A stretch of DNA of 64,000 nucleotides from Chitinophagaceae bacterium. GTDB taxonomy: Bacteria > Bacteroidota > Bacteroidia > Chitinophagales > Chitinophagaceae. Position numbers and translations under genes: made by a program. Below the pieces are notes generated by a model that worked only from the letters and a program-made list of their open reading frames with translations, was not told the DNA's origin and did no database searches. Below, piece by piece: positions 1-64,000 of this stretch (position 1 is the first letter of the stretch; every line of letters begins with the position of its first letter). Where the stretch lies: NCBI GenBank assembly GCA_014879565.1, contig JACSRW010000031.1, forward strand, positions 1 through 64,000, in the 5' to 3' direction.

Positions 1-117
1 ACACATAGAGAAACAGGACAGAGAGGCACACATAGTCAGATAGAGCACAGAGGGACACATAGAGAAACAAGACAGAGAGTCACACATAGAAAAATAGGGA
101 ACAGAGGCACACATAGG
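1..117. repeat. 27-nt degenerate tandem repeat
   Basis: Four full units plus a partial fifth, beginning at 1, 28, 55, 82 and 109, so the period is exactly 27 nt. Every unit opens with ACACATAG and most close with CAGAG plus one to three bases. The array runs off the left edge, so its full length is unknown. No plausible coding frame is present. Confidence 0.85.
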
Positions 118-162
118 TGGTCGTATCGCAATGCTGACGCTGACAGAATGGTTTGGGGTTTG

Positions 163-597
163 GCGTTCACTGGTTGATACGTATGTCACTCAAAGCGTGT
201 CGAAGGGTGAAGTTGAGAGTTTGAGAGGTTGAGAGGCACCGGGTGATATGTATGTCACCCTGCCTGCCGGCCGTAGTAAAACGAAGGCGGGAGCGTGTCG
301 AAGGGTGAAGTTGAGAGGTTGAGAGGCACCGGGTGATATGTATGTCACCCTGAGCGTGTCGAAGGGTGAAGTTGAGAAGTTGAGAAGTTGAGAGGTTGAG
401 AGGCACCGGGTGATACGTATGTCACCCTGCCTGCCGGCCGTAGTAAAACGAAGGCGGGAGCGTGTCGAAGGGTGAAGTTGAGAAGTTGAGAGGTTGAGAG
501 GCACCGGGTGATATGTATGTCACCCTGCCTGCCGGCCATAGTAAAACGAAGGCGGGAGCGTGTCGAAGGGTGAAGTTGAGGGGTTGAGACGTTAAGG
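163..597. repeat. Composite intergenic repeat array (about five copies)
   Basis: About five copies of a composite unit: GGCACCGGGTGATA, then GTATGTCACCCTG, then GAGCGTGTCGAAGGGTGA, then a variable number of octamers of the type GTTGAGAG. Units begin near 172, 235, 325, 402 and 500. Three of the five carry an extra cassette of about 28 bp starting CCTGCCGGCC between the second and third parts, while the copy at 325 lacks it cleanly. Open frames here only translate the repeat and are not genes. Confidence 0.85.
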
Positions 598-615
598 AGC
601 CAGTCAAGGTGCTGC

Positions 616-703
616 CAACCCCGGAGGGGTTGACTTATGCTACCCCCGGGAGTATCCCGGGGGTAGCACAGCCGCGAATTTTCCCCCAACCCCGGAGGGG
701 TTG
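616..703. repeat. Three consecutive palindromes
   Basis: CAACCCCGGAGGGGTTG occurs at 616-632 and again at 687-703; each copy folds on itself with 7-bp arms around GGA. Between them lies a longer perfect hairpin: GCTACCCCCGGGA at 639-651, loop GTA, and its exact complement at 655-667. The layout is palindrome, 13-bp hairpin, same palindrome. No coding frame is present. Confidence 0.85.
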
Positions 704-827
704 ACTAAAAATGCAGGAGGGCGAAGCCCGGATGCCCTTTGCCCTGCTTCGGCACGCTCAGCATGACAACAAAATCCGTCTCGCGAAAGAAACGCCCTGC
801 TGCGGGCCTTTCAACTTTCAACACCTG
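704..827. other. Gene-free spacer with a degenerate repeat fragment
   Basis: No gene is seen. The stretch around 746-765 (GCTTCGGCACGCTCAGCATG) reads on the minus strand as CATGCTGAGCGTGCCGAAGC. This is a diverged relative of the GAGCGTGTCGAAG core in the array at 163-597, so the repeat territory continues almost to the end of the adjacent coding sequence. Confidence 0.5.
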
Positions 828-899
828 CACATCTTCACATCTTCACATTTTCACATCTGCAAATCTTCACATCTGCTAATCTTCTAATCTGCTAATCAT
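828..899 (-). repeat. Octamer array at the 3' end of the first adhesin gene
   Basis: Nine octamers in exact 8-nt register from 828 to 899. On the plus strand they start as CACATCTT and drift to CACATCTG and then CTAATCTT. The stop codon of the minus-strand adhesin gene (896-898) lies inside the last unit, so the array begins at the gene's end and extends downstream. Read from that stop, TAG triplets recur every 8 nt and fall in all three frames. Confidence 0.9.
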
Positions 900-3800
900 C
901 GTATCAAATCAACATACCCCGTCATCCTCGCCCTCCCGTTCTTGGGATCAATCACATAATAATAAGTGCCAACAGGCGCGTCTTTGCCATTGATCTTTCC
1001 GTCCCAGGGTACGGCATAACCTACGGAGCGGAAAACAGGCTGACCATAACGGTTCACCACCTCCACCGTACAACCGGGATAGGTATCGAGATAGGGAATG
1101 ATCCAGCGATCGTGAATACCATCGCCATTCGGACTGAAAACATTCGGCACCTGGGGTTTCTTCAGCACTTTCACAAAGACCCGGTCACTGCTCACACATT
1201 CACCTTTGCCGGTTACAATAAACGTATAGGTAATATCTTCCACACCCAGCACCACCGGATTCAGTACGGTATTGCCCGCCGCAAAATACTGATCAGGCAT
1301 CCAGAGATAGGTCAGGTTGACCCCGGTGGCCGTTGGCTGCAGGGTAATCTGCCCTCCTTCCAGTACCAGCCGGTCAGGTCCTGCATCCACAACAGGATAA
1401 GCATTGATGACCACACTGTCGGTAAAAGTTGTACTGCGGCAGCCGAATTCATTGATGGCATATAAAGACACCTGGTAAGTACCAGGCTGGGTATAGGTAT
1501 AATTGAATGCGGCGCTATTGGCCACTGAGCCGTTATCCAGCTCCCAGAACCATTGCTGCACCTGTCCGCCCATGCCATTGGTGGCATCAGTAAACCGGAT
1601 GGGGTCTGCCAGGCATACCTCGTCATCATCCACGGTGAAGGCCGCGAGCGGCTGTTCATGAATGGTATTGAGCAGAATCGTGGTATCGTTGACGCATCCC
1701 GCTGCCGTGGTCACCTGCAGGTTTACACTGTAGGGCCCCGTCGTAACATAGGTATGAGAGGGATTCACCGCCGTGGAATTATTCACCACGCCGCTGCCGG
1801 GATCGCCGAAATCCCATAGATAACTGAACCCGCTTTCCGTATTATCCGGAATACTGGAAAGGTTGGTAAAAACGGCATTGGCATTGGGCAGACAGACCGA
1901 AGCAGGTATCCGGAAACCGGGCCGGGCCTGGGGATAAACATGAATGCGTGTCACCGCCTCGGGACTCACACAGCCATTGCTGGTAACCACTTTCAGCTTT
2001 ACCTCATAGTCGCCCCAGGCATAATAGGTATGCGTGACCGGGTTACCGGTAAGGGCTGTTACTAACGGGGAACCATCCCCGAAATCCCAGATCCAGTTGA
2101 CAATACTGCCTTCCGTGGATACAGAGTTCTGGCTGAAAGTCACGGTTCTTTTTTCACAAAGCGGACTGCTTGCACTGAAAACAGCCCGGGCCGGGGCATA
2201 AACATGGATGGTCTGTGTGATACTGTCGGTACAGCCTCCGGTGGACGAGGTAAACAGGTATTTAATTGTATGTGTACCGGGACCAGCAACTGCCGGATCA
2301 AATACACCGGTGGGTGAAACACCCGGGCCGGTAAAGAGGAAACTGCCGGGCACGCCCCCGGTTTCGGTGGCCTGGGTTAGCTGGTAAGGGGCGGCATCCA
2401 GGCAGATATCGGGCACCGGACTGAAAGCCACACTGGGTGCGGCATTTACAGTAATCGTCCGGATGATTTCATTCAGACATACACCCCCGGAATAGGCTTT
2501 GTACCGGATGTTGTAGGTACGGGTAAGCGGAGTCTGGAAATTCGGGTAAAGATGTTTGTACACTTTACCGGTATAGGGAAAATCGTCCTGGTCAAATACC
2601 GCGGGCTGACCGGCATTGTCCCAGTAAATTTCCACCTTGGTAATACTACCGGGGAATACGGTGGAGGCTTCACTGATAGCCACCGAATCGTTTGCACAGA
2701 GATCAGCCGGACGCAACACAGTAAAGTTGGCAACGGGATAACTGCCGTTTACAAAGAGGTTGGTATGTACGGTATCGCGGCAGCCGTTGATGGTAATCGC
2801 TTCAAGCGTGATCGGATAAGAGCCTTCCGCCGTATAACTATGCTGCGGATTTTGCAGTGTGGACGTATTATTGGCCCCGCTGCCCGGATCGCCGAAATTC
2901 CAGTTCCAGGCATTTACAAAGGAAGGGGCCTCTACCCTGCTGGTATCGGTGAACTGCGCATAGGTATCATTCAGACAGACATCGGGCAGGATAAAGCCTG
3001 CCTGTGGTTTGGGATGGATCGTGATATCACGGGTCAGTAAGGGATTGCTGCAACCTTTATCATTGGTTACCTGCAGCGTGATGGTATAGACGCCGGAGGT
3101 ATAAAAAATATGAGCCGGATTCTGAGCAGATGATGTATTCGCGGCGCCGCTGCCGGGATCACCGAAATTCCATGCCCAGGCAGTCAGGCTTCCCACATTC
3201 GCCACAGACGCATCGGTAAAGTTCAGCGGAATACCGGGACACATCGGATTTGATAATAAAAAATGCGGTGAAGGAGGTGGATGCACGATCACGGTCGCCT
3301 CACCGGTCTGTAAGTTATTACAGGTAGTGCTGCTGGCATCGGTTACGCTGACGAGGCTGTACACAAAGGTGCCGGCCGTGCCGGTGGGTACCGTCACGGT
3401 GGCTGTATTCCCGGTACTGGTAACGTTGAGGAGTCCTCCCCCGTTGATCCGGTAATAAAAAGTAAAGGGCGCGGTGCCCGTGGCCCCGGTAAAACTTATC
3501 TGCGGTGAGACCCCGTCTTTACACACTTCAGTGGTGCCGCTGATCGTGGCAGTGGGCAGGGGGTTAACGGTAATGGTTACGGTTCCGCTTTGGGTATTGC
3601 TGCAGGTGGTACTGCTGCCATCGGTAACACTCAGCAGGGAATAGGTATACGTACCGGGGATGGCGGTGGGTGCAGCTACCGTCACGCTGTTACCCGAAGC
3701 GGTAGTGACACTAAGCGGGGTACCTCCATTTATGGAATAACTGAATGTATAGGGCGCGGTACCGGTGGCCCCGGTGAACGTGACAAGCGGTGAAGGAGCA

Positions 3801-6085
3801 TCCTGACAAACGGCAATCGTGCCGCTGACAGCAGCCGTGGGCAGCGGGTTGACAATAATGGTAGCTGATCCGCTTTGCGGCTGGCTGCAGGTGGCGGGAC
3901 TGGCATCCTGCACACTGACCAGGTTATAGGTGTAGGTACCGGCAGTTGCGGTGGGAACAGAAACAGTGGCTGTACTCCCGGTACTTGTTACGGTTTGCGG
4001 CGCCCCCCCGTTTATAGTGTAAGTAAACGTAAACGGCGCGGTGCCGGTGCCGCCGGTGAAAGTGATTTGTGGTGAACTGCTGTTCTGACATACGGTTATA
4101 CTGCCGCTGATACTGCCGGTGGGTAAGGGAGAAATCGTTACCGGGTGACTGACCGTATCTGACAAACAACCCACATCAGTAATCAGCGCGAACCGGGCCG
4201 TATAGGTACCGGGCGCAGCATAGGCATGGGATGGATTGCTGTTAATCGCCGTGCCGGCATCTCCGAAATCCCAGTAACGGCTGATGACGGGACGACCGCC
4301 GGTGTTGTTGTTTTCGTTAAACTGTACCGGGTTGGGAAAACAAACCGGCGCATAGGTAAAATCGGCCACCGGCGGATCAAATACCTGGAGCACATAATCA
4401 ATCTGCTGTTCCCCGCTGCATCCATCGGGAGTGGGATTATTGGCTATGACCCGGATGGGATATGAGCCGGCCGTATTGATCGTATAGGGATTCGGGAGTT
4501 TGTACTGGTACAACTGTTTCCCGTTTACCACAAACGTATTATCATAAACGGGATTGGGGATATTCACATCCGGAAAGAGTCCGCTGAACTGCCAGCTGAT
4601 GGAAGTGGGCTGGTAGGGAAAGACCATAGAAAAATAGAAGGGGGATCCTTTACAGGCAGCGGGAAACTGAACGGTGGCATATTGATTCTGCACACTTACA
4701 TACTGGTAAAGGTCGCGCACATTGGTGCCCGCATTATAACCATAGGATTCATAATCCCCGTAACCATATGCAATGGCGATAAACCCGCTATCGGATACCG
4801 CCCGGTGGGTGGGATTGGTTTGCGTGGAAACAGTGATCTCTTCCTGCAGGTATGAATAACCCGTAGTGGGAATGGCTACCGGCGTGGCGGTATAAGGCGC
4901 CCCGTCAATACGCAGACTGGCCAGTCCCGCCGTGGGAATAATGATATTCAGAAAATGCCGGTTGATATTGGTATTGGGCGGTGTGAGATCATTCCGTGCC
5001 GATAAAACGGTAATGCTGCTCAGGGTTTGTTCGATGGGATTCAGCAGGATCATTTCCGGGTCGGCCTGTACCCCGTCGCAGCCCTGGGTGATCATATACT
5101 GCGCCACACAAACGGGTTTGTCAGCATTGATGATCCGGGGAGTATTATTTCCGCTGGTATTAAATTCATAGTAGCGGTTATTGATCAGACTGCCCAATGG
5201 CAGATTCACCCCGTTAACCGTAACCACCGTGGTTGGGTCTTTTACAAATACCCGGAAAATATCAAAAGCCCGGTCTTTAAAAGGGGCTGTGATGTAATGC
5301 TGTCCCCAGGAAACCAGCGGAAACATCTGCTGGTAAAGATTATCTCCGGAACTGGCACTGGTACATCCAAAGGCCGACCAGGTGGTACCGGCATATACGG
5401 CAATAGGTTTACAGGGGGCACCCGGCGCCGCCACTGATTTGATAAAACTGCCGCTCAGGTCGCCTGAATTGGCCGACTGAAACTGGTACACATCTCCTTT
5501 ATTGAGGCTGACGGTAAAGGGAACATTTGCCGGAAAGGTATTATTGGCATCCGGCTGAGAAGGTGTTATCTCCACCTGGGTATTGTCTTCTGTGGCAACA
5601 ATGGCAAATTCGGATTTGGAATTGTTTGAAGACGGACGTGACGGATAACTGGTTACATAATATTCTCTTCCCAGCACTTTGGTTGGTAACACCAGGGTGG
5701 AACCCGAGCGGGCGGCATGCAGGATATGCGAATACACCACAATCGGTGTATCGGCCACGATATGGATGCCTTTATTGACCCCGATCCCGGTAACCTGCCC
5801 GTTATGGGCCAGGGCATTGGACGGTGTGGAGGTATTGGTCAGCCGGAGTGTGGTGATCTGGTTGGCCGTAACGGTAAAGGGAAGATTGACCCCTCCGACG
5901 GATAGTGTACCGCTGGCATTGAATTCGGAGGTGATATACAGTGCCATCCGGGAGACGGTACCATTGATATGCCCGGTATAGATTACCCAGAAATCCTTTC
6001 CTTTATTGGAATAATCCTGTCCGTACAGCCCGGAATAGATCCCCAGCAGTAATACTAAAAAAGCAAGCCTTTGAACCTTTCTCAT
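896..6085 (-). CDS. Giant secreted PKD-repeat adhesin with T9SS type-B sorting domain
   Basis: A cell-surface or secreted protein of 1729 residues. The ATG at 6085 is chosen because it opens a clean signal peptide (MRKVQRLAFLVLLLGIYSGLYGQ); the open frame extends upstream only with a TTG start. Residues about 25-490 resemble the IgGFc-binding N-terminal domain (starting DYSNKGKDFW). A PKD domain with a YWDFGD core follows near 572-655, then three near-identical units of about 88 residues each bearing C-x5-SP-x5-TG and a TAP[FY]TF core. Several more PKD domains (WNFGDPGSG, WDFGDGSP, WDFGDPGSG) follow. The last 85 residues are the gliding-motility-associated C-terminal domain (VPNVFSPNGDGIHDRW), the type-B signal for export through the T9SS. 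Its ligand is unknown. It is the last gene of a probable three-gene unit with the PorP/SprF gene and a paralogue. Confidence 0.92.
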   Translation of the reverse strand: MRKVQRLAFLVLLLGIYSGLYGQDYSNKGKDFWVIYTGHINGTVSRMALYITSEFNASGTLSVGGVNLPFTVTANQITTLRLTNTSTPSNALAHNGQVTGIGVNKGIHIVADTPIVVYSHILHAARSGSTLVLPTKVLGREYYVTSYPSRPSSNNSKSEFAIVATEDNTQVEITPSQPDANNTFPANVPFTVSLNKGDVYQFQSANSGDLSGSFIKSVAAPGAPCKPIAVYAGTTWSAFGCTSASSGDNLYQQMFPLVSWGQHYITAPFKDRAFDIFRVFVKDPTTVVTVNGVNLPLGSLINNRYYEFNTSGNNTPRIINADKPVCVAQYMITQGCDGVQADPEMILLNPIEQTLSSITVLSARNDLTPPNTNINRHFLNIIIPTAGLASLRIDGAPYTATPVAIPTTGYSYLQEEITVSTQTNPTHRAVSDSGFIAIAYGYGDYESYGYNAGTNVRDLYQYVSVQNQYATVQFPAACKGSPFYFSMVFPYQPTSISWQFSGLFPDVNIPNPVYDNTFVVNGKQLYQYKLPNPYTINTAGSYPIRVIANNPTPDGCSGEQQIDYVLQVFDPPVADFTYAPVCFPNPVQFNENNNTGGRPVISRYWDFGDAGTAINSNPSHAYAAPGTYTARFALITDVGCLSDTVSHPVTISPLPTGSISGSITVCQNSSSPQITFTGGTGTAPFTFTYTINGGAPQTVTSTGSTATVSVPTATAGTYTYNLVSVQDASPATCSQPQSGSATIIVNPLPTAAVSGTIAVCQDAPSPLVTFTGATGTAPYTFSYSINGGTPLSVTTASGNSVTVAAPTAIPGTYTYSLLSVTDGSSTTCSNTQSGTVTITVNPLPTATISGTTEVCKDGVSPQISFTGATGTAPFTFYYRINGGGLLNVTSTGNTATVTVPTGTAGTFVYSLVSVTDASSTTCNNLQTGEATVIVHPPPSPHFLLSNPMCPGIPLNFTDASVANVGSLTAWAWNFGDPGSGAANTSSAQNPAHIFYTSGVYTITLQVTNDKGCSNPLLTRDITIHPKPQAGFILPDVCLNDTYAQFTDTSRVEAPSFVNAWNWNFGDPGSGANNTSTLQNPQHSYTAEGSYPITLEAITINGCRDTVHTNLFVNGSYPVANFTVLRPADLCANDSVAISEASTVFPGSITKVEIYWDNAGQPAVFDQDDFPYTGKVYKHLYPNFQTPLTRTYNIRYKAYSGGVCLNEIIRTITVNAAPSVAFSPVPDICLDAAPYQLTQATETGGVPGSFLFTGPGVSPTGVFDPAVAGPGTHTIKYLFTSSTGGCTDSITQTIHVYAPARAVFSASSPLCEKRTVTFSQNSVSTEGSIVNWIWDFGDGSPLVTALTGNPVTHTYYAWGDYEVKLKVVTSNGCVSPEAVTRIHVYPQARPGFRIPASVCLPNANAVFTNLSSIPDNTESGFSYLWDFGDPGSGVVNNSTAVNPSHTYVTTGPYSVNLQVTTAAGCVNDTTILLNTIHEQPLAAFTVDDDEVCLADPIRFTDATNGMGGQVQQWFWELDNGSVANSAAFNYTYTQPGTYQVSLYAINEFGCRSTTFTDSVVINAYPVVDAGPDRLVLEGGQITLQPTATGVNLTYLWMPDQYFAAGNTVLNPVVLGVEDITYTFIVTGKGECVSSDRVFVKVLKKPQVPNVFSPNGDGIHDRWIIPYLDTYPGCTVEVVNRYGQPVFRSVGYAVPWDGKINGKDAPVGTYYYVIDPKNGRARMTGYVDLIR

Positions 6086-6209
6086 AATCCCAGTTAAAAT
6101 GGAACGGGCATACGAATCCCCGGGTGTTATCCCGGTATTTTGAAAGCCGGAACAGGACAAAGTTTAATGGGATATATTGTTCGTCTTATGATCTGTGTCA
6201 GCCGGGCGG

Positions 6210-7256
6210 TTAATAACAGCGCGGGCAGGCTTCACTGTACTTATTGCCGATCAGGAAACCGAATACAATTTCATGTGTGCCGCTGTTGAAATCGCGGAGT
6301 ATATTGTTATTCCCCGATTTCTCATACGCGTAACTGACATTAAAAGTGTTGCTTACATTCAGTCCGAGGTAACCGGCAAAACCATCCTGGTACCGATAGC
6401 TTCCGCCCAGCCAGAGCTGGTCGCGGTACTGCAGTTTCAGGTTGACTTCCGGCTGAAATTCCCGGAAGGAACTGCCCTTGATATACTTTACCATCAGGGA
6501 GGGAATAGCATTCACATCATCGGAAAGCAGAAAACGGTAACCGGCGGTCAGGAACATATGCGGTACCATCCTCCCCTTCTGCAAAATTGAAGCATTGTCA
6601 TCCACAAAATTCAGGGTGCTGGGCAGTACATTCTGTGCGGCCAGTCCGATAAAATAATCCCGGCTGTATAACCAGATACCGGCTGCCATCTGGGGACGGA
6701 TTTTGGTGAGCTGGCCGGTATTAATGGAACCGGTGGCAGGATCACTGGGATCGCCGTTGCCGGAATAATCCTGTTTGCTGATATCAATCCCCACTTTGGT
6801 TATCCCCGCGGATAAACCGGCGGAGATATTGGTGGTGGGACTCAGACCGAGATGATAGGCATACGTGCCCATTACCGTAGTAAAGTTGAAACTGCCGGTG
6901 CGGTCATTGATAAAAGTGAAGCCGGCCCCGTGGTGCGGTTCGGCAGCCGTATAATTTTCCCAATAGGCTTTTCCCCGCGGATTTTCACCCGGCACCCGGA
7001 ATGAGGTGGAGGATGTGCGGTAATCATTTTTACCAATCGGGCCATGAATAGTGATATAGGTCGTTTTGGGCGCCCCGTTGATCCCCACCCACTGGTCACG
7101 CACCGACATTTTCAGGTCGGCATAATTATCTATCCCCGCTATCGCCGGATTGACAATAAAGGGATTCACCACATACTGGGTATAATGCGGCCGCTGCTGC
7201 GCCATGGCGAAGCAGCTCAGCAGGATACCCGTCCCGATGCTCAGAATTCTTTTCAT
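6210..7256 (-). CDS. PorP/SprF family type IX secretion outer-membrane protein
   Basis: 348 residues with a signal peptide (MKRILSIGTGILLSCFAMA), followed by the family hallmark QQRPHYTQYVVNPFIVNPAIAG and alternating hydrophobic strands typical of an outer-membrane beta-barrel. Members are encoded beside type-B T9SS substrates and help a particular adhesin cross or stay attached to the outer membrane, as SprF does for SprB in Flavobacterium. The gene starts 3 nt after the stop of the upstream adhesin (7260-12470) and ends 124 nt before the start of the downstream one. It therefore sits between two likely clients. Family assignment is firm; the pairing is inferred from position. Confidence 0.93.
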   Translation of the reverse strand: MKRILSIGTGILLSCFAMAQQRPHYTQYVVNPFIVNPAIAGIDNYADLKMSVRDQWVGINGAPKTTYITIHGPIGKNDYRTSSTSFRVPGENPRGKAYWENYTAAEPHHGAGFTFINDRTGSFNFTTVMGTYAYHLGLSPTTNISAGLSAGITKVGIDISKQDYSGNGDPSDPATGSINTGQLTKIRPQMAAGIWLYSRDYFIGLAAQNVLPSTLNFVDDNASILQKGRMVPHMFLTAGYRFLLSDDVNAIPSLMVKYIKGSSFREFQPEVNLKLQYRDQLWLGGSYRYQDGFAGYLGLNVSNTFNVSYAYEKSGNNNILRDFNSGTHEIVFGFLIGNKYSEACPRCY

Positions 7257-7259
7257 GGC

Positions 7260-10200
7260 TTATCGTATTATCTCCACATAGCCGGTCATGCGTGAGCGGC
7301 CATTTTTCGGATCAATGACATAATAATAAGTACCAACCGGCAGATCCTTTCCGTTGACCTTGCCATCCCAGGGAGTGGCATAACCCACAGAACGGAATAC
7401 AGGCTGACCGTAACGGTTCACCACATCAATGGTGCAGCCGGGATATGATTCCAGGTAGGGAATCACCCAGCGGTCGTGCACCCCGTCGCCGTTCGGACTG
7501 AAAATATTCGGGATACTGGGTGTTTTCAGCACTTTCACAAATACGGCATCACTGGCGGAACAACCCTGTGCGGAGGTTACGGTAAGTGTGTAAGTTTTAT
7601 CATCTGAAGGTGATGCCATGGGTGAGGCCGTGGTCGCATTGCTGAGTCCGTCAGCGGGTGTCCACTGGTAGGTAACCGGGAAACTGGCATTCAGCGCCGG
7701 TGTCAGGGCCACCTGTCCTCCTTCCAGTACAAACTTATCCGGACCGGCATTGATACCGGGCGTGGTATAAACATTGACAGTCTGCTCGGCAAAATTGCTG
7801 CAGCCATTGGTGGCCGTATAGGTATACCGGATCGGATAATCACCCGGTCCGATGGCCGGATTAAAGAGCCCAGTGCTGCTGACCCCATTGCCGCTGAATA
7901 CACCGGCACCCGCCATGCCATTCAGCAATTGGGCCTGGGTGATCTGGAAGGAAGGCCGGCCGGAACAAACAAAGGGAACCGGGTCAAAACGCAGGGCCGG
8001 CGCGGCCAGCAGGGTGATGGTCTGTATGCTTGTATTCACACAATTGATACCGGAATAAGCCACATACCTTACCTGGTAAGAACTGGTGGCGGGACTGCCG
8101 AATTCGGGATAACTGTGGGTATAGGTTTTACCCGGCACCGGGCTGTCATCCGTTGTTTTATCAGCCGGGTTATTCAGGTAATCCCAGTAGATCTCCACTT
8201 TCACCACAGAACCGAAGTCAACCGTGCTGGCATCGGTGAGGGTGACCGGAGTATTGCTGCAAAGCGTGCCGGCGTTCTGAACCGTAAAACCCGCTACCGG
8301 AACTGAACCGTTCACGGTAAAGGTATTCCGTGCGGTATCGGTACATCCTTTATCGGAGGTAACTACCAGTTGGGCTGTATAGGAACCCACAACAGTATAA
8401 TGGTGGGTGGGATTTTGCAATACTGAAGTATTCGGGTTACCCGCTGTGGCATTCGCATCACCGAAATTCCACTGCCATCCCGTGATCGTGCCATTGTTTA
8501 CCCGGCTGGTGTCTGTAAAAGGCGCCTGCTGGTCAGTCAGACAAACTTCCGGCGCGATAAAGCCGGCTTTCGGCCGCTCATGTACGGTGATGCTGCGGCT
8601 TTGTACCGGGCTTACACAACCTTTATCGGTGCTGGCAATCAGGGTAACCGTATAGTTTCCGGCAGTCGCGAAACTATGTACAGGGTTCTGCAAAGAGGAT
8701 GTATTCGCGGCACCGCTGGCGGGATCGCCGAAATTCCATTGCCAGTTATTGACGTTACCTGCATTGGCCACTGAGTTGTCATTAAACTGAACGGAACCGG
8801 TTTCGCAAACGGGCGCCACAGCCGCAAAATCAGCAGCAGGCAGCGGGTTGACGATCACGGTAGCCGTACCGGTTTGTGCCTGGCTGCAGGCCGTTGCACC
8901 GGATTCCTGCACACTCAGCAGATTATAGACAAAGGTACCGGCGGTATGTTGGGGTACGGCCAATACGAGGGTATTAGCTGCACCACTGCTGACGGTTTGG
9001 GTAGCACCGCCGTTAATATTGTAAGAGAATGTATAGGGCGCTGTACCATTGGCTCCGTTGAATACCACGGCAACCGGGGTGGCTGAATTCAGACATACTT
9101 CATGATTGCCGCTGAGTGTCGCGGTCGGCAGATCACGCACCACTACCACGGCTGTGCCGCCCTGCACCTGGCTGCATTCGGTCGTGCTGCTTTCTTTCAC
9201 CGATACCAGTTCATAAGTAAAGGTGCCGGCTACGGCAGTGGGCACCGGTACGGTAACGGTATTACCTGAAGTGGTTGTTATGGTCTGCACCGCTCCCCCG
9301 TTGATCTTGTATTCAAACGTATAGGGGGCCGTGCCATTGGCAGCCGACAGGGTTACGGAGGGAGAAGGCGCATTGCGGCAGACTTCCACTGACCCGCTGA
9401 TGGTAGCTGTGGGCAGTGATTTAACGATGACAGCCACGGTACCGGACTGGTTCTGGGTACATCCGGTAGTGGCCGATTCCTGTACCCCTGTTAAGACATA
9501 GGTATAGGTGCCGGCAGTTCCGGTGGGAACCGGTACCGTAGCGGTATTCCCGGTATTGGCAATAGCCACCTGGCCGGGTCCGCCGTTAACCGTATAGGTA
9601 AAATGGAAGGGGGCGGTACCGTTGCTTCCGGTAAAGACCACACCCACTGCGTTTGTATTCAGACAAACGGTATTGTCGCCGCTGATGCTGGCGGTGGGCA
9701 GGGGTTTCACCCTAACTGTACGGGTGGCAATATTATTCACTGTCTGGCAACCGGCCGCGGAGGTAACACTGAGGGTAACGGTATAGGTGCCGGCCACCGG
9801 ATAAATATGGGTGGGGTTCTGGAGGGTGGACAGCGGACTGCCATCTCCGAAATTCCAGCTCCAGCCGGTAACGGTACTGCCCGGGGCGGTACTCGCATCG
9901 GAGAAACCGATCAGGGAGCCGATACAAACTTCCGGCAGGGAGTTGAAGGCAGCCTGCGGTTCGGCAAAAATATTGGTCAGTTGCCGGGTACGGGTATCCG
10001 TACAACCATTATTGCTGGTAACGGTGAGGCTCACGTTAAAAGGACCTGTGCCGCTATAAATATGGGTGGGATTCTGAACTGTGGAGAGCGGACTGCCGTC
10101 CCCGAAGTTCCAACTCCAGCCGGTGATACTGTTCCCTGCGCCGCTAACCGTAGACCCATCCGTAAAACTGGCATTGCCTGCCGGCAGACAGATATTCGGC

Positions 10201-12470
10201 TGATTGAAATCCGCCACCGGATTGGGGTGGATGGTCACCTGCTGACTGAAGACCAGGCTGGCGCAACCCGTACCGGAAAGTACTTTTAAGGTAACGGTAT
10301 AGGTACCGGCCGCTCCGTAGCGGTGAGTCTCATTGGTACTGCTGGTCCGGATCACAGCCGGGGATCCATCGCCGAAATCCCAGGTCCATTGTGAAAGAGA
10401 TCCACCCGGTGCCGGGGCCGACTGATCGGTAAACGTAATATCTGTATTGACACAGGTAGGCGCCTGTACGGCAAACTGTGCCTGGGGCGGGTTATTGATG
10501 GAAACCACTTTGGAAGCGGTGTCGGACAAACAGCCAATATCGGTTGAGATCGCATACTTCACGGTAAAGGAACCCGCAGCAGTATAGGTATGGCTGGGGT
10601 TATTATTGGTGGAAGTAGTGGCATCGCCGAAATTCCAGAAGCGGGTCTGAACCGGGCGGCCATCTGTATTGGAGTTATCTGTAAATAAAACCGGGTTAGA
10701 CACACAGCCATCAGTTACGAAATTGAAATCGGCAACGGGATTATTGAATACCTGCAGGTCAAAATCAATTTCCTGGGCGCCACCGCAACCATCGGCGGTG
10801 GGATTGGTGGCCAGGATCTTAATCGGGTAAGTACCGGCGGTGCCGATTGTATAGGGATTGGGAAGCCTGTATACATAAAGGGTCTTCCCGTTTACTACCG
10901 TTGTGGATGTGTAAACCGGGTTAGGAATGAGTACATTAACCAGCCCCTGCGCGTTGAGGGCACTGCCGAATACCCATTCAATGGATGTAGGCTCGTAGGG
11001 AAAGGTCATCGAGAAATAAAATGGAGAACTCTTACAGGTCGCCGGATAATCCACCGTAGCCTGCTGGTTCTGAATCGACAGGTACTGGTATATATCCTTT
11101 ACATTGGTACCCGCTGAATAACCATAAGTTTCCGCATTGCCATACCCGTAAGCCAGCGCATTGAATCCGGTATCAGAATACAGGGTATGGTTTCCGGATG
11201 TTACATTACTTAGGTAGACGTAGGCATAGTTGGGATCCTGGGGATGATCCACCCAGTTAAAGATGGGCACCGGCGCCCCGTCAAACCGGAAAGAGGTCTG
11301 CGCCGTTCCCCCTTTATGGATAATAACCTGAATATTGTGCTGATGCGCCCCTGAAATCGTCAGGGGTGAATTCACCAGGGTCACCCGGTTGATGTTTTGT
11401 TCCACCGGGTTGAGCACAATCATATCCGGGTCGTAGGGACTGGGGTTTCCACCCGGACCCGAGGGACAACCCTGGGAAGTAAAATACTGCACCACCGAGA
11501 TCAGGGTATCGGAGGTGATCATATTGGGCTGGTTATTGAAAAACTCGTAAAAGTTATTGGTAAAGGAAGAGGAAGGGATCAGGGTACCGTTCAGGTACAC
11601 ATTGGCGGTGGGACTGGAACGGAGGATCCGGTAAAAGTTATTCGGTTTATCCACACTCGGGGCGGTCAGGTATTTACGGCCCCAGGCCCCTACCGGGTAA
11701 AGCTGCTGATAAAGGTTATCAGAACTGCCCGCACTGCAGCCCGGGGTAGAAATGGAAAGTTTTCCGCTACCGGAGAAAACAGCGATCCGTTTACAGGCTC
11801 CGCCCGGTGCAGCCACTGAACGGATCCTTGTACCGGTGAGGTCCACCCCGTTAAATCCGTTAACGGTACCCAGCACCTGGTATACCTGGCCCTTGTTCAG
11901 GGTGATGGTATTGGTGCTGTTGGCCAGCCAGCCCCCAACGGTATTAACGGTGGGAGTGATTTCTACGGTGGTATTGTCTTCCACCCCTACAATAGTAATA
12001 TAGGAGTTGGAGAAATTCTCGTTGGATACCTGTTTAAAATTGGCGGAATAATATTCCTTGCCCAGTACGTTTACCGGCAGGATCAGGGAAGCGGCACTGG
12101 CCTGGCTGCGGGTGATAAAGGAATAAACGACCACCGGTTTCTGGGCCGTAACCCGGATAGCCCGGTTCGTAAACAAGCCGTCTCCATATATAAAATAGGA
12201 ACTGGGTATCTGCACCGCGATCACCTGGTTGGCCAGGATGGTACCTGCCTGAAGGGTGGTTACGCCGAATATATCCACGCTGTACGTGGTGGTCACATCG
12301 GAGGAGATATACAGGGTCATGACCGGGCTTCCGCCGGTATTCATACCGACATGGTAACTGTAGGCCAGCCAAAAATCCTTGCCTTTATTAGAAAAGTCCT
12401 GGGAAAAGGATATACCACCCCATAATGAGGCTAGTAGTAATAGGGTACTTAATCTTAGTAGTTTTCTCAT
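7260..12470 (-). CDS. Giant secreted PKD-repeat adhesin with T9SS type-B sorting domain (paralogue)
   Basis: 1736 residues, first gene of the adhesin unit. The ATG at 12470 gives a signal peptide (MRKLLRLSTLLLLASLW...SFSQ); the longer frame uses GTG. The architecture copies the gene at 896-6085: an IgGFc-binding-like N-terminus (DFSNKGKDFW), PKD domains with W[NT]WDFGDGSP-type cores, three Ig-like units of about 88 residues (C-x6-PSP or C-x6-TP, then NGTAPYTF), more PKD domains, and a C-terminal type-B sorting domain (IPNIFSPNGDGVHDRW). The sorting domains of the two proteins are nearly identical, while the order and number of central modules differ. This indicates tandem duplication followed by module reshuffling. 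The many Asp/Gly-rich loops suggest calcium binding, which is inference. Confidence 0.92.
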   Translation of the reverse strand: MRKLLRLSTLLLLASLWGGISFSQDFSNKGKDFWLAYSYHVGMNTGGSPVMTLYISSDVTTTYSVDIFGVTTLQAGTILANQVIAVQIPSSYFIYGDGLFTNRAIRVTAQKPVVVYSFITRSQASAASLILPVNVLGKEYYSANFKQVSNENFSNSYITIVGVEDNTTVEITPTVNTVGGWLANSTNTITLNKGQVYQVLGTVNGFNGVDLTGTRIRSVAAPGGACKRIAVFSGSGKLSISTPGCSAGSSDNLYQQLYPVGAWGRKYLTAPSVDKPNNFYRILRSSPTANVYLNGTLIPSSSFTNNFYEFFNNQPNMITSDTLISVVQYFTSQGCPSGPGGNPSPYDPDMIVLNPVEQNINRVTLVNSPLTISGAHQHNIQVIIHKGGTAQTSFRFDGAPVPIFNWVDHPQDPNYAYVYLSNVTSGNHTLYSDTGFNALAYGYGNAETYGYSAGTNVKDIYQYLSIQNQQATVDYPATCKSSPFYFSMTFPYEPTSIEWVFGSALNAQGLVNVLIPNPVYTSTTVVNGKTLYVYRLPNPYTIGTAGTYPIKILATNPTADGCGGAQEIDFDLQVFNNPVADFNFVTDGCVSNPVLFTDNSNTDGRPVQTRFWNFGDATTSTNNNPSHTYTAAGSFTVKYAISTDIGCLSDTASKVVSINNPPQAQFAVQAPTCVNTDITFTDQSAPAPGGSLSQWTWDFGDGSPAVIRTSSTNETHRYGAAGTYTVTLKVLSGTGCASLVFSQQVTIHPNPVADFNQPNICLPAGNASFTDGSTVSGAGNSITGWSWNFGDGSPLSTVQNPTHIYSGTGPFNVSLTVTSNNGCTDTRTRQLTNIFAEPQAAFNSLPEVCIGSLIGFSDASTAPGSTVTGWSWNFGDGSPLSTLQNPTHIYPVAGTYTVTLSVTSAAGCQTVNNIATRTVRVKPLPTASISGDNTVCLNTNAVGVVFTGSNGTAPFHFTYTVNGGPGQVAIANTGNTATVPVPTGTAGTYTYVLTGVQESATTGCTQNQSGTVAVIVKSLPTATISGSVEVCRNAPSPSVTLSAANGTAPYTFEYKINGGAVQTITTTSGNTVTVPVPTAVAGTFTYELVSVKESSTTECSQVQGGTAVVVVRDLPTATLSGNHEVCLNSATPVAVVFNGANGTAPYTFSYNINGGATQTVSSGAANTLVLAVPQHTAGTFVYNLLSVQESGATACSQAQTGTATVIVNPLPAADFAAVAPVCETGSVQFNDNSVANAGNVNNWQWNFGDPASGAANTSSLQNPVHSFATAGNYTVTLIASTDKGCVSPVQSRSITVHERPKAGFIAPEVCLTDQQAPFTDTSRVNNGTITGWQWNFGDANATAGNPNTSVLQNPTHHYTVVGSYTAQLVVTSDKGCTDTARNTFTVNGSVPVAGFTVQNAGTLCSNTPVTLTDASTVDFGSVVKVEIYWDYLNNPADKTTDDSPVPGKTYTHSYPEFGSPATSSYQVRYVAYSGINCVNTSIQTITLLAAPALRFDPVPFVCSGRPSFQITQAQLLNGMAGAGVFSGNGVSSTGLFNPAIGPGDYPIRYTYTATNGCSNFAEQTVNVYTTPGINAGPDKFVLEGGQVALTPALNASFPVTYQWTPADGLSNATTASPMASPSDDKTYTLTVTSAQGCSASDAVFVKVLKTPSIPNIFSPNGDGVHDRWVIPYLESYPGCTIDVVNRYGQPVFRSVGYATPWDGKVNGKDLPVGTYYYVIDPKNGRSRMTGYVEIIR

Positions 12471-13056
12471 TAGTCCAATATCCAAAAGAAAGAAACGGAG
12501 CACTAATTTACTTCCCGCTTTTCACAAAACGAAGCTTTTCAGCAAGATATTCAAAAGAAATTCCGTAAAAACCGAAACTCGTACATCTACGATAATGAAT
12601 CAGTTATGAAGAAAATCATGAATAAGTATTATGCGTAATACTACGATTTCCGGAAGGACAGACATATAACAAAAAAGCCGTGGATATAAATGTTGTAGAA
12701 TTAAAAATAATCAGCATACAAAATTTTTACCTCAATTAATATTCAACAAAACCATATAATTAATTTAAATTCAACTATATATTATCTATCTATTGCATAA
12801 ATCTTCAAATTTGAAAATAAGTCAAATATAGGGACCTTTTGGTCACTATTTTATCTATATTTAATTCTAAATAATAACACTAAATAACTGTTTATCTATA
12901 CTATAAATAAAATAATAAATGCTACATACCTTAGTTTAATTTTTGCCGCCTGTTGGGAAGCCAATTACTAATCAGATTAGTAGCCTGTCAAACTCTGCTT
13001 ATCTCATTTAACGTTGCCTCAACGTATGAAATCCTAATTTCCCGGAAAATTCGATC
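12471..13056. other. AT-rich intergenic region between divergent genes
   Basis: 586 bp without a credible gene, clearly more AT-rich than its surroundings, especially 12600-12940. It separates the adhesin unit (minus) from a small lipoprotein gene (plus). It contains one exact minus-strand TAnnTTTG box next to an inverted repeat (see the promoter entry). No box of that quality is visible for the plus-strand gene. Confidence 0.7.
12823..12844 (-). promoter_or_regulatory. Candidate promoter and operator for the adhesin unit
   Basis: On the minus strand TATATTTG (12830-12823) matches the Bacteroidota -7 consensus TAnnTTTG and is the only exact match in the 586-bp spacer on this strand. Directly upstream lies the inverted repeat GACC-AAAA-GGTC (12844-12833), placed between the usual -33 and -7 positions where a regulator could bind. 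A start here would give a leader of about 350 nt before the ATG at 12470. No good -33 TTTG is present. Confidence 0.4.
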
Positions 13057-13512
13057 ATGTTCAGAACGGCCTCCCTCCTGCCCTTATCCCTGTTCAGTCT
13101 GCTGCTGATGAGTTCCTGCGGTTCTTTAGAAAAACCGGAATTCCGGACAGTAGAACAGGTTGAGTTCAGCCTCACCCAGCCTGTGGTCAGGCTGCATGTA
13201 GTGGGGTATAACCCAAACCGCAAGACCATTAAACTGAAAAGAGCTCAGGGCGAAATTCATGTGGAGGGAGAAAAATTCGGGGACTTCAGCGTGGACAGTA
13301 CCATCACTATTGCCGGGGAGCAGGAATTCAGTATCCCGGTCAGGATTGACCTGGTGAAGGGCAAAACCCTGAAACATACCGGTATGCTGCTCACCCGGGA
13401 TGAAATATTACTGAAACTGGACGGGAGGGCCCGGCTGGGCAAATCAGGTTTCTGGTTTAATTACCCCATCCGGTATGAAGGAAAGCAATCGCTGAAGGAG
13501 CTGACCCGGTAG
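13057..13512 (+). CDS. LEA type 2-like lipoprotein
   Basis: 151 residues. A lipoprotein signal peptide ends in LLMSSC, so Cys21 is the likely lipidated residue and the protein is anchored in the envelope. The remainder resembles the LEA14/WHy (LEA_2) beta-sandwich: VVGYNPNRKTIKLKRAQGEI followed by alternating strands, with the length expected of a single domain. Such proteins are linked to stress tolerance in plants and bacteria, but their molecular role is unsettled. The gene stands alone between the adhesin upstream region and a convergent HMA-domain gene, with a bidirectional terminator after its stop. Confidence 0.7.
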   Translation: MFRTASLLPLSLFSLLLMSSCGSLEKPEFRTVEQVEFSLTQPVVRLHVVGYNPNRKTIKLKRAQGEIHVEGEKFGDFSVDSTITIAGEQEFSIPVRIDLVKGKTLKHTGMLLTRDEILLKLDGRARLGKSGFWFNYPIRYEGKQSLKELTR

Positions 13513-13537
13513 GAATCCAGACCCGGGTGAATAAAAA

Positions 13538-13560
13538 AAACCGGAAGGTCTTTCCGGTTT
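13538..13560. terminator. Bidirectional intrinsic terminator
   Basis: Perfect 9-bp stem AAACCGGAA/TTCCGGTTT around a 5-nt loop. It is preceded by an A-run, which becomes a U-run on the minus strand. It lies between two convergent genes (stops at 13512 and 13579) and can end transcripts from both. Confidence 0.85.
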
Positions 13561-13578
13561 ACTAATACATATTATCGT

Positions 13579-13962
13579 TTATTGTCCTGCTGGTGGCGCC
13601 GGTCTGGGTTTGGGATGTGCCCCTCCGTCTTCCGGTTTTTTGCAGGACTGAGGCAGTCTTTTGTACGATTCTTCATTCGCCGTAACATCGTCAGCATCGT
13701 ATCCGCAATTCGCAATAGCCGTCTTAATCTGTTCAATATCTGTCCGGTCGGTCACATATTTTACCCGGGTCTCTCCTTTCCGGAAGTTCACATTTACTTC
13801 CAGTATCCCGTCGTGCCGCTTGAGATAGGTTTCAATTTTTGTCTTGCAGGTGGCGCATAAAGCGGTGGGCGTTTTGATGGTGGCCAGTAACACCGGTTTG
13901 GTCTGGGCCCTGCCGGTTATGAAAAAGCCGGCCAATAAAGTCAGAAGGAGGAGTTTTTTCAT
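13579..13962 (-). CDS. Periplasmic heavy-metal-associated (HMA) domain protein
   Basis: 127 residues: a signal peptide (MKKLLLLTLLAGFFITGRAQ), one HMA/MerP-like domain at about 23-95, and a Pro-rich tail. The metal site CxxC is present as Cys36 and Cys39 (ALCATCK). HMA domains bind Cu(I), Zn(II) or Hg(II) and pass them to transporters. No P-type ATPase or metal regulator is encoded nearby, so the metal cannot be inferred. The domain fit is good; the signal peptide points to a periplasmic chaperone and not a cytoplasmic one. Confidence 0.8.
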   Translation of the reverse strand: MKKLLLLTLLAGFFITGRAQTKPVLLATIKTPTALCATCKTKIETYLKRHDGILEVNVNFRKGETRVKYVTDRTDIEQIKTAIANCGYDADDVTANEESYKRLPQSCKKPEDGGAHPKPRPAPPAGQ

Positions 13963-13983
13963 GGGTTTTCCTTTGCTATAAAA

Positions 13984-14619
13984 TTAACCGATTCCGGTCC
14001 AACCCGCCGGGTTCTCCCTCCATTTTAACAATACTTCTTCCTGTTCAGGGCTGACCATCCCTTTTTTCAGGGCCAGTTCAATCAGGGAAGGATAATCGGT
14101 GAGTGACAGATACGGAAGAGACGCCTGAGTAAAGGCTTCCGTTGCAGCCGGAAAGCCATAGGTGAAAATGGAGACCATCCCGATAACATCCAGGCCCTGG
14201 GCTTTCAGCACATCCACCACCTGCAGGCTGCTTTTACCGGTGGAGACCAGGTCTTCCACCACCACGGTTTTCTGCCCTTTTTCGTAAAATCCTTCAATCT
14301 GATTCCCCAGCCCGTGTTCTTTGGGTTTGGGCCGTACATATATATAGGGCAGTTTGAGCTGGTCGGCTGCCATGGCTCCCCAGGCAATACCGGCTGTGGC
14401 CACCCCGGCAAGCAGTTCCGCTTCGGGGAATTTCTCAAAAATCACATTACACATTTCCGACTTGATATAGTCCCGGGTATAGGGAAAAGAAAGCACTTTC
14501 CGGTTGTCACAGTAGATCGGGCTCTTCCAGCCGCTGGCCCAGGTAAAGGGATTTTCAGGATTTAACCGAACTGCATTAACTTGAAGCAGCTTTTCGGCTA
14601 CCGCTTTTGCATCTGTCAT
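13984..14619 (-). CDS. pyrE: Orotate phosphoribosyltransferase
   Basis: 211 residues, normal for PyrE. It converts orotate and PRPP to orotidine 5'-phosphate, step five of UMP synthesis. The PRPP-binding motif is VVVEDLVSTGKSS; the flexible catalytic loop is KPKEHGLGNQIEG. Starts with ATG and is divergent from a Nudix gene with only 28 nt between start codons. pyrB and pyrR lie about 2 kb away on the same strand but in a separate unit. Confidence 0.95.
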   Translation of the reverse strand: MTDAKAVAEKLLQVNAVRLNPENPFTWASGWKSPIYCDNRKVLSFPYTRDYIKSEMCNVIFEKFPEAELLAGVATAGIAWGAMAADQLKLPYIYVRPKPKEHGLGNQIEGFYEKGQKTVVVEDLVSTGKSSLQVVDVLKAQGLDVIGMVSIFTYGFPAATEAFTQASLPYLSLTDYPSLIELALKKGMVSPEQEEVLLKWRENPAGWTGIG

Positions 14620-14647
14620 GCGGCGAAGATAAACGGAACCCCGGACT

Positions 14648-15274
14648 ATGGTTATAAAAATTTACTTTGACGACAAGCCCCTGTTTCTCTGTGACCAGGT
14701 GGATGAAACGGTGGAACCTTATGTCCATCATGACGACGCTGTTTTCATTGACGAACTGGACACGCATACGGTCAAAACAATGCTGCATGAAATGGATCAG
14801 CCCAAAGTGCATGCCGGGGTGTTCCTGCATCCCGATCTGGATGTCCTGAAAAAAGCCTTTTTTAAGAAATTCGTTTTAGTCAAAGCAGCCGGCGGACTGG
14901 TAACCAATGAAAAAAATGAATGGCTGCTGATCTTCCGGAGGGGGAAATGGGATTTACCGAAAGGCAAACTGGATGCCGGGGAAAAACTGTCCGAATGTGC
15001 CCTGCGGGAAGTAACTGAAGAAACCGGGTTACAACAGATCAAACTGCAAAAACAACTGACCACCACCTGGCATACTTATCATGAGGGCACCCGGTTTATC
15101 CTCAAGGAATCACACTGGTTCCGGATGAAAGTGAAGGGAGATCAGCTCCTGGTCCCGCAAACCGAAGAAGATATTTCGGAAATCAGATGGGTTAAACCAT
15201 CCGGACTGGAAGAATACCTTCCCCATTGTTATGCGTCTGTCCGGGATGTGCTCTTACTGGCCAGGAATGGCTGA
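14648..15274 (+). CDS. Nudix hydrolase
   Basis: 208 residues. The Nudix box is complete: G-x5-E-x7-REVTEETGL, within the segment beginning GKLDAGEKLSE at about residue 116. This domain cleaves nucleoside-diphosphate-linked substrates using Mg2+. The N-terminal 75 or so residues are an extra module with no recognised motif. The substrate cannot be predicted. The gene is divergent from pyrE, and its last 21 nt overlap the convergent thioesterase gene, which is unusual but both frames are well supported. Confidence 0.85.
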   Translation: MVIKIYFDDKPLFLCDQVDETVEPYVHHDDAVFIDELDTHTVKTMLHEMDQPKVHAGVFLHPDLDVLKKAFFKKFVLVKAAGGLVTNEKNEWLLIFRRGKWDLPKGKLDAGEKLSECALREVTEETGLQQIKLQKQLTTTWHTYHEGTRFILKESHWFRMKVKGDQLLVPQTEEDISEIRWVKPSGLEEYLPHCYASVRDVLLLARNG

Positions 15275-15706
15275 GCCGCTTTTTACCGGCAAAACGGCCA
15301 CTGTCAGCCGGCTGATACAGACCAGTTTCTGCCTTTCATCGTAAATTTTTATTTCCCAGACCTGGGTGCTGGCTCCGATATGCAGGGCTGTGGCCACTCC
15401 CTCCACAAAACCATCGCGGGCACTGCGGACATGATTGGCGTTTATTTCCAGACCCACGCAATAATATTTCCGGTGATCCACAACGAGAGCAGCACCGACA
15501 CTGCCCAGCGTTTCGGCCAGGGCTACCGAAGCACCTCCGTGCAGCAGACCATAAGGTTGCCGGGTACGGTGATCCACCGGCATCTTTGCTTTCAGGTAAT
15601 TATCGCCGATTCCGGAAAAAGTAATCCCCAGGTGTTCAGCCATGTTGCCCCGGCTCAGTTCCTGCAGGGCCGGCAGGCTGAGTTCTTTATGAAACCAGAT
15701 AGACAT
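15254..15706 (-). CDS. PaaI/YdiI-type hotdog-fold thioesterase
   Basis: 150 residues of the single-domain hotdog family. The motif HGGASVALAETLGS carries the helix-capping residues and the acidic catalytic residue (Glu) typical of the YdiI/MenI/PaaI branch, which hydrolyse aromatic acyl-CoA thioesters such as 1,4-dihydroxy-2-naphthoyl-CoA. No menaquinone genes are adjacent, so the physiological substrate is uncertain. It follows coaD after 5 nt and is surely co-transcribed with it, joining a CoA-synthesis gene with a CoA-thioester hydrolase. Its 3' end overlaps the Nudix gene by 21 nt. Confidence 0.82.
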   Translation of the reverse strand: MSIWFHKELSLPALQELSRGNMAEHLGITFSGIGDNYLKAKMPVDHRTRQPYGLLHGGASVALAETLGSVGAALVVDHRKYYCVGLEINANHVRSARDGFVEGVATALHIGASTQVWEIKIYDERQKLVCISRLTVAVLPVKSGSAIPGQ

Positions 15707-15711
15707 ATTGT

Positions 15712-16182
15712 TTATTTACAGATCGCTTTCGCCACCAGTTCGGGAATAAAAGGTGCTGCATTACCCCCGTTGCGGAGGATATCGCGCACAATAGTGGAGG
15801 CGACGGAAGTATATTTGGGTTCCCCGGTCAGAAAGATGGTCTCTATATTTTTATCCAGGGTGCGGTTGGCATCCGCGATGGTTTTTTCATATTCAAAATC
15901 GCTCACATAACGGATACCCCGGAGAATAAACCGCGCGCCAATCTGCCGGCAGTAATCAATGGTCAGTCCCTCGTATACTGACCCCACCACCCTTTCCTCG
16001 TCTTTATAAATCTCCCGGATCCAGTCCAGCCTTTGTTCTGCGGTGAACATGGGCTCTTTGGCTGAATTTAAACCAATACCTACCACAATTTTATCAAAAA
16101 GCGGCAGAGCCCGGTTGATAATATCCACATGACCGAGGGTTACGGGATCAAAGGTTCCTGGGAAGAGGCAGATACGTGGCAT
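15712..16182 (-). CDS. coaD: Phosphopantetheine adenylyltransferase
   Basis: 156 residues, typical length. It catalyses the penultimate step of CoA synthesis, joining ATP and 4'-phosphopantetheine to give dephospho-CoA. The nucleotidyltransferase motif is LFPGTFDPVTLGHVDII (TxGH), with RGIRYVSDFEYE in the middle and YTSVASTIVRDI replacing the usual ISST motif near the end. It is the first gene of a coaD-thioesterase pair; 75 nt separate it from pyrB. Confidence 0.95.
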   Translation of the reverse strand: MPRICLFPGTFDPVTLGHVDIINRALPLFDKIVVGIGLNSAKEPMFTAEQRLDWIREIYKDEERVVGSVYEGLTIDYCRQIGARFILRGIRYVSDFEYEKTIADANRTLDKNIETIFLTGEPKYTSVASTIVRDILRNGGNAAPFIPELVAKAICK

Positions 16183-16188
16183 GCGTGT

Positions 16189-16223
16189 TAGTTAGAAGTT
16201 AGGAGATTGAAGTTAGTCGTTGC
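16189..16223 (-). repeat. Heptamer-type repeat downstream of pyrB
   Basis: Five units of about 7 nt, including AAGTTAG twice, between the pyrB stop (16258) and the coaD start (16182). Unlike most arrays in this window, it starts about 35 nt after the stop codon. Confidence 0.55.
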
Positions 16224-16257
16224 TGGTGAGTGTGCTTCACCCGGTAATATTTCTCTT

Positions 16258-17184
16258 TTAGTTATTCCGGTTTGCAAGTAAATAGAGTACCGCCATCCGT
16301 ACAGCCACCCCGTTTTCCACCTGCTGCAGGATGATAGATTGTTTGCTGTCGGCCACATCGCTGTCCAGTTCCACCCCCCGGTTGATCGGTCCCGGGTGCA
16401 TGATCACGATCTCTTTCTGCAGGCTGTCCAGTATCCTCCGGTTGATCCCATAGGCGATACTGTATTCCCGCAGGGAGGAAAACAATACCTGGTTTTGTCT
16501 TTCGAGCTGTATACGCAGCACGTTGGCCACATCACACCATTCCAGGGTTTCGCGCAGGTTATAACTCACATTCACCCCCAGGGCTTCCCGGATGTATTTG
16601 GGAATCAGCGTGGGTGGACCGCATACGGTGACCTCCGCGCCCATTTTGCCCAGTAAATAAATATTACTCTGGGCTACCCGGCTGTGCATGATATCCCCGA
16701 TGATGGCTACTTTTCTGCCTTCCAGCCCACCGGTTTTTTCCCTGATGGAAAAGGCATCCAGCAGGGCCTGTGTGGGATGTTCATTGATACCGTCACCCGC
16801 ATTCACAATGGCAGCCGGCACATGTTGTGACAGAAAATGCGGCGCCCCGCTGGCACTGTGACGCATCACCACCATATCCACTTTCATGGATAAAATATTA
16901 TTCACGGTATCCAGCAGGGTTTCGCCCTTGGCGGCTGAAGAGGAACTGGCCGCGAAATTGATCGTATCGGCACTCAGTCTTTTTTCTGCCAGCTCAAAAG
17001 AGAAACGTGTCCGCGTGGAATTCTCATAAAAGAGATTCACAATCGTAACATCCCGGAGAGACGGTACTTTTTTAACGGGTCTTTGTAAAACTTCCTTGAA
17101 TTGTTCGGCGGTGGATAAAATAAGGGAGATATCTTCCCTGGTGAGGTTTTTAATGCCGAGCAGGTGTCGCGTAGATAGTTGCAT
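16258..17184 (-). CDS. pyrB: Aspartate carbamoyltransferase catalytic subunit
   Basis: 308 residues. It condenses carbamoyl phosphate with aspartate in pyrimidine synthesis. The carbamoyl-phosphate site is YENSTRTRFSFE, the second phosphate-contact motif is in SSSSAAKGETLLDT, and the HPGPINRGVE segment is intact. No regulatory subunit gene (pyrI) is adjacent. It follows pyrR by 40 nt, the standard pyrR-pyrB order. Just upstream TAACTTCG is a one-mismatch version of the promoter box, so pyrB may also have its own start. Confidence 0.96.
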   Translation of the reverse strand: MQLSTRHLLGIKNLTREDISLILSTAEQFKEVLQRPVKKVPSLRDVTIVNLFYENSTRTRFSFELAEKRLSADTINFAASSSSAAKGETLLDTVNNILSMKVDMVVMRHSASGAPHFLSQHVPAAIVNAGDGINEHPTQALLDAFSIREKTGGLEGRKVAIIGDIMHSRVAQSNIYLLGKMGAEVTVCGPPTLIPKYIREALGVNVSYNLRETLEWCDVANVLRIQLERQNQVLFSSLREYSIAYGINRRILDSLQKEIVIMHPGPINRGVELDSDVADSKQSIILQQVENGVAVRMAVLYLLANRNN

Positions 17185-17224
17185 TAAAAAGCGAAGTTAG
17201 GGGAATTAAGGATTCCGTTACCGC

Positions 17225-17749
17225 TTAAATCTCCACAGGTTGTCCCGGTACCAGGATCACTTCCCGGTTACGCAGTTTAACCTTGTCTGCCTTGTTGGTC
17301 TGAATGGTACTGCCCACATAATCAGCCTGTATGGGAAACTGGCGGTGTTCTTTCCGGTCAACCAGCACACATAATTCCACCTTAGCCGGCCGGCCATAGT
17401 CAATCAGGGCATCCAGGGCCGCTTTAATCGTGCGGCCGGTAAAGAGCACATCATCAATCAGGATCACCGTTTTGTTTTCCACGCCGAAATGGATATTCAT
17501 CCGGTCGGGCGGAATGATATTCTTCCGGATATCGTCCCGGTAAAAGGTGATATCAAGCTGCCCGTAGGGAATCGTAAGCCCCGGATGTAATTGCTGTAAT
17601 TCCTTTACCAGTTCTTCACCCAGCAGGGCCCCTCCCTGTTGTATGCCGACAAAAACAAGATTTTCAAGTCCGGGATGTCTTTTTTCAATTTCAGCACTCA
17701 GAACCTGCAGGATATCCTGATATTGCGCAGTGGTGATTAGTACAGCCAT
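17225..17749 (-). CDS. pyrR: PyrR: pyrimidine regulator / uracil phosphoribosyltransferase
   Basis: 174 residues, normal for PyrR. The PRPP motif is VILIDDVLFTGRTIKAALD; the family segment FVGIQQGGALLGEELV precedes it. In Bacillus PyrR binds pyr mRNA leaders and also makes UMP from uracil and PRPP. Here its promoter box ends 4 nt before the ATG, leaving no leader for attenuation of its own message. Either it acts elsewhere (for example on the 40-nt pyrR-pyrB gap) or it serves mainly as a phosphoribosyltransferase. It is the first gene of pyrR-pyrB. Confidence 0.93.
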   Translation of the reverse strand: MAVLITTAQYQDILQVLSAEIEKRHPGLENLVFVGIQQGGALLGEELVKELQQLHPGLTIPYGQLDITFYRDDIRKNIIPPDRMNIHFGVENKTVILIDDVLFTGRTIKAALDALIDYGRPAKVELCVLVDRKEHRQFPIQADYVGSTIQTNKADKVKLRNREVILVPGQPVEI

Positions 17750-17753
17750 ATAC

Positions 17754-17761
17754 CAAATTTA
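17754..17761 (-). promoter_or_regulatory. TAnnTTTG promoter box of pyrR
   Basis: TAAATTTG on the minus strand, followed by GTAT and then the ATG. By the spacing seen at RNase P RNA, transcription would start at or next to the start codon, giving a leaderless mRNA. Confidence 0.65.
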
Positions 17762-17810
17762 ACACTCCTCTTCCATCCGGGGTGATGAATTCCGGTTATT
17801 AAAAATTCCT

Positions 17811-19442
17811 TTATTCCTCCGCCAGGAAGGGATAGCGGTAATCCACCGGCGGATTGAATGTTTCCTTGATCGTCCGGGCACTCAGCCAGCGGTAGAGATT
17901 CAGGATAGAACCGGCCTTATCATTGGTGCCACTGGCCCGGGCGCCGCCAAAAGGCTGCTGGCCCACGACCGCGCCGGTCGGTTTGTCATTGATATAAAAA
18001 TTACCCGCCGCATTCCGCAGTTTTTGCGTAGCCAGTTCTACTGCCGCCCTGTCCTGCGCTATGATAGAACCGGTCAGCGCATAGGGCGAGGTATTGTCCA
18101 GCAGTTCCAGTGTTTTTTCAAAACTCCCCGCCGGGTAGACATATACAGTCAGAACAGGACCGAAGATCTCTTCACACATAGTGACGTACCTGGGATCTTT
18201 TGCCTGGATCACGGTAGGCTCCACAAACCAGCCCTTTTTACTGTCGCAGGTACCGCCTGCCCAGATTTCCGCCTGGGGAGATTTGCGGGCATTGTCAATA
18301 TAGCGTTTGATATTATTGAAGCTTTTTTCGTCAATCACCGCGTTGATAAAGTTGGTGAAGTCTTCCGGGCTGCCCATTTTAAAGCTCTTCACCCCGGCCA
18401 CCAGTTTCTTTTTCACAGCAGCCGCCAGGTTGGAAGGTATATAGGCCCGGGAAGCCGCTGAACATTTCTGTCCCTGGTACTCAAACGCACCCCGGAGCAA
18501 TGCTGTGGCCACCACATCGGGATCGGCGCTCTTGTGTACCATTACAAAGTCCTTTCCACCGGTCTCTCCCACGATCCGGGGATAACTGCGGTAGTTGGGC
18601 ATATTTTTCCCGATCGTCTCCCACATATTATTGAACACACCGGTTGAGCCGGTAAAATGTACCCCGGCGAAATCACGGTGATTGAAGCACACCTTACCCA
18701 CAGTAGGGCCGTCCACATATACCAGATTGATCACCCCGTCGGGTAATCCGGCTTCCATCATAATCCGCATAAACATGGAGGCCGAGTACACCTGTGTATT
18801 GGCGCATTTCCATACCACCACATTGCCGCACATGGCTGCTGAAGTGGGCAGGTTTCCACCGATCGCCGTGAAATTAAACGGGGTGACGGCCAGTACAAAT
18901 CCTTCAAGCGGCCGGTACTCAAGCCGGTTGTGCATACCCGGTCCGCTGATGGGCTGCTGCTTATAGATTTCTGATAAAAAATGAACGTTGAAACGCAGGA
19001 AGTCCACAATCTCGCAGGCACTGTCAATCTCTGCCTGGAAGGCGTTCTTGCTCTGGCCCAGCATGGTGGTGCCGTTCATGTAGGGCCGGTATTTGGTGGC
19101 AATCAGATCAGCTGCTTTCAGAAAAATATTCGCCCGGTTTTCCCAGCTCATAGCCGCCCATTTTTCTTTGGCAGCGAGCGCGGCTTCCACGGCCATCTTT
19201 ACATGCTTTTCCTCTCCGGCATGGAAATAACCCAGGGTATGGGCCGTTTCATGCGGGGGGTGAATGGCCCGTTTATTACTGGTACGTACTTCCTGTCCGC
19301 CGATATACATGGGGATATCCGCGGTCTGGCTTTTCAGTTCAGCCAGTACTTCCTTGAGTCTTTTTTTCTCAGGACTGTCAGGGGCGTAGGACAAAACCGG
19401 TTCATTTACCGGCATCGGGTATGAAAAGGTTCCGAATGACAT
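17811..19442 (-). CDS. pruA: L-glutamate gamma-semialdehyde dehydrogenase
   Basis: 543 residues, an aldehyde dehydrogenase of the group that oxidises L-glutamate 5-semialdehyde (1-pyrroline-5-carboxylate) to glutamate with NAD+ in proline and arginine breakdown. The active-site cysteine is in FEYQGQKCSAASR and the general-base glutamate in VGETGGKDFVM. The N-terminal stretch NEPVLSYAPDSPEK matches the stand-alone (PutA-independent) form. No proline dehydrogenase lies in the window, so that step is encoded elsewhere. It has its own promoter box and is monocistronic. Confidence 0.94.
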   Translation of the reverse strand: MSFGTFSYPMPVNEPVLSYAPDSPEKKRLKEVLAELKSQTADIPMYIGGQEVRTSNKRAIHPPHETAHTLGYFHAGEEKHVKMAVEAALAAKEKWAAMSWENRANIFLKAADLIATKYRPYMNGTTMLGQSKNAFQAEIDSACEIVDFLRFNVHFLSEIYKQQPISGPGMHNRLEYRPLEGFVLAVTPFNFTAIGGNLPTSAAMCGNVVVWKCANTQVYSASMFMRIMMEAGLPDGVINLVYVDGPTVGKVCFNHRDFAGVHFTGSTGVFNNMWETIGKNMPNYRSYPRIVGETGGKDFVMVHKSADPDVVATALLRGAFEYQGQKCSAASRAYIPSNLAAAVKKKLVAGVKSFKMGSPEDFTNFINAVIDEKSFNNIKRYIDNARKSPQAEIWAGGTCDSKKGWFVEPTVIQAKDPRYVTMCEEIFGPVLTVYVYPAGSFEKTLELLDNTSPYALTGSIIAQDRAAVELATQKLRNAAGNFYINDKPTGAVVGQQPFGGARASGTNDKAGSILNLYRWLSARTIKETFNPPVDYRYPFLAEE

Positions 19443-19446
19443 ATAG

Positions 19447-19454
19447 CAAATTTA
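19447..19454 (-). promoter_or_regulatory. TAnnTTTG promoter box of pruA
   Basis: TAAATTTG, then CTAT, then ATG: the same layout as pyrR, with 4 nt between box and start codon. A leaderless mRNA is predicted. Confidence 0.65.
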
Positions 19455-19505
19455 ATCAGGTAAAGTTAGCGTGTTCGGGTTCAAAAAAATGTGACGGCCG
19501 TTCCC

Positions 19506-20598
19506 TCAGGATTCCGCCTCTTTTTCACTCATCAGGAAGGCCTTGATAAAACCATCCAGGTCACCGTCCATCACCGGCTGGATATTCCCGGTTTCAAAGT
19601 CGGTACGGTGATCCTTGATCATTTTATACGGATGGAAAACATAACTCCGGATCTGGCTGCCCCATTCAATCTTTTTCTTTTTGCTGTTCGCCGCATCCCG
19701 GACCTCATTACGTTTCCGCAATTCTTCCTCATAGAGCCGGCTTTTCAGCATGGTCATGGCTTTTTCCCGGTTGCCCAGCTGGGTTCTTTCCGTCTGACAG
19801 ACAACCGTAATTCCTGTGGGTATATGGGTCAGGAATACCTTGGTTTCCACTTTGTTTACATTCTGGCCTCCTGCCCCGCCGCTACGGGCTGTTTCCATTT
19901 TCACATCACTGTCCTTTACCTCAATATTGATGGTATCATCCACCAGGGGGTAAACAAATACGGAACAGAATGAAGTATGCCGGCGGGCATTACTGTCGAA
20001 GGGAGAAATCCGCACCAGCCGGTGCACCCCGCTTTCGGCTTTAAGAAAACCGTAGGCGAATTCCCCGTCAAACTGCAGGGTGGCGGTTTTTATCCCGGCG
20101 CCATCCCCCCAGACCCAGTCCAGTTCAGTGACTTTCCAGCCCTGTTTTTCGCCGTACATCCGGTACATCCGGGCCAGCATTTCGGCCCAGTCCTGGCTTT
20201 CAGTACCCCCGGCTCCCGAATTGATCTGCAATACCGCAGGCAATTCGTCTTCGGGTTCGTTGAGGGTGGCTTTAAACTCCGCGTCATCAAGCATGGCCAG
20301 GGCTTTTTCGTAGGCCTCTTTGGTTTCTTCCTCGGTGGCATCACCCCCTTTCCAGAACTCAAAAAGCACGGCAAAATCCTCCACCGAAGTGTCGGCGGTT
20401 TCATACAGCCTCACCCAGTACTCGTTGACCTTGATGTTTTTCAGAATTTCTGTCGCGCGCTTATTATCGTCCCAGAAGCCCGGGCTCAGCGACAGTTGTT
20501 TGTCTTCGGCTATCTTATATCGTCGGTTCTCGACGTCAAAGAAACCTCCTTATCCCGGCAATGCGGGACCGCATATCCTGTAATTTTTCCTGTGTCAT
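19506..20598 (-). CDS. prfB: Peptide chain release factor 2, made by programmed +1 frameshift
   Basis: The gene is split over two frames. The first runs from ATG at 20598 for 20 codons (MTQEKLQDM...RRFL) and hits TGA at 20538-20536. A +1 shift after CTT skips one base, and reading continues as GAC GTC GAG from 20537 to the stop at 19506, giving 363 residues, close to the usual 365. The product recognises UGA and UAA and triggers peptide release. The SPF stop-codon-recognition tripeptide is at about 198-200 and the catalytic GGQ at about 243-245. If annotated without the shift the protein loses its first 61 residues. The frameshift makes RF2 self-limiting: low RF2 leaves the TGA unread and favours the shift. 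Confidence 0.96.
20535..20550 (-). promoter_or_regulatory. RF2 programmed frameshift site
   Basis: Reads AGGAGG-TTT-CTT-TGA-C on the minus strand: a perfect internal Shine-Dalgarno hexamer (20550-20545), a 3-nt spacer, the slippery CTT codon and the TGA stop followed by C. This is the same arrangement and spacing as the known E. coli prfB site. Confidence 0.95.
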
Positions 20599-20603
20599 GG
20601 GCG

Positions 20604-20611
20604 CAAAGGTA
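20604..20611 (-). promoter_or_regulatory. TAnnTTTG promoter box of prfB
   Basis: TACCTTTG followed by CGCCC and ATG, a 5-nt gap. The mRNA is predicted to be leaderless, or nearly so, which supports the ATG at 20598 as the true start. Confidence 0.65.
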
Positions 20612-20694
20612 AGGGAAAGCCTGTTTTTTTCCTTCTGCGGTACCGATCTTTTGCGGATATTTAGGGTTATATAACCGGAACAAAAACCTGCATA

Positions 20695-21525
20695 ATGAAA
20701 AAGATCCTTTTCTCCGGCCTCGCCCTGCTGGCACTGGCCTGCAATAATTCTGCTGAGACCAAAAAAGAAACCGACATGAACCAGCCAAAACTCAAAACGG
20801 AAGCCATTACTTATTCTCCCGAAGGAAGTAAAGACAGCCTGGTGCTGGACGGGTATATTGCCTGGGACGAAAACAAGGAAGGCAAAAGACCGGCCATATT
20901 GGTGGTGCATGAATGGTGGGGACAGAATGAATATATCAGAAGAAGAGTACGTGAACTGGCAGAGCTGGGCTATATCGCCATGGCTGTTGATTTTTATGGA
21001 AACGGGAAAAGGGCCGATAATCCCACCGATGCGGGCAACCTGGCCACCCCTTTTTATAAAGATCCCCTGATGGCGCAACAGCGTTTTGATGCCGCACTCG
21101 CTGCATTGAAAAAATACCCGCAGACCGATCCGGCCAATATCGCGGCTATTGGTTACTGCTTTGGGGGCACCCAGGTAATAAATATGGCCAATCTCGGGGA
21201 AGACTTAAAAGGGGTAGTGAGTTTTCACGGCGGACTGGAAGTCGTAAAACCGGAAAAAGGCAAACTCAAAGCACAGGTGCTGGTTTGCCATGGCGCGGCA
21301 GATCCCTTTGTTCCGCAGGAACAGGTGGATAAATTCAGGCAGCAAATGGATTCCGCCGGAGCTGTTTATACTTTTAAAGCCTATGAAGGCGCCACTCACG
21401 CCTTCAGTAATCCCGATGCCACAGCTACCGGCCAGAAATTCAATATCCCGATTGCATATAACGCGCAGGCCGATACCGCTTCCTGGAAGGATATGAAAGT
21501 GTTTTTTGGAACAATCTTTAAATAG
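20695..21525 (+). CDS. Dienelactone hydrolase family lipoprotein
   Basis: 276 residues with an alpha/beta-hydrolase fold. The signal peptide ends in LLALAC, so Cys16 is the probable lipidation site and the enzyme is membrane-anchored outside the cytoplasm. Recognisable parts are VVHEWWGQNEYIRRR, the nucleophile elbow GYCFGG (Cys as in dienelactone hydrolase), and the later Asp and His (HGAADPFVP; ATHAFSNP). Classical family members open the lactone ring of dienelactones, but lipoprotein versions are general esterase-like enzymes of unknown substrate. A hairpin terminator is seen only 430 nt downstream, beyond the repeat array. Confidence 0.85.
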   Translation: MKKILFSGLALLALACNNSAETKKETDMNQPKLKTEAITYSPEGSKDSLVLDGYIAWDENKEGKRPAILVVHEWWGQNEYIRRRVRELAELGYIAMAVDFYGNGKRADNPTDAGNLATPFYKDPLMAQQRFDAALAALKKYPQTDPANIAAIGYCFGGTQVINMANLGEDLKGVVSFHGGLEVVKPEKGKLKAQVLVCHGAADPFVPQEQVDKFRQQMDSAGAVYTFKAYEGATHAFSNPDATATGQKFNIPIAYNAQADTASWKDMKVFFGTIFK

Positions 21526-21529
21526 AGGA

Positions 21530-21932
21530 GAAAAGAACCAAGAACCAAATAACAAGAACCAAGGCCTCCTTTTCATAAGAGTCGCAATCTCGGCACTTGG
21601 TTCTTGGATCCTGGCTTTTGGAATTTTGAGAAAAAGAACCAAGAACCAAATAACAAGAACCAATACCTCCTTTCAAAAAGATCGTAAGCCTGACAATTGG
21701 TTCTTCGGATCTTGGCTCTTGGAATTTTGAGAAAAAGAACCAAGAACCAAATAACAAGAACCAAGGCCACCTTTTGATAAGAATCGCAAGCCCGACAATT
21801 GGTTCTTCGGATCTTGGCTCTTGGAATTTGGGAAAAAGAACCAAGAACCAAATTACAAGAACCAAGGCCTCCTTTTGATAAGAGTCGTATGCTTGACAAT
21901 TGGATCTTGGATCTTGGCTCTTGGTTCTTGCT
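21530..21932 (+). repeat. Four tandem copies of a 101-bp repeat
   Basis: Copies begin at about 21530, 21631, 21732 and 21833, a spacing of 101 nt. Each starts with AAAAAGAACCAAGAACC (itself two heptamers AAGAACC) and ends with TTGGTTCTTCGGATCTTGG or a close variant. The two ends are partly complementary, so adjacent copies can form hairpins (AAGAACCAA with TTGGTTCTT). The array begins 5 nt after the dienelactone hydrolase stop. Frames through the repeat are not genes. Confidence 0.92.
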
Positions 21933-21961
21933 TATTTATCGTAGTTATACGTATTCGTTTC

Positions 21962-21983
21962 GTCCGCCACGGCGGACTTTTTT
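21962..21983 (+). terminator. Intrinsic terminator
   Basis: GTCCGCC and GGCGGAC form a 7-bp palindrome with a minimal loop, followed by six T residues. It is the first good terminator after the dienelactone hydrolase gene, so the 101-bp repeats probably lie within that gene's 3' UTR. Confidence 0.85.
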
Positions 21984-22070
21984 ATTTGCCATCCCTGATG
22001 TACCCGGTTGTAATCCAACATACTAAAATGTGCGACGGAAATTTCCCCCGAAAAAATACGAAGTAATATT

Positions 22071-22853
22071 ATGAGATTCCGGAACCGGATATTATTTTGG
22101 CGGTCCGTACTAAAAACAAACCCTTTGAAAACAAATTTTACCCTTCTCCTGGCCGTGGTATGCGGTCTCTTTTCCTGCAGTAAAGAACGTATTCAGCTTC
22201 CGGTAAAAGCGGAATTTTTGCAAGAGCCCAAACCCTGCCTGATGGAAACCAGTAATCCGGCTGGTCGCAGTTACCTGTCTGATTCACTGGTTGAATTTAA
22301 TTGTGCCGACAAGTATTGCGGATTTATGCCCCTGAGCAGCCGGAACTACTGGGTGTATGCGGATTCCATTTTCAATAACGGCGTATTTACTGAACTCAGG
22401 TACGATACCCTGCGGTTCCGGAATACAGTTAAATCCGTAAATGACGGGCTGGTCTGGTGGGAAGCCGGGCTTGACCTGGGTTTGCCGGCTAAAATTTATA
22501 CCAGCGACTCTGCTCTTTTCGGTCTGGAAGAAAGAATGTTCAGCAATGGTATCAGGGATGTGAAAAGGGAATTTGGTCTGTTTGCGGGTGATTCGGTACG
22601 TTATCTCTCCGGTTTCCGGGATGCGGCAGCCATTACCCGCAGCCTGAAATGGAACAATCCGGTTCATACTGAAGCCGGTGATTTTACCGGCTGTCTTTAT
22701 ATTGATAAAAACGCCCGTAATTACCGCCGTGACCAGGTGTTCTTCAAGCCCGGGATCGGTGTTATCCGATACGTGCGGGAAGAAGCCCCGATGGGCAGTC
22801 CGCGGGTGAAACTACAGCGGATCAGCACCCTGGTGAGTTATTCATTTGAATAA
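22071..22853 (+). CDS. Lipoprotein of unknown function
   Basis: 260 residues and no family recognised. The N-terminus has a basic stretch, a hydrophobic segment and a lipobox (GLFSC, Cys36), so it is probably anchored in the membrane. The mature part is rich in Tyr, Trp and Arg, with several short strand-like segments (NYWVYADSIFNNG, VFFKPGIGVIRYVRE). The last motif resembles the closing strand of extracellular beta-structured domains in Bacteroidota lipoproteins. The first ATG is used; it lies 88 nt after a terminator. No partner gene is apparent. Confidence 0.7.
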   Translation: MRFRNRILFWRSVLKTNPLKTNFTLLLAVVCGLFSCSKERIQLPVKAEFLQEPKPCLMETSNPAGRSYLSDSLVEFNCADKYCGFMPLSSRNYWVYADSIFNNGVFTELRYDTLRFRNTVKSVNDGLVWWEAGLDLGLPAKIYTSDSALFGLEERMFSNGIRDVKREFGLFAGDSVRYLSGFRDAAAITRSLKWNNPVHTEAGDFTGCLYIDKNARNYRRDQVFFKPGIGVIRYVREEAPMGSPRVKLQRISTLVSYSFE

Positions 22854-22863
22854 ATCCTGTTTC

Positions 22864-23700
22864 TCAGCTATCGATTTTTTTGGTTTCCAGCCGCAGGGCC
22901 AGTTCATCCAGCATTTCTGCGTATTCTGCGGTGAAACTGTCACCCTTTGTATCCAGTCTGAATTTGGCCATGCTGATGGCTCCCTTGAGCATATAATGGG
23001 CGATTTCGGCCTGCTGTTCATTGAAGAAAAGTGCATTAAACAGGGATTCCGGATTAAAGTTTTTAAGTCCGATACCATGGCGGTAAAAATTCAGCGGCAG
23101 GATAATCCGGCCGGGAATAAAATAGGATGACTCTTTGGACAGATACCGGAAATAGACCGCATAATACCTGAGCATTTGCACCAAACGGTCACGTATAGCC
23201 GATTCTGTCTCCTCTTTTTCCGCTTTATACCTCCATTTATTATGCTCCCTTTCAAAAAGAGAAAGGGCTTCTCCCCCCTCAATTTTCTTCAGGTACCATA
23301 TCAGCGGGATTTTTTCTCCTCTTACCTCCGCCTGTTCAGCCAGTTTCAGGTTCCCGTCTTCATCATATCCATCAAAACGTGCTTTAAAGGGTTCAAAACC
23401 CCGGCCGCCATTGGTGACCTGCAGCCGGTCGTTTTCCTTGAGCGACCATTGTCCTTTGATCAGAACACTGTCGAGTTGCCGGAATCCCCCGTTTTCATCA
23501 AATTTCAGCAGCTTGAGACAGCGGATACCGGTGAAGGAGTCCTGGGTAGCAGTATAGATCTCTTCCTGTTTACGGGTTTTAACTGCCTCGCGGGGATAAA
23601 GGACAATCCAGTTACCCCGGATTTGTTCAACCAGTGATTTTTCTTCCGGTTGATTACAGGCTGTAATGAGGATAAGGAGGATCAGTATAAGGTAACGCAT
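22864..23700 (-). CDS. Lipoprotein of unknown function with a lipocalin-like front half
   Basis: 278 residues counted from the ATG at 23700 (the frame also opens with TTG two codons earlier). The signal peptide MRYLILILLILITAC marks a lipoprotein. The front half (GNWIVLYPREAV, GQWSLKENDRLQV) has the GxW pattern of lipocalin-like domains in Bacteroidota. The rear half is helical and charged and ends EYAEMLDELALRLETKK. Nothing reveals a substrate. The strong promoter box sits 3 nt before the ATG. It converges on the gene at 22071-22853, with 10 nt between stop codons. Confidence 0.72.
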   Translation of the reverse strand: MRYLILILLILITACNQPEEKSLVEQIRGNWIVLYPREAVKTRKQEEIYTATQDSFTGIRCLKLLKFDENGGFRQLDSVLIKGQWSLKENDRLQVTNGGRGFEPFKARFDGYDEDGNLKLAEQAEVRGEKIPLIWYLKKIEGGEALSLFEREHNKWRYKAEKEETESAIRDRLVQMLRYYAVYFRYLSKESSYFIPGRIILPLNFYRHGIGLKNFNPESLFNALFFNEQQAEIAHYMLKGAISMAKFRLDTKGDSFTAEYAEMLDELALRLETKKIDS

Positions 23701-23703
23701 CCG

Positions 23704-23711
23704 CAAATATA
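23704..23711 (-). promoter_or_regulatory. TAnnTTTG promoter box
   Basis: TATATTTG, then CGG, then ATG, leaving 3 nt between box and start codon of the lipoprotein gene at 22864-23700. It supports that ATG and predicts a leaderless mRNA. Confidence 0.6.
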
Positions 23712-23799
23712 AGCGACTGCCGGAAAGCTATTCCTGATCCCATGGCCCGGGAGGAAAAACTTTCCGGCAGTCAGCTGTCATAACCAGAATCTGAAAATA

Positions 23800-24714
23800 T
23801 TACGGCAGGGTGATCATTCTTGAATTCGCCCCGTTATTCCATGTCAGCAGGGCTTTGTTATCACAATCGCCGTTGTTCGGCGCGCCGAAGTCAAGGAAAA
23901 GTACCCGGCTGTTGATGCGGATCTTCAGTTTACCGTCACTGATCCAGTGGCAGACAGTCTTTTTCACCAGCGGGGTTTCCGTATTCAGGTTAACGGTAAC
24001 GCCATTATTAAACTGAGTGGAGGACCGGGTTTCAATTTTGAATACATCGTCCCTTACCGGGCGGGTATTCCCTCCTTCCACCTGGCGCACATATTTCATA
24101 CTGTTGTACTGGTAGCCTCTTCCGTTCGGATGTGTCACTTTACCACCCACTACCTGTACGGTGAATTTGATATTCCCGTTTTCGCTGAGATTGCTCAGGA
24201 TCTTTGTACCCTCGATTTTTGCCCGGTTCAGGTAGAAACTGTCAAGTGCGATGGTCATCACCGCGCCGGGACGGCGGATCGGGGCGGTCAGGTGAATTAT
24301 GATCGCACCGCGGCGGTATTTCCCGTCTGCACAGAGACAACCCACCGGACCGAAATCAATGGTAACGGTTTTGGGATAAGTGCTGTCATTGGGGGTTACG
24401 GTAATCTCCGCGCAGGGACCGAGCCGGAGGCGCAGTTCTGCAAAAGGGAAAAGACGTCCGGTAGAAGCCTCTTCACCGCGACCGTACATACTGGTTTCGC
24501 CTTCTTCCTCAGCGGCCAGCATACTCACGTCTTCCACATCATCAAATCCGGCTTCGGCCTGTACACTTTCATCGGATAAGGTGGTGGCTTCTTCTTCAGT
24601 GACGGTTTCATTGCCGGCAGAAAGACTGCTTTCCTTCTGGCAGGATACGAGAACAAAAAGCATCAGGGCCGCTACTACGGTGCTGAGGCGGGAGAGCATT
24701 GATAAAGTTTTCAT
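23800..24714 (-). CDS. Secreted lipoprotein of unknown function with acidic linker
   Basis: 304 residues from the ATG at 24714, which starts a lipoprotein signal peptide (lipobox LVSC). The longer frame upstream lacks any signal and runs into the divergent gene's leader. After the lipid anchor comes a very acidic stretch of about 60 residues (EEEATTLSDESVQAE, AAEEEGE) that probably acts as a flexible spacer, then a beta-rich globular domain with six cysteines (LGPCAEITVTPND, PVGCLCADG, TVCHWISDG, NNGDCDNK) that could form disulfides. Similar architectures occur as surface lipoproteins in Chitinophagaceae. No family name is recognised. Confidence 0.75.
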   Translation of the reverse strand: MKTLSMLSRLSTVVAALMLFVLVSCQKESSLSAGNETVTEEEATTLSDESVQAEAGFDDVEDVSMLAAEEEGETSMYGRGEEASTGRLFPFAELRLRLGPCAEITVTPNDSTYPKTVTIDFGPVGCLCADGKYRRGAIIIHLTAPIRRPGAVMTIALDSFYLNRAKIEGTKILSNLSENGNIKFTVQVVGGKVTHPNGRGYQYNSMKYVRQVEGGNTRPVRDDVFKIETRSSTQFNNGVTVNLNTETPLVKKTVCHWISDGKLKIRINSRVLFLDFGAPNNGDCDNKALLTWNNGANSRMITLP

Positions 24715-24809
24715 GGCTATACTTTTTTTGTGGTAAATGTTTAACGAAAATTTGGATGCGGACGGCGCAGGAAAGTTTAAAGACCGGTAAAAAAAATTAT
24801 TTTGCGGGA

Positions 24810-25706
24810 ATGAAAACACTCACCGGTTATATACGCAGTTTTCTGAGTGACAGTGATAAAAGCACTTTATTCTTCACGAGTATTTTTTGCGGGGCCATTA
24901 TATTTATCAATTATCAGTTCGGACTGGAAACCGGTATTCAAAAAAAATTATCTGTCCCCTTTAAACTTATCGCCTGGTATGCAGTCTTTCTCGCCGCGCT
25001 GGGTTTGCCCCTGCTGATCGGTCTCCGGAATACAACACAACGCCCATTTTCCCCTTTATTTTTCGGGACCGTTTTTCTTGCTCCTTTTTTGTTTGCCTGC
25101 AAATATGTACTCCGTGTCCCCCTGTCTGTTACCGGAGACCCGGTGCTGAACCAGGCCTGGAATAAAATACTGTACTGGCCGCTTTTACTGGCAGCCCTGC
25201 TGCTGGTATTATATCTTTTGAACCGTTTCTTTTACCATGATCGCAGTTTTTTTGGTCTCCGGAACCGTCTGAAAAACGCAGACTGGTACTGGCTGCTGCT
25301 GGTACTGATGATTCCGCTTGTCTTGCTGGCCGCCACACAGCCCGATTTCCAGGCGGTATATCCCAAGTTAAAAATGCTAACGCCCGGTGAATCACTTTCC
25401 GGCATACCGGTCTGGCAGGCCTTTTTTTTTGAACTGAGTTATGGCAGTGATTTTCTCGGGATAGAATTATTCTTTCGCGGCTTCCTGGTCTTAACCCTTT
25501 CCCGCTGGTTAGGCAGGGAGGCCATTCTTCCCATTGCAGTATTTTATTGCAGTATCCATTTCGGTAAACCGCTGGGAGAATGTATCAGCTCCTATTTCGG
25601 GGGTATTATACTGGGGGTGATCGTTTATCATACCCGCAGTATTCGCGGGGGATTACTGGTTCACCTGGGAATTGCCTGGCTGATGGAAATTGCCGGCATG
25701 TTATAA
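24810..25706 (+). CDS. CPBP (CAAX/Abi-like) family membrane protein with altered catalytic motifs
   Basis: 298 residues from the ATG at 24810, with about seven hydrophobic segments. It matches CPBP intramembrane proteases in the last third (IELFFRGFL, SIHFGKPLGE, HLGIAWLME). The usual motif 1 is EExxxR; here the first Glu is Ile (IELFFR). Motif 2 FxxxH reads YCSIH, and the HxxxN-type motif reads HLGIA. Three deviations suggest that the protease may be inactive or work differently. Length and topology are otherwise normal. The upstream ATGs of the frame overlap the divergent lipoprotein gene and have no support. Confidence 0.75.
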   Translation: MKTLTGYIRSFLSDSDKSTLFFTSIFCGAIIFINYQFGLETGIQKKLSVPFKLIAWYAVFLAALGLPLLIGLRNTTQRPFSPLFFGTVFLAPFLFACKYVLRVPLSVTGDPVLNQAWNKILYWPLLLAALLLVLYLLNRFFYHDRSFFGLRNRLKNADWYWLLLVLMIPLVLLAATQPDFQAVYPKLKMLTPGESLSGIPVWQAFFFELSYGSDFLGIELFFRGFLVLTLSRWLGREAILPIAVFYCSIHFGKPLGECISSYFGGIILGVIVYHTRSIRGGLLVHLGIAWLMEIAGML

Positions 25707-25707
25707 A

Positions 25708-25760
25708 GGCGTTTGACGTTTGTTGTTTGTACCTCAAACCCCAAACAACAAACTTCAAAC
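25708..25760 (+). repeat. Heptamer array with inverted arms after the CPBP gene
   Basis: Starts 2 nt after the stop at 25706. Heptamers such as GACGTTT and GTTGTTT are followed, after a turn, by AAACAAC and AAACTTC. GTTTGTTGTTTG (25718-25729) pairs perfectly with CAAACAACAAAC (25742-25753), and outer arms at 25711-25715 and 25756-25760 extend the stem. It sits between the convergent CPBP and RNase P genes. Confidence 0.8.
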
Positions 25761-25761
25761 T

Positions 25762-25768
25762 AAAAAAA
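25762..25768 (-). terminator. U-tract ending RNase P RNA
   Basis: Seven T residues on the minus strand immediately after the closing strand of helix P1 (GGCTTGTAGC). Helix plus U-run is a natural intrinsic terminator. Confidence 0.75.
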
Positions 25769-26251
25769 GCTACAAGCCATAAGCCGGATTCTGTACACTT
25801 CCTGACGGAAGGGACTGCCATTTATCTGTCCCGGCACTTACGCACCGGGATCCATCTGCCTACCCTGTACCGCTCCTGCCTTGCGGCCGTCTCGGACGAG
25901 TCACCCTCAGGCGGTACTATATGTGGCATTTCAGCATGCAAGGTTTACCCGCGAATACTGTTACCAGTATAAGCCGTGGGCTCTTACCCCGCGTTTTCAA
26001 CCTTGCCCTCCGTAGCTTCAGCGAAGGAGGGCCGCTCTTCTCCACGCTAAAGATACTTTTTACCTCAGCGAAGCAGGGTTGCCCCCATTTCCCTGAAGCT
26101 ACATCAGGCGGTTATTTTCTGTGGCACTTTCTCTCTGCCGTTCCTTGGGGAGACAGCAGGCCGGCTCTTCACCGGTGCATTGCTCTGTGCTGTCCGGACT
26201 TTCCTCCCGGTCACCCTTTCGGGTTTACCGCGCGGCAGTCTGGCTTGTAGC
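25769..26251 (-). ncRNA. rnpB: RNase P RNA (catalytic RNA, class A type)
   Basis: The RNA that removes 5' leaders from tRNA precursors. The ends pair exactly as helix P1: GCTACAAGCC (5' end, 26251-26242) with GGCTTGTAGC (25778-25769). Conserved blocks are GAGGAAAGTCCGGAC near the 5' end, CCCACGGC-type P10/P11 sequence with GGTAAGAGCC, and ACAGAATCCGGCTTATGG near the 3' end. The length of about 483 nt is roughly 100 nt above the common bacterial size. The extra sequence lies in the specificity domain and includes a hairpin at 26005-26032 (GCCCTCC/GGAGGGC). Open frames crossing this interval are not genes. Confidence 0.95.
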
Positions 26252-26255
26252 GGTA

Positions 26256-26263
26256 CAAAGGTA
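26256..26263 (-). promoter_or_regulatory. TAnnTTTG promoter box of RNase P RNA
   Basis: TACCTTTG, then TACC, then the first base of helix P1 at 26251. Because the RNA's structural 5' end is fixed by P1, this calibrates the start of transcription to about 4-5 nt after the box. The box lies in the spacer just after the Smr gene's stop. Confidence 0.8.
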
Positions 26264-26272
26264 ACCCTGAAA

Positions 26273-27307
26273 TCAGTACCCGAAGAAGATTTCGGTAGCA
26301 CCATACCCGTAGGCGGGGTGGTAACGGTTGACAAAGGATTTTACATCCCGTTTATTGCGAAGGAGCTGGTGGATCTCATCCCGGAGTTTTCCCTCTCCCA
26401 CCCCGTGAATCACAATGAGAGATGGCTGGTGATGTACCACGGCCAGCTGGTAATATTTTTCAAACGTTTTCAGCTGCAGGCTCAGAATCTCAAAATTGCT
26501 CATCCGTTTCCAGTGATCGGTCAGTTTTTCGGCGTGAAGATCTACTACCGCCAGCGGCGCATCCATATGCTGACGGGCTTTGGAAGCTTCATACACTTTA
26601 AACCCACTGGCTGCCAGTTTATGCTTCCAGCTGTTTCCTTCCACCACGGGCTCTTCCCAGGGACGATCAGGATACTGATCAAAAAGTTTCATGGAAAAAG
26701 TGGCCAGGTTCTTCTGCTGCAGTTCTTCAATTTTCGCGAATAGCTGTTTGGGTTTCAGCCTCACGCCCGCCTCGTAATGATCGGCCTTCGTTTTATCCGG
26801 CTTTTGCAGGCTGAATTCAAAATCAAAACTGGGACTGTCATTCAGCTTTTCAAATCCGAAATCATGCAGGTAAAAATCGGAAAAGGGATGAATTGTATTC
26901 TTCAGTTCAAAATCCGGCTTGCCGAAAAAATGAAGTTTATAGGTAAAATTATAAGGGGTTCGGGTATGATTCACCAGGTGCAGTTTGAGTTCATCCACCA
27001 CCCAGTCACCAAAATCATCCTGGTCCATCACCGGAAGAAAAGTCAGCCAGACCCCATCCTCCTTCCGGTCTTTTTCGGCTGTTTTCTCTTTTCGGACATC
27101 ATCAATATATTTTTTCTGATTAGGGGCCGGATTAGTTTTTTTCCCGGTAAACCGTTTGAAATAGGGAAAATCCACCTGGTCCTTGTACACCGGGAATGTC
27201 ACCCCGTCACTTTCCACCATCAGCATTTTATCGTTGATAATATCCACCACTCTGGCTTCCTCGTTGGAATGAAGGATCAGCACAATATCACCCACCTGGT
27301 ATTTCAT
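26273..27307 (-). CDS. DUF2027 protein with C-terminal Smr domain
   Basis: 344 residues. The N-terminal 60 form a small beta domain (MKYQVGDIVLILHSNEEARVV), followed by a charged linker (KKYIDDVRKEKTAEKDRKE), a middle beta-rich DUF2027 domain, and a C-terminal Smr domain at about 255-340. Smr hallmarks are present: VDLHAEKL and HGVGEGKLRDEI. Smr domains nick or cleave nucleic acids; recent work links several to ribosome rescue or branched-DNA cutting. The role of this Bacteroidota-specific fusion is not established. It has its own promoter and is followed by rnpB on the same strand. Confidence 0.9.
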   Translation of the reverse strand: MKYQVGDIVLILHSNEEARVVDIINDKMLMVESDGVTFPVYKDQVDFPYFKRFTGKKTNPAPNQKKYIDDVRKEKTAEKDRKEDGVWLTFLPVMDQDDFGDWVVDELKLHLVNHTRTPYNFTYKLHFFGKPDFELKNTIHPFSDFYLHDFGFEKLNDSPSFDFEFSLQKPDKTKADHYEAGVRLKPKQLFAKIEELQQKNLATFSMKLFDQYPDRPWEEPVVEGNSWKHKLAASGFKVYEASKARQHMDAPLAVVDLHAEKLTDHWKRMSNFEILSLQLKTFEKYYQLAVVHHQPSLIVIHGVGEGKLRDEIHQLLRNKRDVKSFVNRYHPAYGYGATEIFFGY

Positions 27308-27328
27308 GTGTTAAGTCTTGAGAACCCG

Positions 27329-27336
27329 CAAAGATA
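27329..27336 (-). promoter_or_regulatory. TAnnTTTG promoter box of the Smr gene
   Basis: TATCTTTG on the minus strand; the predicted start near 27324 gives a leader of about 17 nt before the ATG at 27307. Confidence 0.6.
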
Positions 27337-27355
27337 CGAAAGAAGATGGAGAGGC

Positions 27356-27404
27356 TCCATTGCCCATTGCCTACTGCCTATTCCCTATCGCCTATTGCCC
27401 ATTA
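27356..27404 (-). repeat. Heptamer array anchored at the permease stop codon
   Basis: Seven units in 7-nt register. On the minus strand the permease's stop codon TAG (27394-27392) opens the unit TAGGCGA, and the next is TAGGGAA. The TAG triplets 7 nt apart fall in three different frames. The array also reaches two units back into the last codons of the gene. Confidence 0.9.
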
Positions 27405-29101
27405 TCTTTCCCCGCCAGCTTACTGTTCCGGTAGCCATACAGGAAATAGATGAGCAGTCCCAGGGCCATCCAGCCAAAGAACCAGGTCCAGCTGATAGCG
27501 GGAATCTCAATCATCAGGTAAAGACAGGATAAAACCCCCATGATCGGTATAAAGGAATAATTGCGGATAAAAGTCAGGACTGTGAGAATCACCGTGATGA
27601 TGACAAATACGAGGAACAATACTTCCTGGTAATCTTCATGCCCTATATGTGTGAAAGATTCCACCAGACGATTACGGAAGAAATAGATAAATAAAGCCGT
27701 CAGCAGGGGCACAATATATTTTCCGTTGATATAAGGCAGATGGAACCTGCCTGCTTCCTTTGGCACCCTTGGCAGCAGTAAAACACCGCCTGATACCAGC
27801 ACAAATGCGAAAAGTGTACCGATACTTGTCAGGTCGGTTACCAGCCCGCTCTGGATAAAAAGGGCCCCTGCCCCAACAATGACCCCTGTCAGGATGGTGG
27901 CAAAGGAAGGGGTATGAAAACGGGGATGAATTTTCTGGAACCGTTTCGGGAGTAAGCCATCCCGGCTCATACTCATCCATATCCTTGGCTGACCGATCTG
28001 AAAAACCAGCAGGACCGAAGTGGTGGCCACTACCGCGCTGATGGAAACAATATGTTCGATCCAGGGGGCTCTTTTCTCAAATACAAAAGCCAGGGGATCG
28101 TTCACATCCTTGAAGGCGGAGGAGGATTCAATACCTGTTAGTACAAGGGCAATCAGGATATACAGGACCGTACAAATAACCAGGGAGTAAATCATCCCTT
28201 TAGGCATATCCCGCTGCGGGTTTTTACATTCTTCAGCTGTTGTGGAAATCGCGTCAAAACCGATATAGGCATAAAAGACCGCCGACACCCCTTTCAGCAC
28301 CCCTTCAAAACCATTGGGCATAAACGGTGACCAGTTATTGGTATCCACAAAGAAAGCTCCGGCCACGATGACAAAAATGATAACAGCCACTTTGAAAATC
28401 ACCATAAAATTGGCCGACTTTTTACTTTCCCTTATCCCGATAAAGGCCAGCCAGGTGATCAGTCCCACGATGATAAAAGCCGGCAGGTTAAAAAAGATAT
28501 GCGTGCCGCCAATTACCGGGGCATTATTGTACGCGTCAACGGCAAACTGGTAGGATTTAAGCTGTTCCGGATCGGTCACCGTACCGGCCGCCAGGGCTTT
28601 TGTGGCTTCCGTAAAAGCATTCCCGGCTGTGACGGGGTCCACCAGCATCCAGTCGGGCAGGTGGATATTAAAAATATGTACAAGCAGATTATTGAAATAA
28701 CCGCTCCAGGAAATCGCCACCACAATATTTCCGATTGCGTATTCCAGGATCAGGGCCCAACCGATGATCCAGGCGATCAGTTCTCCAAAAGTGACATACG
28801 AATACGTATAGGCACTGCCCGCCACCGGTATACGGCTGGCGAATTCAGCATAACAAAGAGCGGAGAAACCACAGGTTACGGCGGTGATGATAAATAAGAG
28901 GGAAATACCCGGTCCGCCGTTATAGGCAGCACTGCCGATAGTGGAGAAAATTCCCGCGCCGATCACCGCCGCAATGCCCAGAAAGGTGAGGTCCCGCACA
29001 CCGAGTACTTTATCAAGATGGGCGCCGTGATCGGATAACCCGCTTTCGTACTCTTTTTTGATTACATCAATTGATTTCTTGCGGAACAGAGAATTTGCCA
29101 T
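27392..29101 (-). CDS. APC-superfamily amino acid permease
   Basis: 569 residues with about 12-14 membrane segments, in the inner membrane. The N-terminal cytoplasmic stretch (KKSIDVIKKEYESG) and first helix (GIAAVIGAGIFSTIGSAAYNGGPG) are typical of the CAT (cationic amino acid transporter)-like branch; GAGIF is the unwound substrate site of helix 1. A second signature is AVFYAYIGFDAISTTAEECKNPQRDMPKG. The specific amino acid is not predictable. The final codons are embedded in a heptamer array. Neighbours are housekeeping genes and give no metabolic hint. Confidence 0.9.
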   Translation of the reverse strand: MANSLFRKKSIDVIKKEYESGLSDHGAHLDKVLGVRDLTFLGIAAVIGAGIFSTIGSAAYNGGPGISLLFIITAVTCGFSALCYAEFASRIPVAGSAYTYSYVTFGELIAWIIGWALILEYAIGNIVVAISWSGYFNNLLVHIFNIHLPDWMLVDPVTAGNAFTEATKALAAGTVTDPEQLKSYQFAVDAYNNAPVIGGTHIFFNLPAFIIVGLITWLAFIGIRESKKSANFMVIFKVAVIIFVIVAGAFFVDTNNWSPFMPNGFEGVLKGVSAVFYAYIGFDAISTTAEECKNPQRDMPKGMIYSLVICTVLYILIALVLTGIESSSAFKDVNDPLAFVFEKRAPWIEHIVSISAVVATTSVLLVFQIGQPRIWMSMSRDGLLPKRFQKIHPRFHTPSFATILTGVIVGAGALFIQSGLVTDLTSIGTLFAFVLVSGGVLLLPRVPKEAGRFHLPYINGKYIVPLLTALFIYFFRNRLVESFTHIGHEDYQEVLFLVFVIITVILTVLTFIRNYSFIPIMGVLSCLYLMIEIPAISWTWFFGWMALGLLIYFLYGYRNSKLAGKDNGQ

Positions 29102-29159
29102 CGTCAGTTGGTTTAGTCGTCAAAATAGGGAAAAAAATCAAAGCGGTTTTGCCGTTTAC

Positions 29160-30125
29160 CTAATAATCCCGCTGTACAAGAAAAAGCGCCAGCTCTTTCA
29201 GGGGTTCTTTCCGTCTGGATACCACAGCAATATCTTCCAGGTGCTGAAGGGCTTCATCCAGGTATTTATTCTTGAGTTCCAGGGCCCATTGATCCACTTT
29301 TGATTCCCGGAATATCTGAAGTACTTTTTCCACTTTTCCTTCATCATTACCGGCCAGCAGGTTTTTCAGTTCCGCCAGCTGGTCAGCTTTGGCTGTTTCA
29401 AGCGCATGAATAAGCAGGAAGGTTTTTTTATTGGCCAGAATATCTCCGCCCACCTGTTTGCCGAATTTTTGCGGATCACCGAAGGCATCCAGATAATCGT
29501 CCTGTACCTGGAAAGCGATGCCGAGTTTTCTGCCAAAAGCATACAATAAATCCTGGTTCCGTTCCCCTGAGCCGCCCAGCACCGCTCCCATTTTCAGGCT
29601 GGCAGCCAGCAAAACGGAGGTTTTCAGTTCAATCATCCGCAGGTATTCATCCAGGCTGACCGCTTCCCTTTTTTCAAAGTCCATATCCCACTGCTGTCCC
29701 TCGCATACTTCCCGGGCTGTCTGGTTAAAGAGTCCGAGTATCTGCGGCAGAAAATCCTTACTGATCCGGTTCAGGTATTCATAGGCTTTCACCAGCATAA
29801 CGTCCCCGGCCAGCAGGGCGGTATTCTGTCCGTATTTTTCATGCACGGTCTGCATACCCCGGCGCAGCGGCGCCTGGTCCATGATATCATCATGTATCAG
29901 TGTAAAATTGTGGAAGAGTTCCACCGCGGTGGCCAGTTCCCAGGCGTCTTCCCTGATTTCATCAAAAAGTTCGTTGCCCATCAGGCAGAGCACGGGGCGT
30001 ACCCGTTTACCTCCCAGACCGAGAAAATAGTCATTCGGGCGGTACAGACTGGCCGGTTCTTCCGGGAAATGGTTTTTTTCAAAATGCAGGGCGAATTTCC
30101 GGGAGAGCAGTTCAAAACTTTGCAT
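29160..30125 (-). CDS. Polyprenyl (isoprenoid) diphosphate synthase
   Basis: 321 residues. It builds trans-isoprenyl diphosphates by adding isopentenyl diphosphate units. Both Asp-rich motifs are intact: DDIMDQAPLRRG (first) and DDYLDAFGD (second), with GGKRVRP near the start. The length fits either geranylgeranyl-type or longer-chain synthases; residues before the first motif (LFHNFTLIHDDIMD) do not settle the chain length. It lies 15 nt upstream-to-stop from rnr and is probably transcribed with it. A near-match box (TATTTTG) lies about 4 nt before the ATG. Confidence 0.9.
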   Translation of the reverse strand: MQSFELLSRKFALHFEKNHFPEEPASLYRPNDYFLGLGGKRVRPVLCLMGNELFDEIREDAWELATAVELFHNFTLIHDDIMDQAPLRRGMQTVHEKYGQNTALLAGDVMLVKAYEYLNRISKDFLPQILGLFNQTAREVCEGQQWDMDFEKREAVSLDEYLRMIELKTSVLLAASLKMGAVLGGSGERNQDLLYAFGRKLGIAFQVQDDYLDAFGDPQKFGKQVGGDILANKKTFLLIHALETAKADQLAELKNLLAGNDEGKVEKVLQIFRESKVDQWALELKNKYLDEALQHLEDIAVVSRRKEPLKELALFLVQRDY

Positions 30126-30140
30126 AGGCCAAAATAAGTA

Positions 30141-32153
30141 TCATTTACGTTTTTTACGGGATATAGCCCCTTTTTTTTGATTTGCCAGTTCCCCGGCCAC
30201 TACCCACTCGTAGTCCAGTTGTCTTTTCTCAAGGCTGGCCCCCACCACTTTAATCCAGACCTTATCCCCCATCCTGAATTTTTTGCCGCTGCGGTGCCCT
30301 TGCAGACAGTATTCGTCTTCCACATGCCTGAATTCATCATATTCCAGCAGGCTGGTAACCGGTACCAGTCCCTCACATTTATGCTCCACCGTTTCCACCC
30401 AAAAACCGAAAGAAGCCACGCCGCTGATCACTCCTTCAAACTCTTCACCCAGGAAATTGCGCATATACTGCACCTGTTTGTATTTATTGGAAGCCCTTTC
30501 CGCTTCCATGGCGGCTCTTTCCCGTTCGCTGGTATGTTTGCACTTTTCCTCCATTTTTTTATCCGGCTCCACGCTTTCACGGAGTACATCAAACAAAATC
30601 CGGTGCACCTGTATATCCGGGTAGCGGCGGATGGGCGAGGTAAAATGACAGTAGTGTTCAAACCCGAGACCATAATGCCCGACATTTTCGGTGGTGTACC
30701 GCGCTTTGGCCATGGTACGGATACCGAGTTGTTCCAGCACATGCTGCTCCGGTTTGCCATGTACATCCTTTAACAGCTGGTTAAAGGAGGCGGTAATTTT
30801 TTCGGGGGATGAGGTATCAAATTTATGCCCGAACTTTTTGGCAAAGGCCGCGAAAGGCACCAGTTTTTCCTCATCCGGATCATCATGGGTCCGGAACGGG
30901 AAAGGCAGTGGTTTGTTATTCACTTTCAGCCGGGAAATATTTTCCGCCACGGTGTGGTTGGCCAGCAGCATATATTCTTCAATCAGCTGATGCGCTTCCT
31001 TGCTCTCCTTGATCATAATCCCGATCGGATCGCCTTTGTCGTTCAGTTTAAACCGAACTTCCTGGGAGGAAAAATTGATAGCGCCGTTCTGAAACCTTTT
31101 TTTTCTCAGTTTCTGCGCCAGTTCATTGAGCAGCAGGATTTCTTCCGCGTAAAGACCGGCCTTTTCCTCGATAATGGCCTGCACTTCCTCATAGGTAAAG
31201 CGGTGATCGGAATGAATCACGGTTTTGCCCAGCCAGTATTGTTTTACTTCAGCTTTGGCATTTACCTGGAAGATGGCGGAAAAAGTGAGTTTGTCTTCCC
31301 GGGGTCTGAGCGAACAGAGTACGTTGGATATATGTTCAGGCAGCATCGGATTCACCCGGTCGGGCAGGTACACCGAAGTGGCCCTGCCATAAGCTTCTTT
31401 ATCCAGGGCGGTGCCGGGTTCGAGGTAATGACTCACATCCGCGATATGCACCCCGATTTCGTAATACCCGTTTTTCAGTTTACGGAAGGAAATCGCATCA
31501 TCAAAATCTTTGGCATCCACCGGGTCAATGGTAATGGTAAACAGGTCCCGGATATCCTTTCGTTTTTTAATTTCTTCAGCGCTGATCGTATCGGGTATAC
31601 GGGCTGCCACTTCCAGGGCATCATCGGAAAAGGAAAGCGGGAAACCGGCATCCAGCAATATTTCTTTCATGGCGCTGTCGTTGCTGTTTTCCGCATCCAG
31701 CACCGATACCACTTCTCCCATGGGCCTTTTGCCGGGTTCATTATCCCAGGCCGTCAGTTTAACTACCACCCGGTCGCCGTTTTTGGCTTTCCCGAGAGAC
31801 TGCTGGGGTATAAATATATCCGGCATAGGTTTATCGGAAGAGGAGACAAAAAAGGCAAATCCCTTATTCATCTGCAGTTCCCCGATAAATTCTGTTCTTT
31901 TTCTTTCCACCACTTCTTTAATGACTCCCTGCATCCGGCCTCTGCGCCCCTGGCTTTCCCTTACTTCCACTTTAACCGTGTCGCCATGGAGGGCGGTATT
32001 AAAATCACCCGGGCGGACCATGATATCGTTTTCCAGTCCCTCCACGGTTACAAAGCCCATACCCGAGCGGGTTATATCTATAGTGCCTTTCAGCACCCGG
32101 AGGGCCGCGTTGCGTCCTTTGTTTTTAGTTTTTTTTGAATTTTTTCTTCCCAT
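30141..32153 (-). CDS. rnr: Ribonuclease R
   Basis: 670 residues, a processive 3'-to-5' exoribonuclease that degrades structured RNA. Domain order: a basic N-terminal tail (MGRKNSKKTKNKGRNAALR), two cold-shock-like OB domains, the RNB catalytic domain, a C-terminal S1 domain, and a Lys/Arg tail (KKGAISRKKRK). The RNB active site is TIDPVDAKDFDDAISF with the four clustered Asp residues. It is shorter than the E. coli protein (813), mainly at the N-terminus, as in other Bacteroidota. lpxK stops 5 nt before its start, so the two are co-transcribed. Confidence 0.95.
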   Translation of the reverse strand: MGRKNSKKTKNKGRNAALRVLKGTIDITRSGMGFVTVEGLENDIMVRPGDFNTALHGDTVKVEVRESQGRRGRMQGVIKEVVERKRTEFIGELQMNKGFAFFVSSSDKPMPDIFIPQQSLGKAKNGDRVVVKLTAWDNEPGKRPMGEVVSVLDAENSNDSAMKEILLDAGFPLSFSDDALEVAARIPDTISAEEIKKRKDIRDLFTITIDPVDAKDFDDAISFRKLKNGYYEIGVHIADVSHYLEPGTALDKEAYGRATSVYLPDRVNPMLPEHISNVLCSLRPREDKLTFSAIFQVNAKAEVKQYWLGKTVIHSDHRFTYEEVQAIIEEKAGLYAEEILLLNELAQKLRKKRFQNGAINFSSQEVRFKLNDKGDPIGIMIKESKEAHQLIEEYMLLANHTVAENISRLKVNNKPLPFPFRTHDDPDEEKLVPFAAFAKKFGHKFDTSSPEKITASFNQLLKDVHGKPEQHVLEQLGIRTMAKARYTTENVGHYGLGFEHYCHFTSPIRRYPDIQVHRILFDVLRESVEPDKKMEEKCKHTSERERAAMEAERASNKYKQVQYMRNFLGEEFEGVISGVASFGFWVETVEHKCEGLVPVTSLLEYDEFRHVEDEYCLQGHRSGKKFRMGDKVWIKVVGASLEKRQLDYEWVVAGELANQKKGAISRKKRK

Positions 32154-32158
32154 AGGAT

Positions 32159-33232
32159 TTATTGTTCGTTTTTAAAATGGTCAATAAAAGAAATCACCTG
32201 CCGGTCAAAGGCAGGCCCTTCCTCAAAAAGGAAACGATGTCTGACTGGTACCACATAGAGCGGCAGGCCCTCCAGTTCTGTACTGAACTTCAGTAACCGC
32301 ACCATATCTTTTTCCGTTGTCAGGATAACTTTATCCAGCGCCTTCATTTTCCGGACCTGCTGCCGGATTTCCGCCAGGTCATCAATCGTGAAAATATGAT
32401 GATCCGGATACTGCAACATCTGGTAGGTATGGGCATGTTCTTCCAGCAGTTTTTTCAGTGGCCGCGGATTGGCGATGCCTGTCACCAGCAGTACTTCTGT
32501 ATCCGGGTTCAGTTTTCTTTCCTCCCTTGTGCTGATATGGTAAGGTCTGCCATAGTCAATACAGGTAAAGAAGATTTCCTGGTTTTCCCGGGGGCGGATT
32601 TCCCGTATTATTTTCTGTCTTTCGCTCTCATCCAGATCCGGCCGGCATTTGGTAACCACAATCAGCTGCGCTCTTTTATACCCGCTCTTCAGGTCCCGCA
32701 AATCCCCGGTAGGCAGATAAAAATCACGGGTGAACAGATTATTATAGTCAGTCAGCAGAATATTCAGCCCGGCTTTTACGCTGCGGTGCTGAAAGGCGTC
32801 ATCCAGGATGATTACCTGTGTATCGGGCCGGTCATGCAGCAGCTGGGGTATGGCTTCTATCCGCTCTTCTCCTACGGCAACCGGCACTTCCGGGTATTTC
32901 AGGTGAAACTGCATGGGTTCATCTCCGATATCCAGTGCGGAGGAACGGGCATCTGCCAGGGCATAGCCCTTTGTTTTCCGTTTATATCCCCGGCTGAGTG
33001 TTGCTACCTTGTACCGGTGACGGAGCAGGTCAAGCAGGTATTCCACCATGGGCGATTTACCCGTACCACCCACTGATAAGTTCCCTACACAAACCAGGGG
33101 AAGTCCGAATCTGCTGCTGCCCAGGATTTGTTTATCAAAAAGCCAGTTCCGCAGAAATATCACTGCCAGGTATAGCAATGAAAACGGAAACAGGAATATC
33201 CGGAATGATTTCAGAAACAAGTTTGAAAACAT
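32159..33232 (-). CDS. lpxK: Tetraacyldisaccharide 4'-kinase
   Basis: 357 residues. It phosphorylates the 4' position of the lipid A disaccharide at the inner membrane, making lipid IVA. An N-terminal hydrophobic segment (FPFSLLYLAVIFLRNWLF) anchors it; the P-loop is GNLSVGGTGKSP at about 50-61, and the acidic HRSVKAG/ILDDAFQHR region is conserved. It shows that the organism makes lipopolysaccharide or at least lipid A. TACCTTTA, a one-mismatch box, lies about 25 nt upstream. Confidence 0.95.
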   Translation of the reverse strand: MFSNLFLKSFRIFLFPFSLLYLAVIFLRNWLFDKQILGSSRFGLPLVCVGNLSVGGTGKSPMVEYLLDLLRHRYKVATLSRGYKRKTKGYALADARSSALDIGDEPMQFHLKYPEVPVAVGEERIEAIPQLLHDRPDTQVIILDDAFQHRSVKAGLNILLTDYNNLFTRDFYLPTGDLRDLKSGYKRAQLIVVTKCRPDLDESERQKIIREIRPRENQEIFFTCIDYGRPYHISTREERKLNPDTEVLLVTGIANPRPLKKLLEEHAHTYQMLQYPDHHIFTIDDLAEIRQQVRKMKALDKVILTTEKDMVRLLKFSTELEGLPLYVVPVRHRFLFEEGPAFDRQVISFIDHFKNEQ

Positions 33233-33275
33233 AGGCAGCCCCCGGGGTGAAACAATAAGCTAAAGGTACGTGAAT

Positions 33276-33833
33276 TCATCCTTCTTCAGGGTTCCTGGTC
33301 TCGGTAAAGGTAGAAAAGACCGTAGTCCCATAATTCCGCTCTGCGGTAAAGAAGGGGAAGGAATGATAATCGTTCCTTGGGGTATGTTCCAGTACAAAGA
33401 TTCCCTGCGGGTTCAGCAATTTTTTTTCAAAGATTAGTTTTGGCAGCTCATCAATATTGGCCAGGGCATAGGGTGGTCCGGCAAAAATGAAATCAAATTT
33501 TTCTGTGCACTGGGCTATGTAGCGGAATACATCCAGCCGGATCACTTTAAAATTTTCCAGCCGGAGGGCGGCCGATGTCTTTTTGATAAAATCAAACATG
33601 ACGGCGTCCTTTTCCACAATGGTAAGATCCGGTACGCCACGCGATGCAAGTTCATAACTGATGCTGCCTGTTCCGCCAAACAGATCCAGTGTTTTCAGCT
33701 GCTCAAAATCCAGTTTATGCTGCAGTACATTGAATAATCCTTCCTTGGCTATATCCGTTGTCGGCCTTGTATAAGGCATATTGGCCGGCGGATTAAACCG
33801 GCGTCCTCCGTGTTCCCCTCCTATGATGCGCAT
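33276..33833 (-). CDS. rsmD: 16S rRNA (guanine966-N2)-methyltransferase RsmD
   Basis: 185 residues, normal length for RsmD, which methylates G966 of 16S rRNA. Family motifs: MRIIGGEHGGRRF at the start, RPTTDIAKEGLFN, and the SAM site LDLFGGTGSISYE. The catalytic motif IV, normally DPPY or NPPY, reads GPPY here (residues 119-122, FIFAGPPYA; the codon is GGA). The rest of the fold is intact. The start overlaps the DUF3822 gene by 13 nt, the usual Bacteroidota pairing, so the two are translated together. Confidence 0.9.
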   Translation of the reverse strand: MRIIGGEHGGRRFNPPANMPYTRPTTDIAKEGLFNVLQHKLDFEQLKTLDLFGGTGSISYELASRGVPDLTIVEKDAVMFDFIKKTSAALRLENFKVIRLDVFRYIAQCTEKFDFIFAGPPYALANIDELPKLIFEKKLLNPQGIFVLEHTPRNDYHSFPFFTAERNYGTTVFSTFTETRNPEEG

Positions 33834-34627
33834 CGGGCCAGTTCGTTTAGGGTAGTGAAAAAATGTGCCGGCTGACCACTGTCAGTCCAGTCCGCCTCCC
33901 GCATACGGATATGCATAAAATACTGGCTAAGCTCTTTGTATAAAGCCGAGTCTTTTTCCAGCAGTCCCGAAAGTTCCACCACGGTTTCCTGCTGACCCAG
34001 TTCCAGCTGACTGCACACGGAAAGCATGTAATAAATTACATCTGCAGGGGTTTCATAGGGAAAGGTCCTGGCCAGGAGCAAACGGCCTGCTTTGCCGGCC
34101 ACCAGGGTGAAATCATCCTGCCGGATATCCACCCGTATCACACCGGCTTCTTCCGCCACCTGCAGTCCCCGGAGTTCAAGGGAGAAACGATGACGGCTCA
34201 CCGCCGCAGGAAACCATTTATTCAGTTGCTGCAAAACACCGGAAGGAACCGCATAGATATTATAGAGTTGCCATTCCGGCAGGTTTTCTGTAATTACGGA
34301 ATCAGTCCCGGTTTCCCCGTAAAGGGCTTTCAGTAACAGCCCGGCATCTTCCTTCCGGAATTCCGTTGCCGGCACCAGTGCCTGGTTCGGATAATCAAAG
34401 ACCAGCTGTATGCTATAAAAATTTTCTTTCAGTTCCGGATAATCTTCCCGGATCCGCTCCGGCAACCCGCTCTCTTCCGGCTCCCGTTGAAAATAACAGA
34501 GCCGGTACAGGTCCTGTCCTTTTGCCCCGGTAATGGCAAAAGCCAGATTTTTTTCCCCGATCTGCATGGAAAGCACGGGTTGTACAGGCTGTCCTTCCCG
34601 GGAGGTTATATCAAATATGGTTTTCAC
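33821..34627 (-). CDS. DUF3822 family protein
   Basis: 268 residues with a GTG start at 34627; there is no earlier in-frame ATG and the first ATG inside would remove a conserved segment. DUF3822 proteins have an actin/ASKHA-like fold pattern (two repeated halves of strands, such as LSMQIGEKNLAFAITG and VIRVDIRQDDFTLVAG). They are found almost only in Bacteroidota, next to rsmD. Function unknown; linkage suggests a role with RsmD in rRNA modification or cell-envelope control, which is inference. Confidence 0.85.
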   Translation of the reverse strand: MKTIFDITSREGQPVQPVLSMQIGEKNLAFAITGAKGQDLYRLCYFQREPEESGLPERIREDYPELKENFYSIQLVFDYPNQALVPATEFRKEDAGLLLKALYGETGTDSVITENLPEWQLYNIYAVPSGVLQQLNKWFPAAVSRHRFSLELRGLQVAEEAGVIRVDIRQDDFTLVAGKAGRLLLARTFPYETPADVIYYMLSVCSQLELGQQETVVELSGLLEKDSALYKELSQYFMHIRMREADWTDSGQPAHFFTTLNELARCAS

Positions 34628-34673
34628 TTTTTATTTTCCCCTTCGTGCAATAATAGACAAAATTTAAATATCG

Positions 34674-34681
34674 TAGGTTTG
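34674..34681 (+). promoter_or_regulatory. TAnnTTTG promoter box of the MATE gene
   Basis: TAGGTTTG with 12 nt to the ATG at 34694, giving a predicted leader of about 8 nt. It lies between the divergent DUF3822 and MATE genes and rules out the far-upstream start at 34487. Confidence 0.6.
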
Positions 34682-34693
34682 CCCTTTTCCCGT

Positions 34694-36055
34694 ATGACAA
34701 GCAGCAGTACCAGTCAATTACAGGTGGAAACCAGTTACCGGCAGATCATCCGTATCGCGCTGCCGATCAGTCTTGCCATTTTTATCCCCCAGCTGAATTT
34801 TGTTATCAACAATATATTTCTCGGGCATTATACGGCTGACCCGCATGCCCTGGCGGTAGCCGGAATTACCGGGGTTTACTACCTGGTTTTCGCAGCAATC
34901 GGGTACGGACTGAACAATGGTTTACAGGCCCTGATTGCCCGCCGGGCCGGAGAAAACCGGCCGGATGAAATCGGTCAGCTTTTTTCACAGGGGGTGCTGA
35001 TCGGGCTCCTGCTTGCCGTGGCCGGTATCCTGATAACCTGGACACTTACCCCCTGGATTTTCCGGCAGATTATACAGGACCCTGTTGTATTGGATAAAGC
35101 GATTAGTTTTCTCCGTATCCGGGTCTGGGGACTGCCCTTTCTGTACATCTACCAGTTACGCAATGCCCTGCTGGTAGGTACCAACCAGAGCCGCTACCTG
35201 GTTGCCGGTACACTGGCAGAAACAGCGGCAAATATTCTCTTTGACTACCTGCTGATCTTTGGTCATGCCGGTTTTCCTGAGCTTGGGTTTAACGGGGCTG
35301 CCATTGCCTCCGTGATTGCTGAGTTTACCGGGATGTTTGTCATATTCCTGGTTATCCGGCATAAAGGCATCAGTAATCGTTTTGGCCTTTTCCGGGAAAT
35401 GCGCTGGCAACCTGTCAACAACCGGCTCATCCTTTCCATGTCGGCCCCGCTGATGTTTCAGCATGCCATCAGTATCATCAGCTGGCAGTTTTTCTTTTTG
35501 CTGATTGAGCATCACGGGGCGATGGCACTGAAAGTTTCCAATGTGATGCGGAATATTTTCGGCATATTCGGCTGCCTGACCTGGGCGCTGGCTTCCACTA
35601 CCAATGCCATGGTAAGTAATGTGATCGGCCAGGATAAAAAAGAACAGGTCACCCCGCTCCTGCGGAAAATTGTTTTACTCAGCATGGGATGGGCGGTGCT
35701 GGCTTTCGGAATGCTGAACCTGTTTCCGGATTCCTTTCTTTCCCTTTTTGGTCAGGGCACGGCCTTTATTGACTCCGCCATGCCCTCTCTCCGGGTTGTT
35801 TCGGGCGCAATGCTGCTGATGTCATTTTCGGTGGTGATGCTGAGTGCGGTAACCGGTACGGGAAATACAAAAGTGACATTCGCCATTGAACTGTTTGCCA
35901 TCATTATGTACAGCACTTATGTCTATCTCGTCAATGAGTATTTTTTCCTGCCCGTACATATCGGCTGGATGAGCGAATGGCTGTACTGGATCTGTCTGTT
36001 TATCCCCTCCTTCTTTTATATCCGGAGCGGGCGCTGGAAACAAAAAATCATTTAG
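34694..36055 (+). CDS. MATE family efflux transporter
   Basis: 453 residues with 12 predicted membrane helices in two six-helix halves, the length of a bacterial MATE protein. It exports organic cations or drugs in exchange for Na+ or H+. Recognisable segments: IIRIALPISLAIFIPQLNFVINNIFLGHY (helix 1) and GYGLNNGLQALIARRAGENRPDEIGQLFSQG. The ATG at 34694 follows a promoter box; upstream residues in the same frame belong to the opposite-strand DUF3822 gene. Its last 4 nt overlap the convergent folB stop. Substrate unknown. Confidence 0.92.
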   Translation: MTSSSTSQLQVETSYRQIIRIALPISLAIFIPQLNFVINNIFLGHYTADPHALAVAGITGVYYLVFAAIGYGLNNGLQALIARRAGENRPDEIGQLFSQGVLIGLLLAVAGILITWTLTPWIFRQIIQDPVVLDKAISFLRIRVWGLPFLYIYQLRNALLVGTNQSRYLVAGTLAETAANILFDYLLIFGHAGFPELGFNGAAIASVIAEFTGMFVIFLVIRHKGISNRFGLFREMRWQPVNNRLILSMSAPLMFQHAISIISWQFFFLLIEHHGAMALKVSNVMRNIFGIFGCLTWALASTTNAMVSNVIGQDKKEQVTPLLRKIVLLSMGWAVLAFGMLNLFPDSFLSLFGQGTAFIDSAMPSLRVVSGAMLLMSFSVVMLSAVTGTGNTKVTFAIELFAIIMYSTYVYLVNEYFFLPVHIGWMSEWLYWICLFIPSFFYIRSGRWKQKII

Positions 36056-36417
36056 TATTCCTTCTCCAATATCACTCCGGCTGTACCGGTAAAGCCCGGT
36101 ATGGGCGGCTGCATTTTCCGGATGGCTATCCGTACGGCTTTGAGCGCAGGAAACTTCTCTTTTAATAATGAGGCTATTTCCATGACCAGGGTTTCCAGCA
36201 GGTCACGGGGTTCTTTCATGGTTTGTCCGACCAACTGGTACACTGCCCCATAATCCGGTGTGTCATCCAGAGAACATACCGGATCTGCAGGCGGCACATA
36301 ACTAAGTTCCAGGTCTGCTTCAAACCAGTTACCTGTTTTCCGCTCTTCCGGGAATAAGCCGTGATAAGCGAAAAAGCGAAGTCCCTTCAGGGACACGGTC
36401 ATAAATGACTTCTCCAT
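36052..36417 (-). CDS. folB: Dihydroneopterin aldolase
   Basis: 121 residues, normal for FolB, which splits dihydroneopterin into hydroxymethyl-dihydropterin and glycolaldehyde in folate synthesis. Motifs: VSLKGLRFFAYHGLFPEERKTG (Tyr-His pair near the active site), and DDTPDYGAVYQLV. Its ATG overlaps the trxB stop (TGATG), so translation is coupled to trxB. Confidence 0.92.
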   Translation of the reverse strand: MEKSFMTVSLKGLRFFAYHGLFPEERKTGNWFEADLELSYVPPADPVCSLDDTPDYGAVYQLVGQTMKEPRDLLETLVMEIASLLKEKFPALKAVRIAIRKMQPPIPGFTGTAGVILEKEY

Positions 36418-37358
36418 CAGTGAAGGCCTTTGGCGCTGAGGTATCGTTCGGCATCAAGGGCGGCCATACAGCCACTGCCGGCAGCCGTAACGGCCTGGCG
36501 GTATATTTTATCCTGTACATCCCCGGCGGCAAATACGCCTTCCACATTGGTACGGCTGCTGCCCGGAATGGTCTTTATATACCCGGCTTCATCCATTTCA
36601 ATCCAGGGTTTGAAAATATCCGAATTCGGCTGGTGTCCAATCGCCACAAAAAAGGCGCTGACAGGCACTTCCTGTTTATCCCCGCTTTTATTATTCCGGA
36701 TACGAACAGCTTCCACTTTTTTATCGCCAAGCACTTCATCGATTTCGCTGTTCCAGTACACAGTGATATTGGAAGTATTTTTCACCCTTTCCTGCATCAC
36801 TTTACTGGCGCGCATTTCGTCGCGGCGCACAATCATGTGCACACGGGAACATATTTTGGAAAGGTAGAGGGCTTCTTCCGCAGCCGTATCACCGGCTCCC
36901 ACGATCGCCACTTCCTTCCCTTTAAAGAAAAAACCATCGCAAACCGCACAGGCACTGACTCCGTAACCGTTCAGCCGCTGTTCACTTTCCAGTCCCAGCC
37001 ATTTGGCTGAAGCGCCCGTAGAAATGATCACGGCGTCTGCTTCGATCCATTTCTCCTCATCTATCTGTACTTTATGTACCGGACCACTGAAGTCCACTTT
37101 GGTCGCAATACCATAACGGATATCCGCGCCCATCCGGGCCGCCTGTTTTTCGAAATGCTGCATCATTTCCGGCCCCATGATTCCTTCCGGATAACCGGGA
37201 TAATTTTCCACTTCAGTGGTAATGGTCAGCTGGCCGCCAGGCTGTATGCCCTGGTAGAGAACCGGCTTCAGCCCGGCACGGCTGGCATAGATGGCGGCTG
37301 TATATCCTGCAGGACCCGATCCGATGATCAGGCAATGTACTTTTTCGGTGGCTTCCAT
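36417..37358 (-). CDS. trxB: Thioredoxin-disulfide reductase
   Basis: 313 residues. FAD/NADPH enzyme that reduces thioredoxin. Motifs: FAD site IIGSGPAGYTAA, redox-active CAVC at residues 137-140, NADPH site GAGDTAAEEALYL, and the C-terminal GVFAAGDVQD. The ATG at 37358 (MEATEKVHC) is chosen because the promoter box TAATTTTG lies at 37402-37395, inside the longer open frame starting at 37397. It forms a two-gene unit with folB. Confidence 0.95.
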   Translation of the reverse strand: MEATEKVHCLIIGSGPAGYTAAIYASRAGLKPVLYQGIQPGGQLTITTEVENYPGYPEGIMGPEMMQHFEKQAARMGADIRYGIATKVDFSGPVHKVQIDEEKWIEADAVIISTGASAKWLGLESEQRLNGYGVSACAVCDGFFFKGKEVAIVGAGDTAAEEALYLSKICSRVHMIVRRDEMRASKVMQERVKNTSNITVYWNSEIDEVLGDKKVEAVRIRNNKSGDKQEVPVSAFFVAIGHQPNSDIFKPWIEMDEAGYIKTIPGSSRTNVEGVFAAGDVQDKIYRQAVTAAGSGCMAALDAERYLSAKGLH

Positions 37359-37394
37359 GTTGAAAATGAATTGAACGGGTAAACTAAATGAATG

Positions 37395-37402
37395 CAAAAT
37401 TA
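37395..37402 (-). promoter_or_regulatory. TAnnTTTG promoter box of trxB-folB
   Basis: TAATTTTG on the minus strand; predicted start near 37390 and a leader of about 32 nt before the trxB ATG at 37358. Confidence 0.6.
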
Positions 37403-37425
37403 GGGAAATATGGGGTGCGGCAAAA

Positions 37426-37465
37426 GGGTTGACGGGTTAACAGGCTGACCGGTTAATCAGTCAGG
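37426..37465 (-). repeat. Octamer repeat downstream of the DUF4249 gene
   Basis: Five 8-nt units on the plus strand, beginning GGGTTGAC then GGGTTAAC and drifting. It lies about 20 nt beyond the DUF4249 stop (37487), upstream of the trxB promoter. Confidence 0.6.
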
Positions 37466-37486
37466 TTAAGCCCGTTTCAGTACTGT

Positions 37487-38368
37487 TTATTGCGGTATAT
37501 ATATCTTCCGGTATTGTGCTGCGTAACCGCCAAAATAACCCAGGGCGTCTCCGCTGATATTACTCATTACCCGGGTTGGTGCGGAAAAAGGATTGCCGAT
37601 ACTGGCATAACTGAATTCCATGGTGCGCCAGAAATCGTAGGTGGCTTTATCAATATTACAGAGTTTGAGCACCACACTGTCACCCCGGTTAAAAAAGCTA
37701 TAAGCTTCCCCGGTGATCCCATTCCGGAGCACTCCCCGCTCTACCTGCACTTCATAAGTTGTCCCGTCAATCACCTGGTCATCATAGACAGAATTGAGGC
37801 CGGGGTAAAAAGGATCGGTATTCTGTTTGGTAAAATAGCGTACATAATCACCCAGACCCGGAGGATCGGTGGCTTTCAGCATCAGCACTACTTTGTACGG
37901 TATATTTCCCGCAGGTGCCGGTTTCCAGTACAGGGAGTCAATCCGCCTGGTGATCTGCGGTATCCTTGTGGCAGCCCGGTATTCCCTGCCCTGCCAGCGG
38001 ATCAGGAGAGAATAGGACCGGCCTGTTTCCCCGGTAATCGCAGTGGATAATGAACTGGAATCGGTGGAATAATAAAAGCCGCTGAAATTGCCGGGAATAC
38101 GGATAATGTATTCTTTCAGTTTATGTGTTCGGGTTCCGTCTGATACAAATACTTCGGCATCGTGTACAAAACTTTCTGCAAGACTATCCGGGCTAAAGGA
38201 GGAAAAGTAACCCAGGCTCCGGGACAGGTAGACCACCGGGGGCTGGCCGTTTTCAATGGTTGCTTCCACCACCAGTTTGGACGGAGATTGAGCGGGCTGC
38301 AGCTGAATGGTCTTCTCACAGGAGCTTAATACAAAAAGAAGGAGTATGGGTAGCAGAAAAAAACGCAT
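37487..38368 (-). CDS. DUF4249 family lipoprotein
   Basis: 293 residues. Lipoprotein signal peptide ends in FVLSSC (Cys17). The body matches DUF4249, a Bacteroidota family: KLVVEATIENGQPPVVYLSRSLGYF near the start and a beta-sandwich pattern throughout (RYFTKQNTDPFYPG, DQVIDGTTYEVQVERG). Members usually sit beside a TonB-dependent receptor and are thought to take part in outer-membrane uptake; here no receptor is adjacent, so it is an orphan copy. Confidence 0.85.
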   Translation of the reverse strand: MRFFLLPILLLFVLSSCEKTIQLQPAQSPSKLVVEATIENGQPPVVYLSRSLGYFSSFSPDSLAESFVHDAEVFVSDGTRTHKLKEYIIRIPGNFSGFYYSTDSSSLSTAITGETGRSYSLLIRWQGREYRAATRIPQITRRIDSLYWKPAPAGNIPYKVVLMLKATDPPGLGDYVRYFTKQNTDPFYPGLNSVYDDQVIDGTTYEVQVERGVLRNGITGEAYSFFNRGDSVVLKLCNIDKATYDFWRTMEFSYASIGNPFSAPTRVMSNISGDALGYFGGYAAQYRKIYIPQ

Positions 38369-38398
38369 ATACCATTAACGGCTGTAAATGTACTTTGT

Positions 38399-38438
38399 TT
38401 TAAAAAACAATTCCGGCCTCAGAGACTGAGAACCGGAA
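38399..38438 (-). terminator. Intrinsic terminator of the sigma factor gene
   Basis: On the minus strand TTCCGG (38438-38433) pairs with CCGGAA (38416-38411), with an inner CTCAG/CTGAG stem, followed by AATTGTTTTTTA. It lies 36 nt after the sigma factor stop at 38474 and before the DUF4249 start. Confidence 0.85.
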
Positions 38439-38473
38439 CTATTTTAAATTAACCCACGCTTTTTAACCTATTC

Positions 38474-39349
38474 TTAACCCAGGTAGGCTTTTAAGGCACT
38501 GCTGTACCGGGCTTTCTGGAGTCTTTTGATAGCTCTTTCCTTGATCTGACGGATCCGCTCTTTGGTAAGATCATATTTCTGTCCGATCTGCTCAATGGTT
38601 ACCCCGTTTTCCCCGTCCAGGCCAAAATAGGCATTCACAATTTCTGCTTCCCGGGGGGAAAGGGATTTGAGTACCCGGCGGATTTCATTCCGGAGGGAAT
38701 CTTTCATCACGTCATCATCTGTATCATCACTTCCTTCCAGCAGGTCACCCATGGCCACATCTTCGGCTTCGTGCACGGGGGCATCCAGGGAAGTATGACG
38801 GGTATTGCTCTGGAAGATATTATTGATCTCGGTTTCACTCATCTCCAGCAGTTCGGCCAGTTCTTCGGTAGAAGGCTCCCTTTCATGCTCCTGTTCAAAA
38901 GCCATGTAGGCTTTATTGGCCTTATTATAGGTGCCGATTTTATTTTGGGGGAGACGTACCAGGCGCCCCTGCTCGGCCAGGGCCTGAAGAATAGACTGGC
39001 GAATCCACCATACCGCGTACGAAATGAATTTAAACCCTTTTGTTTCGTCAAAACGCTGGGCGGCTTTGATCAGACCCAGGTTACCCTCATTGATCAGGTC
39101 GCTGAGCGACAAACCCTGGTGCTGGTATTGCTTGGCCACAGATACCACGAAACGCAGGTTGGCCTGAACCAGTTTATCCAGGGCCCGCTGAGCATCCACA
39201 GGGTTTTTGTGAAACATTTTAATCCGCTGGGCCAGAGTGGTTTCCTCTTCCGGCGTGATCATGGAAATTTTTGAAATCTCCTGTAAATACTTCTCAACTG
39301 CCTGTGAATCCCGGTTCGTAATCTGGGTAGCAATTTTGAGTTGCCGCAT
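38474..39349 (-). CDS. rpoD: Primary sigma factor (SigA/RpoD)
   Basis: 291 residues with regions 1.2, 2, 3 and 4 but without region 1.1, the short form typical of Bacteroidota. Markers: VEKYLQEISKISMITPEEE (1.2), LINEGNLGLIKAAQRFDETKGFKFISYAVWWIRQSI (region 2, shown here for its overall span), and EQIGQKYDLTKERIRQIKERAIKRL (4.2). It directs RNA polymerase to the TAnnTTTG/TTTG promoters seen throughout this window. The promoter box is about 110 nt upstream, giving a leader near 100 nt, far longer than most genes here. Confidence 0.97.
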   Translation of the reverse strand: MRQLKIATQITNRDSQAVEKYLQEISKISMITPEEETTLAQRIKMFHKNPVDAQRALDKLVQANLRFVVSVAKQYQHQGLSLSDLINEGNLGLIKAAQRFDETKGFKFISYAVWWIRQSILQALAEQGRLVRLPQNKIGTYNKANKAYMAFEQEHEREPSTEELAELLEMSETEINNIFQSNTRHTSLDAPVHEAEDVAMGDLLEGSDDTDDDVMKDSLRNEIRRVLKSLSPREAEIVNAYFGLDGENGVTIEQIGQKYDLTKERIRQIKERAIKRLQKARYSSALKAYLG

Positions 39350-39456
39350 AGTGCAAGAAATTTAATTTAGTCAACGAATAGATGACGGCCTTTGTTTGCA
39401 GATCGCTGCAAATGGATAGTTAATAACATGAGGAATTTACCGTCCCAGACCGTCTG

Positions 39457-39464
39457 CAAAGATA
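39457..39464 (-). promoter_or_regulatory. TAnnTTTG promoter box of the sigma factor gene
   Basis: TATCTTTG on the minus strand. The predicted start near 39452 gives a leader of about 100 nt to the ATG at 39349. No second box closer to the ATG matches as well. Confidence 0.55.
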
Positions 39465-39625
39465 CCTATAAGTTACGGGATCTCATAATGTTCGCCGCTG
39501 AAAAATTACTCACAGGCTAAACACAATGCCTTCCTTAGGGATAGTCTGTACCATGAAATGCAGTACAGGTAAGGATTTGGCTATTTTCTAAGTGTTTTTT
39601 CCCGACCGTAAGAAAATGATAAAAA

Positions 39626-40801
39626 TCAAGACCTGCCGGCTGCAGATACCGCTTTTCCGGATTGATTTTTACGCAACCAGAGGAACAGCACCAGGCCGGA
39701 TAAAAAGAGCAGACTGGATATTACTTCTGCCTGGGTTGGCTGGAAACCAAAGATGTTCATCCTTGTATTGACCCGGATTTTCTCAATCAGGAACCTCTCC
39801 AACCCATTCATCATCAAATAAATAGCAAAAAGCGTTCCGGGAATCCGCATTTTTTTCCGCAGCAGAAGCAGCAGACCGAAAAGAGCCAGACAGAAAACCA
39901 CTTCGTAAAGCGGTGTGGGGTAAACGGCTTCGGGCAGCTCCATACAGAATTTTCCGGTACATCCCGGAATAGGCACCCCTACTTCATTTACATTATGGGG
40001 GTAGGTATATGACCAGGCCCAGTCGGGTAACCAGGAGAAAGGATTCGGCCTGGTATTGACGATACCCCAGTCTCCGTCACCGGATACCTGGCAGCCGATC
40101 CGGCCCACTCCGTAGGCCAGCATCATGGTGGGTGCCATGGCATCATTCAGGTGCCAGAAACCTATTTTATGTTTTTTAGCATACCACCAGATGGCCAGGG
40201 CGGCACAGATCAGTCCCCCGTAAAACGTAAGCCCTTTGGCTGAGAAAATATAATCCGCGGGCCTTTGTAAGAAATCTGACCAGTTTTCAAAAATATCAAA
40301 GAGTTTGGCCCCCGCCAGTCCGAAAACCAGGGCAATGATCGTTAGCTCTCCGACCCGGTCATGCGGCCAGATCCGAACGGTTCTTTTTTCCGGCTTACTG
40401 AGTTTTTGTTTGTTTTTCTCCCACCATTTTATACCGGCAAACAGTAAGCCCATGCCGATACCGGCCGGCCAGCTTCCCAGGGTGGAAAATATAAAAGCCT
40501 GGGGATCTTCCGTAGCCGCATCATCCAGGATAAAAAGAGCCAGGATTTTATATCCCATAATAAACCCAAGCAGGAAATTCAGGATCAGGTCTGAGGCGGT
40601 GGCCGGCTGTCCCACCATCACCTGCATTTCGGTTGGCTGAAACAGGCCCTGTTTGCTTTTCCGGCGCAGTTCGGCCGTCAGCACCAGGGCTGCGACGATA
40701 AATGCGATAGCCACAAAAAAACCAAATGAATTGATAAACCGGAGAAAAGGCCATTCTACTCCGAATAAGTCCTTAAAAGCGTAGTATAAATTGGGATACA
40801 T
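39626..40801 (-). CDS. lgt: Prolipoprotein diacylglyceryl transferase
   Basis: 391 residues with about seven to eight membrane helices. It transfers diacylglycerol from phosphatidylglycerol to the lipobox cysteine, the first step in maturing the many lipoproteins of this window. The Bacteroidota-type signature GRIGCQVSGDGDWG carries the essential Arg; the family also shows LTFYGGLICA. It is longer than E. coli Lgt (291) mostly because of an inserted loop (KWWEKNKQKLSKPEKR). TAAATTTC, a one-mismatch box, lies 3 nt before the ATG. Confidence 0.93.
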   Translation of the reverse strand: MYPNLYYAFKDLFGVEWPFLRFINSFGFFVAIAFIVAALVLTAELRRKSKQGLFQPTEMQVMVGQPATASDLILNFLLGFIMGYKILALFILDDAATEDPQAFIFSTLGSWPAGIGMGLLFAGIKWWEKNKQKLSKPEKRTVRIWPHDRVGELTIIALVFGLAGAKLFDIFENWSDFLQRPADYIFSAKGLTFYGGLICAALAIWWYAKKHKIGFWHLNDAMAPTMMLAYGVGRIGCQVSGDGDWGIVNTRPNPFSWLPDWAWSYTYPHNVNEVGVPIPGCTGKFCMELPEAVYPTPLYEVVFCLALFGLLLLLRKKMRIPGTLFAIYLMMNGLERFLIEKIRVNTRMNIFGFQPTQAEVISSLLFLSGLVLFLWLRKNQSGKAVSAAGRS

Positions 40802-40830
40802 GCGGAAATTTAAGCGGGACGAATATACTA

Positions 40831-40856
40831 AAGCCCCGGATTAAAAACCGGGGCTT
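40831..40856. terminator. Strong intrinsic terminator
   Basis: Perfect 9-bp GC-rich stem AAGCCCCGG/CCGGGGCTT around an 8-nt loop. It lies 22 nt after the bacilliredoxin stop (40879) and just upstream of lgt, ending bacilliredoxin transcripts. Confidence 0.85.
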
Positions 40857-40878
40857 CTTTGTAAAAGGTATAAACGGA

Positions 40879-41295
40879 TCAGTTGCAGTGCTGCTCAAAG
40901 GCACCCAGCAGGTTCTGGGCGATCACCTGGGCAGGCCGGCCTTCAATCTGATGTCTTTCTATAAAGTGTACCACCTGACCGTTTTTAAACAATGCAATAG
41001 AGGGAGATGAAGGCGGGTAAGGCATCAGGTGCTGGCGAAGTGTTTTTACCGCTTCTATATCAAACCCGGCAAAACTGGTGGTAAGAAAATCCGGCTTTTT
41101 GGCCGCATGGGCCACAGCCAGCAGAACACCCGGGCGGGCCGTACCCGCGGAACAGCCGCAGACTGAATTGATCACTACCAGGGTGGTGCCGGGTTTAGCC
41201 AGTTGTGCTTCCACTTCTTCCGCGGTAAGCATTTCCGAAAAACCATTCTCTGTGAGCTCTTCCTTCATCGGAACTACAATCTCTTCTGGATACAT
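40879..41295 (-). CDS. BrxA/BrxB family bacilliredoxin
   Basis: 138 residues from the ATG at 41295 (MYPEEIVVPMKEEL), a full-length single thioredoxin-fold domain. The active site is VCGCSAG with Cys46 and Cys48 (CGC), the bacilliredoxin signature; these proteins remove bacillithiol or act as general thiol-disulfide exchangers. The long N-terminal extension seen in the same open frame (to 41838) is antisense to hsp20 and has no homology. Promoter TAGCTTTG lies about 22 nt upstream. It is divergent from hsp20, linking two stress genes. Confidence 0.92.
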   Translation of the reverse strand: MYPEEIVVPMKEELTENGFSEMLTAEEVEAQLAKPGTTLVVINSVCGCSAGTARPGVLLAVAHAAKKPDFLTTSFAGFDIEAVKTLRQHLMPYPPSSPSIALFKNGQVVHFIERHQIEGRPAQVIAQNLLGAFEQHCN

Positions 41296-41316
41296 ATGTT
41301 TTAACTTTTGGAAAAG

Positions 41317-41324
41317 CAAAGCTA
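41317..41324 (-). promoter_or_regulatory. TAnnTTTG promoter box of the bacilliredoxin gene
   Basis: TAGCTTTG on the minus strand; predicted start near 41312 and a leader of about 17 nt before the ATG at 41295. Confidence 0.6.
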
Positions 41325-41500
41325 CAGAAATTGAAGCAAGAGGTAAAAGGCTGAATGGAAAAAGGAAATTCTGGCAGCATTTTTTCCTCTTTTCGGAAAT
41401 TCTGTCGGCAGAACAATTCAATTCCTGCCATTGCAACCGGGAAAAACGGATGGTACAGGGTTTGTCGCAGCAGTGATGTAAACAAAAAAAAACAAAAACT

Positions 41501-41944
41501 ATGGCATACGTACAATTGAACCGCAGACCCGTAAGTGACAGTTTCAGCAGCTTTGTGGATGAAATGTTTTCCGAGCTGCCCGTATTGTTCAACAATGGCT
41601 TTAACAATACGCTAAGAAAGGATTCCGTACCGGTTAACGTCAAAGAAACAGAAAAGGGCTTTGAACTGGAAGTGGTAGCCCCCGGATTTGACAAAGCGGA
41701 TTTTAAAGTGAACCTGGAACAGAACCTGCTGACCATTTCGGCCGAAAAACAGGCGGTTGAAGGCAGTGAAAACGAAAAGCAGATCCGGAACGAGTACAGT
41801 TTCCGTTCCTTTAAGAGATCTTTTACAATTGACGACAAAATTGATGCAACCGGGATAGATGCATCTTACGTCAATGGAGTACTGAGATTAAACCTTCCGA
41901 AGAAAGCGGAAGTCAAAGCTTCAAAAGCAATCGAAATAAAATAA
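41501..41944 (+). CDS. Small heat-shock protein (Hsp20/alpha-crystallin)
   Basis: 147 residues. An ATP-independent chaperone that holds unfolded proteins for refolding by DnaK. The alpha-crystallin domain spans about 45-140: VPVNVKETEKGFELEVVAPGF, NEYSFRSFKRSFTIDDKID, and the closing VLRLNLPKK. The C-terminal VKASKAIEIK carries the conserved I-x-I motif for oligomer contacts. It is monocistronic, between a divergent bacilliredoxin gene and a strong terminator. Confidence 0.95.
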   Translation: MAYVQLNRRPVSDSFSSFVDEMFSELPVLFNNGFNNTLRKDSVPVNVKETEKGFELEVVAPGFDKADFKVNLEQNLLTISAEKQAVEGSENEKQIRNEYSFRSFKRSFTIDDKIDATGIDASYVNGVLRLNLPKKAEVKASKAIEIK

Positions 41945-41990
41945 GTTCTTAGATACAATTTTTCTCATAAGCAGTTGGTTTTGGTTTACG

Positions 41991-42020
41991 CCCTCCGTTT
42001 CCACGGAGGGTTTCTTTTTT
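41991..42020 (+). terminator. Intrinsic terminator of hsp20
   Basis: CCCTCCG/CGGAGGG stem with a 6-nt loop, followed by TTTCTTTTTT. It lies 46 nt after the hsp20 stop. Confidence 0.9.
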
Positions 42021-42043
42021 AATTAGGGGAAGATAAAGACAGG

Positions 42044-42092
42044 CCGGTTACAATCTGCCGGCTACAATCTGCTAACTGCTATCCGCCGGCTT
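42044..42092 (-). repeat. Heptamer array at the end of the NTF2-like gene
   Basis: Seven units in exact 7-nt register, including CAATCTG twice and CCGGTTA/CCGGCTA, ending 4 nt short of the NTF2-like gene's stop at 42096. Read on the minus strand from that stop, TAG triplets occur in all three frames within about 37 nt. Confidence 0.85.
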
Positions 42093-42095
42093 TCT

Positions 42096-42548
42096 TCACT
42101 CACATCCTGTCCTCCTCCTGGTATCCACCAGGTACTGAATTTTCCAGCCTTCCTTAAAACGAACCAGCTGAAATGAGTTCACACCGCAATGACTGAACTG
42201 GCCATTATAATAAAACTTGTAGGGGGTCCAGACCAGGGCCAGGGGACCATCCACCTTAATGGTCTCAAATACGATCTGTTCATCTGCCGCGCCGGCGGGT
42301 AATTTTTTGATACTTTCCGCGAAAGCTTCTGCGCGTTCGTTCCGCACCTGGAAATTGCCTTCTTTATTCCGGATAATCGTTTGCATCACCACACTGTCGG
42401 CAAAACAGGATTTGAGTTGTGCCGCATCCGCGTTTTTCATAGCGGAAAAAAGGGTATTGATGACCCCTTTTACAGAATCCTCCGGGCTTTGCGCAACCGT
42501 AACACCGCCCATAACCAGCATTGTTAAGAGTATCCAAAATTGTTTCAT
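42096..42548 (-). CDS. Secreted SnoaL/NTF2-like protein
   Basis: 150 residues. Signal peptide MKQFWILLTMLVMGGVTVAQ, then one NTF2-like cone-shaped domain (VKGVINTLFSAMKNADAAQLKSCFADSVVM, later VNSFQLVRFKEGWKIQYLVDTRR). Secreted NTF2-like proteins are common in Bacteroidota, some being enzymes and others ligand carriers. No catalytic residues can be assigned. It stands alone. Confidence 0.8.
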   Translation of the reverse strand: MKQFWILLTMLVMGGVTVAQSPEDSVKGVINTLFSAMKNADAAQLKSCFADSVVMQTIIRNKEGNFQVRNERAEAFAESIKKLPAGAADEQIVFETIKVDGPLALVWTPYKFYYNGQFSHCGVNSFQLVRFKEGWKIQYLVDTRRRTGCE

Positions 42549-42622
42549 GCTAACAGTTTTTAAGAGTTTATGGCAAATGAATTGGATATTTTTTTCCGGA
42601 GGCTAAAATAAACTTCCGCGCC

Positions 42623-42973
42623 ATGCAAACCCTCAAAATTTTACAGGCGGTAATCCTGATGCTTATTGTGGCCTGGGCGGCCAGTTGTGCTATCGGGAAA
42701 CAATACAGCAAGCAGTTGCTGGCACCGCGTAAGGCTGCGCCTGCTGACAGCATGGGTCAGACAGTCCGCTTTCTGCAATGGGGAGATGATACGGTCAGTA
42801 CAGTACAGGGAGTCCCCGCAATTAACCAAAAACAAACGCATTTAACAGATACCATCCGGCTTGTCTCAAGCGTAAGCAAAGACAGCCTGGTTACCGGTCT
42901 TCCCTCTTCACCGTCAGTAAATAAGTCGGCGAATGGCGTCCGGACAAAAAGAACCCGGAATGACCCGCCGTAA
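42623..42973 (+). CDS. Small lipoprotein of unknown function
   Basis: 116 residues, no family recognised. A hydrophobic segment ends in WAASC, so Cys22 is the likely lipid site. The rest is low in structure and rich in Ser, Thr, Asp and Gln, with a basic end (GVRTKRTRNDPP). It is short but coding is supported by the signal peptide and by its start 74 nt from the divergent gene. Probably an envelope-associated disordered protein. Confidence 0.6.
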   Translation: MQTLKILQAVILMLIVAWAASCAIGKQYSKQLLAPRKAAPADSMGQTVRFLQWGDDTVSTVQGVPAINQKQTHLTDTIRLVSSVSKDSLVTGLPSSPSVNKSANGVRTKRTRNDPP

Positions 42974-43018
42974 CAGGGTTAACCGGTCTAATCCCATTCT
43001 TCACCAAAAAACAAACGA

Positions 43019-43387
43019 ATGAACAGAAATTTTATCCTGACAGCAGCCGCCCTCCTGAGCCTGGCAGCCCTTATAAGCAGCTGCGGCCATAGCCGTGTTT
43101 GGGCCAATAACAAAGAGAAAAAAACCTATGCCGAACCGGCCAGATCCCCCAGACCTGCATACGGGCCGGTGTATACCCCTGCCCCGCTGATTGTAAGCCC
43201 CAGCCCGGGTTTTACCATGGCCCGTCACCCCAACGGTCAATATTACCACCGGGGAGCACAGGGACTGATGTACTGGAAAGGCTTTGACAACCGGTTTTAT
43301 CTGGACAGGAACCAGGTAGATAAGTCGCGGTACAGCAAGTTTGAATACCGGGAATGGAAGCGGTTCAGCCGGCATAGCGGGAAATGA
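43019..43387 (+). CDS. Small lipoprotein of unknown function, Pro/Tyr/Arg-rich
   Basis: 122 residues. The lipoprotein signal ends in LISSC (Cys22). The mature part is Pro-rich (ARSPRPAYGPVYTPAP) and then aromatic-basic (YYHRGAQGLMYWKGFDNRFYLDR, KFEYREWKRF). It follows the previous lipoprotein gene by 45 nt, so the two may be co-transcribed. Function unknown; could bind nucleic acid or polysaccharide by its basic-aromatic surface, which is speculation. Confidence 0.6.
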   Translation: MNRNFILTAAALLSLAALISSCGHSRVWANNKEKKTYAEPARSPRPAYGPVYTPAPLIVSPSPGFTMARHPNGQYYHRGAQGLMYWKGFDNRFYLDRNQVDKSRYSKFEYREWKRFSRHSGK

Positions 43388-43527
43388 GAAGTTATGAATA
43401 ATGAGTAATGAGTGATGAGTAATTTCCGAAACTTCTAAAAGAAACAGGCCCTCTGATTAACGGAGGGTTCTGTTTATGACAACAAGTTCAGCCAGTTACT
43501 TATCACTCATTACTCATCACTCATTTA
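43385..43527. repeat. Facing heptamer arrays, each starting at a stop codon
   Basis: Two heptamer arrays of the same family face each other. On the plus strand, the stop TGA of the 43019-43387 gene opens the unit TGAGAAG, continuing with TAATGAG repeats to about 43422. On the minus strand, the arginine decarboxylase stop TGA (43523-43521) opens TGAGTGA, then TGAGTAA, running to 43496. The arrays are inverted relative to each other and can pair, with a terminator hairpin between. Both supply stops in all three frames. Confidence 0.9.
43443..43474. terminator. Bidirectional terminator between facing arrays
   Basis: AACAG (43443-43447) pairs with CTGTT (43470-43474), and CCCTC with GAGGG inside. 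It forms the tip of a larger structure closed by the flanking inverted arrays. Confidence 0.6.
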
Positions 43528-44921
43528 TATCCCAAGATCTTCAACATACTCTGCGCCGTCTGCTGTTTGGCATACACCCAGTCAGTCAGTTTGCCGTTTT
43601 TATCATACCCGACTATCACGTGTTTGGGAGAGGGTATCAGGCAATGTTTAATCCCGCCATAACCACTGATCTGATCCTGGTAGGCGCCGGTATGGAAAAA
43701 GCCGACATAGAGAGGTTCTTTGTCGCCGTTTACCTTGGGCAGGAATACTTCGTTGATATGCTCTTCTGAGTCGTAATAATCGTGGCTGTCGCAGGTAATC
43801 CCCCCGAGTACCACCCGCTGGTGGTCATGATCCCATTTGTTGACCGGCAGCATCAGGAATTTCTCCCCGATCCCCCAGGTATCCGGCAGGGTGGTGATAA
43901 AGGAGGAATCAATCATATACCAGGTTTCCCGGTCATTCTGTACTTTTTCCGCCACAACGCTGTAAATATGGGCCATGCTCTCCCCTACGGTATAGGATCC
44001 GAATTCGGTAAAGATATTCGGCATGGGGACTTTTGCTTTTTTGCAGGCTACCTTGATATTACGGACGATCTCATTGATCATAAACTGGTAATCGTATTCG
44101 AAACCCAGTGAGTGTTTGATCGGGAATCCGCCGCCGATATTGATGGAATCCAGTTCCGGACAGATTTTTTTGAGCTGGCAATACAGGTTAATCACTTTAT
44201 TGAGCTCACTCCAGTAATAGATATCGTCCTTGATGCCCTTGTTCAGAAAAATATGAAGCATTTTCAGCTGAAACTTGCTTTCATAACCCTCAATACGGTC
44301 TACATAGAATTCCAGGATATCCTTGGCCCGCATGCCCAGCCGGGAGGTATAAAAGGGGAAACTGGGCTCTTCCTCGGCCGCCACCCGGATGCCCAGTTTA
44401 AAGGGCAGTTTCACGGAATGTGCATAATCCTTCAGTTCGTCTTTATTGTCGAGAATGGGGATCACATTGGAAAAGCCGGAATTGATCAGCCCGGCAATCC
44501 GGCGGGTATAGGCTTTTTGTTTAAACCCGTTGCAGATAATATGAATATCCTTGGTGATCTTTTTACGGGCATACAGCTTTTTGATGATATCAATATCGTA
44601 GGCGTAGGAAGTTTCCAGGTGTACTTCATTTTTCAGCGCTTCCTCCACCACAAAACTGAAATGGGAGCTTTTGGTGCAATAACAATAGAAGTATTTTCCC
44701 TCGTACTTATGCCGTTTAAAGGCATTGGCAAACATCAGCTTCGCCTTTTTTATCTGCATCCCGATTTTGGGAAGATAGCTGAGCTTCATCGGGGTGCCGT
44801 GTTTGGCGATCAGGGCCCGGAGGTCCAGTCCGTTGAAATAGAGATTACCATCCTTCACATCAATCCCTTCCTGGGGGAAATTAAAGGTCTGCTTGACGAG
44901 ATCGTAGTAGGAATTTGTCAT
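43521..44921 (-). CDS. speA: Biosynthetic arginine decarboxylase (PLP, Bacteroidota short form)
   Basis: 466 residues. Decarboxylates arginine to agmatine for polyamine synthesis, using PLP held by Lys84 (FYCYCTKSSHF). Further fold-III decarboxylase motifs: SINIGGGFPIK (the glycine turn contacting the PLP phosphate), FTEFGSYTVGESM, and GGITCDSHDYYD near the second active-site Cys/Asp. It is about 160-190 residues shorter than E. coli SpeA, as in other Bacteroidota. The ATG at 44921 is chosen since the promoter box at 44971-44964 lies inside the longer frame. It could instead act on another basic amino acid, but family membership is clear. Confidence 0.92.
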   Translation of the reverse strand: MTNSYYDLVKQTFNFPQEGIDVKDGNLYFNGLDLRALIAKHGTPMKLSYLPKIGMQIKKAKLMFANAFKRHKYEGKYFYCYCTKSSHFSFVVEEALKNEVHLETSYAYDIDIIKKLYARKKITKDIHIICNGFKQKAYTRRIAGLINSGFSNVIPILDNKDELKDYAHSVKLPFKLGIRVAAEEEPSFPFYTSRLGMRAKDILEFYVDRIEGYESKFQLKMLHIFLNKGIKDDIYYWSELNKVINLYCQLKKICPELDSINIGGGFPIKHSLGFEYDYQFMINEIVRNIKVACKKAKVPMPNIFTEFGSYTVGESMAHIYSVVAEKVQNDRETWYMIDSSFITTLPDTWGIGEKFLMLPVNKWDHDHQRVVLGGITCDSHDYYDSEEHINEVFLPKVNGDKEPLYVGFFHTGAYQDQISGYGGIKHCLIPSPKHVIVGYDKNGKLTDWVYAKQQTAQSMLKILGYK

Positions 44922-44963
44922 TTTTTGCCCGGCTGTTACGTACCAAGAAATTAAAAAACGGTA

Positions 44964-44971
44964 CAAATGTA
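44964..44971 (-). promoter_or_regulatory. TAnnTTTG promoter box of arginine decarboxylase
   Basis: TACATTTG on the minus strand; predicted start near 44959 and a leader of about 38 nt. It excludes the frame start at 44996. Confidence 0.6.
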
Positions 44972-45080
44972 TACGATTGGTGAAATCAGGGGGCAAAAAT
45001 TTTCAGTCCGGGCTAAGTAACCTATTCCGGAATTATGTCTATAAACAACCGGATCCGTATTCATTCACCCAGCAGCACCA

Positions 45081-45473
45081 TCATCCTGCCTTAATTAACA
45101 AAAGCGGCAAACCGGTTAACCACTGATCATTTATAAAGAGGGAAAAAGAATATCTGCCGGGCTTATCAAACTTCAGCTGATTGAAGCTGATTACAATATT
45201 AGCCGCCGAAAACTGTCCGTTTACCGGAGGTCTTACTGTAATGACCCCCTGAACCGGTTCAATAATCTGCCTGCCCGTTTCGTCTGTGAGTTGTATGCTG
45301 AATTTATGTTCACCGGTTTCCTTATTTGAAAACCGCAAGCGGCAGGCTATACTGCAGGAAGCGTGGGCGCTGGGGAAACTGGCCGAATGAATGGTATCAA
45401 AAGTCCCAACGATGGTAAGTTTCGACTGGTTATCCTGGGCAAAATCACAAAGGGTGAATATTTCTGTTTCCAT
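45081..45473 (-). CDS. DUF6941 family protein
   Basis: 130 residues and no signal peptide, so cytoplasmic. The family opening METEIFTLCDFAQDNQSKLTIVGTFDTI is well conserved; the rest is a beta-sandwich (HKFSIQLTDETGRQII, GRYSFSLFINDQWL). Function unknown; family members are scattered as single genes across bacteria. TAATTTG, a one-base-short version of the promoter box, lies about 20 nt upstream. Confidence 0.8.
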   Translation of the reverse strand: METEIFTLCDFAQDNQSKLTIVGTFDTIHSASFPSAHASCSIACRLRFSNKETGEHKFSIQLTDETGRQIIEPVQGVITVRPPVNGQFSAANIVISFNQLKFDKPGRYSFSLFINDQWLTGLPLLLIKAG

Positions 45474-45545
45474 AAACCGATTAATACGGCAAATTACGTT
45501 TTCCTTTTTATCCGGTTACTGATTTTAATTTAACCGGCCGTATTT

Positions 45546-45576
45546 TTTGGCTAAAACAGGATCCGGGTGCATTTTG
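45546..45576 (+). promoter_or_regulatory. Two-part promoter of the HAD phosphatase gene
   Basis: TTTG at 45546-45549, a 19-nt spacer, then GCATTTTG at 45569-45576 (one base off the -7 consensus). The spacing matches the Bacteroidota -33/-7 arrangement. The ATG follows after CAGT, so a leaderless mRNA is predicted. Confidence 0.55.
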
Positions 45577-45580
45577 CAGT

Positions 45581-46240
45581 ATGCAATACAAAGCCGCGAT
45601 TTTTGATATGGACGGGTTGCTGATCGACAGTGAACCGCTCTGGCAGGAAGCCGGAGCGGAAACCCTGCAGGAATTTGGCATCACCCTCACGGATGAACAA
45701 TATCACAGCAGCACCGGACTGCGGACGGAGGAATGGGTGGATCACTGGTTCCGGTTTTTCGGTTTGCCGGCGGAAAAAGCGCCGGAAGCGGTACAGCTTA
45801 CCATACAGAAAGCGATGGAAAAGATAGATGCCAGTGGCGTTGTTTTGCCAGGTGTACCTGAAATCCTGCATACCTTCCGGCATCGCGGATTTAAAACCGG
45901 ATTAGCGACCTCCTCTCCCATGGCCCTGGTGGATGTGGTGATGAGAAAACTGGATATCCGGCACCTGTTTGACAGTTTCACGTCGGCAGAATTCCTGCCC
46001 TATGGGAAACCTCATCCACAGGTATTCCTTGACAGTGCAGTTTCACTGGATGTATTGCCGGCTGCCTGTATCGTTTTTGAAGACTCCTTTAATGGCCTGA
46101 TCGCCGCCAAAGCCGCCCGGATGAAATGTGTGGTGGTACCGGCATCTCGTTTTATAAACCAATCCCGCTGGGCAGCTGCTGATCTGTGTCTGGAGAGTCT
46201 CTCACAGTTCACACCGGAACTTTTAGATGAATTCTTCTGA
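45581..46240 (+). CDS. hxpB: HAD-family sugar phosphatase, HxpB/YniC-like
   Basis: 219 residues. The HAD motifs are complete: nucleophile FDMDGLLIDSEPLW (motif I, DxD at residues 9 and 11), TSSP (motif II), KPHP (motif III), and FEDSFNGLIAAKAA (motif IV). The overall pattern with a helical cap after motif I matches hexitol phosphatase B, which acts on 2-deoxyglucose-6-P and sugar-alcohol phosphates. The symbol reflects the closest known relative; substrate is inferred. It stands alone. Confidence 0.8.
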   Translation: MQYKAAIFDMDGLLIDSEPLWQEAGAETLQEFGITLTDEQYHSSTGLRTEEWVDHWFRFFGLPAEKAPEAVQLTIQKAMEKIDASGVVLPGVPEILHTFRHRGFKTGLATSSPMALVDVVMRKLDIRHLFDSFTSAEFLPYGKPHPQVFLDSAVSLDVLPAACIVFEDSFNGLIAAKAARMKCVVVPASRFINQSRWAAADLCLESLSQFTPELLDEFF

Positions 46241-46552
46241 GGATATTGACCTTTTGTTTTCAGTAAACGGGAATAATTAACAGTTCCTTTTTCTGCAAGC
46301 TGAACTCCTAGCGCTTAACGTATTAGCCCCGTAAAAAACGGCCCGGTGAATGTAAAACCCGTTATCTGAAAGAAATTATCCGCCGTTTATACTGTAAAGG
46401 ACTATCTTCACCAAAGTGAAACAAGTTCTTCCTACATTCAGTTCTGACCAGTATTAATTCTTACATCAGTCATTTTTTGTAACAATTCCTCCCCTCTTTA
46501 CTCTTTGCAGCGGTTCCTTTCACGTCACCTTTTATCAATTAAAATTTTTAGC
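46241..46552 (+). other. Spacer and 5' region of the RRM gene
   Basis: 312 bp with no gene or tRNA. It contains a clear two-part promoter close to its right end (see the next entry). The middle (46320-46440) contains no hairpin or box I can support. Confidence 0.6.
46476..46507 (+). promoter_or_regulatory. Two-part promoter of the RRM gene
   Basis: TTTG at 46476-46479, exactly 19 nt, then TACTCTTTG at 46499-46507 (the TA-TTTG box with one extra base). It predicts a leader of about 41 nt before the ATG at 46553. Confidence 0.5.
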
Positions 46553-46822
46553 ATGAACATGTATGTTTCAAATCTTGGTTTTCACACTACCGACAATGAA
46601 TTGCGCGTATTATTTGAAAAATACGGCACGGTAAATTCTGCCAAAGTAATCCTGGACAGGGAAACAGGCAGGAGCCGTGGTTTTGGCTTTGTGGAAATGG
46701 ATATCCACGAAGAAGCCAATGAAGCCATGAAAAACCTGCACCAGAAAGAAGTGGAAGGACGTGCCATGTCTGTTACCGTTGCCAGGGAAAAAGCGCCCCG
46801 GCCGGATAATAAACGCTGGTAA
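46553..46822 (+). CDS. Single-RRM RNA-binding protein
   Basis: 89 residues, one RRM domain. RNP2 is MYVSNLGF and RNP1 is RSRGFGFVEM, both with the aromatic RNA-contacting residues in place. A short basic tail follows (REKAPRPDNKRW). Bacterial stand-alone RRM proteins of this size are RNA chaperones or post-transcriptional regulators, often cold-induced. The ATG at 46553 is preferred to the longer frame, which crosses the promoter box. A perfect hairpin lies 34 nt after its stop. Confidence 0.93.
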   Translation: MNMYVSNLGFHTTDNELRVLFEKYGTVNSAKVILDRETGRSRGFGFVEMDIHEEANEAMKNLHQKEVEGRAMSVTVAREKAPRPDNKRW

Positions 46823-46856
46823 AATCCCGCTTCTTTTCACCAAACAAATTGAATCA

Positions 46857-46884
46857 GGCGATCCGCTGCAAGCAGCGGATCGCC
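46857..46884. other. Perfect 13-bp hairpin between the RRM and fasciclin genes
   Basis: GGCGATCCGCTGC (46857-46869), two A residues, then its exact complement (46872-46884). No T-run follows (ATAAATACATTTA), so it is not a typical terminator. It ends 15 nt before the fasciclin ATG, so it could be an RNA-binding, stability or cis-regulatory element. Confidence 0.8.
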
Positions 46885-46899
46885 ATAAATACATTTAGT

Positions 46900-47319
46900 A
46901 TGGCAACCATTCTGGATTTATCGAGATCGGACAAGAACCTGCTGTCTTTTATGAAGGGAATTACCGCAGCCGGTATGGAAGACGATCTGAAAGCAGCCGG
47001 TCCTTTTACCCTTTTGGCACCGGTCAATCTCGCTTTTGCCAGGCTGACCAACGGGGACCAGCTGGACAACCTGATTAAACAAGGCAATCAGCGTCTGCGG
47101 GCAATACTCTCCCTTCATATCCTGAAAGGAAAAATTATGAAGAAGGATTTCAGACCGGGTTTAAAAATGCAGTCCCTGGGCGGACAGGATATATTTATCA
47201 CTTCGCGACAGGGAGAAATCTTTATAAATGAAGCCCGGATCCTGTCTAAAGACCGGCAGGGATCCAATGGTGTATTACACAGCATTGATTGTATCAATCT
47301 CCCTGCTGTTGTAAAATAA
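46900..47319 (+). CDS. Fasciclin-domain protein without signal peptide
   Basis: 139 residues, a single FAS1 domain: FMKGITAAGMEDDLKAAGPFTLLAPVNLAFARL (H1-like box), LSLHILKGKI, and the closing SNGVLHSIDCINLPAVVK (H2). Fasciclin domains mediate adhesion, and most bacterial versions are secreted. Here the ATG at 46900 gives a protein with no signal peptide, and the upstream frame has none either. TACATTTA (one mismatch from the box) ends 2 nt before the ATG. A cytoplasmic FAS1 protein is unusual. Confidence 0.87.
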   Translation: MATILDLSRSDKNLLSFMKGITAAGMEDDLKAAGPFTLLAPVNLAFARLTNGDQLDNLIKQGNQRLRAILSLHILKGKIMKKDFRPGLKMQSLGGQDIFITSRQGEIFINEARILSKDRQGSNGVLHSIDCINLPAVVK

Positions 47320-47335
47320 TCTCCAATTTTTGCCC

Positions 47336-47896
47336 ATGCGAAATAACCAGATTGTACAGTTTGTAAGCTTTATTACCAGTTCCGAACCGGAAACCTTTCT
47401 GCCTGCCTGGAAGAAATATGCCCGGGAAGAAATGTTCCCGAAAAACGAACCCATCCTTTTACAGCGGCAAAGCGGTTCACGCAATAAATTTCAATACTTG
47501 TCAAGACACAGCTGGCCGGAGGGTGAGGACTGTTTCAGCTTTAAGACCAGCCGCAAACAAGGTTATTTTCCGGAGTTTCCGGTACAGATACAGCATATCG
47601 GCGGATTTATTCCGGTTGAGACCGTCCCTGCCTGTTTTCAAAAGGAAAATAAACACCGGCTGCTCGTTCTGGCTGAACAGGATGACTGTGAGCCTTCCCG
47701 GCCGGACGGTCAGCCCTTAGTATACCGGTGTAACCGGTACCAGGCATTTTATGAAAGCTGCCGCTATGCGCAGGTGACTGAATTTTTCGGTGACAGCGAA
47801 TCACTGGAGACCATTGCAGGATTTTACAGACTGAAGCCCGGTACAGAAGCCGTATTGCTCCGGGACTGCCGTATCCTTTTGGCAAAAAAACACTGA
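47336..47896 (+). CDS. Protein of unknown function
   Basis: 186 residues from ATG at 47336; no family recognised. It has no signal peptide or membrane segment and looks cytoplasmic and globular. The N-terminal half (FITSSEPETFLPAWKKYAREEM, KFQYLSRHSWPEGEDCFSFK) and C-terminal half (LVYRCNRYQAFYESCRYAQVTEFFG) are rich in aromatic and Cys residues. It begins 16 nt after the fasciclin stop and is probably co-transcribed. A terminator hairpin follows its stop. Confidence 0.7.
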   Translation: MRNNQIVQFVSFITSSEPETFLPAWKKYAREEMFPKNEPILLQRQSGSRNKFQYLSRHSWPEGEDCFSFKTSRKQGYFPEFPVQIQHIGGFIPVETVPACFQKENKHRLLVLAEQDDCEPSRPDGQPLVYRCNRYQAFYESCRYAQVTEFFGDSESLETIAGFYRLKPGTEAVLLRDCRILLAKKH

Positions 47897-47918
47897 CCAC
47901 GCCGGCACGAATAAATAA

Positions 47919-47946
47919 GGGGAGCCATTTTTGAAAACGACTCCCC
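47919..47946. terminator. Convergent terminator
   Basis: GGGGAG at 47919-47924 pairs with CTCCCC at 47941-47946, and TTTT pairs with AAAA within the loop. It lies between the convergent 47336-47896 gene and dnaK. A weak T-rich tail is present on the minus strand. Confidence 0.55.
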
Positions 47947-47969
47947 AATACTAATTTTCCACTACCCAA

Positions 47970-49874
47970 TTACTTCACTTCCTCATACGGTACATCCGTA
48001 ACATTATCTGCTGCTCCGGCATCGGCCGTATGGGCTGCTCCGGCATCCGGACCGGGTTGTGCCCCGCCCTGCTGGGTAGCTTTATACATATCTTCGCTGG
48101 CTGCTGTCCAGGCGGTATTCAGGGCTGCCATGGCGGTATCAATACCGGCCAGGTCCTGCGCTTTATGGGCTTCTTTCAGCTTTTCAGCCGCCTGTTCAAT
48201 CGGGGCCTTTTTATCCCCCGGGATTTTGTCACCATACTCCTTTAACTGTTTTTCTGTCTGGAATATGAGACTGTCAGCCTGGTTGAGCTTATCCACTTTT
48301 TCACGTTCTGCTTTATCAGTTGCTTCATTGGCCCGGGCTTCCGCCTTCATTTTTTCGACTTCTTCTTTGCTGAGACCTGATCCGGCTTCGATATGAATTT
48401 TTTGTTCTTTTCCGGTGCCCTTGTCTTTGGCCGTTACATGCAGGATCCCGTTGGCATCAATATCAAAAATCACTTCAATCTGGGGAACGCCACGGGGAGC
48501 CGGAGGAATGCCATCCAGGTTGAAAATACCCAGGCTCTTATTGTCCTTCGCCATGGAGCGCTCGCCCTGCAGCACATGAATCTGTACGCCGGGCTGATTG
48601 TCACTGGCGGTTGAAAACACTTCTGATTTTTTTGTCGGGATGGTGGTGTTGCTGGGAATCAGAGTGGTCATAACACCGCCCATGGTTTCGATACCCAGCG
48701 AAAGCGGGGTCACATCCAGCAGCAGTACATCTTTCACTTCACCGGTCAGAACGGCTCCCTGGATAGCGGCACCTACGGCCACCACTTCATCGGGGTTTAC
48801 ACCCTTATTGGGCTTTTTGCCAAAAAATTTCTCCACGATCTCCTGTACCTTGGGAATACGGGTGGAGCCCCCCACCAGGATCACTTCATCAATCTGGGAG
48901 GCAGACAGACCGGCATCTTTCAGGGCCGCTTCACAAGGCTTCAGGCAGCGGGCAAAAAGGTTATCTGCCAGTTGCTCAAATTTGGCGCGGCTCAGTTTTA
49001 CCACCAGGTGTTTGGGCACCCCGTCAACCGCCGTGATATAAGGCAGATTGATTTCTGTTTCTGAAGAAGAAGACAGTTCAATCTTGGCTTTTTCAGCCGC
49101 TTCTTTCAGCCTTTGCAGGGCCATAGGATCCTTACGCAGGTCAATGGCTTCATCTTTTCTGAATTCTTCGGCCAGGAAGTCCATGATCACTTTGTCAAAA
49201 TCATCCCCTCCCAGGTGGGTATCCCCATTGGTGGATTTAACTTCAAATACCCCGTCACCCAGTTCAAGTACGGAAATATCGAATGTTCCGCCTCCCAGGT
49301 CAAACACGGCAATTTTCTGATCATGTTTGGCTTTGTCCAGACCATAGGCCAGGGCGGCCGCGGTGGGTTCGTTTACAATACGGCGCACGGTCAGACCGGC
49401 AATCTCACCGGCCTCCTTGGTGGCCTGCCGCTGGGCGTCATTAAAATAAGCCGGCACGGTAATAACTGCTTCCGTCACCTCCTGACCCAGGTAGTCTTCG
49501 GCGGTTTTCTTCATTTTCTGAAGCACCATGGCACTGATTTCCTGGGGGGTGTAAAGTCTGCCATCTATGTCAATCCGAACGGTATTATTGTCACCTTTTG
49601 CCACTTTGTAACTCCAATGGCTGATTTCTTCGGTCACTTCGTCAAAACGGCGGCCCATAAACCGCTTCACGGAAGCGATGGTATTATGGGGATTGGTGAT
49701 TGCCTGCCTTTTGGCGGGATCCCCTACTTTACGTTCCCCGTTTTTCAGAAAAGCCACTACAGACGGGGTAGTACGGCGTCCCTCGTCATTGGCGATAACC
49801 ACCGGTTCATTGCCTTCCATTACGGATACGCAGCTGTTGGTGGTACCTAAATCAATTCCTATAATCTTTCCCAT
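47970..49874 (-). CDS. dnaK: Molecular chaperone DnaK (Hsp70)
   Basis: 634 residues from ATG at 49874 ([15 protein letters not shown]), matching the family start; the longer open frame adds 13 unconserved residues. ATPase motifs: [30 protein letters not shown], and [14 protein letters not shown]. The substrate-binding domain has the usual [17 protein letters not shown] linker, and the protein ends with an Ala/Gly-rich tail and EEVK. It folds nascent and stressed proteins with DnaJ and GrpE, neither of which is adjacent. Confidence 0.97.
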
Positions 49875-50019
49875 GATACGATATTTATTGTTCGATCTGA
49901 TTATGTCAATCATTGTGCCGGGCCCGAAAAAGTGAAAAAATGGCAGTTTTTTTTGACCGGGCCTGCAATTGCTTTACCTTCCGACAGGAATGTAAACCTC
50001 AGTATTTAAACCCGGGATT

Positions 50020-52989
50020 ATGAACAGCCAGCCTGGGCCTTTGCACTACTCTGCGGTCAGGATTTTATTACTGACCCTTGCCCATCTTTTTACCTTTTCT
50101 GGTCCGGTACGGGCTCAATCGCCGGAGGCGGAATTATTCAGACAACTGGAAAACCGGATGATCCGGGCCTCTGACGCAAGAGATTTTACCCGTATACTGG
50201 TAATTGGCGATTCCATGCTGAATCTTTCACCCGCCAACAAAAAAGTGCTGGGTTTTTGTTATGAAACCGCCCTTCGGGGGCTGGATGATACGGCCAGGGC
50301 CCTTATGTATCTGGAAAAATCAGTAGCCTTATACCCGGCTGATTATTACTTCCTGGTCAGTTACAGCTGGCTGCTGATGAGTCGTGGTGAGGCGGAAAAA
50401 GCCTGTCAGTATTGTGAAAAGGCCTACCAGCATGGCCGGACAGAAATACCGGCTATTGTCAATTATGCGCATTGTTTACAGATAGCAGGCCGTTATGGTG
50501 AGGCGGAAGAAAAATACCAGGAAGCCCTTGATCTGGGCGACGGAAGTGATGCCGTCTGGAATGAGCTGGAAAAAGACCTCCTGCTGCTGCAACCGGTTTA
50601 CCCCGATGCCCGGTTTGACCGATTGCGGCTCCTGCTTTCCTTTTTAAACCGGATGAACCGGCGGCTCTACCTCCAGGCCAATACACGGCTTCGTGAATTT
50701 GAAACACTGAACAGTAACCCCGAAAATAAAATAGAGCAGGTACTGGAAGCTATAGAAAAAGGACTTGCGGCTGAATCGGAAGCAAGCCGGCAACGGATCA
50801 AACGCATCAGTAAATACCTCACCACCCTGGGGTATACCCATTATGTTAATGGCCGCGTTAAACCGGCCCTGGAATATTACCATCAGGCCGCCGGGATCAA
50901 TCTGAATATTCCTGATTATAAAGAGACCGGCCGGATTTATTCCAATATCGGATCAATTTACCGAACGATCCGTTCCCTGGATTCGGCTTATTATTATGAA
51001 GAAGGCGCCGCTTATTATTACCGGCTTGCCGGAGACGCGGAGAATGAAGCCAACAGCTACTACGGAATGGCCGTTGTCCTGAATGTGAATACGGAAACAG
51101 CAAGAGCCCTCCCCCTGATACAGCAAAAAGTATGGCCCCTGGCGCTTGCTTCCCATAACGGGGCAGCCCTGCTGGATGCCAGTATTTTCCTGGGCCAGTA
51201 CTATGCCGATCACGATCAGCAGGACAGTGCCCTTTATTACCTGGAAAAAGCTCAGGATTTTGCAATTCTGTATTCACTTGACCCGGAAAAACTGGTTTTG
51301 CTCTATAACCAGCTGGCTATTGATGCAGTCCGGAAAAAAGACTATCCGGCTGCGAGGAAACATCTTTCCGCCATCTACAGCGCCATACCCCGGGAACAAA
51401 GGGAGTCCTTCCGGGGCTTACAGGTGCTGACCCAAACAGGGGTCTTGTTTTATATGTGGGAACGATATGACTCAGCAAGGCATTACCTGGATGAAGCGGT
51501 GCGGCTGGTAACGGTCATACGCCATACCCTTGACTATAAAGAAAAACTGAAGTTCCTGGCCGACCAGGCAGATCTGTTCAGTTACCTCGCAGCCTGCGCC
51601 TACCGGCAGGGAGATGCCGAAGCCGTATACAATGCCATTGAACTCTCCCGTTCGCTGGTGCTGCTGGAAAAAATGGGCGGTGAACTGAGCCTTAATAACA
51701 GCCTGAAAAAAATGCAGGAGCAGATGCGGCCGGATGAAGTACGGTTGCTGACTTTTTTTGCCGATGCCCCGGAACTGGAAAACAGTAAAATACTCCTGGC
51801 CATTGATAAAACCAGGACCTCCATGGCTACAATTTCCGACAGCACCCTGCTTTTCCTGGCTACCAGCCGGCCCGAAGCGATGGCAAATGATACGGTGATC
51901 CTGCTCTTCAGAAGACTTTGGAAAAATGATACAGACCCGCAGCTTCATGGGCTGCGCAAAGCGGCATCCCGCTTACTGGCCCAATATCTGCAAAAGGAAC
52001 TGGAGATGGCAACGACCCTCTCCAGAGGGCTGATCCTTTTAGACAGTACCCGCCGGAAAGAACATGGTTTTATTGCCCGCTATACCGGTCAGGTTTTTTA
52101 CAAAGTGCTGCTGGAGCCATTCCGTGAACTCCTGCAGGGTAAAAAGAAACTGGTTATTATTCCCGACGGTCAGCTTGCTTTTCTGCCTTTTGAAGCACTG
52201 GTGGATGAAAACGGGCATTACCTGACAGAAAAATTCGATATTTCCTATCTGCCCTCTGTGAAAGTGGCGGAACAGATGCAGCAACGAAGCCGCCCCAACC
52301 AGGCAGCCCGTATATTACTGGCCGGCAACCCGGTTTATCAGCACCTGACAGAAGAAGATTTTTCAGCCGGTGTTAGGCCCCTGTACCAGGAAGCAGGATT
52401 AACAGCCTGGAATCCTTTGCCCGGCACACAATCGGAAATCAAAGCCATTCAGCGTTTTTATCCCGATGCCCTTGTGCTGGATAGTTTAATGTGTACCGAA
52501 GAAAAAATCAAAAGCCTTTTGGAAAAAAGCAGTACCCGTTACCGGCTGATTCATTTTGCCACACACGGGCATATTATGGACAGTATTCCCGGCCTCTCGG
52601 CAATTATTCTAAGTCAGCTCAGGGGCCTGAAAGGAGAAGACGGCTATCTGACCGCGGAAGAGATTGAATCCCTTTCTATACCGGCTGAACTGGTTGTACT
52701 GTCGGCCTGTCAGACCGGTAAGGGGCAGCTGCTGGAAAGTGAAGGCGTGCAGGGGCTCTCTTCCTCTTTCCTGGCAGCGGGGGCTAATTCACTGATTGTC
52801 TCCCTGTGGAGTGTGTCGGATAAAAGCACAGGTATATTTATGGAAGAATTATACCGGAAGGTCAGCCGGGAAGGCCTTTCCTTCCGGGATGCCATTCCGC
52901 TGGTAAAAAGGGATTTCCTTGCCGGACGTTTCGGGAAAGAATACCAGCAGCCTTTTTACTGGGCTCCTTTTATTTATATTGGCAATTAA
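50020..52989 (+). CDS. Secreted TPR-CHAT protein (caspase-like protease domain)
   Basis: 989 residues. A signal peptide-like segment (VRILLLTLAHLFTFSGPVRAQ) opens it; about eight to ten TPR repeats follow (ALMYLEKSVALYPADYY, EAEEKYQEALDLGDGS, ALEYYHQAAGINLNIPDYKETGRIYSNIG). The last 330 or so residues form a CHAT domain. Its catalytic dyad is intact: His849 in HFATHG and Cys897 in LSACQTG. CHAT proteases are clan CD relatives of separase and caspases, and in several systems TPR-CHAT proteins are effectors activated by a sensor. Here no gasdermin, CRISPR or NTPase gene is adjacent, and the signal peptide suggests an exported protein. Function unknown. Confidence 0.9.
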   Translation: MNSQPGPLHYSAVRILLLTLAHLFTFSGPVRAQSPEAELFRQLENRMIRASDARDFTRILVIGDSMLNLSPANKKVLGFCYETALRGLDDTARALMYLEKSVALYPADYYFLVSYSWLLMSRGEAEKACQYCEKAYQHGRTEIPAIVNYAHCLQIAGRYGEAEEKYQEALDLGDGSDAVWNELEKDLLLLQPVYPDARFDRLRLLLSFLNRMNRRLYLQANTRLREFETLNSNPENKIEQVLEAIEKGLAAESEASRQRIKRISKYLTTLGYTHYVNGRVKPALEYYHQAAGINLNIPDYKETGRIYSNIGSIYRTIRSLDSAYYYEEGAAYYYRLAGDAENEANSYYGMAVVLNVNTETARALPLIQQKVWPLALASHNGAALLDASIFLGQYYADHDQQDSALYYLEKAQDFAILYSLDPEKLVLLYNQLAIDAVRKKDYPAARKHLSAIYSAIPREQRESFRGLQVLTQTGVLFYMWERYDSARHYLDEAVRLVTVIRHTLDYKEKLKFLADQADLFSYLAACAYRQGDAEAVYNAIELSRSLVLLEKMGGELSLNNSLKKMQEQMRPDEVRLLTFFADAPELENSKILLAIDKTRTSMATISDSTLLFLATSRPEAMANDTVILLFRRLWKNDTDPQLHGLRKAASRLLAQYLQKELEMATTLSRGLILLDSTRRKEHGFIARYTGQVFYKVLLEPFRELLQGKKKLVIIPDGQLAFLPFEALVDENGHYLTEKFDISYLPSVKVAEQMQQRSRPNQAARILLAGNPVYQHLTEEDFSAGVRPLYQEAGLTAWNPLPGTQSEIKAIQRFYPDALVLDSLMCTEEKIKSLLEKSSTRYRLIHFATHGHIMDSIPGLSAIILSQLRGLKGEDGYLTAEEIESLSIPAELVVLSACQTGKGQLLESEGVQGLSSSFLAAGANSLIVSLWSVSDKSTGIFMEELYRKVSREGLSFRDAIPLVKRDFLAGRFGKEYQQPFYWAPFIYIGN

Positions 52990-52996
52990 ATCTGCA

Positions 52997-53128
52997 CTGT
53001 CATTCACCAGCAAAAAAGAATACATAGAGTGGATCATCACCGCTAAAAGGGAAGAGACCCGTAAAAAGCGGTTGCAAATCACCCTGGATAAACTCCTGCA
53101 AGAATGGAAAAATCCGCGGAATCTGTGA
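52997..53128 (+). pseudogene. C-terminal remnant of a YdeI/OmdA family gene
   Basis: A 43-codon frame directly after the CHAT stop encodes a stretch that fits the C-terminal domain of the YdeI/OmpD-associated (OmdA) family: SFTSKKEYIEWIITAKREE, then TRKKR and LDKLLQEWK. The family's complete proteins are about 190 residues; the front part is missing here, and the frame is open only because it runs across the CHAT gene in another frame. It reads as a relic left when the CHAT gene or its neighbour was inserted or rearranged. Confidence 0.6.
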
Positions 53129-53171
53129 ATCCCTTAACGAATTCCTCACAGTCAGTTAAGGACGGATTAGT

Positions 53172-53179
53172 TAGTTTTG
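53172..53179 (+). promoter_or_regulatory. TAnnTTTG promoter box of the DUF4403 gene
   Basis: TAGTTTTG with 11 nt to the ATG at 53191, giving a leader of about 7 nt. It supports that ATG over the frame start at 53104. Confidence 0.6.
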
Positions 53180-53190
53180 AACTTCTATCT

Positions 53191-54621
53191 ATGAATCGCA
53201 CAATCGTCCTGGCCGTTTATATGCTTATTTTTAGCAGTAGCAGCCATGCACAACTTATTCTTCCGGCCAGACCCGATTCCGCCACTGGTCAATTCCGGCT
53301 GGACTCCCTGCCGCTTTCTGTCATGAATATTCCCGTACTGGTGGATCTGCGTCCGGTATATGCCCTGGCTGAAAAGACCGTAGATACAGTCTTCTCCTCA
53401 ACCGGCTACCCGGATGGCTGGGTGCAGGAAGCCTGCGACACCCGGTATAAATATATTTTCCGCCGGAGCAAACTGCAGATGAAAGCCAGCGGTCTTTCCC
53501 TGCAGTTGGGGTTTACCGGTTATTACAAAATCATCGGTTCCACCCGGGTCTGCAGCAATGGTATTGCGCTAAGTCCCTGGACACCACCCTGCCGCTGCGG
53601 TTTTGACGAGCCGGAACGCCGGGTTAATGTTTCGTTCACCAACACGCTCTCCCTGATGACCAACTATAAGGTCAAACTGGATATAAAGCGCAATGAGCCG
53701 CAGCCACTGGATAAATGTGAAGTGTGTTTCTGGGGACAAAATATCACCAACCAGGTTATGAAAGGTCTGGTGGCTGAACTGGATGCCGCCAAAAAAGAGC
53801 TGGATAAAAACTATGCCAGTACCGACCTCAAACCACAGATTCAAAAAGTCTGGGACCAACTGAACCAGGTATATGATATTTACGGACTGGGATGGCTGCG
53901 GATCAATCCGGCCGCCTTACAACTGAACAGGCTGACCACCCGCCATGATTCCCTGGAGATGCAGTTGGGAATCACTGCCCGGCCGGTCATCAGTTTTGAA
54001 AAACCGGAGCCGGTGAGCAGCCCCGTGCCCCATCTCAGTAACGCCGGTATTAAACCAGGGTTCTCCATTTTCCTGGATGCCGTACTGAACTACGATTCCC
54101 TCAGCCGGCTGATGAATGCACAACTGGCAGGCAAAACATTTGATTTCAAAAAAGCCTTCGTCAAAAAACATTTTGTGGTGGACAGTTGCCGGATTTACGG
54201 AGGGGGATATGACAAAATGATAATCCGGGTAGATTTCTCCGGAACTAATTCCGGCAAGGTATACCTCAGCGGCCGGCCGGTTTACGACAGTGCCCGGCGA
54301 TTGCTGGAAGTTACGGCGCTTGACTTTGATATCAAGACAAAGAACCTGCTCCTGGGTTCTGCCGCCTGGTTATTCGACCGGAAAATTACCCGGGAAATCG
54401 GGCAATACGCCCGTTTTGAAATGGGCCAGTATATTGACAGTGCGAAACTGACGATCAATGAACAACTGAACCAGGAATGGGTACCCGGGGTCATCAGCCG
54501 GGGACAGATCCGTGATATCCGGCTCATCCGGATTTATCCGCTGGATAAACACCTGGTAATACGAAGCAATTGTGAAGGAGAAATGGGCATTACCATAGAT
54601 GCCGCCCGTATCAGTCTTTAA
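53191..54621 (+). CDS. DUF4403 family secreted protein
   Basis: 476 residues from ATG at 53191. Signal peptide MNRTIVLAVYMLIFSSSSHAQ. The body has a repeated beta architecture typical of DUF4403 (SLPLSVMNIPVLVDLRPVYALAEKTVDTVF at the start; later AGKTFDFKKAFVKKHFVVDSCRIYGGG and LTINEQLNQEW), reminiscent of two or three lipid-binding TULIP-like modules. Members are periplasmic and of unknown function. The last 4 nt overlap the convergent GtrA stop. Confidence 0.85.
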   Translation: MNRTIVLAVYMLIFSSSSHAQLILPARPDSATGQFRLDSLPLSVMNIPVLVDLRPVYALAEKTVDTVFSSTGYPDGWVQEACDTRYKYIFRRSKLQMKASGLSLQLGFTGYYKIIGSTRVCSNGIALSPWTPPCRCGFDEPERRVNVSFTNTLSLMTNYKVKLDIKRNEPQPLDKCEVCFWGQNITNQVMKGLVAELDAAKKELDKNYASTDLKPQIQKVWDQLNQVYDIYGLGWLRINPAALQLNRLTTRHDSLEMQLGITARPVISFEKPEPVSSPVPHLSNAGIKPGFSIFLDAVLNYDSLSRLMNAQLAGKTFDFKKAFVKKHFVVDSCRIYGGGYDKMIIRVDFSGTNSGKVYLSGRPVYDSARRLLEVTALDFDIKTKNLLLGSAAWLFDRKITREIGQYARFEMGQYIDSAKLTINEQLNQEWVPGVISRGQIRDIRLIRIYPLDKHLVIRSNCEGEMGITIDAARISL

Positions 54622-55133
54622 CCCATTTCTTCCTCTTCTGAGGGAGTCACCCGGAAGGAGAAATTACGCTGGGCGAGGTAGCTGAAAACAACGACAATGA
54701 CGATGGTAATGACCTGGGCCAGGATTTCATCCAGCCTGAATTTTTCAATTAGAATTTTAAGTAACAGGTAGTTCAGCGCCAGGTTAAACATACAGATCAT
54801 AAAATAGCGGAACAGCTGAATCCGGCCCTTCATCTTTGAATCACTGAACACCACATATTTCGACATAAAAAAGCCGATAGGAAAGGTGACACAAAAGGAT
54901 AAAAAGAGGGCCGCTGTATGTCCCTTGAGGGCATAAAAATCAAAATGAAAATCGCTTTCCCGGAACAGGTATTTAAAACTCACGGTGTAGATCAGGAATC
55001 CCAGGACCACATTGCCTCCCCCCGAGGCCGCATACCGGAATGTTTGCAGATTCATCAGTTTCCGGAAGGGGGGATAAAAAAAATCAATTACCGGAAGGAT
55101 AAAGTCACGGACGTTATGTAGATGCCTGCGCAT
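54618..55133 (-). CDS. GtrA family membrane protein
   Basis: 171 residues from ATG at 55133, four membrane helices. GtrA-like proteins are small flippase-type partners of glycosyltransferases: RYAASGGGNVVLGFLIYTVSF (helix 1), LFLSFCVTFPIGFFMSKYVVFSDS, FRYFMICMFNLALNYLLLKILIE, and ITIVIVVVFSYLAQRNFSF. The longer frame (to 55202) has the promoter box at 55147-55140 within it, so the ATG at 55133, 6 nt beyond the box, is preferred. No glycosyltransferase is adjacent. Confidence 0.88.
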   Translation of the reverse strand: MRRHLHNVRDFILPVIDFFYPPFRKLMNLQTFRYAASGGGNVVLGFLIYTVSFKYLFRESDFHFDFYALKGHTAALFLSFCVTFPIGFFMSKYVVFSDSKMKGRIQLFRYFMICMFNLALNYLLLKILIEKFRLDEILAQVITIVIVVVFSYLAQRNFSFRVTPSEEEEMG

Positions 55134-55139
55134 AAGGGG

Positions 55140-55147
55140 CAAATATA
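55140..55147 (-). promoter_or_regulatory. TAnnTTTG promoter box of the GtrA gene
   Basis: TATATTTG, then CCCCTT, then ATG. The leader would be about 1-2 nt. It decides the start of this gene. Confidence 0.6.
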
Positions 55148-55212
55148 AAAAGGAAATTTGAGTCGGGAGCTGTCTGATGGAATCCAGGAGACTGTAAATC
55201 ATGCTTATTCCC

Positions 55213-55220
55213 TACATTTG
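55213..55220 (+). promoter_or_regulatory. TAnnTTTG promoter box of argS
   Basis: TACATTTG lies inside the longest open frame of argS, 10 nt before ATG at 55231. The predicted leader is about 6 nt. It shows that the upstream ATG at 55201 is not used. Confidence 0.65.
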
Positions 55221-55230
55221 CCCGTTAAAG

Positions 55231-57015
55231 ATGTCTGAAATGAATATTGTAAGCAAGATAAAACCGCTGATTACCGGGATACTGAATGAACTGTATGGCC
55301 AGGAATTCGCGGAAGACAGCCTGACGATCAACAGCACCAAACCCGAATTTGAGGGCGATTATACCCTGGTGCTTTTTTCCTTTGTAAAGCAGCTGAAAAA
55401 ATCGCCTGAAAGTCTGGGTGAAGAAATCGGCCAGGCCCTGACGGGTAAATATCCGGAATTGTTTACTGCTTATAATGTCATTAAGGGTTTTTTGAACCTG
55501 ACCATCTCCGACCACTACTGGCTGGATGTATTGCAACGGGAATACCATAACCCCGCATTTGGCAAGAAAGCGGCAACCGGAAAGACCGTAATGGTGGAAT
55601 ACTCCTCTCCCAATACCAATAAGCCCCTGCACCTCGGACACCTGCGTAATATATTCCTGGGCTGGAGTATTGCCGAAATCCTGAAGGAAAACGGACATGA
55701 GGTCATCAAAAGCTGTATCGTCAATGACCGGGGCATTCACATTTGTAAAAGCATGATTGCCTGGCAGCTTTTCGCCAACGGAGCCACCCCTGCATCCACC
55801 GGTGTAAAGGGAGATCATTTTGTAGGAGAATACTATGTTAAGTTCAATGATGAATACAAACGCCAGGTGGAAGAACTGGTGGCCGGGGGTATGAAAAAGG
55901 AGGAAGCGGAAAAAGAAGCCCCGGTGATGAAAGCAACCCAGCAAATGCTGCTGGACTGGGAAGCGGGCAAACCGGAGGTGATGGAGCTCTGGAAAAAAAT
56001 GAATACCTGGGTATATGAAGGTTTTGATGTAACCTATCACCGGATCGGGGCTGACTTCCAGAAAATGTATTACGAAAGCAATACCTATCTGCTCGGTAAA
56101 CAATTTGTGGAAGACGGTTTGCAGTCAGGTGTTTTTTACAGAAAGGAAGATGGCAGTGTGTGGATAGACCTGACGGCAGAGGGGCTGGATGAGAAACTGG
56201 TCCTTCGAAAGGACGGCACTTCCGTATATATCACCCAGGATATGGGACTGGCAGATCAGAAATACGCGGAATTCAGGAATGACCAGAGCATCTATGTGAT
56301 TGCCGATGAGCAGAACTATCACATGAAAGTGCTGAAACTGATCCTGCAGAAACTGGGTAAGCCCTATGCTGACGGCATTTATCACCTCAGTTACGGCATG
56401 GTGGAACTTCCTTCCGGACGGATGAAAAGCCGGGAAGGCACCGTGGTGGATGCCGATGATATTGTGGAGGAAATGGTGAAAGTGGCCAAAAACAAAACTG
56501 AGGAACTGGGCAAAGTGAAAGATTTCACAGAACCGGAACTGATAGAACTCTTTGATACCATTGCGCTGGGCGCCCTGAAATTTTTCCTTTTACGGGTTGA
56601 CCCCAAAAAGAAAATGATCTTCAATCCCGAAGAGTCCATCGATTTCCATGGATTTACCGGACCCTTTGTGCAATACACACATGCCCGGATCCGGTCGGTA
56701 TTGAGAAAAGCCGGAGAAACAGCCCTGGTTCCGGTCACCGCTCCCCTGCTTCCGCTGGAAAAGGAATTGCTGGTACTGATGGAACAATACCCGGTGGTCA
56801 CCGAACAGGCGGTCGCAGAACACAATCCTTCCCTGCTGGCCATTTATGCTTTTAACCTGGCCAAAACCTTTAATACATTTTACACGGAACATTCGGTACT
56901 GAATGCAGAGACCCCGGAGAAAAAAACTGTAAGGCTTCAACTGGCAGAAATGACGGCCAATATCATCCGCTCGGCAATGGGTTTGCTGGGAATAAGGGTG
57001 CCGGAAAGGATGTAA
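55231..57015 (+). CDS. argS: Arginyl-tRNA synthetase
   Basis: 594 residues from ATG at 55231 (MSEMNIVSKIK). Class I synthetase: charges tRNA-Arg with arginine. The HIGH-type motif is PNTNKPLHLGHLRNIFLG and the KMSKS-like loop is GRMKSREGTV. The N-terminal 80 or so residues form the Add1 tRNA-binding domain, and the C-terminal helical bundle ends in ANIIRSAMGLLGIRVPERM. A second ATG (55240) three codons on is also possible. The octamer array begins directly after the stop. Confidence 0.96.
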   Translation: MSEMNIVSKIKPLITGILNELYGQEFAEDSLTINSTKPEFEGDYTLVLFSFVKQLKKSPESLGEEIGQALTGKYPELFTAYNVIKGFLNLTISDHYWLDVLQREYHNPAFGKKAATGKTVMVEYSSPNTNKPLHLGHLRNIFLGWSIAEILKENGHEVIKSCIVNDRGIHICKSMIAWQLFANGATPASTGVKGDHFVGEYYVKFNDEYKRQVEELVAGGMKKEEAEKEAPVMKATQQMLLDWEAGKPEVMELWKKMNTWVYEGFDVTYHRIGADFQKMYYESNTYLLGKQFVEDGLQSGVFYRKEDGSVWIDLTAEGLDEKLVLRKDGTSVYITQDMGLADQKYAEFRNDQSIYVIADEQNYHMKVLKLILQKLGKPYADGIYHLSYGMVELPSGRMKSREGTVVDADDIVEEMVKVAKNKTEELGKVKDFTEPELIELFDTIALGALKFFLLRVDPKKKMIFNPEESIDFHGFTGPFVQYTHARIRSVLRKAGETALVPVTAPLLPLEKELLVLMEQYPVVTEQAVAEHNPSLLAIYAFNLAKTFNTFYTEHSVLNAETPEKKTVRLQLAEMTANIIRSAMGLLGIRVPERM

Positions 57016-57066
57016 GGGTAAGTTGAAAGGTTGAGAGGTTGAGAAGTTGAGGGGTTGAGAGGTTGA
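57016..57066 (+). repeat. Octamer array directly after argS stop
   Basis: Six units in 8-nt register from 57016, the base following the argS stop: GGGTAAGT, then TGAAAGGT and TGAGAGGT-type units. Stops (TGA) recur every 8 nt, entering all three frames. The unit TTGAGAGG also occurs in the composite array at 163-597. Confidence 0.92.
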
Positions 57067-57085
57067 TATATAACAAACCTTTCTT

Positions 57086-57120
57086 CCGGCTACTAACTGC
57101 TGACTTCCGACTATCCCTAC
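57086..57120 (-). repeat. Heptamer array anchored at the TPR gene stop
   Basis: Five 7-nt units on the plus strand starting CCGGCTA and CTAACTG; the stop TAG of the convergent TPR gene (57119-57117) lies in the last unit. Its consensus differs from that of the argS array only 20 nt away, so each gene carries its own array. Confidence 0.85.
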
Positions 57121-58160
57121 AGTCCCATGGACATTTTCTTTTGCTTCAGCGAAGCCAGGCTGGGATCCATTTCAATGGCTTTGTCGCAGAGGGCAATTCC
57201 TTTTTCTGTGTTGGACTTGCCGCCTTTTTTCTGGTAACTCATGCCAATCATATAAAGGGCGGAAGCATTTTCTTTATCATATTCCAGGATCCGGTCCCAG
57301 TATTCAATGGCCTGGTCAAATTTTCCTTTATAATAATAGGCCTCCGCGATCATGTTCAGCACATTCATATCACTGGGCCTTTTTTTCAGGATTTCATTCA
57401 GCATGGTTACCCCTGAATCCAGTTGTCCCACATTCAGGTAGGCAATGGCCAGGTTTTCCAGGTACTCCGCGTCTCTTTTCATGCCCCGGGTGCCTGCGTC
57501 AAGGATATATTTCAGGGCATTCTTGTCGTCATGCATGGCATAATAGATCAGTCCCAGTTCATACATCCAGTACGTTTTAGTGCTGTCAAGCTCAAGGGCT
57601 TTTTTAAACAGCGGAACGGCCTGTTTATAATTCATCATATCCGCATAACTGCGGGCCACGAGGTAGGGTATTTCAGCATTCCGCGGATCTTCTTTGGCTG
57701 CTGCCTGGAGGTTTTTAATGGCCTCGCCGTAGTTTTCGTTTTCATAATGGGCTTTGCCTATATAGTAGCTGATTTTCGCTTGCGGGTCCATTTCTTTCAG
57801 CTTAGCCGCATACACAAACAAATCATCATATTGCCGCATCTGGTAACAGAGCTGTACCAGGCGTTCAAAAACATCCTTACCTGCCTGACCCATTCCTGCC
57901 AGTTTTTTATAGGTTTGCAGCGCATTCCCGTATTTCCGGAGATCCTGGTAGGCCAGGGCCAGTTCCGATACAATTTCTCGGTTGGTACTGTCGTAGCTAT
58001 ACGCTTTTTCAAAAAGTTTAAGGGATTCCAGCCGGCTTCCACCCTGCTTCTGCTGCAGACCCTTTTGCAGATAGTGGGCTGCGCTGTCGGCTGACTGACC
58101 AGACAGAAAGAGGGAGCCAGTCAGGAAAAAAAGAGGCAATAAAAAATACATTTTTAACAT
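57117..58160 (-). CDS. Secreted TPR-repeat protein
   Basis: 347 residues from ATG at 58160. Signal peptide MLKMYFLLPLFFLTGSLFLSGQ, then eight or so TPR units (SLKLFEKAYSYDSTN, GNALQTYKKLAGMG, YGEAIKNLQAAAKEDP, QAVPLFKKALELDST, QAIEYWDRILEYDKEN), filling almost the whole length. TPRs form a superhelical protein-binding surface; a periplasmic or outer-membrane scaffold is likely. The frame start at 58175 uses GTG and is not preferred. It has its own promoter and a heptamer array at its stop. Confidence 0.85.
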   Translation of the reverse strand: MLKMYFLLPLFFLTGSLFLSGQSADSAAHYLQKGLQQKQGGSRLESLKLFEKAYSYDSTNREIVSELALAYQDLRKYGNALQTYKKLAGMGQAGKDVFERLVQLCYQMRQYDDLFVYAAKLKEMDPQAKISYYIGKAHYENENYGEAIKNLQAAAKEDPRNAEIPYLVARSYADMMNYKQAVPLFKKALELDSTKTYWMYELGLIYYAMHDDKNALKYILDAGTRGMKRDAEYLENLAIAYLNVGQLDSGVTMLNEILKKRPSDMNVLNMIAEAYYYKGKFDQAIEYWDRILEYDKENASALYMIGMSYQKKGGKSNTEKGIALCDKAIEMDPSLASLKQKKMSMGL

Positions 58161-58203
58161 AGGATGATTTTTCACTTTTCACTAAACACGTAATCCGGAC
58201 AGG

Positions 58204-58211
58204 CAAATCTA
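58204..58211 (-). promoter_or_regulatory. TAnnTTTG promoter box of the TPR gene
   Basis: TAGATTTG on the minus strand; predicted start near 58199 and a leader of about 39 nt before the ATG at 58160. Confidence 0.55.
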
Positions 58212-58256
58212 AAAATAACTATTGCTGATCCGATGGTTTTCAATCCAATATAACGG

Positions 58257-60281
58257 TTATTTCAGAATAATCCCGGCCAACGCGGGTAAATTTACGGTCA
58301 ACCGGTATTTTTTTTGCGTCTTATCAACCAGTTCGCACCGGATATCCGGGTTAAAAACGTTCCCGGTTCCCCAGTATATTGCCTGATCGCTATTAAATAT
58401 TTCTGCAGAATAAGGCTTACCTATTACTTCTACCTCCCAGTCTTGCCTTACCACCGGTGTCATATTCAGAATAATCAGCAGGTCATCCCCCTTTTTCTTT
58501 CCTTTTCTTTTATAGGATACCACCGATTCGGCCCGGTGGTTCAGGTCAACCCATTCAAAGCCATCCATGGAAAACTGGTTAACATGCAGCGCCGGTTCAC
58601 GGCGGAGCAGCCCGTTCAGGTCTTTTAAACAATCTTTCAGCAACCGGTGGCAGTCGTATTGCAGCAAATCCCATTGCAGTTCTGACTTGTAATTCCATTC
58701 ACTGGTTTGTCCGAATTCACTCCCCATAAAAAGCAGTTTTGCCCCGGGATGGGTCCACATATAGGTATAAAGGAGGCGGAGGTTGGCGAATTTTTGCCAT
58801 TCATCCCCGGGCATTTTATAGAGCATCGGGCTTTTCCCGTGTACCACTTCGTCATGACTCAGGGGCAGCATGAAATTTTCATCATAGAAATACATCATAC
58901 TGAAGGAAAACTTATTCTGATGATGCTGCCGGAAAACCGGATCAAACTTGAAATAATCCAGGGTGTCGTGCATCCAGCCCATCATCCATTTCATGCCAAA
59001 ACCCAGGCCGCCGTCAAAAGTGGGTTTACTGACCCCCGGCCAGTCGGTGGCTTCTTCCGCAATAGTCTGTACATCCGGAAAATCACGATATATGGTTTCA
59101 TTGAGATCCTTAATAAAGGCAATGGCTTCCAGGTTTCCATCGCCGCCGAATTCATTGGGTTCCCATTGACCATGTTTACGTGAGTAATTCAGTTTTAGCA
59201 TGGAGGAAACAGCGTCTACCCGGATGCCGTCAATATGAAAAAGGTCAAACCAGAAGCGGGCGCTGCTGATCAGAAAGGACTTCACTTCTCCCCTTTTATA
59301 ATTAAAAATATAACTGTTCCAGTCCGGGTGAAATCCCTTCCGCATATCCGCATATTCGTAGGTATGGGTACCGTCGAACATATACAGTCCGTGAGAATCA
59401 TAGGGAAAATGGGAAGGCACCCAGTCGAGGATAACACCGATACCGGCCTGGTGCAGGGCATCAATCAGCCGCATCAGTCCCTGCGGATCACCAAAACGGG
59501 AGGTGGCGGCAAAATAGCCGGTACACTGGTAACCCCAGCTGCCGTCAAAGGGATGCTCCATGACCGGCATGAATTCCACATGGGTGAATCCCATTTCCAG
59601 CAGGTAGGGAACCAGTTGTTCCCGGATAGTATCATAACTGTTATAGGATTCCTCATCATTTTTATCGGGCCGCTGCCAGCTGGCCAGGTGCAGTTCATAT
59701 ACACTCCAGGGGGCATCTGCCGCATTGTGTTTCTTTCTTTTTTTCATCCAGTCCTGGTCCTTCCACTCATAATACAAATCCCAGGTGATACTGGCGGTCT
59801 GCGGCCTTTTTTCCCAGAAAAAGGCAAATGGATCTCCTTTATCCAGCGCTTTTCCGCCAAACCCCACTATGTGATACTTATAGGTTTCACCCAGTTTAAA
59901 CCCCGGGATAAATCCCTCCCATATCCCGCTTTTATCCCAACGCGGATAGAGTTCATATTCGTGATTTTTCCAGTCGTTGAAATTACCTTTCACCGATACA
60001 GATGTGGCATTCGGTGCCCATACACAGAAATACATACCCCATATATCGTTGACCTGGATGGAATGGGTGCCGAATTTCCGGTACAGCCGGTAATGGGTGC
60101 CGGCCTGGTAATTCCGGATATCCTCTTCCGTTAGCAAAGAATAATTCCATACCGGTTTGGATGCATCCACAAAAAACTGTTCCTCATATTTTTTCCGGGT
60201 TGCCTTTTTTACCGGGGCGACGGATAATGCTTTTCCGGATGATTTCGCGGGTGTTGTCGGTTTCTTCTTTTTATCCGTCAT
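58257..60281 (-). CDS. glgB: 1,4-alpha-glucan branching enzyme
   Basis: 674 residues, GH13 family. It moves glucan segments to alpha-1,6 positions during glycogen synthesis. It has a basic, low-complexity N-terminus (about 1-30), a CBM48-like domain near 75-165 (WGMYFCVWAPNATSVSVKGNFNDW), then the catalytic barrel. Catalytic residues: Asp356 (GIRVDAVSS), Glu409 (IAEEATDW) and Asp477 (LPLSHDEVVHGK). The C-terminal beta domain ends PALAGIILK. No other glycogen gene is adjacent, although the partial gene at the right edge may be a glycoside hydrolase. Confidence 0.95.
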   Translation of the reverse strand: MTDKKKKPTTPAKSSGKALSVAPVKKATRKKYEEQFFVDASKPVWNYSLLTEEDIRNYQAGTHYRLYRKFGTHSIQVNDIWGMYFCVWAPNATSVSVKGNFNDWKNHEYELYPRWDKSGIWEGFIPGFKLGETYKYHIVGFGGKALDKGDPFAFFWEKRPQTASITWDLYYEWKDQDWMKKRKKHNAADAPWSVYELHLASWQRPDKNDEESYNSYDTIREQLVPYLLEMGFTHVEFMPVMEHPFDGSWGYQCTGYFAATSRFGDPQGLMRLIDALHQAGIGVILDWVPSHFPYDSHGLYMFDGTHTYEYADMRKGFHPDWNSYIFNYKRGEVKSFLISSARFWFDLFHIDGIRVDAVSSMLKLNYSRKHGQWEPNEFGGDGNLEAIAFIKDLNETIYRDFPDVQTIAEEATDWPGVSKPTFDGGLGFGMKWMMGWMHDTLDYFKFDPVFRQHHQNKFSFSMMYFYDENFMLPLSHDEVVHGKSPMLYKMPGDEWQKFANLRLLYTYMWTHPGAKLLFMGSEFGQTSEWNYKSELQWDLLQYDCHRLLKDCLKDLNGLLRREPALHVNQFSMDGFEWVDLNHRAESVVSYKRKGKKKGDDLLIILNMTPVVRQDWEVEVIGKPYSAEIFNSDQAIYWGTGNVFNPDIRCELVDKTQKKYRLTVNLPALAGIILK

Positions 60282-60392
60282 GGCAGCCTGATTTTGGTTT
60301 TAACTTAAAATTACACGAACGGCAGGGCTTTCCTGCAAAAATGATGGGAAATTAGCGCACCAAACCAAAAACCCTATCCACAACCAACAGCC

Positions 60393-63161
60393 ATGATAAA
60401 ACAGTTTTGCCTGACCCTGCTCCTGGTTTTGGCCGCTCAGACCGTCTTTAGCCAGCAAGTACCCATCCGGGGCCAGCTTTCCGACAGTTCCGAAAAAAAG
60501 AATCCTGTCAATGCCGTAATATCCCTGCTGAGGCAGAAAGATTCGGTTTTGCTTCAGTTTACCCGTGCTGCACAGGATGGCCGTTTCAGTCTCTCCGCAC
60601 CGGATACCGGTCATTATATCCTGATGGTCACGCACCCGTATATGGGTGATTATTTTGAAAACCTGCACCTGCAGTCAGCGGAAGCCCGGGATATGGGTAT
60701 GGTCTATATGACCCCAAAAACCAAACTGCTGGCGGAGGTAATCCTACGCACCGGCTCTCCGATAAAGATTAAAGGAGATACCACCGTATATACAGCTGAT
60801 AGTTTTAAAGTAAGACCCGGGGCCAATGTGGAAGAACTGCTTCGGCGGCTTCCCGGTATATCCGTTGACCGGGACGGGAAAATCACCGCCATGGGTGAAC
60901 GGGTAACCAAAGTGCTGGTAGACGGGGAAGAGTTTTTTGGCAGCGATCCGGGAATCGCCACCAAGAACCTGCGGGCAGATGCGGTGAAGGAAGTGGAAGT
61001 CTTTGACAAAAAAAGCGACCAGGCAGAATTCACCGGCATTGATGACGGGGTAAGGGATAAGACGATTAACCTGAAGATGAAACAAAAGAAGGGGTATTTC
61101 GGCAAAGTGGAAGCCGGAGGCGGGCTGAAAGACAAATACAATAATTCCGCCATGATCAACTCCTTCCGTGACAAAAGGAAACTGGCCGCCTATGGTATAA
61201 TGAGTAATACTGGCCGCACCAACCTTGACTGGCAGGATGCGCAGAATTACGGCGGCGGGGCTGATAATATGCAAAGCGGCGTAACAGAAGACGGAGGAAT
61301 GTGGATATCTGTAACCAATGACGGAGACGAAAATTTCTGGGGTGGCCGCAATGGTATTCCGCGTAACTGGAACGGAGGGCTGCATTTCAGTGATAAATAC
61401 GGAAAGGACAATAAACAAAGTTTTAACTCTGGTTACAAATTCAGCAAGATCAACGCGGATGCCGAGAGTAATGTTTTCTCCCGGACTTTCCTGGCCGATA
61501 CCAGCTGGATCAGCCGGAGCACGAACAGCAGGTTTAACTCCAACAGCAAACACGCGCTGAATCTTACCATGGATTTCTTTATTGATTCCGCCAACTCCCT
61601 GAAATTTACCGCCCGGGCGAATAAAAAGAATACCCGGAATAACAGCCTCAACTATACTGAAACCCTTACAGAAAGCCTTGACAGTATTAACAACAGCCTC
61701 CGCAACAGCCGGAATACAGGTGAAACCAACAGTGTCACCAGTTCCCTGCTCTGGAAACATAAGTTCAAAAAACTCTCCCGTACGCTGTCCGTCAATACCG
61801 ACTTTAACTGGAATGAAAGCCTGAATGATGGCTTCCTGTACTCCCTGAACAGGTTTTACGATGCCGGTGTTTATAACCGTACGGACACTATTGACCAGGA
61901 ACAGATACAGGACAACCGCTCCCGGGGGATCAGCACCCGGATCGCCTATACCGAACCGCTGGCAAAGGATTTTTACCTTGAGCTCAGTCACAGCATCGCC
62001 TGGAACAGCAGCAGCAGCGAACGGCTTACCTTTACAAAGGGGCTTAACGGCAAATATGAGGAACTGGTAGACACCCTGACCAACTCCTTTGTCTTTGACC
62101 GGCTGGTCAATACCCCCGGACTGAATTTCCGGATGAATAAAAAGAAGTATAATTATTCGTTCGGCGCATCCGCGGGTTTCAGCAATTTTACCCAGAAGAA
62201 CAAAACGCTGAACAGCAGGACCCGCTATGATTTTGTCAACTTCTTCCCGCAGGCATCCTTTACCTATAAATTCAAACCCAATACCAATCTCCGGTTCAAT
62301 TATAACGGATCTACCACCGCCCCGAGCCTGGAACAGCTCCAGCCGGTTTTTGTCAATACAGACCCGCTGAACATTTATATCGGCAACCCGGATCTCAATC
62401 AGGCTTTCCGGCACAATTTCAACACCGGTTTTAATATGTTCAATGTGCTGAAGGAAAAAGGCCTCTGGAGCAGCCTGAATTTCAGTTTTACCCAAAATGC
62501 CTTTGTACAGTCATCCACAATTGATAACGAAGGCCGCCGGATTTACCAGACCATCAACAGCAATGGCCAGTTTAACCTGAACCTGTATTCCGACTACAGC
62601 TTTAAGATTAAAAAGGTCAGAATGGGAGTCGGTCCAACTGGCGGTATCTACCGGAATGTGGAAATGATCAACGGGCAAAAAAACATGACCACTACCCGGA
62701 ATATCGGCGCCCGGATTAATGCAGGCATGAATAAGGAAAATAAATTTGATTTCTATTTTGGCCCTGAAATTACCTGGAACAAATCGGAGGGCAGCCTGAA
62801 CAGCGGGGCCAATGCAAAATACTGGCAGGCTGAACTCTGGGGAAGCGGCCGGGTATACCTGCCGGGCAAATTTGAAATCTCCACGGAGATCAGTTCCGAA
62901 TTCAGGCAGAAAGACCCCCGTTTTACCAACAATAATAATTTCACCCGCTGGGATGCCCATATCACCCGCCGGTTCTTTAAAAACAATGATATGGAACTGA
63001 AGGCGAGTATTTATGATATCCTGAATCAGAACCGCGGCTTTCAGCGCAGTTTCAGCAGTTACAGTTTCAGTGAATCTTATTATACCACACTCCGGCGTTT
63101 CTGGCTGGTTACATTGACCTGGAATATTTCGAAAAACGGCAAACCGGCCACCGGATTCTGA
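60393..63161 (+). CDS. Outer-membrane beta-barrel protein (TonB-dependent-receptor-like)
   Basis: 922 residues. Signal peptide MIKQFCLTLLLVLAAQTVFSQ; a carboxypeptidase-regulatory-like beta-sandwich at about 25-110; a plug-like region with VEELLRRLPGISVDRDGKITAMGERVTKVLVDGEEFFG; then a large beta-barrel of alternating strands (about 400-920) ending in an aromatic residue (ATGF). These features match the outer-membrane beta-barrel (OMP_b-brl_3) branch of TonB-dependent receptors. Cargo unknown. It is followed 19 nt later by a GLPGLI gene, its customary partner, and they form an operon. Confidence 0.92.
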   Translation: MIKQFCLTLLLVLAAQTVFSQQVPIRGQLSDSSEKKNPVNAVISLLRQKDSVLLQFTRAAQDGRFSLSAPDTGHYILMVTHPYMGDYFENLHLQSAEARDMGMVYMTPKTKLLAEVILRTGSPIKIKGDTTVYTADSFKVRPGANVEELLRRLPGISVDRDGKITAMGERVTKVLVDGEEFFGSDPGIATKNLRADAVKEVEVFDKKSDQAEFTGIDDGVRDKTINLKMKQKKGYFGKVEAGGGLKDKYNNSAMINSFRDKRKLAAYGIMSNTGRTNLDWQDAQNYGGGADNMQSGVTEDGGMWISVTNDGDENFWGGRNGIPRNWNGGLHFSDKYGKDNKQSFNSGYKFSKINADAESNVFSRTFLADTSWISRSTNSRFNSNSKHALNLTMDFFIDSANSLKFTARANKKNTRNNSLNYTETLTESLDSINNSLRNSRNTGETNSVTSSLLWKHKFKKLSRTLSVNTDFNWNESLNDGFLYSLNRFYDAGVYNRTDTIDQEQIQDNRSRGISTRIAYTEPLAKDFYLELSHSIAWNSSSSERLTFTKGLNGKYEELVDTLTNSFVFDRLVNTPGLNFRMNKKKYNYSFGASAGFSNFTQKNKTLNSRTRYDFVNFFPQASFTYKFKPNTNLRFNYNGSTTAPSLEQLQPVFVNTDPLNIYIGNPDLNQAFRHNFNTGFNMFNVLKEKGLWSSLNFSFTQNAFVQSSTIDNEGRRIYQTINSNGQFNLNLYSDYSFKIKKVRMGVGPTGGIYRNVEMINGQKNMTTTRNIGARINAGMNKENKFDFYFGPEITWNKSEGSLNSGANAKYWQAELWGSGRVYLPGKFEISTEISSEFRQKDPRFTNNNNFTRWDAHITRRFFKNNDMELKASIYDILNQNRGFQRSFSSYSFSESYYTTLRRFWLVTLTWNISKNGKPATGF

Positions 63162-63180
63162 GGAAACAAAACGAATAAAC

Positions 63181-63909
63181 ATGAAAAAAATATTGCTCAC
63201 CCTGCTCCTGCTTACCGGACTCTGCGGTTACTCCCAGCAGTTTATCCGCAGCGGCACCATAGAATTTGAAGTACGCACCAATAACCATAAAACCTTCGGA
63301 GATGGCATCTGGGCGGAAATGTTCAAGGACAAGATTCCCCAGTTTTCCACCTATTGGTACAGCTATACGTTTGACAATAATCATTCCGTATACAAATATG
63401 AACGGATGGACGAGAAAGCCAAACTGCCCTGGGGCAACAACAATGCCGAGGAAAATATCTGGTATAATGATTACCGGACCGGCACCTATACCCACCGTAA
63501 ATTTGTATTTGACGAAGCTTATCTGCTGAAGGATTCACTGATGCATATCAGCTGGAAACTCTCTCCCAATGAAACCCGGGAAATTGCCGGCTTTACCTGC
63601 CGGAAAGCAACCGGTATCCTGTTTGACAGTGTATATGTTTTCGCCTTTTATTCTGATGAAATAATGATTCCCGGCGGGCCGATGGGTATTCACGGCTTGC
63701 CCGGTATGATCCTGGGTATTACCATTCCCCGTATGTATACCAGCTGGATCGCCACCAAGGTGGATATTGTCAATGTCAATAAAACCGCTATCCTGGCACC
63801 CACGAAGGGCAAACAGAAAAAAGGAACTGAACTGATTGAAAATGTAAAAAAGGCCACCAGCGACTGGGGCAGCTGGGGACAACAGATGATATGGAATATT
63901 TTCCTCTGA
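63181..63909 (+). CDS. GLPGLI family protein
   Basis: 242 residues with signal peptide MKKILLTLLLLTGLCGYSQ. The family motif, here HGLPGMILGI, lies at about residue 180; a conserved Lys/Arg-Trp stretch (KLSPNETREIAGFTCRKATG) precedes it. GLPGLI proteins are a Bacteroidota family of unknown function usually encoded beside beta-barrel TonB-type receptors, as here. Its stop is 1 nt from the end of a convergent gene at the window's edge. Confidence 0.92.
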   Translation: MKKILLTLLLLTGLCGYSQQFIRSGTIEFEVRTNNHKTFGDGIWAEMFKDKIPQFSTYWYSYTFDNNHSVYKYERMDEKAKLPWGNNNAEENIWYNDYRTGTYTHRKFVFDEAYLLKDSLMHISWKLSPNETREIAGFTCRKATGILFDSVYVFAFYSDEIMIPGGPMGIHGLPGMILGITIPRMYTSWIATKVDIVNVNKTAILAPTKGKQKKGTELIENVKKATSDWGSWGQQMIWNIFL

Positions 63910-63910
63910 T

Positions 63911-64000
63911 CTATTTCAGCAGTTCAAATACAAAACTTTCACCCGGTTTAATGACAAAACTCTCTGTTTCGTACACCCGGCCGCTCACCACATCCCGTAA
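63911..64000 (-). CDS. 3' end of a gene cut by the window (possible glycoside hydrolase)
   Basis: The last 29 codons and the TAG stop of a minus-strand gene whose start lies beyond 64000. The visible tail is SGRVYETESFVIKPGESFV and then FELLK. Its repeated strands and final hydrophobic run are like the C-terminal beta domain of GH13-type glycoside hydrolases, but 29 residues are too few to be sure. Coding is supported by the sensible frame and by the tight convergence with the GLPGLI gene. Confidence 0.45.
   Translation of the reverse strand, partial: LRDVVSGRVYETESFVIKPGESFVFELLK

Follow-up and report, generated by a model that had tools for sequence, protein, structure and literature searches.

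Strand-polar arrays of 7- and 8-nt repeats at gene edges in a Chitinophagaceae genome

Several genes in a 64,000-nt stretch of a Chitinophagaceae genome (the whole stretch analyzed, hereafter the window) end in short degenerate tandem repeats with a period of 7 or 8 nt, raising the question of whether these arrays form a class of their own, what fixes their position and orientation, and how they arose. A sequence-only reading of the window had proposed that they are anchored at stop codons and grow locally from the end of each gene.

Occurrence of period-7 and period-8 arrays

The sample comprised 985 kb of the 3.43-Mb genome (G000) plus the 64-kb window, with a first scan of 864 kb and an enlarged one of 1.05 Mb, in which 820 genes were called with our own hexamer-model caller; start edges depend on this caller, which trims starts, and stop edges are free of this weakness. 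Spacers, taken with 20-nt margins, were scanned for degenerate periods of 4 to 20, array counts were compared with shuffles preserving dinucleotide frequencies, and arrays in the window were also called with Tandem Repeats Finder (TRF). The 108 kb of spacer within the first 864 kb contained 56 period-7 and 24 period-8 arrays, compared with 0.5 and 0.6 in the shuffles, with three arrays of period 6 and one of period 9, and 710 kb of coding DNA held a single period-7 array and none of period 8. Counts in 1.05 Mb were 67 and 29 for periods 7 and 8, three and one for periods 6 and 9, and four each for periods 10 and 14. The arrays are therefore real and exceed shuffled spacers, with the proposed preference for periods 7 and 8 over 6 and 9. 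This excess was replicated in two congeners by families other than those of G000, with 35 period-7 and 16 period-8 arrays in 399 kb of G001 and 22 and 10, respectively, in 175 kb of G012 (shuffles at most 0.3 in both). Each of these congeners also had three period-9 arrays, against 51 and 32 of period 7 or 8, so that period 9 is rare there, not absent. Congener G009 had one array of period 7 and none of period 8 in its 28 kb of spacer (200 kb of sequence), G032 had seven arrays in 200 kb, and both were array-poor.

Composed of tandem units of about 7 nt, dispersed and almost exclusively non-coding, the arrays are a strong pattern within an already known class, that of intergenic heptamer-type short tandem repeats. 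STRR heptamers occur in cyanobacteria, and the small dispersed repeats (SDR) of Nostoc, very small spacer repeats, were reportedly found by Elhai et al. in 2008 to be associated with heptamer arrays. In most genomes, heptanucleotides make up the most frequent class of long units (Mrazek et al. 2007, as cited by others); these long simple sequence repeats resemble ours in their heptamers, and the cited passages mention neither stop anchoring nor polarity.

Six of the ten window entries in the sequence-only reading, namely 821-900, 21531-21936, 25710-25761, 27357-27403, the inverted pair 43394-43423/43496-43525 and 57022-57066, passed the degenerate-period scan, and the other four were weak (Table 1). 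Neither TRF nor the scan made a call at 37426-37465 or at 57086-57120, the latter being plausible by eye, and the entries at 16189 and 37426 are close to a start, with a stop 22-35 nt away. The first AAGAACC-type array of 21531-21936 begins 5 nt past the stop at 21525, the array at 25710-25761 is flanked at a distance of 3 nt by the stop at 25706 on one side and by the 3' end of the RNase P RNA (25765-26251, minus strand) on the other, and the weak array at 42043-42092 stops 3 nt short of the stop of the minus-strand gene 42096-42521. The GTTGAGAG-type arrays at 213-236, 368-403 and 474-501 had been absent from the earlier list.

Table 1 Repeat arrays and associated features of the window.
Feature	Position	Strand	Context	Basis
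Three GTTGAGAG-type period-8 arrays	209-501	+	within 98/167-bp tandem repeat	TRF, scan
Period-8 array, GATTAGCA/GATGTGAA type	821-900	-	overlaps stop of minus-strand gene 896-6085	TRF, scan
Weak AGTTAGA-type array	16189-16223	+	~35 nt from nearest stop (16258), near start	TRF score 33 only
AAGAACC-type period-7 arrays, both orientations	21531-21936	+	in 3.9 copies of 101-bp unit	
Inverted period-7 array, folds as one hairpin	25710-25761	+		scan, folding
GGCAATA-type period-7 array	27357-27403	-	contains stop TAG of amino-acid permease gene 27392-29101	
Weak array	42043-42092	-	two 14-bp copies 42043-42072	heptamer-like by eye up to 42092
GAGTAAT-type period-7 array	43394-43423	+	6 nt past stop of 43019-43387	TRF, scan
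Core between paired GAGTAAT arrays	43424-43495	.	holds hairpin CCCTCT..GGAGGG	
Inverted mate of GAGTAAT array	43496-43525	-	overlaps stop TGA of convergent gene 43521-44921	
GTTGAGAG-type period-8 array	57022-57066	+	6 nt past stop of argS (55231-57015)	TRF, scan
Sub-threshold AGTCGGA-like heptamers	57086-57116	-	reach stop of TPR gene 57117-58160	by eye

Four window stretches were folded, and in none did the array constitute an intrinsic terminator, i.e. a stable hairpin with a T-run. The GAGTAAT pair (43388-43520) folds into one long hairpin (z -9.6) with a terminator-like hairpin inside. A hairpin is also formed by the inverted array (25707-25765, z -5.4), which lacks a T-run on the plus strand. 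The single array (27356-27410, z 0.5) and the mixed spacer (57016-57116, z -1.6) did not share this property, and hairpins were discarded as a general feature of the arrays.

Position and orientation relative to gene edges

Placement and polarity were analyzed for the 80 of 96 arrays that had usable genes on both flanks and an unambiguous purine-rich strand (ten of the 16 left out lacked usable flanks or lay in spacers longer than 1500 nt, and six were of mixed composition). The nearest edge in 1.05 Mb was a stop for 49 arrays and a start for 31. On the stop side, 46 arrays had space for alternative placement, and 32 of them begin no more than 5 nt from the stop, as opposed to a mean of 4.9 and a maximum of 14 under random placement (2000 trials); on the start side, 9 of 31 lie within 5 nt of the start (random mean 3.3, maximum 10). 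Stop anchoring is thus real, yet non-exclusive, and the notion that arrays sit at gene ends only does not hold, given the 31 nearest a start. Among arrays of the first 864 kb that lie between codirectional genes, 22 were nearest a stop and 22 nearest a start, with 19 versus 10 within 10 nt. Convergent spacers contained 23 arrays in 9.7 kb, codirectional spacers 51 in 61.1 kb and divergent spacers 6 in 23.8 kb (2.36, 0.83 and 0.25 per kb, respectively), the arrays being under-represented between divergent genes. Other boundaries were also abutted. Six of the 12 inward start-side arrays (oriented as defined below) located 8-40 nt from the start finish 1-12 nt ahead of a TAnnTTTG box, which we take to be the consensus -7 promoter element of Bacteroidota; such a box lies within 40 nt at 66 of 500 start edges. 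Of 13 tRNA/tmRNA genes in the sequence from G000 and G012, a single one is accompanied by an array within 150 nt; this array lies 6 nt upstream and is oriented as expected. By eye, an array also adjoins a terminator T-run at C1:36770.

What governs the layout is polarity, not stop anchoring alone. In 76 of 80 arrays the purine-rich strand runs 5' to 3' out of the gene into the spacer (termed inward here), regardless of gene strand, with 46/49 on the stop side, 30/31 on the start side and 34/37 among singletons. Arrays more than 30 nt from any edge were inward in 12 of 15 cases. In G012 the rule held for 13/13 arrays within 20 nt of an edge and 21/22 at all distances (9 mixed-composition arrays unscored), and it was weaker in G001, with 18/22 and 24/34 (15 unscored). 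Four of the seven G032 arrays were scorable and all four were inward; the single G009 array had the opposite orientation. The purine strand carries more G than C in 75 of 80 arrays, and the AAGAACC arrays, with C over G, are nevertheless inward in four of five cases. Units GAGTAAT, GTTGTAA and AAGAACC have no G-tract, yet follow the rule, which is independent of any one repeat sequence and of quadruplexes and covers period 8 as well.

A comparable layout was described by Rehm et al. 2015 for GGGAATC and GGGGA(C/T)T heptamers of Xanthomonas and Nostoc, which overlap stops and are strand-polar, the G-rich strand being the coding strand after genes and the non-coding strand before them (PMC4692102). 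Judged by the purine-rich strand, our arrays are arranged likewise, and a stop-anchored class, which the sequence-only reading did not know from Bacteroidota, had in this sense been published. Those repeats are rare between divergent genes, occur as 70 and 75 convergent inverted pairs in two xanthomonads, prefer four units, have a single G-tract consensus and form quadruplexes in vitro (PMC4692102). Both sets share period 7, degenerate units, dispersal in spacers, and abutment or overlap of stops, whereas ours comprises many families, mostly without G3 tracts, includes period 8, resides in Bacteroidota and supplies stop codons. It is hardly credible that quadruplexes, as studied for GGGAATC repeats, are the general cause here. 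The layout is the same and a G2 motif occurs in 18 of the 59 inward near-edge arrays, but a G3-quadruplex motif (four G3 tracts) was found in 2 of 59 and the families devoid of G-tracts obey the rule, counts on which this candidate already fails.

The rule extends beyond the family of the host. An exact GAGTAAT-family 24-mer occurred, among the matches listed, in records labelled Cyanobacteria, Bacteroidota, Chloroflexota, Campylobacterota, Acidobacteria and others; several of these loci are metagenome-assembled contigs, so that phylum labels may be wrong in places. From the 115 loci among the matches listed, 121 arrays were obtained after removal of one duplicate, 31 of which had no usable flank. 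The 90 usable arrays, among the matches listed, were inward in 42/46 cases within 20 nt of an edge, 12/18 at 21-60 nt and 15/26 beyond 60 nt, and cyanobacterial loci among those matches in 30/33 cases within 20 nt. Because inwardness fades with distance, polarity in the GAGTAAT family accompanies abutment across phyla.

The predominance of G over C also bears on the idea that the arrays are a functional transcript element, in which transcripts would end in sense-purine RNA and C-over-G pyrimidine RNA entering genes would act as a Rho-type barrier or insulator. A Rho gene is present in the G000 genome (627.6 bits), array density decreases from convergent to codirectional to divergent spacers, and Rehm et al. 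found that arrays able to form quadruplexes coincide more often with the beginning or end of transcripts (PMC4692102). We nonetheless regard this element as very unlikely, with the C-over-G AAGAACC arrays still inward and the genes shown for congener G009 ending without arrays. To our knowledge, cyanobacteria lack Rho, and because the cyanobacterial loci among the matches listed obey the polarity rule, the barrier, though appealing as an account of the polarity, was set low. The control of the Rho search matched in Synechococcus too, its standing relative to the cut-off not being shown.

A second published system is that of the TAACTGA direct repeats, intergenic in Beggiatoaceae, Cyanobacteria and five Bacteroidetes (MacGregor 2015, PMC4679880). 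They are patchy over distant phyla, their indels between two Cyanothece strains are mostly of 7 nt, and sets before starts were read as translational regulation (PMC4679880). In Flexibacter litoralis, 12 of 14 sets are forward before a start and one seven-unit set lies in reverse immediately past a stop, and in Microcystis six sets are forward and eight reverse to a start, with eight between stops (PMC4679880). The F. litoralis set after a stop means that Bacteroidota were not without a stop-anchored case, and its mirror-image layout matches ours, as do the intergenic heptamers and their patchiness across phyla; by contrast, TAACTGA is one exact heptamer, its inward strand TCAGTTA is not purine-richer and the Microcystis orientations are mixed. 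In the open-licence literature, most subscription papers falling outside this scope, we found no report of a multi-family layout rule in Bacteroidota. New here are this rule, its period-8 members, the abutment-linked polarity of one family across phyla and the array-held stops. With one layout rule in many unrelated families and one family in several phyla, explanations based on a single sequence are probably too narrow, and what was studied as quadruplexes in Xanthomonas and Nostoc or as possible translational signals in Beggiatoaceae would be instances of one common rule.

Array-held stops and turnover between species

The array sequence often supplies the stop codon. Among 41 inward stop-side arrays within 15 nt of the stop, 19 overlap it by at least one base, 14 of them covering it from the first base, and the other 22 begin past an intact stop. 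Stop usage at these 41 genes was TAA 6, TGA 22 and TAG 13, compared with TAA 158, TGA 125 and TAG 41 at 324 other genes with spacers of at least 60 nt, a deficit of TAA against the rest with p=2e-5. Split by distance, the deficit held where arrays overlap the stop (TAA in 2/19, p=0.001) or follow it at 0-3 nt (2/12, p=0.04), and was not significant for arrays starting farther away than 3 nt (2/10, p=0.11). For the 59 inward arrays no more than 20 nt away from an edge, the inward strand contains stops in all three frames in 37 cases and in none in eight; for the opposite strand these numbers are 0 and 41. Stops in three frames, noted earlier for individual loci, are accordingly a property of many arrays but of some families only. 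Frame-independent termination, which had been offered as a possible role, lacks general support because of the eight stop-free arrays, because arrays also abut starts, -7 boxes, the RNase P RNA and one tRNA, and because many relatives terminate the same genes without an array (array-free ends by eye among the relatives shown: gltA 6/9, guaB 4/6, accA 6/6). As to phase relative to the stop, the 14 GAGTAAT arrays are uneven over the three phases (8, 5 and 1), and the GTTGAG (5) and GGAG (10) arrays are spread; we claim no separate phase rule, since peaks are expected wherever units supply the stop.

Contrary to the idea that each locus has its own consensus, families recur genome-wide, with 160 overlapping matches to a GTTGAGAG 21-mer and 111 to a GAGTAAT 21-mer at up to two mismatches. 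In a survey of 38 genomes, one per species and our own included, the GAGTAAT 21-mer (at most two mismatches) matched only in G000, G004 and G012, and a GTTGAGAG 22-mer had 143 matches in G000 and at most two in any other genome. Between sister species, the ends of orthologous genes differ in their array family or in having an array at all, and in the orthologues compared the protein ends are alike. By eye, the gltA end has GGAGTCG arrays directly past TAG in G000 and G012, CTAGAAG in G004 and TATAGTC in G010, with no array in G009, G005, G032, G030 and G031 and none clear in G001. The guaB end, again by eye, has GAGTAAT in G000, GTTGACAG arrays in G004, an array-like stretch in G001 and an ordinary terminator in G012, and the argS end GTTGAGAG in G000 and AGTCGGG in G004, with only ~13 nt between both stops in G007. 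At the end of the TPR gene opposite argS, congener G004 has a clear AGTCGGG-type array. GAGTAAT pairs were seen at the sucD end of G000, G004 and G012, and the sucD spacer common to G004 and G012 differs by two 7-nt blocks (both by eye). With families common to many loci and sister species differing at the same stop, growth from the own end of each gene is contradicted. Rapid turnover at these conserved ends, where units of the repeat double as stop codons, makes the origin of 7-8 nt repeats testable between strains. A synteny comparison of G012 and G004 gave no aligned stretch of gene order.

The paired GAGTAAT arrays suggest a further possibility, which we consider unlikely as a general account though not negligible, that small mobile elements consisting of an array, a terminator core and an inverted array were copied into short spacers, with solo ends left as single arrays. 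Elements ending in inverted arrays would automatically point inward and abut both genes. Matches to GAGTAAT are near strand-balanced (56/55 in G000, 67/67 in G004, 60/52 in G012), and four of five CCCTCC..GGAGGG spacer hairpins in 1.05 Mb lie beside GAGTAAT arrays, the fifth, at window position 41991, next to the weak array 42043-42092. On contig C47 of G012, two places resemble each other at 75% over 256 bp, core included, and one such place matches a G004 place at 82% over 248 bp; G012 arrays often have inner flanks in common, e.g. GAGTAGCT, and nested copies are present there. Y1 transposases occur in the array-bearing genomes (2 in G000, 5 in G001, 3 in G004, 6 in G012), but also in array-poor G009 (1) and G032 (3), without a clean split, and no mobilizing enzyme was found. 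Singletons, moreover, follow the polarity, some spacers have different families at their two edges, and the order of unit variants was not shared between G000 loci (z 0.3 for GAGTAAT, -1.2 for GTTGAG), with a weak excess in G012 (mean z 1.1; the fraction of pairs having 24 nt in common was reached in 1 of 40 permutations). Homologous cores between copies at different loci were found for the GAGTAAT family in G012 only, and this family looks element-like. Other GAGTAAT pairs enclose other cores. Two related candidates were discarded, namely a reverse transcriptase (PF00078, RVT_1) as driver, with no match in array-bearing G001, G004 and G012 and present in array-poor G009, and block copying with conserved unit order, absent in G000 and weak in G012.

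Candidate origins of the layout

The reading of the polarity that we tentatively prefer, at somewhat less than even confidence, explains most cases, not all: the arrays would be fast-turnover spacer repeats of the known class, held at gene edges by selection. Units may be gained and lost by slippage or recombination that keeps the period at 7 or 8, a period set by the replication or recombination machinery being an idea of Mrazek 2007 (as cited in PMC4692102 and PMC4679880). Purifying selection would set the limit of an array, be it a stop or start codon, a -7 box or an RNA gene. Near edges only one orientation may then survive, the weakest step; we propose that this is because the purine strand leaving a gene usually brings stops and the other strand hardly any, and the candidate matching reason at start edges is the avoidance of decoy start codons. 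The confinement of periods 7 and 8 to spacers, its replication in two congeners, stop abutment, array-derived stops, the differences between orthologues, the two 7-nt blocks at sucD, the arrays ending before -7 boxes and, among the cross-phylum matches listed, an orientation fixed only near edges support this reading. A translation filter is at odds with the 8/59 stop-free arrays, the 22/41 intact stops and the one tRNA 5' edge that also obeys; the far arrays of G000, 12/15 inward, are unlike the prediction of a pure edge filter, and the weaker polarity of G001 (24/34 overall) also counts against selection at edges. No host function could be demonstrated in the present analysis. Rehm et al. 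identified no regulatory role and found gene order to be better conserved in regions with repeats than in controls (PMC4692102); this conservation and their transcript ends speak for some function or stability, against the preferred reading, and the Microcystis orientations of MacGregor do not fit one fixed polarity.

Selection at edges may be compared with a directional process that extends an array by 7-8 nt units in the direction of the purine-strand 5' side until constrained sequence is met, and which would yield abutment and polarity whatever the gene direction. We judge it improbable, and quite improbable in its specific form of a repeat-extending activity common to many phyla, indifferent to family and lengthening the pyrimidine strand toward gene edges. 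No candidate enzyme is at hand, the far arrays of G000 are themselves polarized, and a test for a growth gradient was negative, with gene side and core side the more regular in 18 and 19 of 59 arrays and the rest tied. For it speak the variety of constrained features abutted by the 5' array end of the purine strand (stops, starts, -7 boxes, a tRNA and a terminator T-run) and the lack of polarity across phyla, among the matches listed, in arrays far from edges. Were it true, gene ends and promoters would mark where the genome no longer tolerates change, the spacer being consumed until selection halts the process; unit addition would amount to 3' extension of the pyrimidine strand at the expense of the spacer.

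Arrays in two congeneric genomes

The congener G009 is nearly free of arrays in the stretches sampled (L274-L283, 200 kb), in which a single array was detected in 28 kb of spacer. Its genome is of similar size and almost without arrays in these 200 kb, and G009 offers a natural comparison for what triggers or halts array formation. In the array-bearing congener G012, end modules of the period-7 GAGTAAT type recur within one spacer at steps of about 70-85 bp at three loci (L219, L220 and L223), with mirrored copies of these modules borne by the opposite spacer edge.

Tandem repeats enclosing arrays

The 98/167-bp repeat of the window joins arrays of the period-8 type GTTGAGAG with a palindrome-like dispersed repeat (GAGCGTGTCGAAGGGT), and related sequence also adjoins arrays at two contig positions (C2:170.3 kb and C32:43.0 kb). 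Every 101-bp unit contains arrays of the period-7 AAGAACC type in both orientations; further AAGAACC arrays were found at C20:1.9-2.1 kb and C3:18.0 kb.

Features of the window
Feature	Position	Strand	Source
54-bp tandem repeat, 2.1 copies (alternatively called as 27-bp units)	1-116		Tandem Repeats Finder
98/167-bp tandem repeat	209-593		Tandem Repeats Finder
Gene for 1729-aa protein	896-6085	minus	
101-bp unit, 3.9 copies	21531-21936		Tandem Repeats Finder
Bacterial class A RNase P RNA	25765-26251	minus	Rfam RF00010, 215.8 bits

Neighboring genes

In the 1729-aa protein, PKD domains occur together with an IgGFc-binding domain and a type IX secretion signal of the CHU_C kind, a domain content consistent with a Bacteroidota host. 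A heptamer hairpin occupies the gap between the 3' end of the RNase P RNA and the adjacent stop codon.
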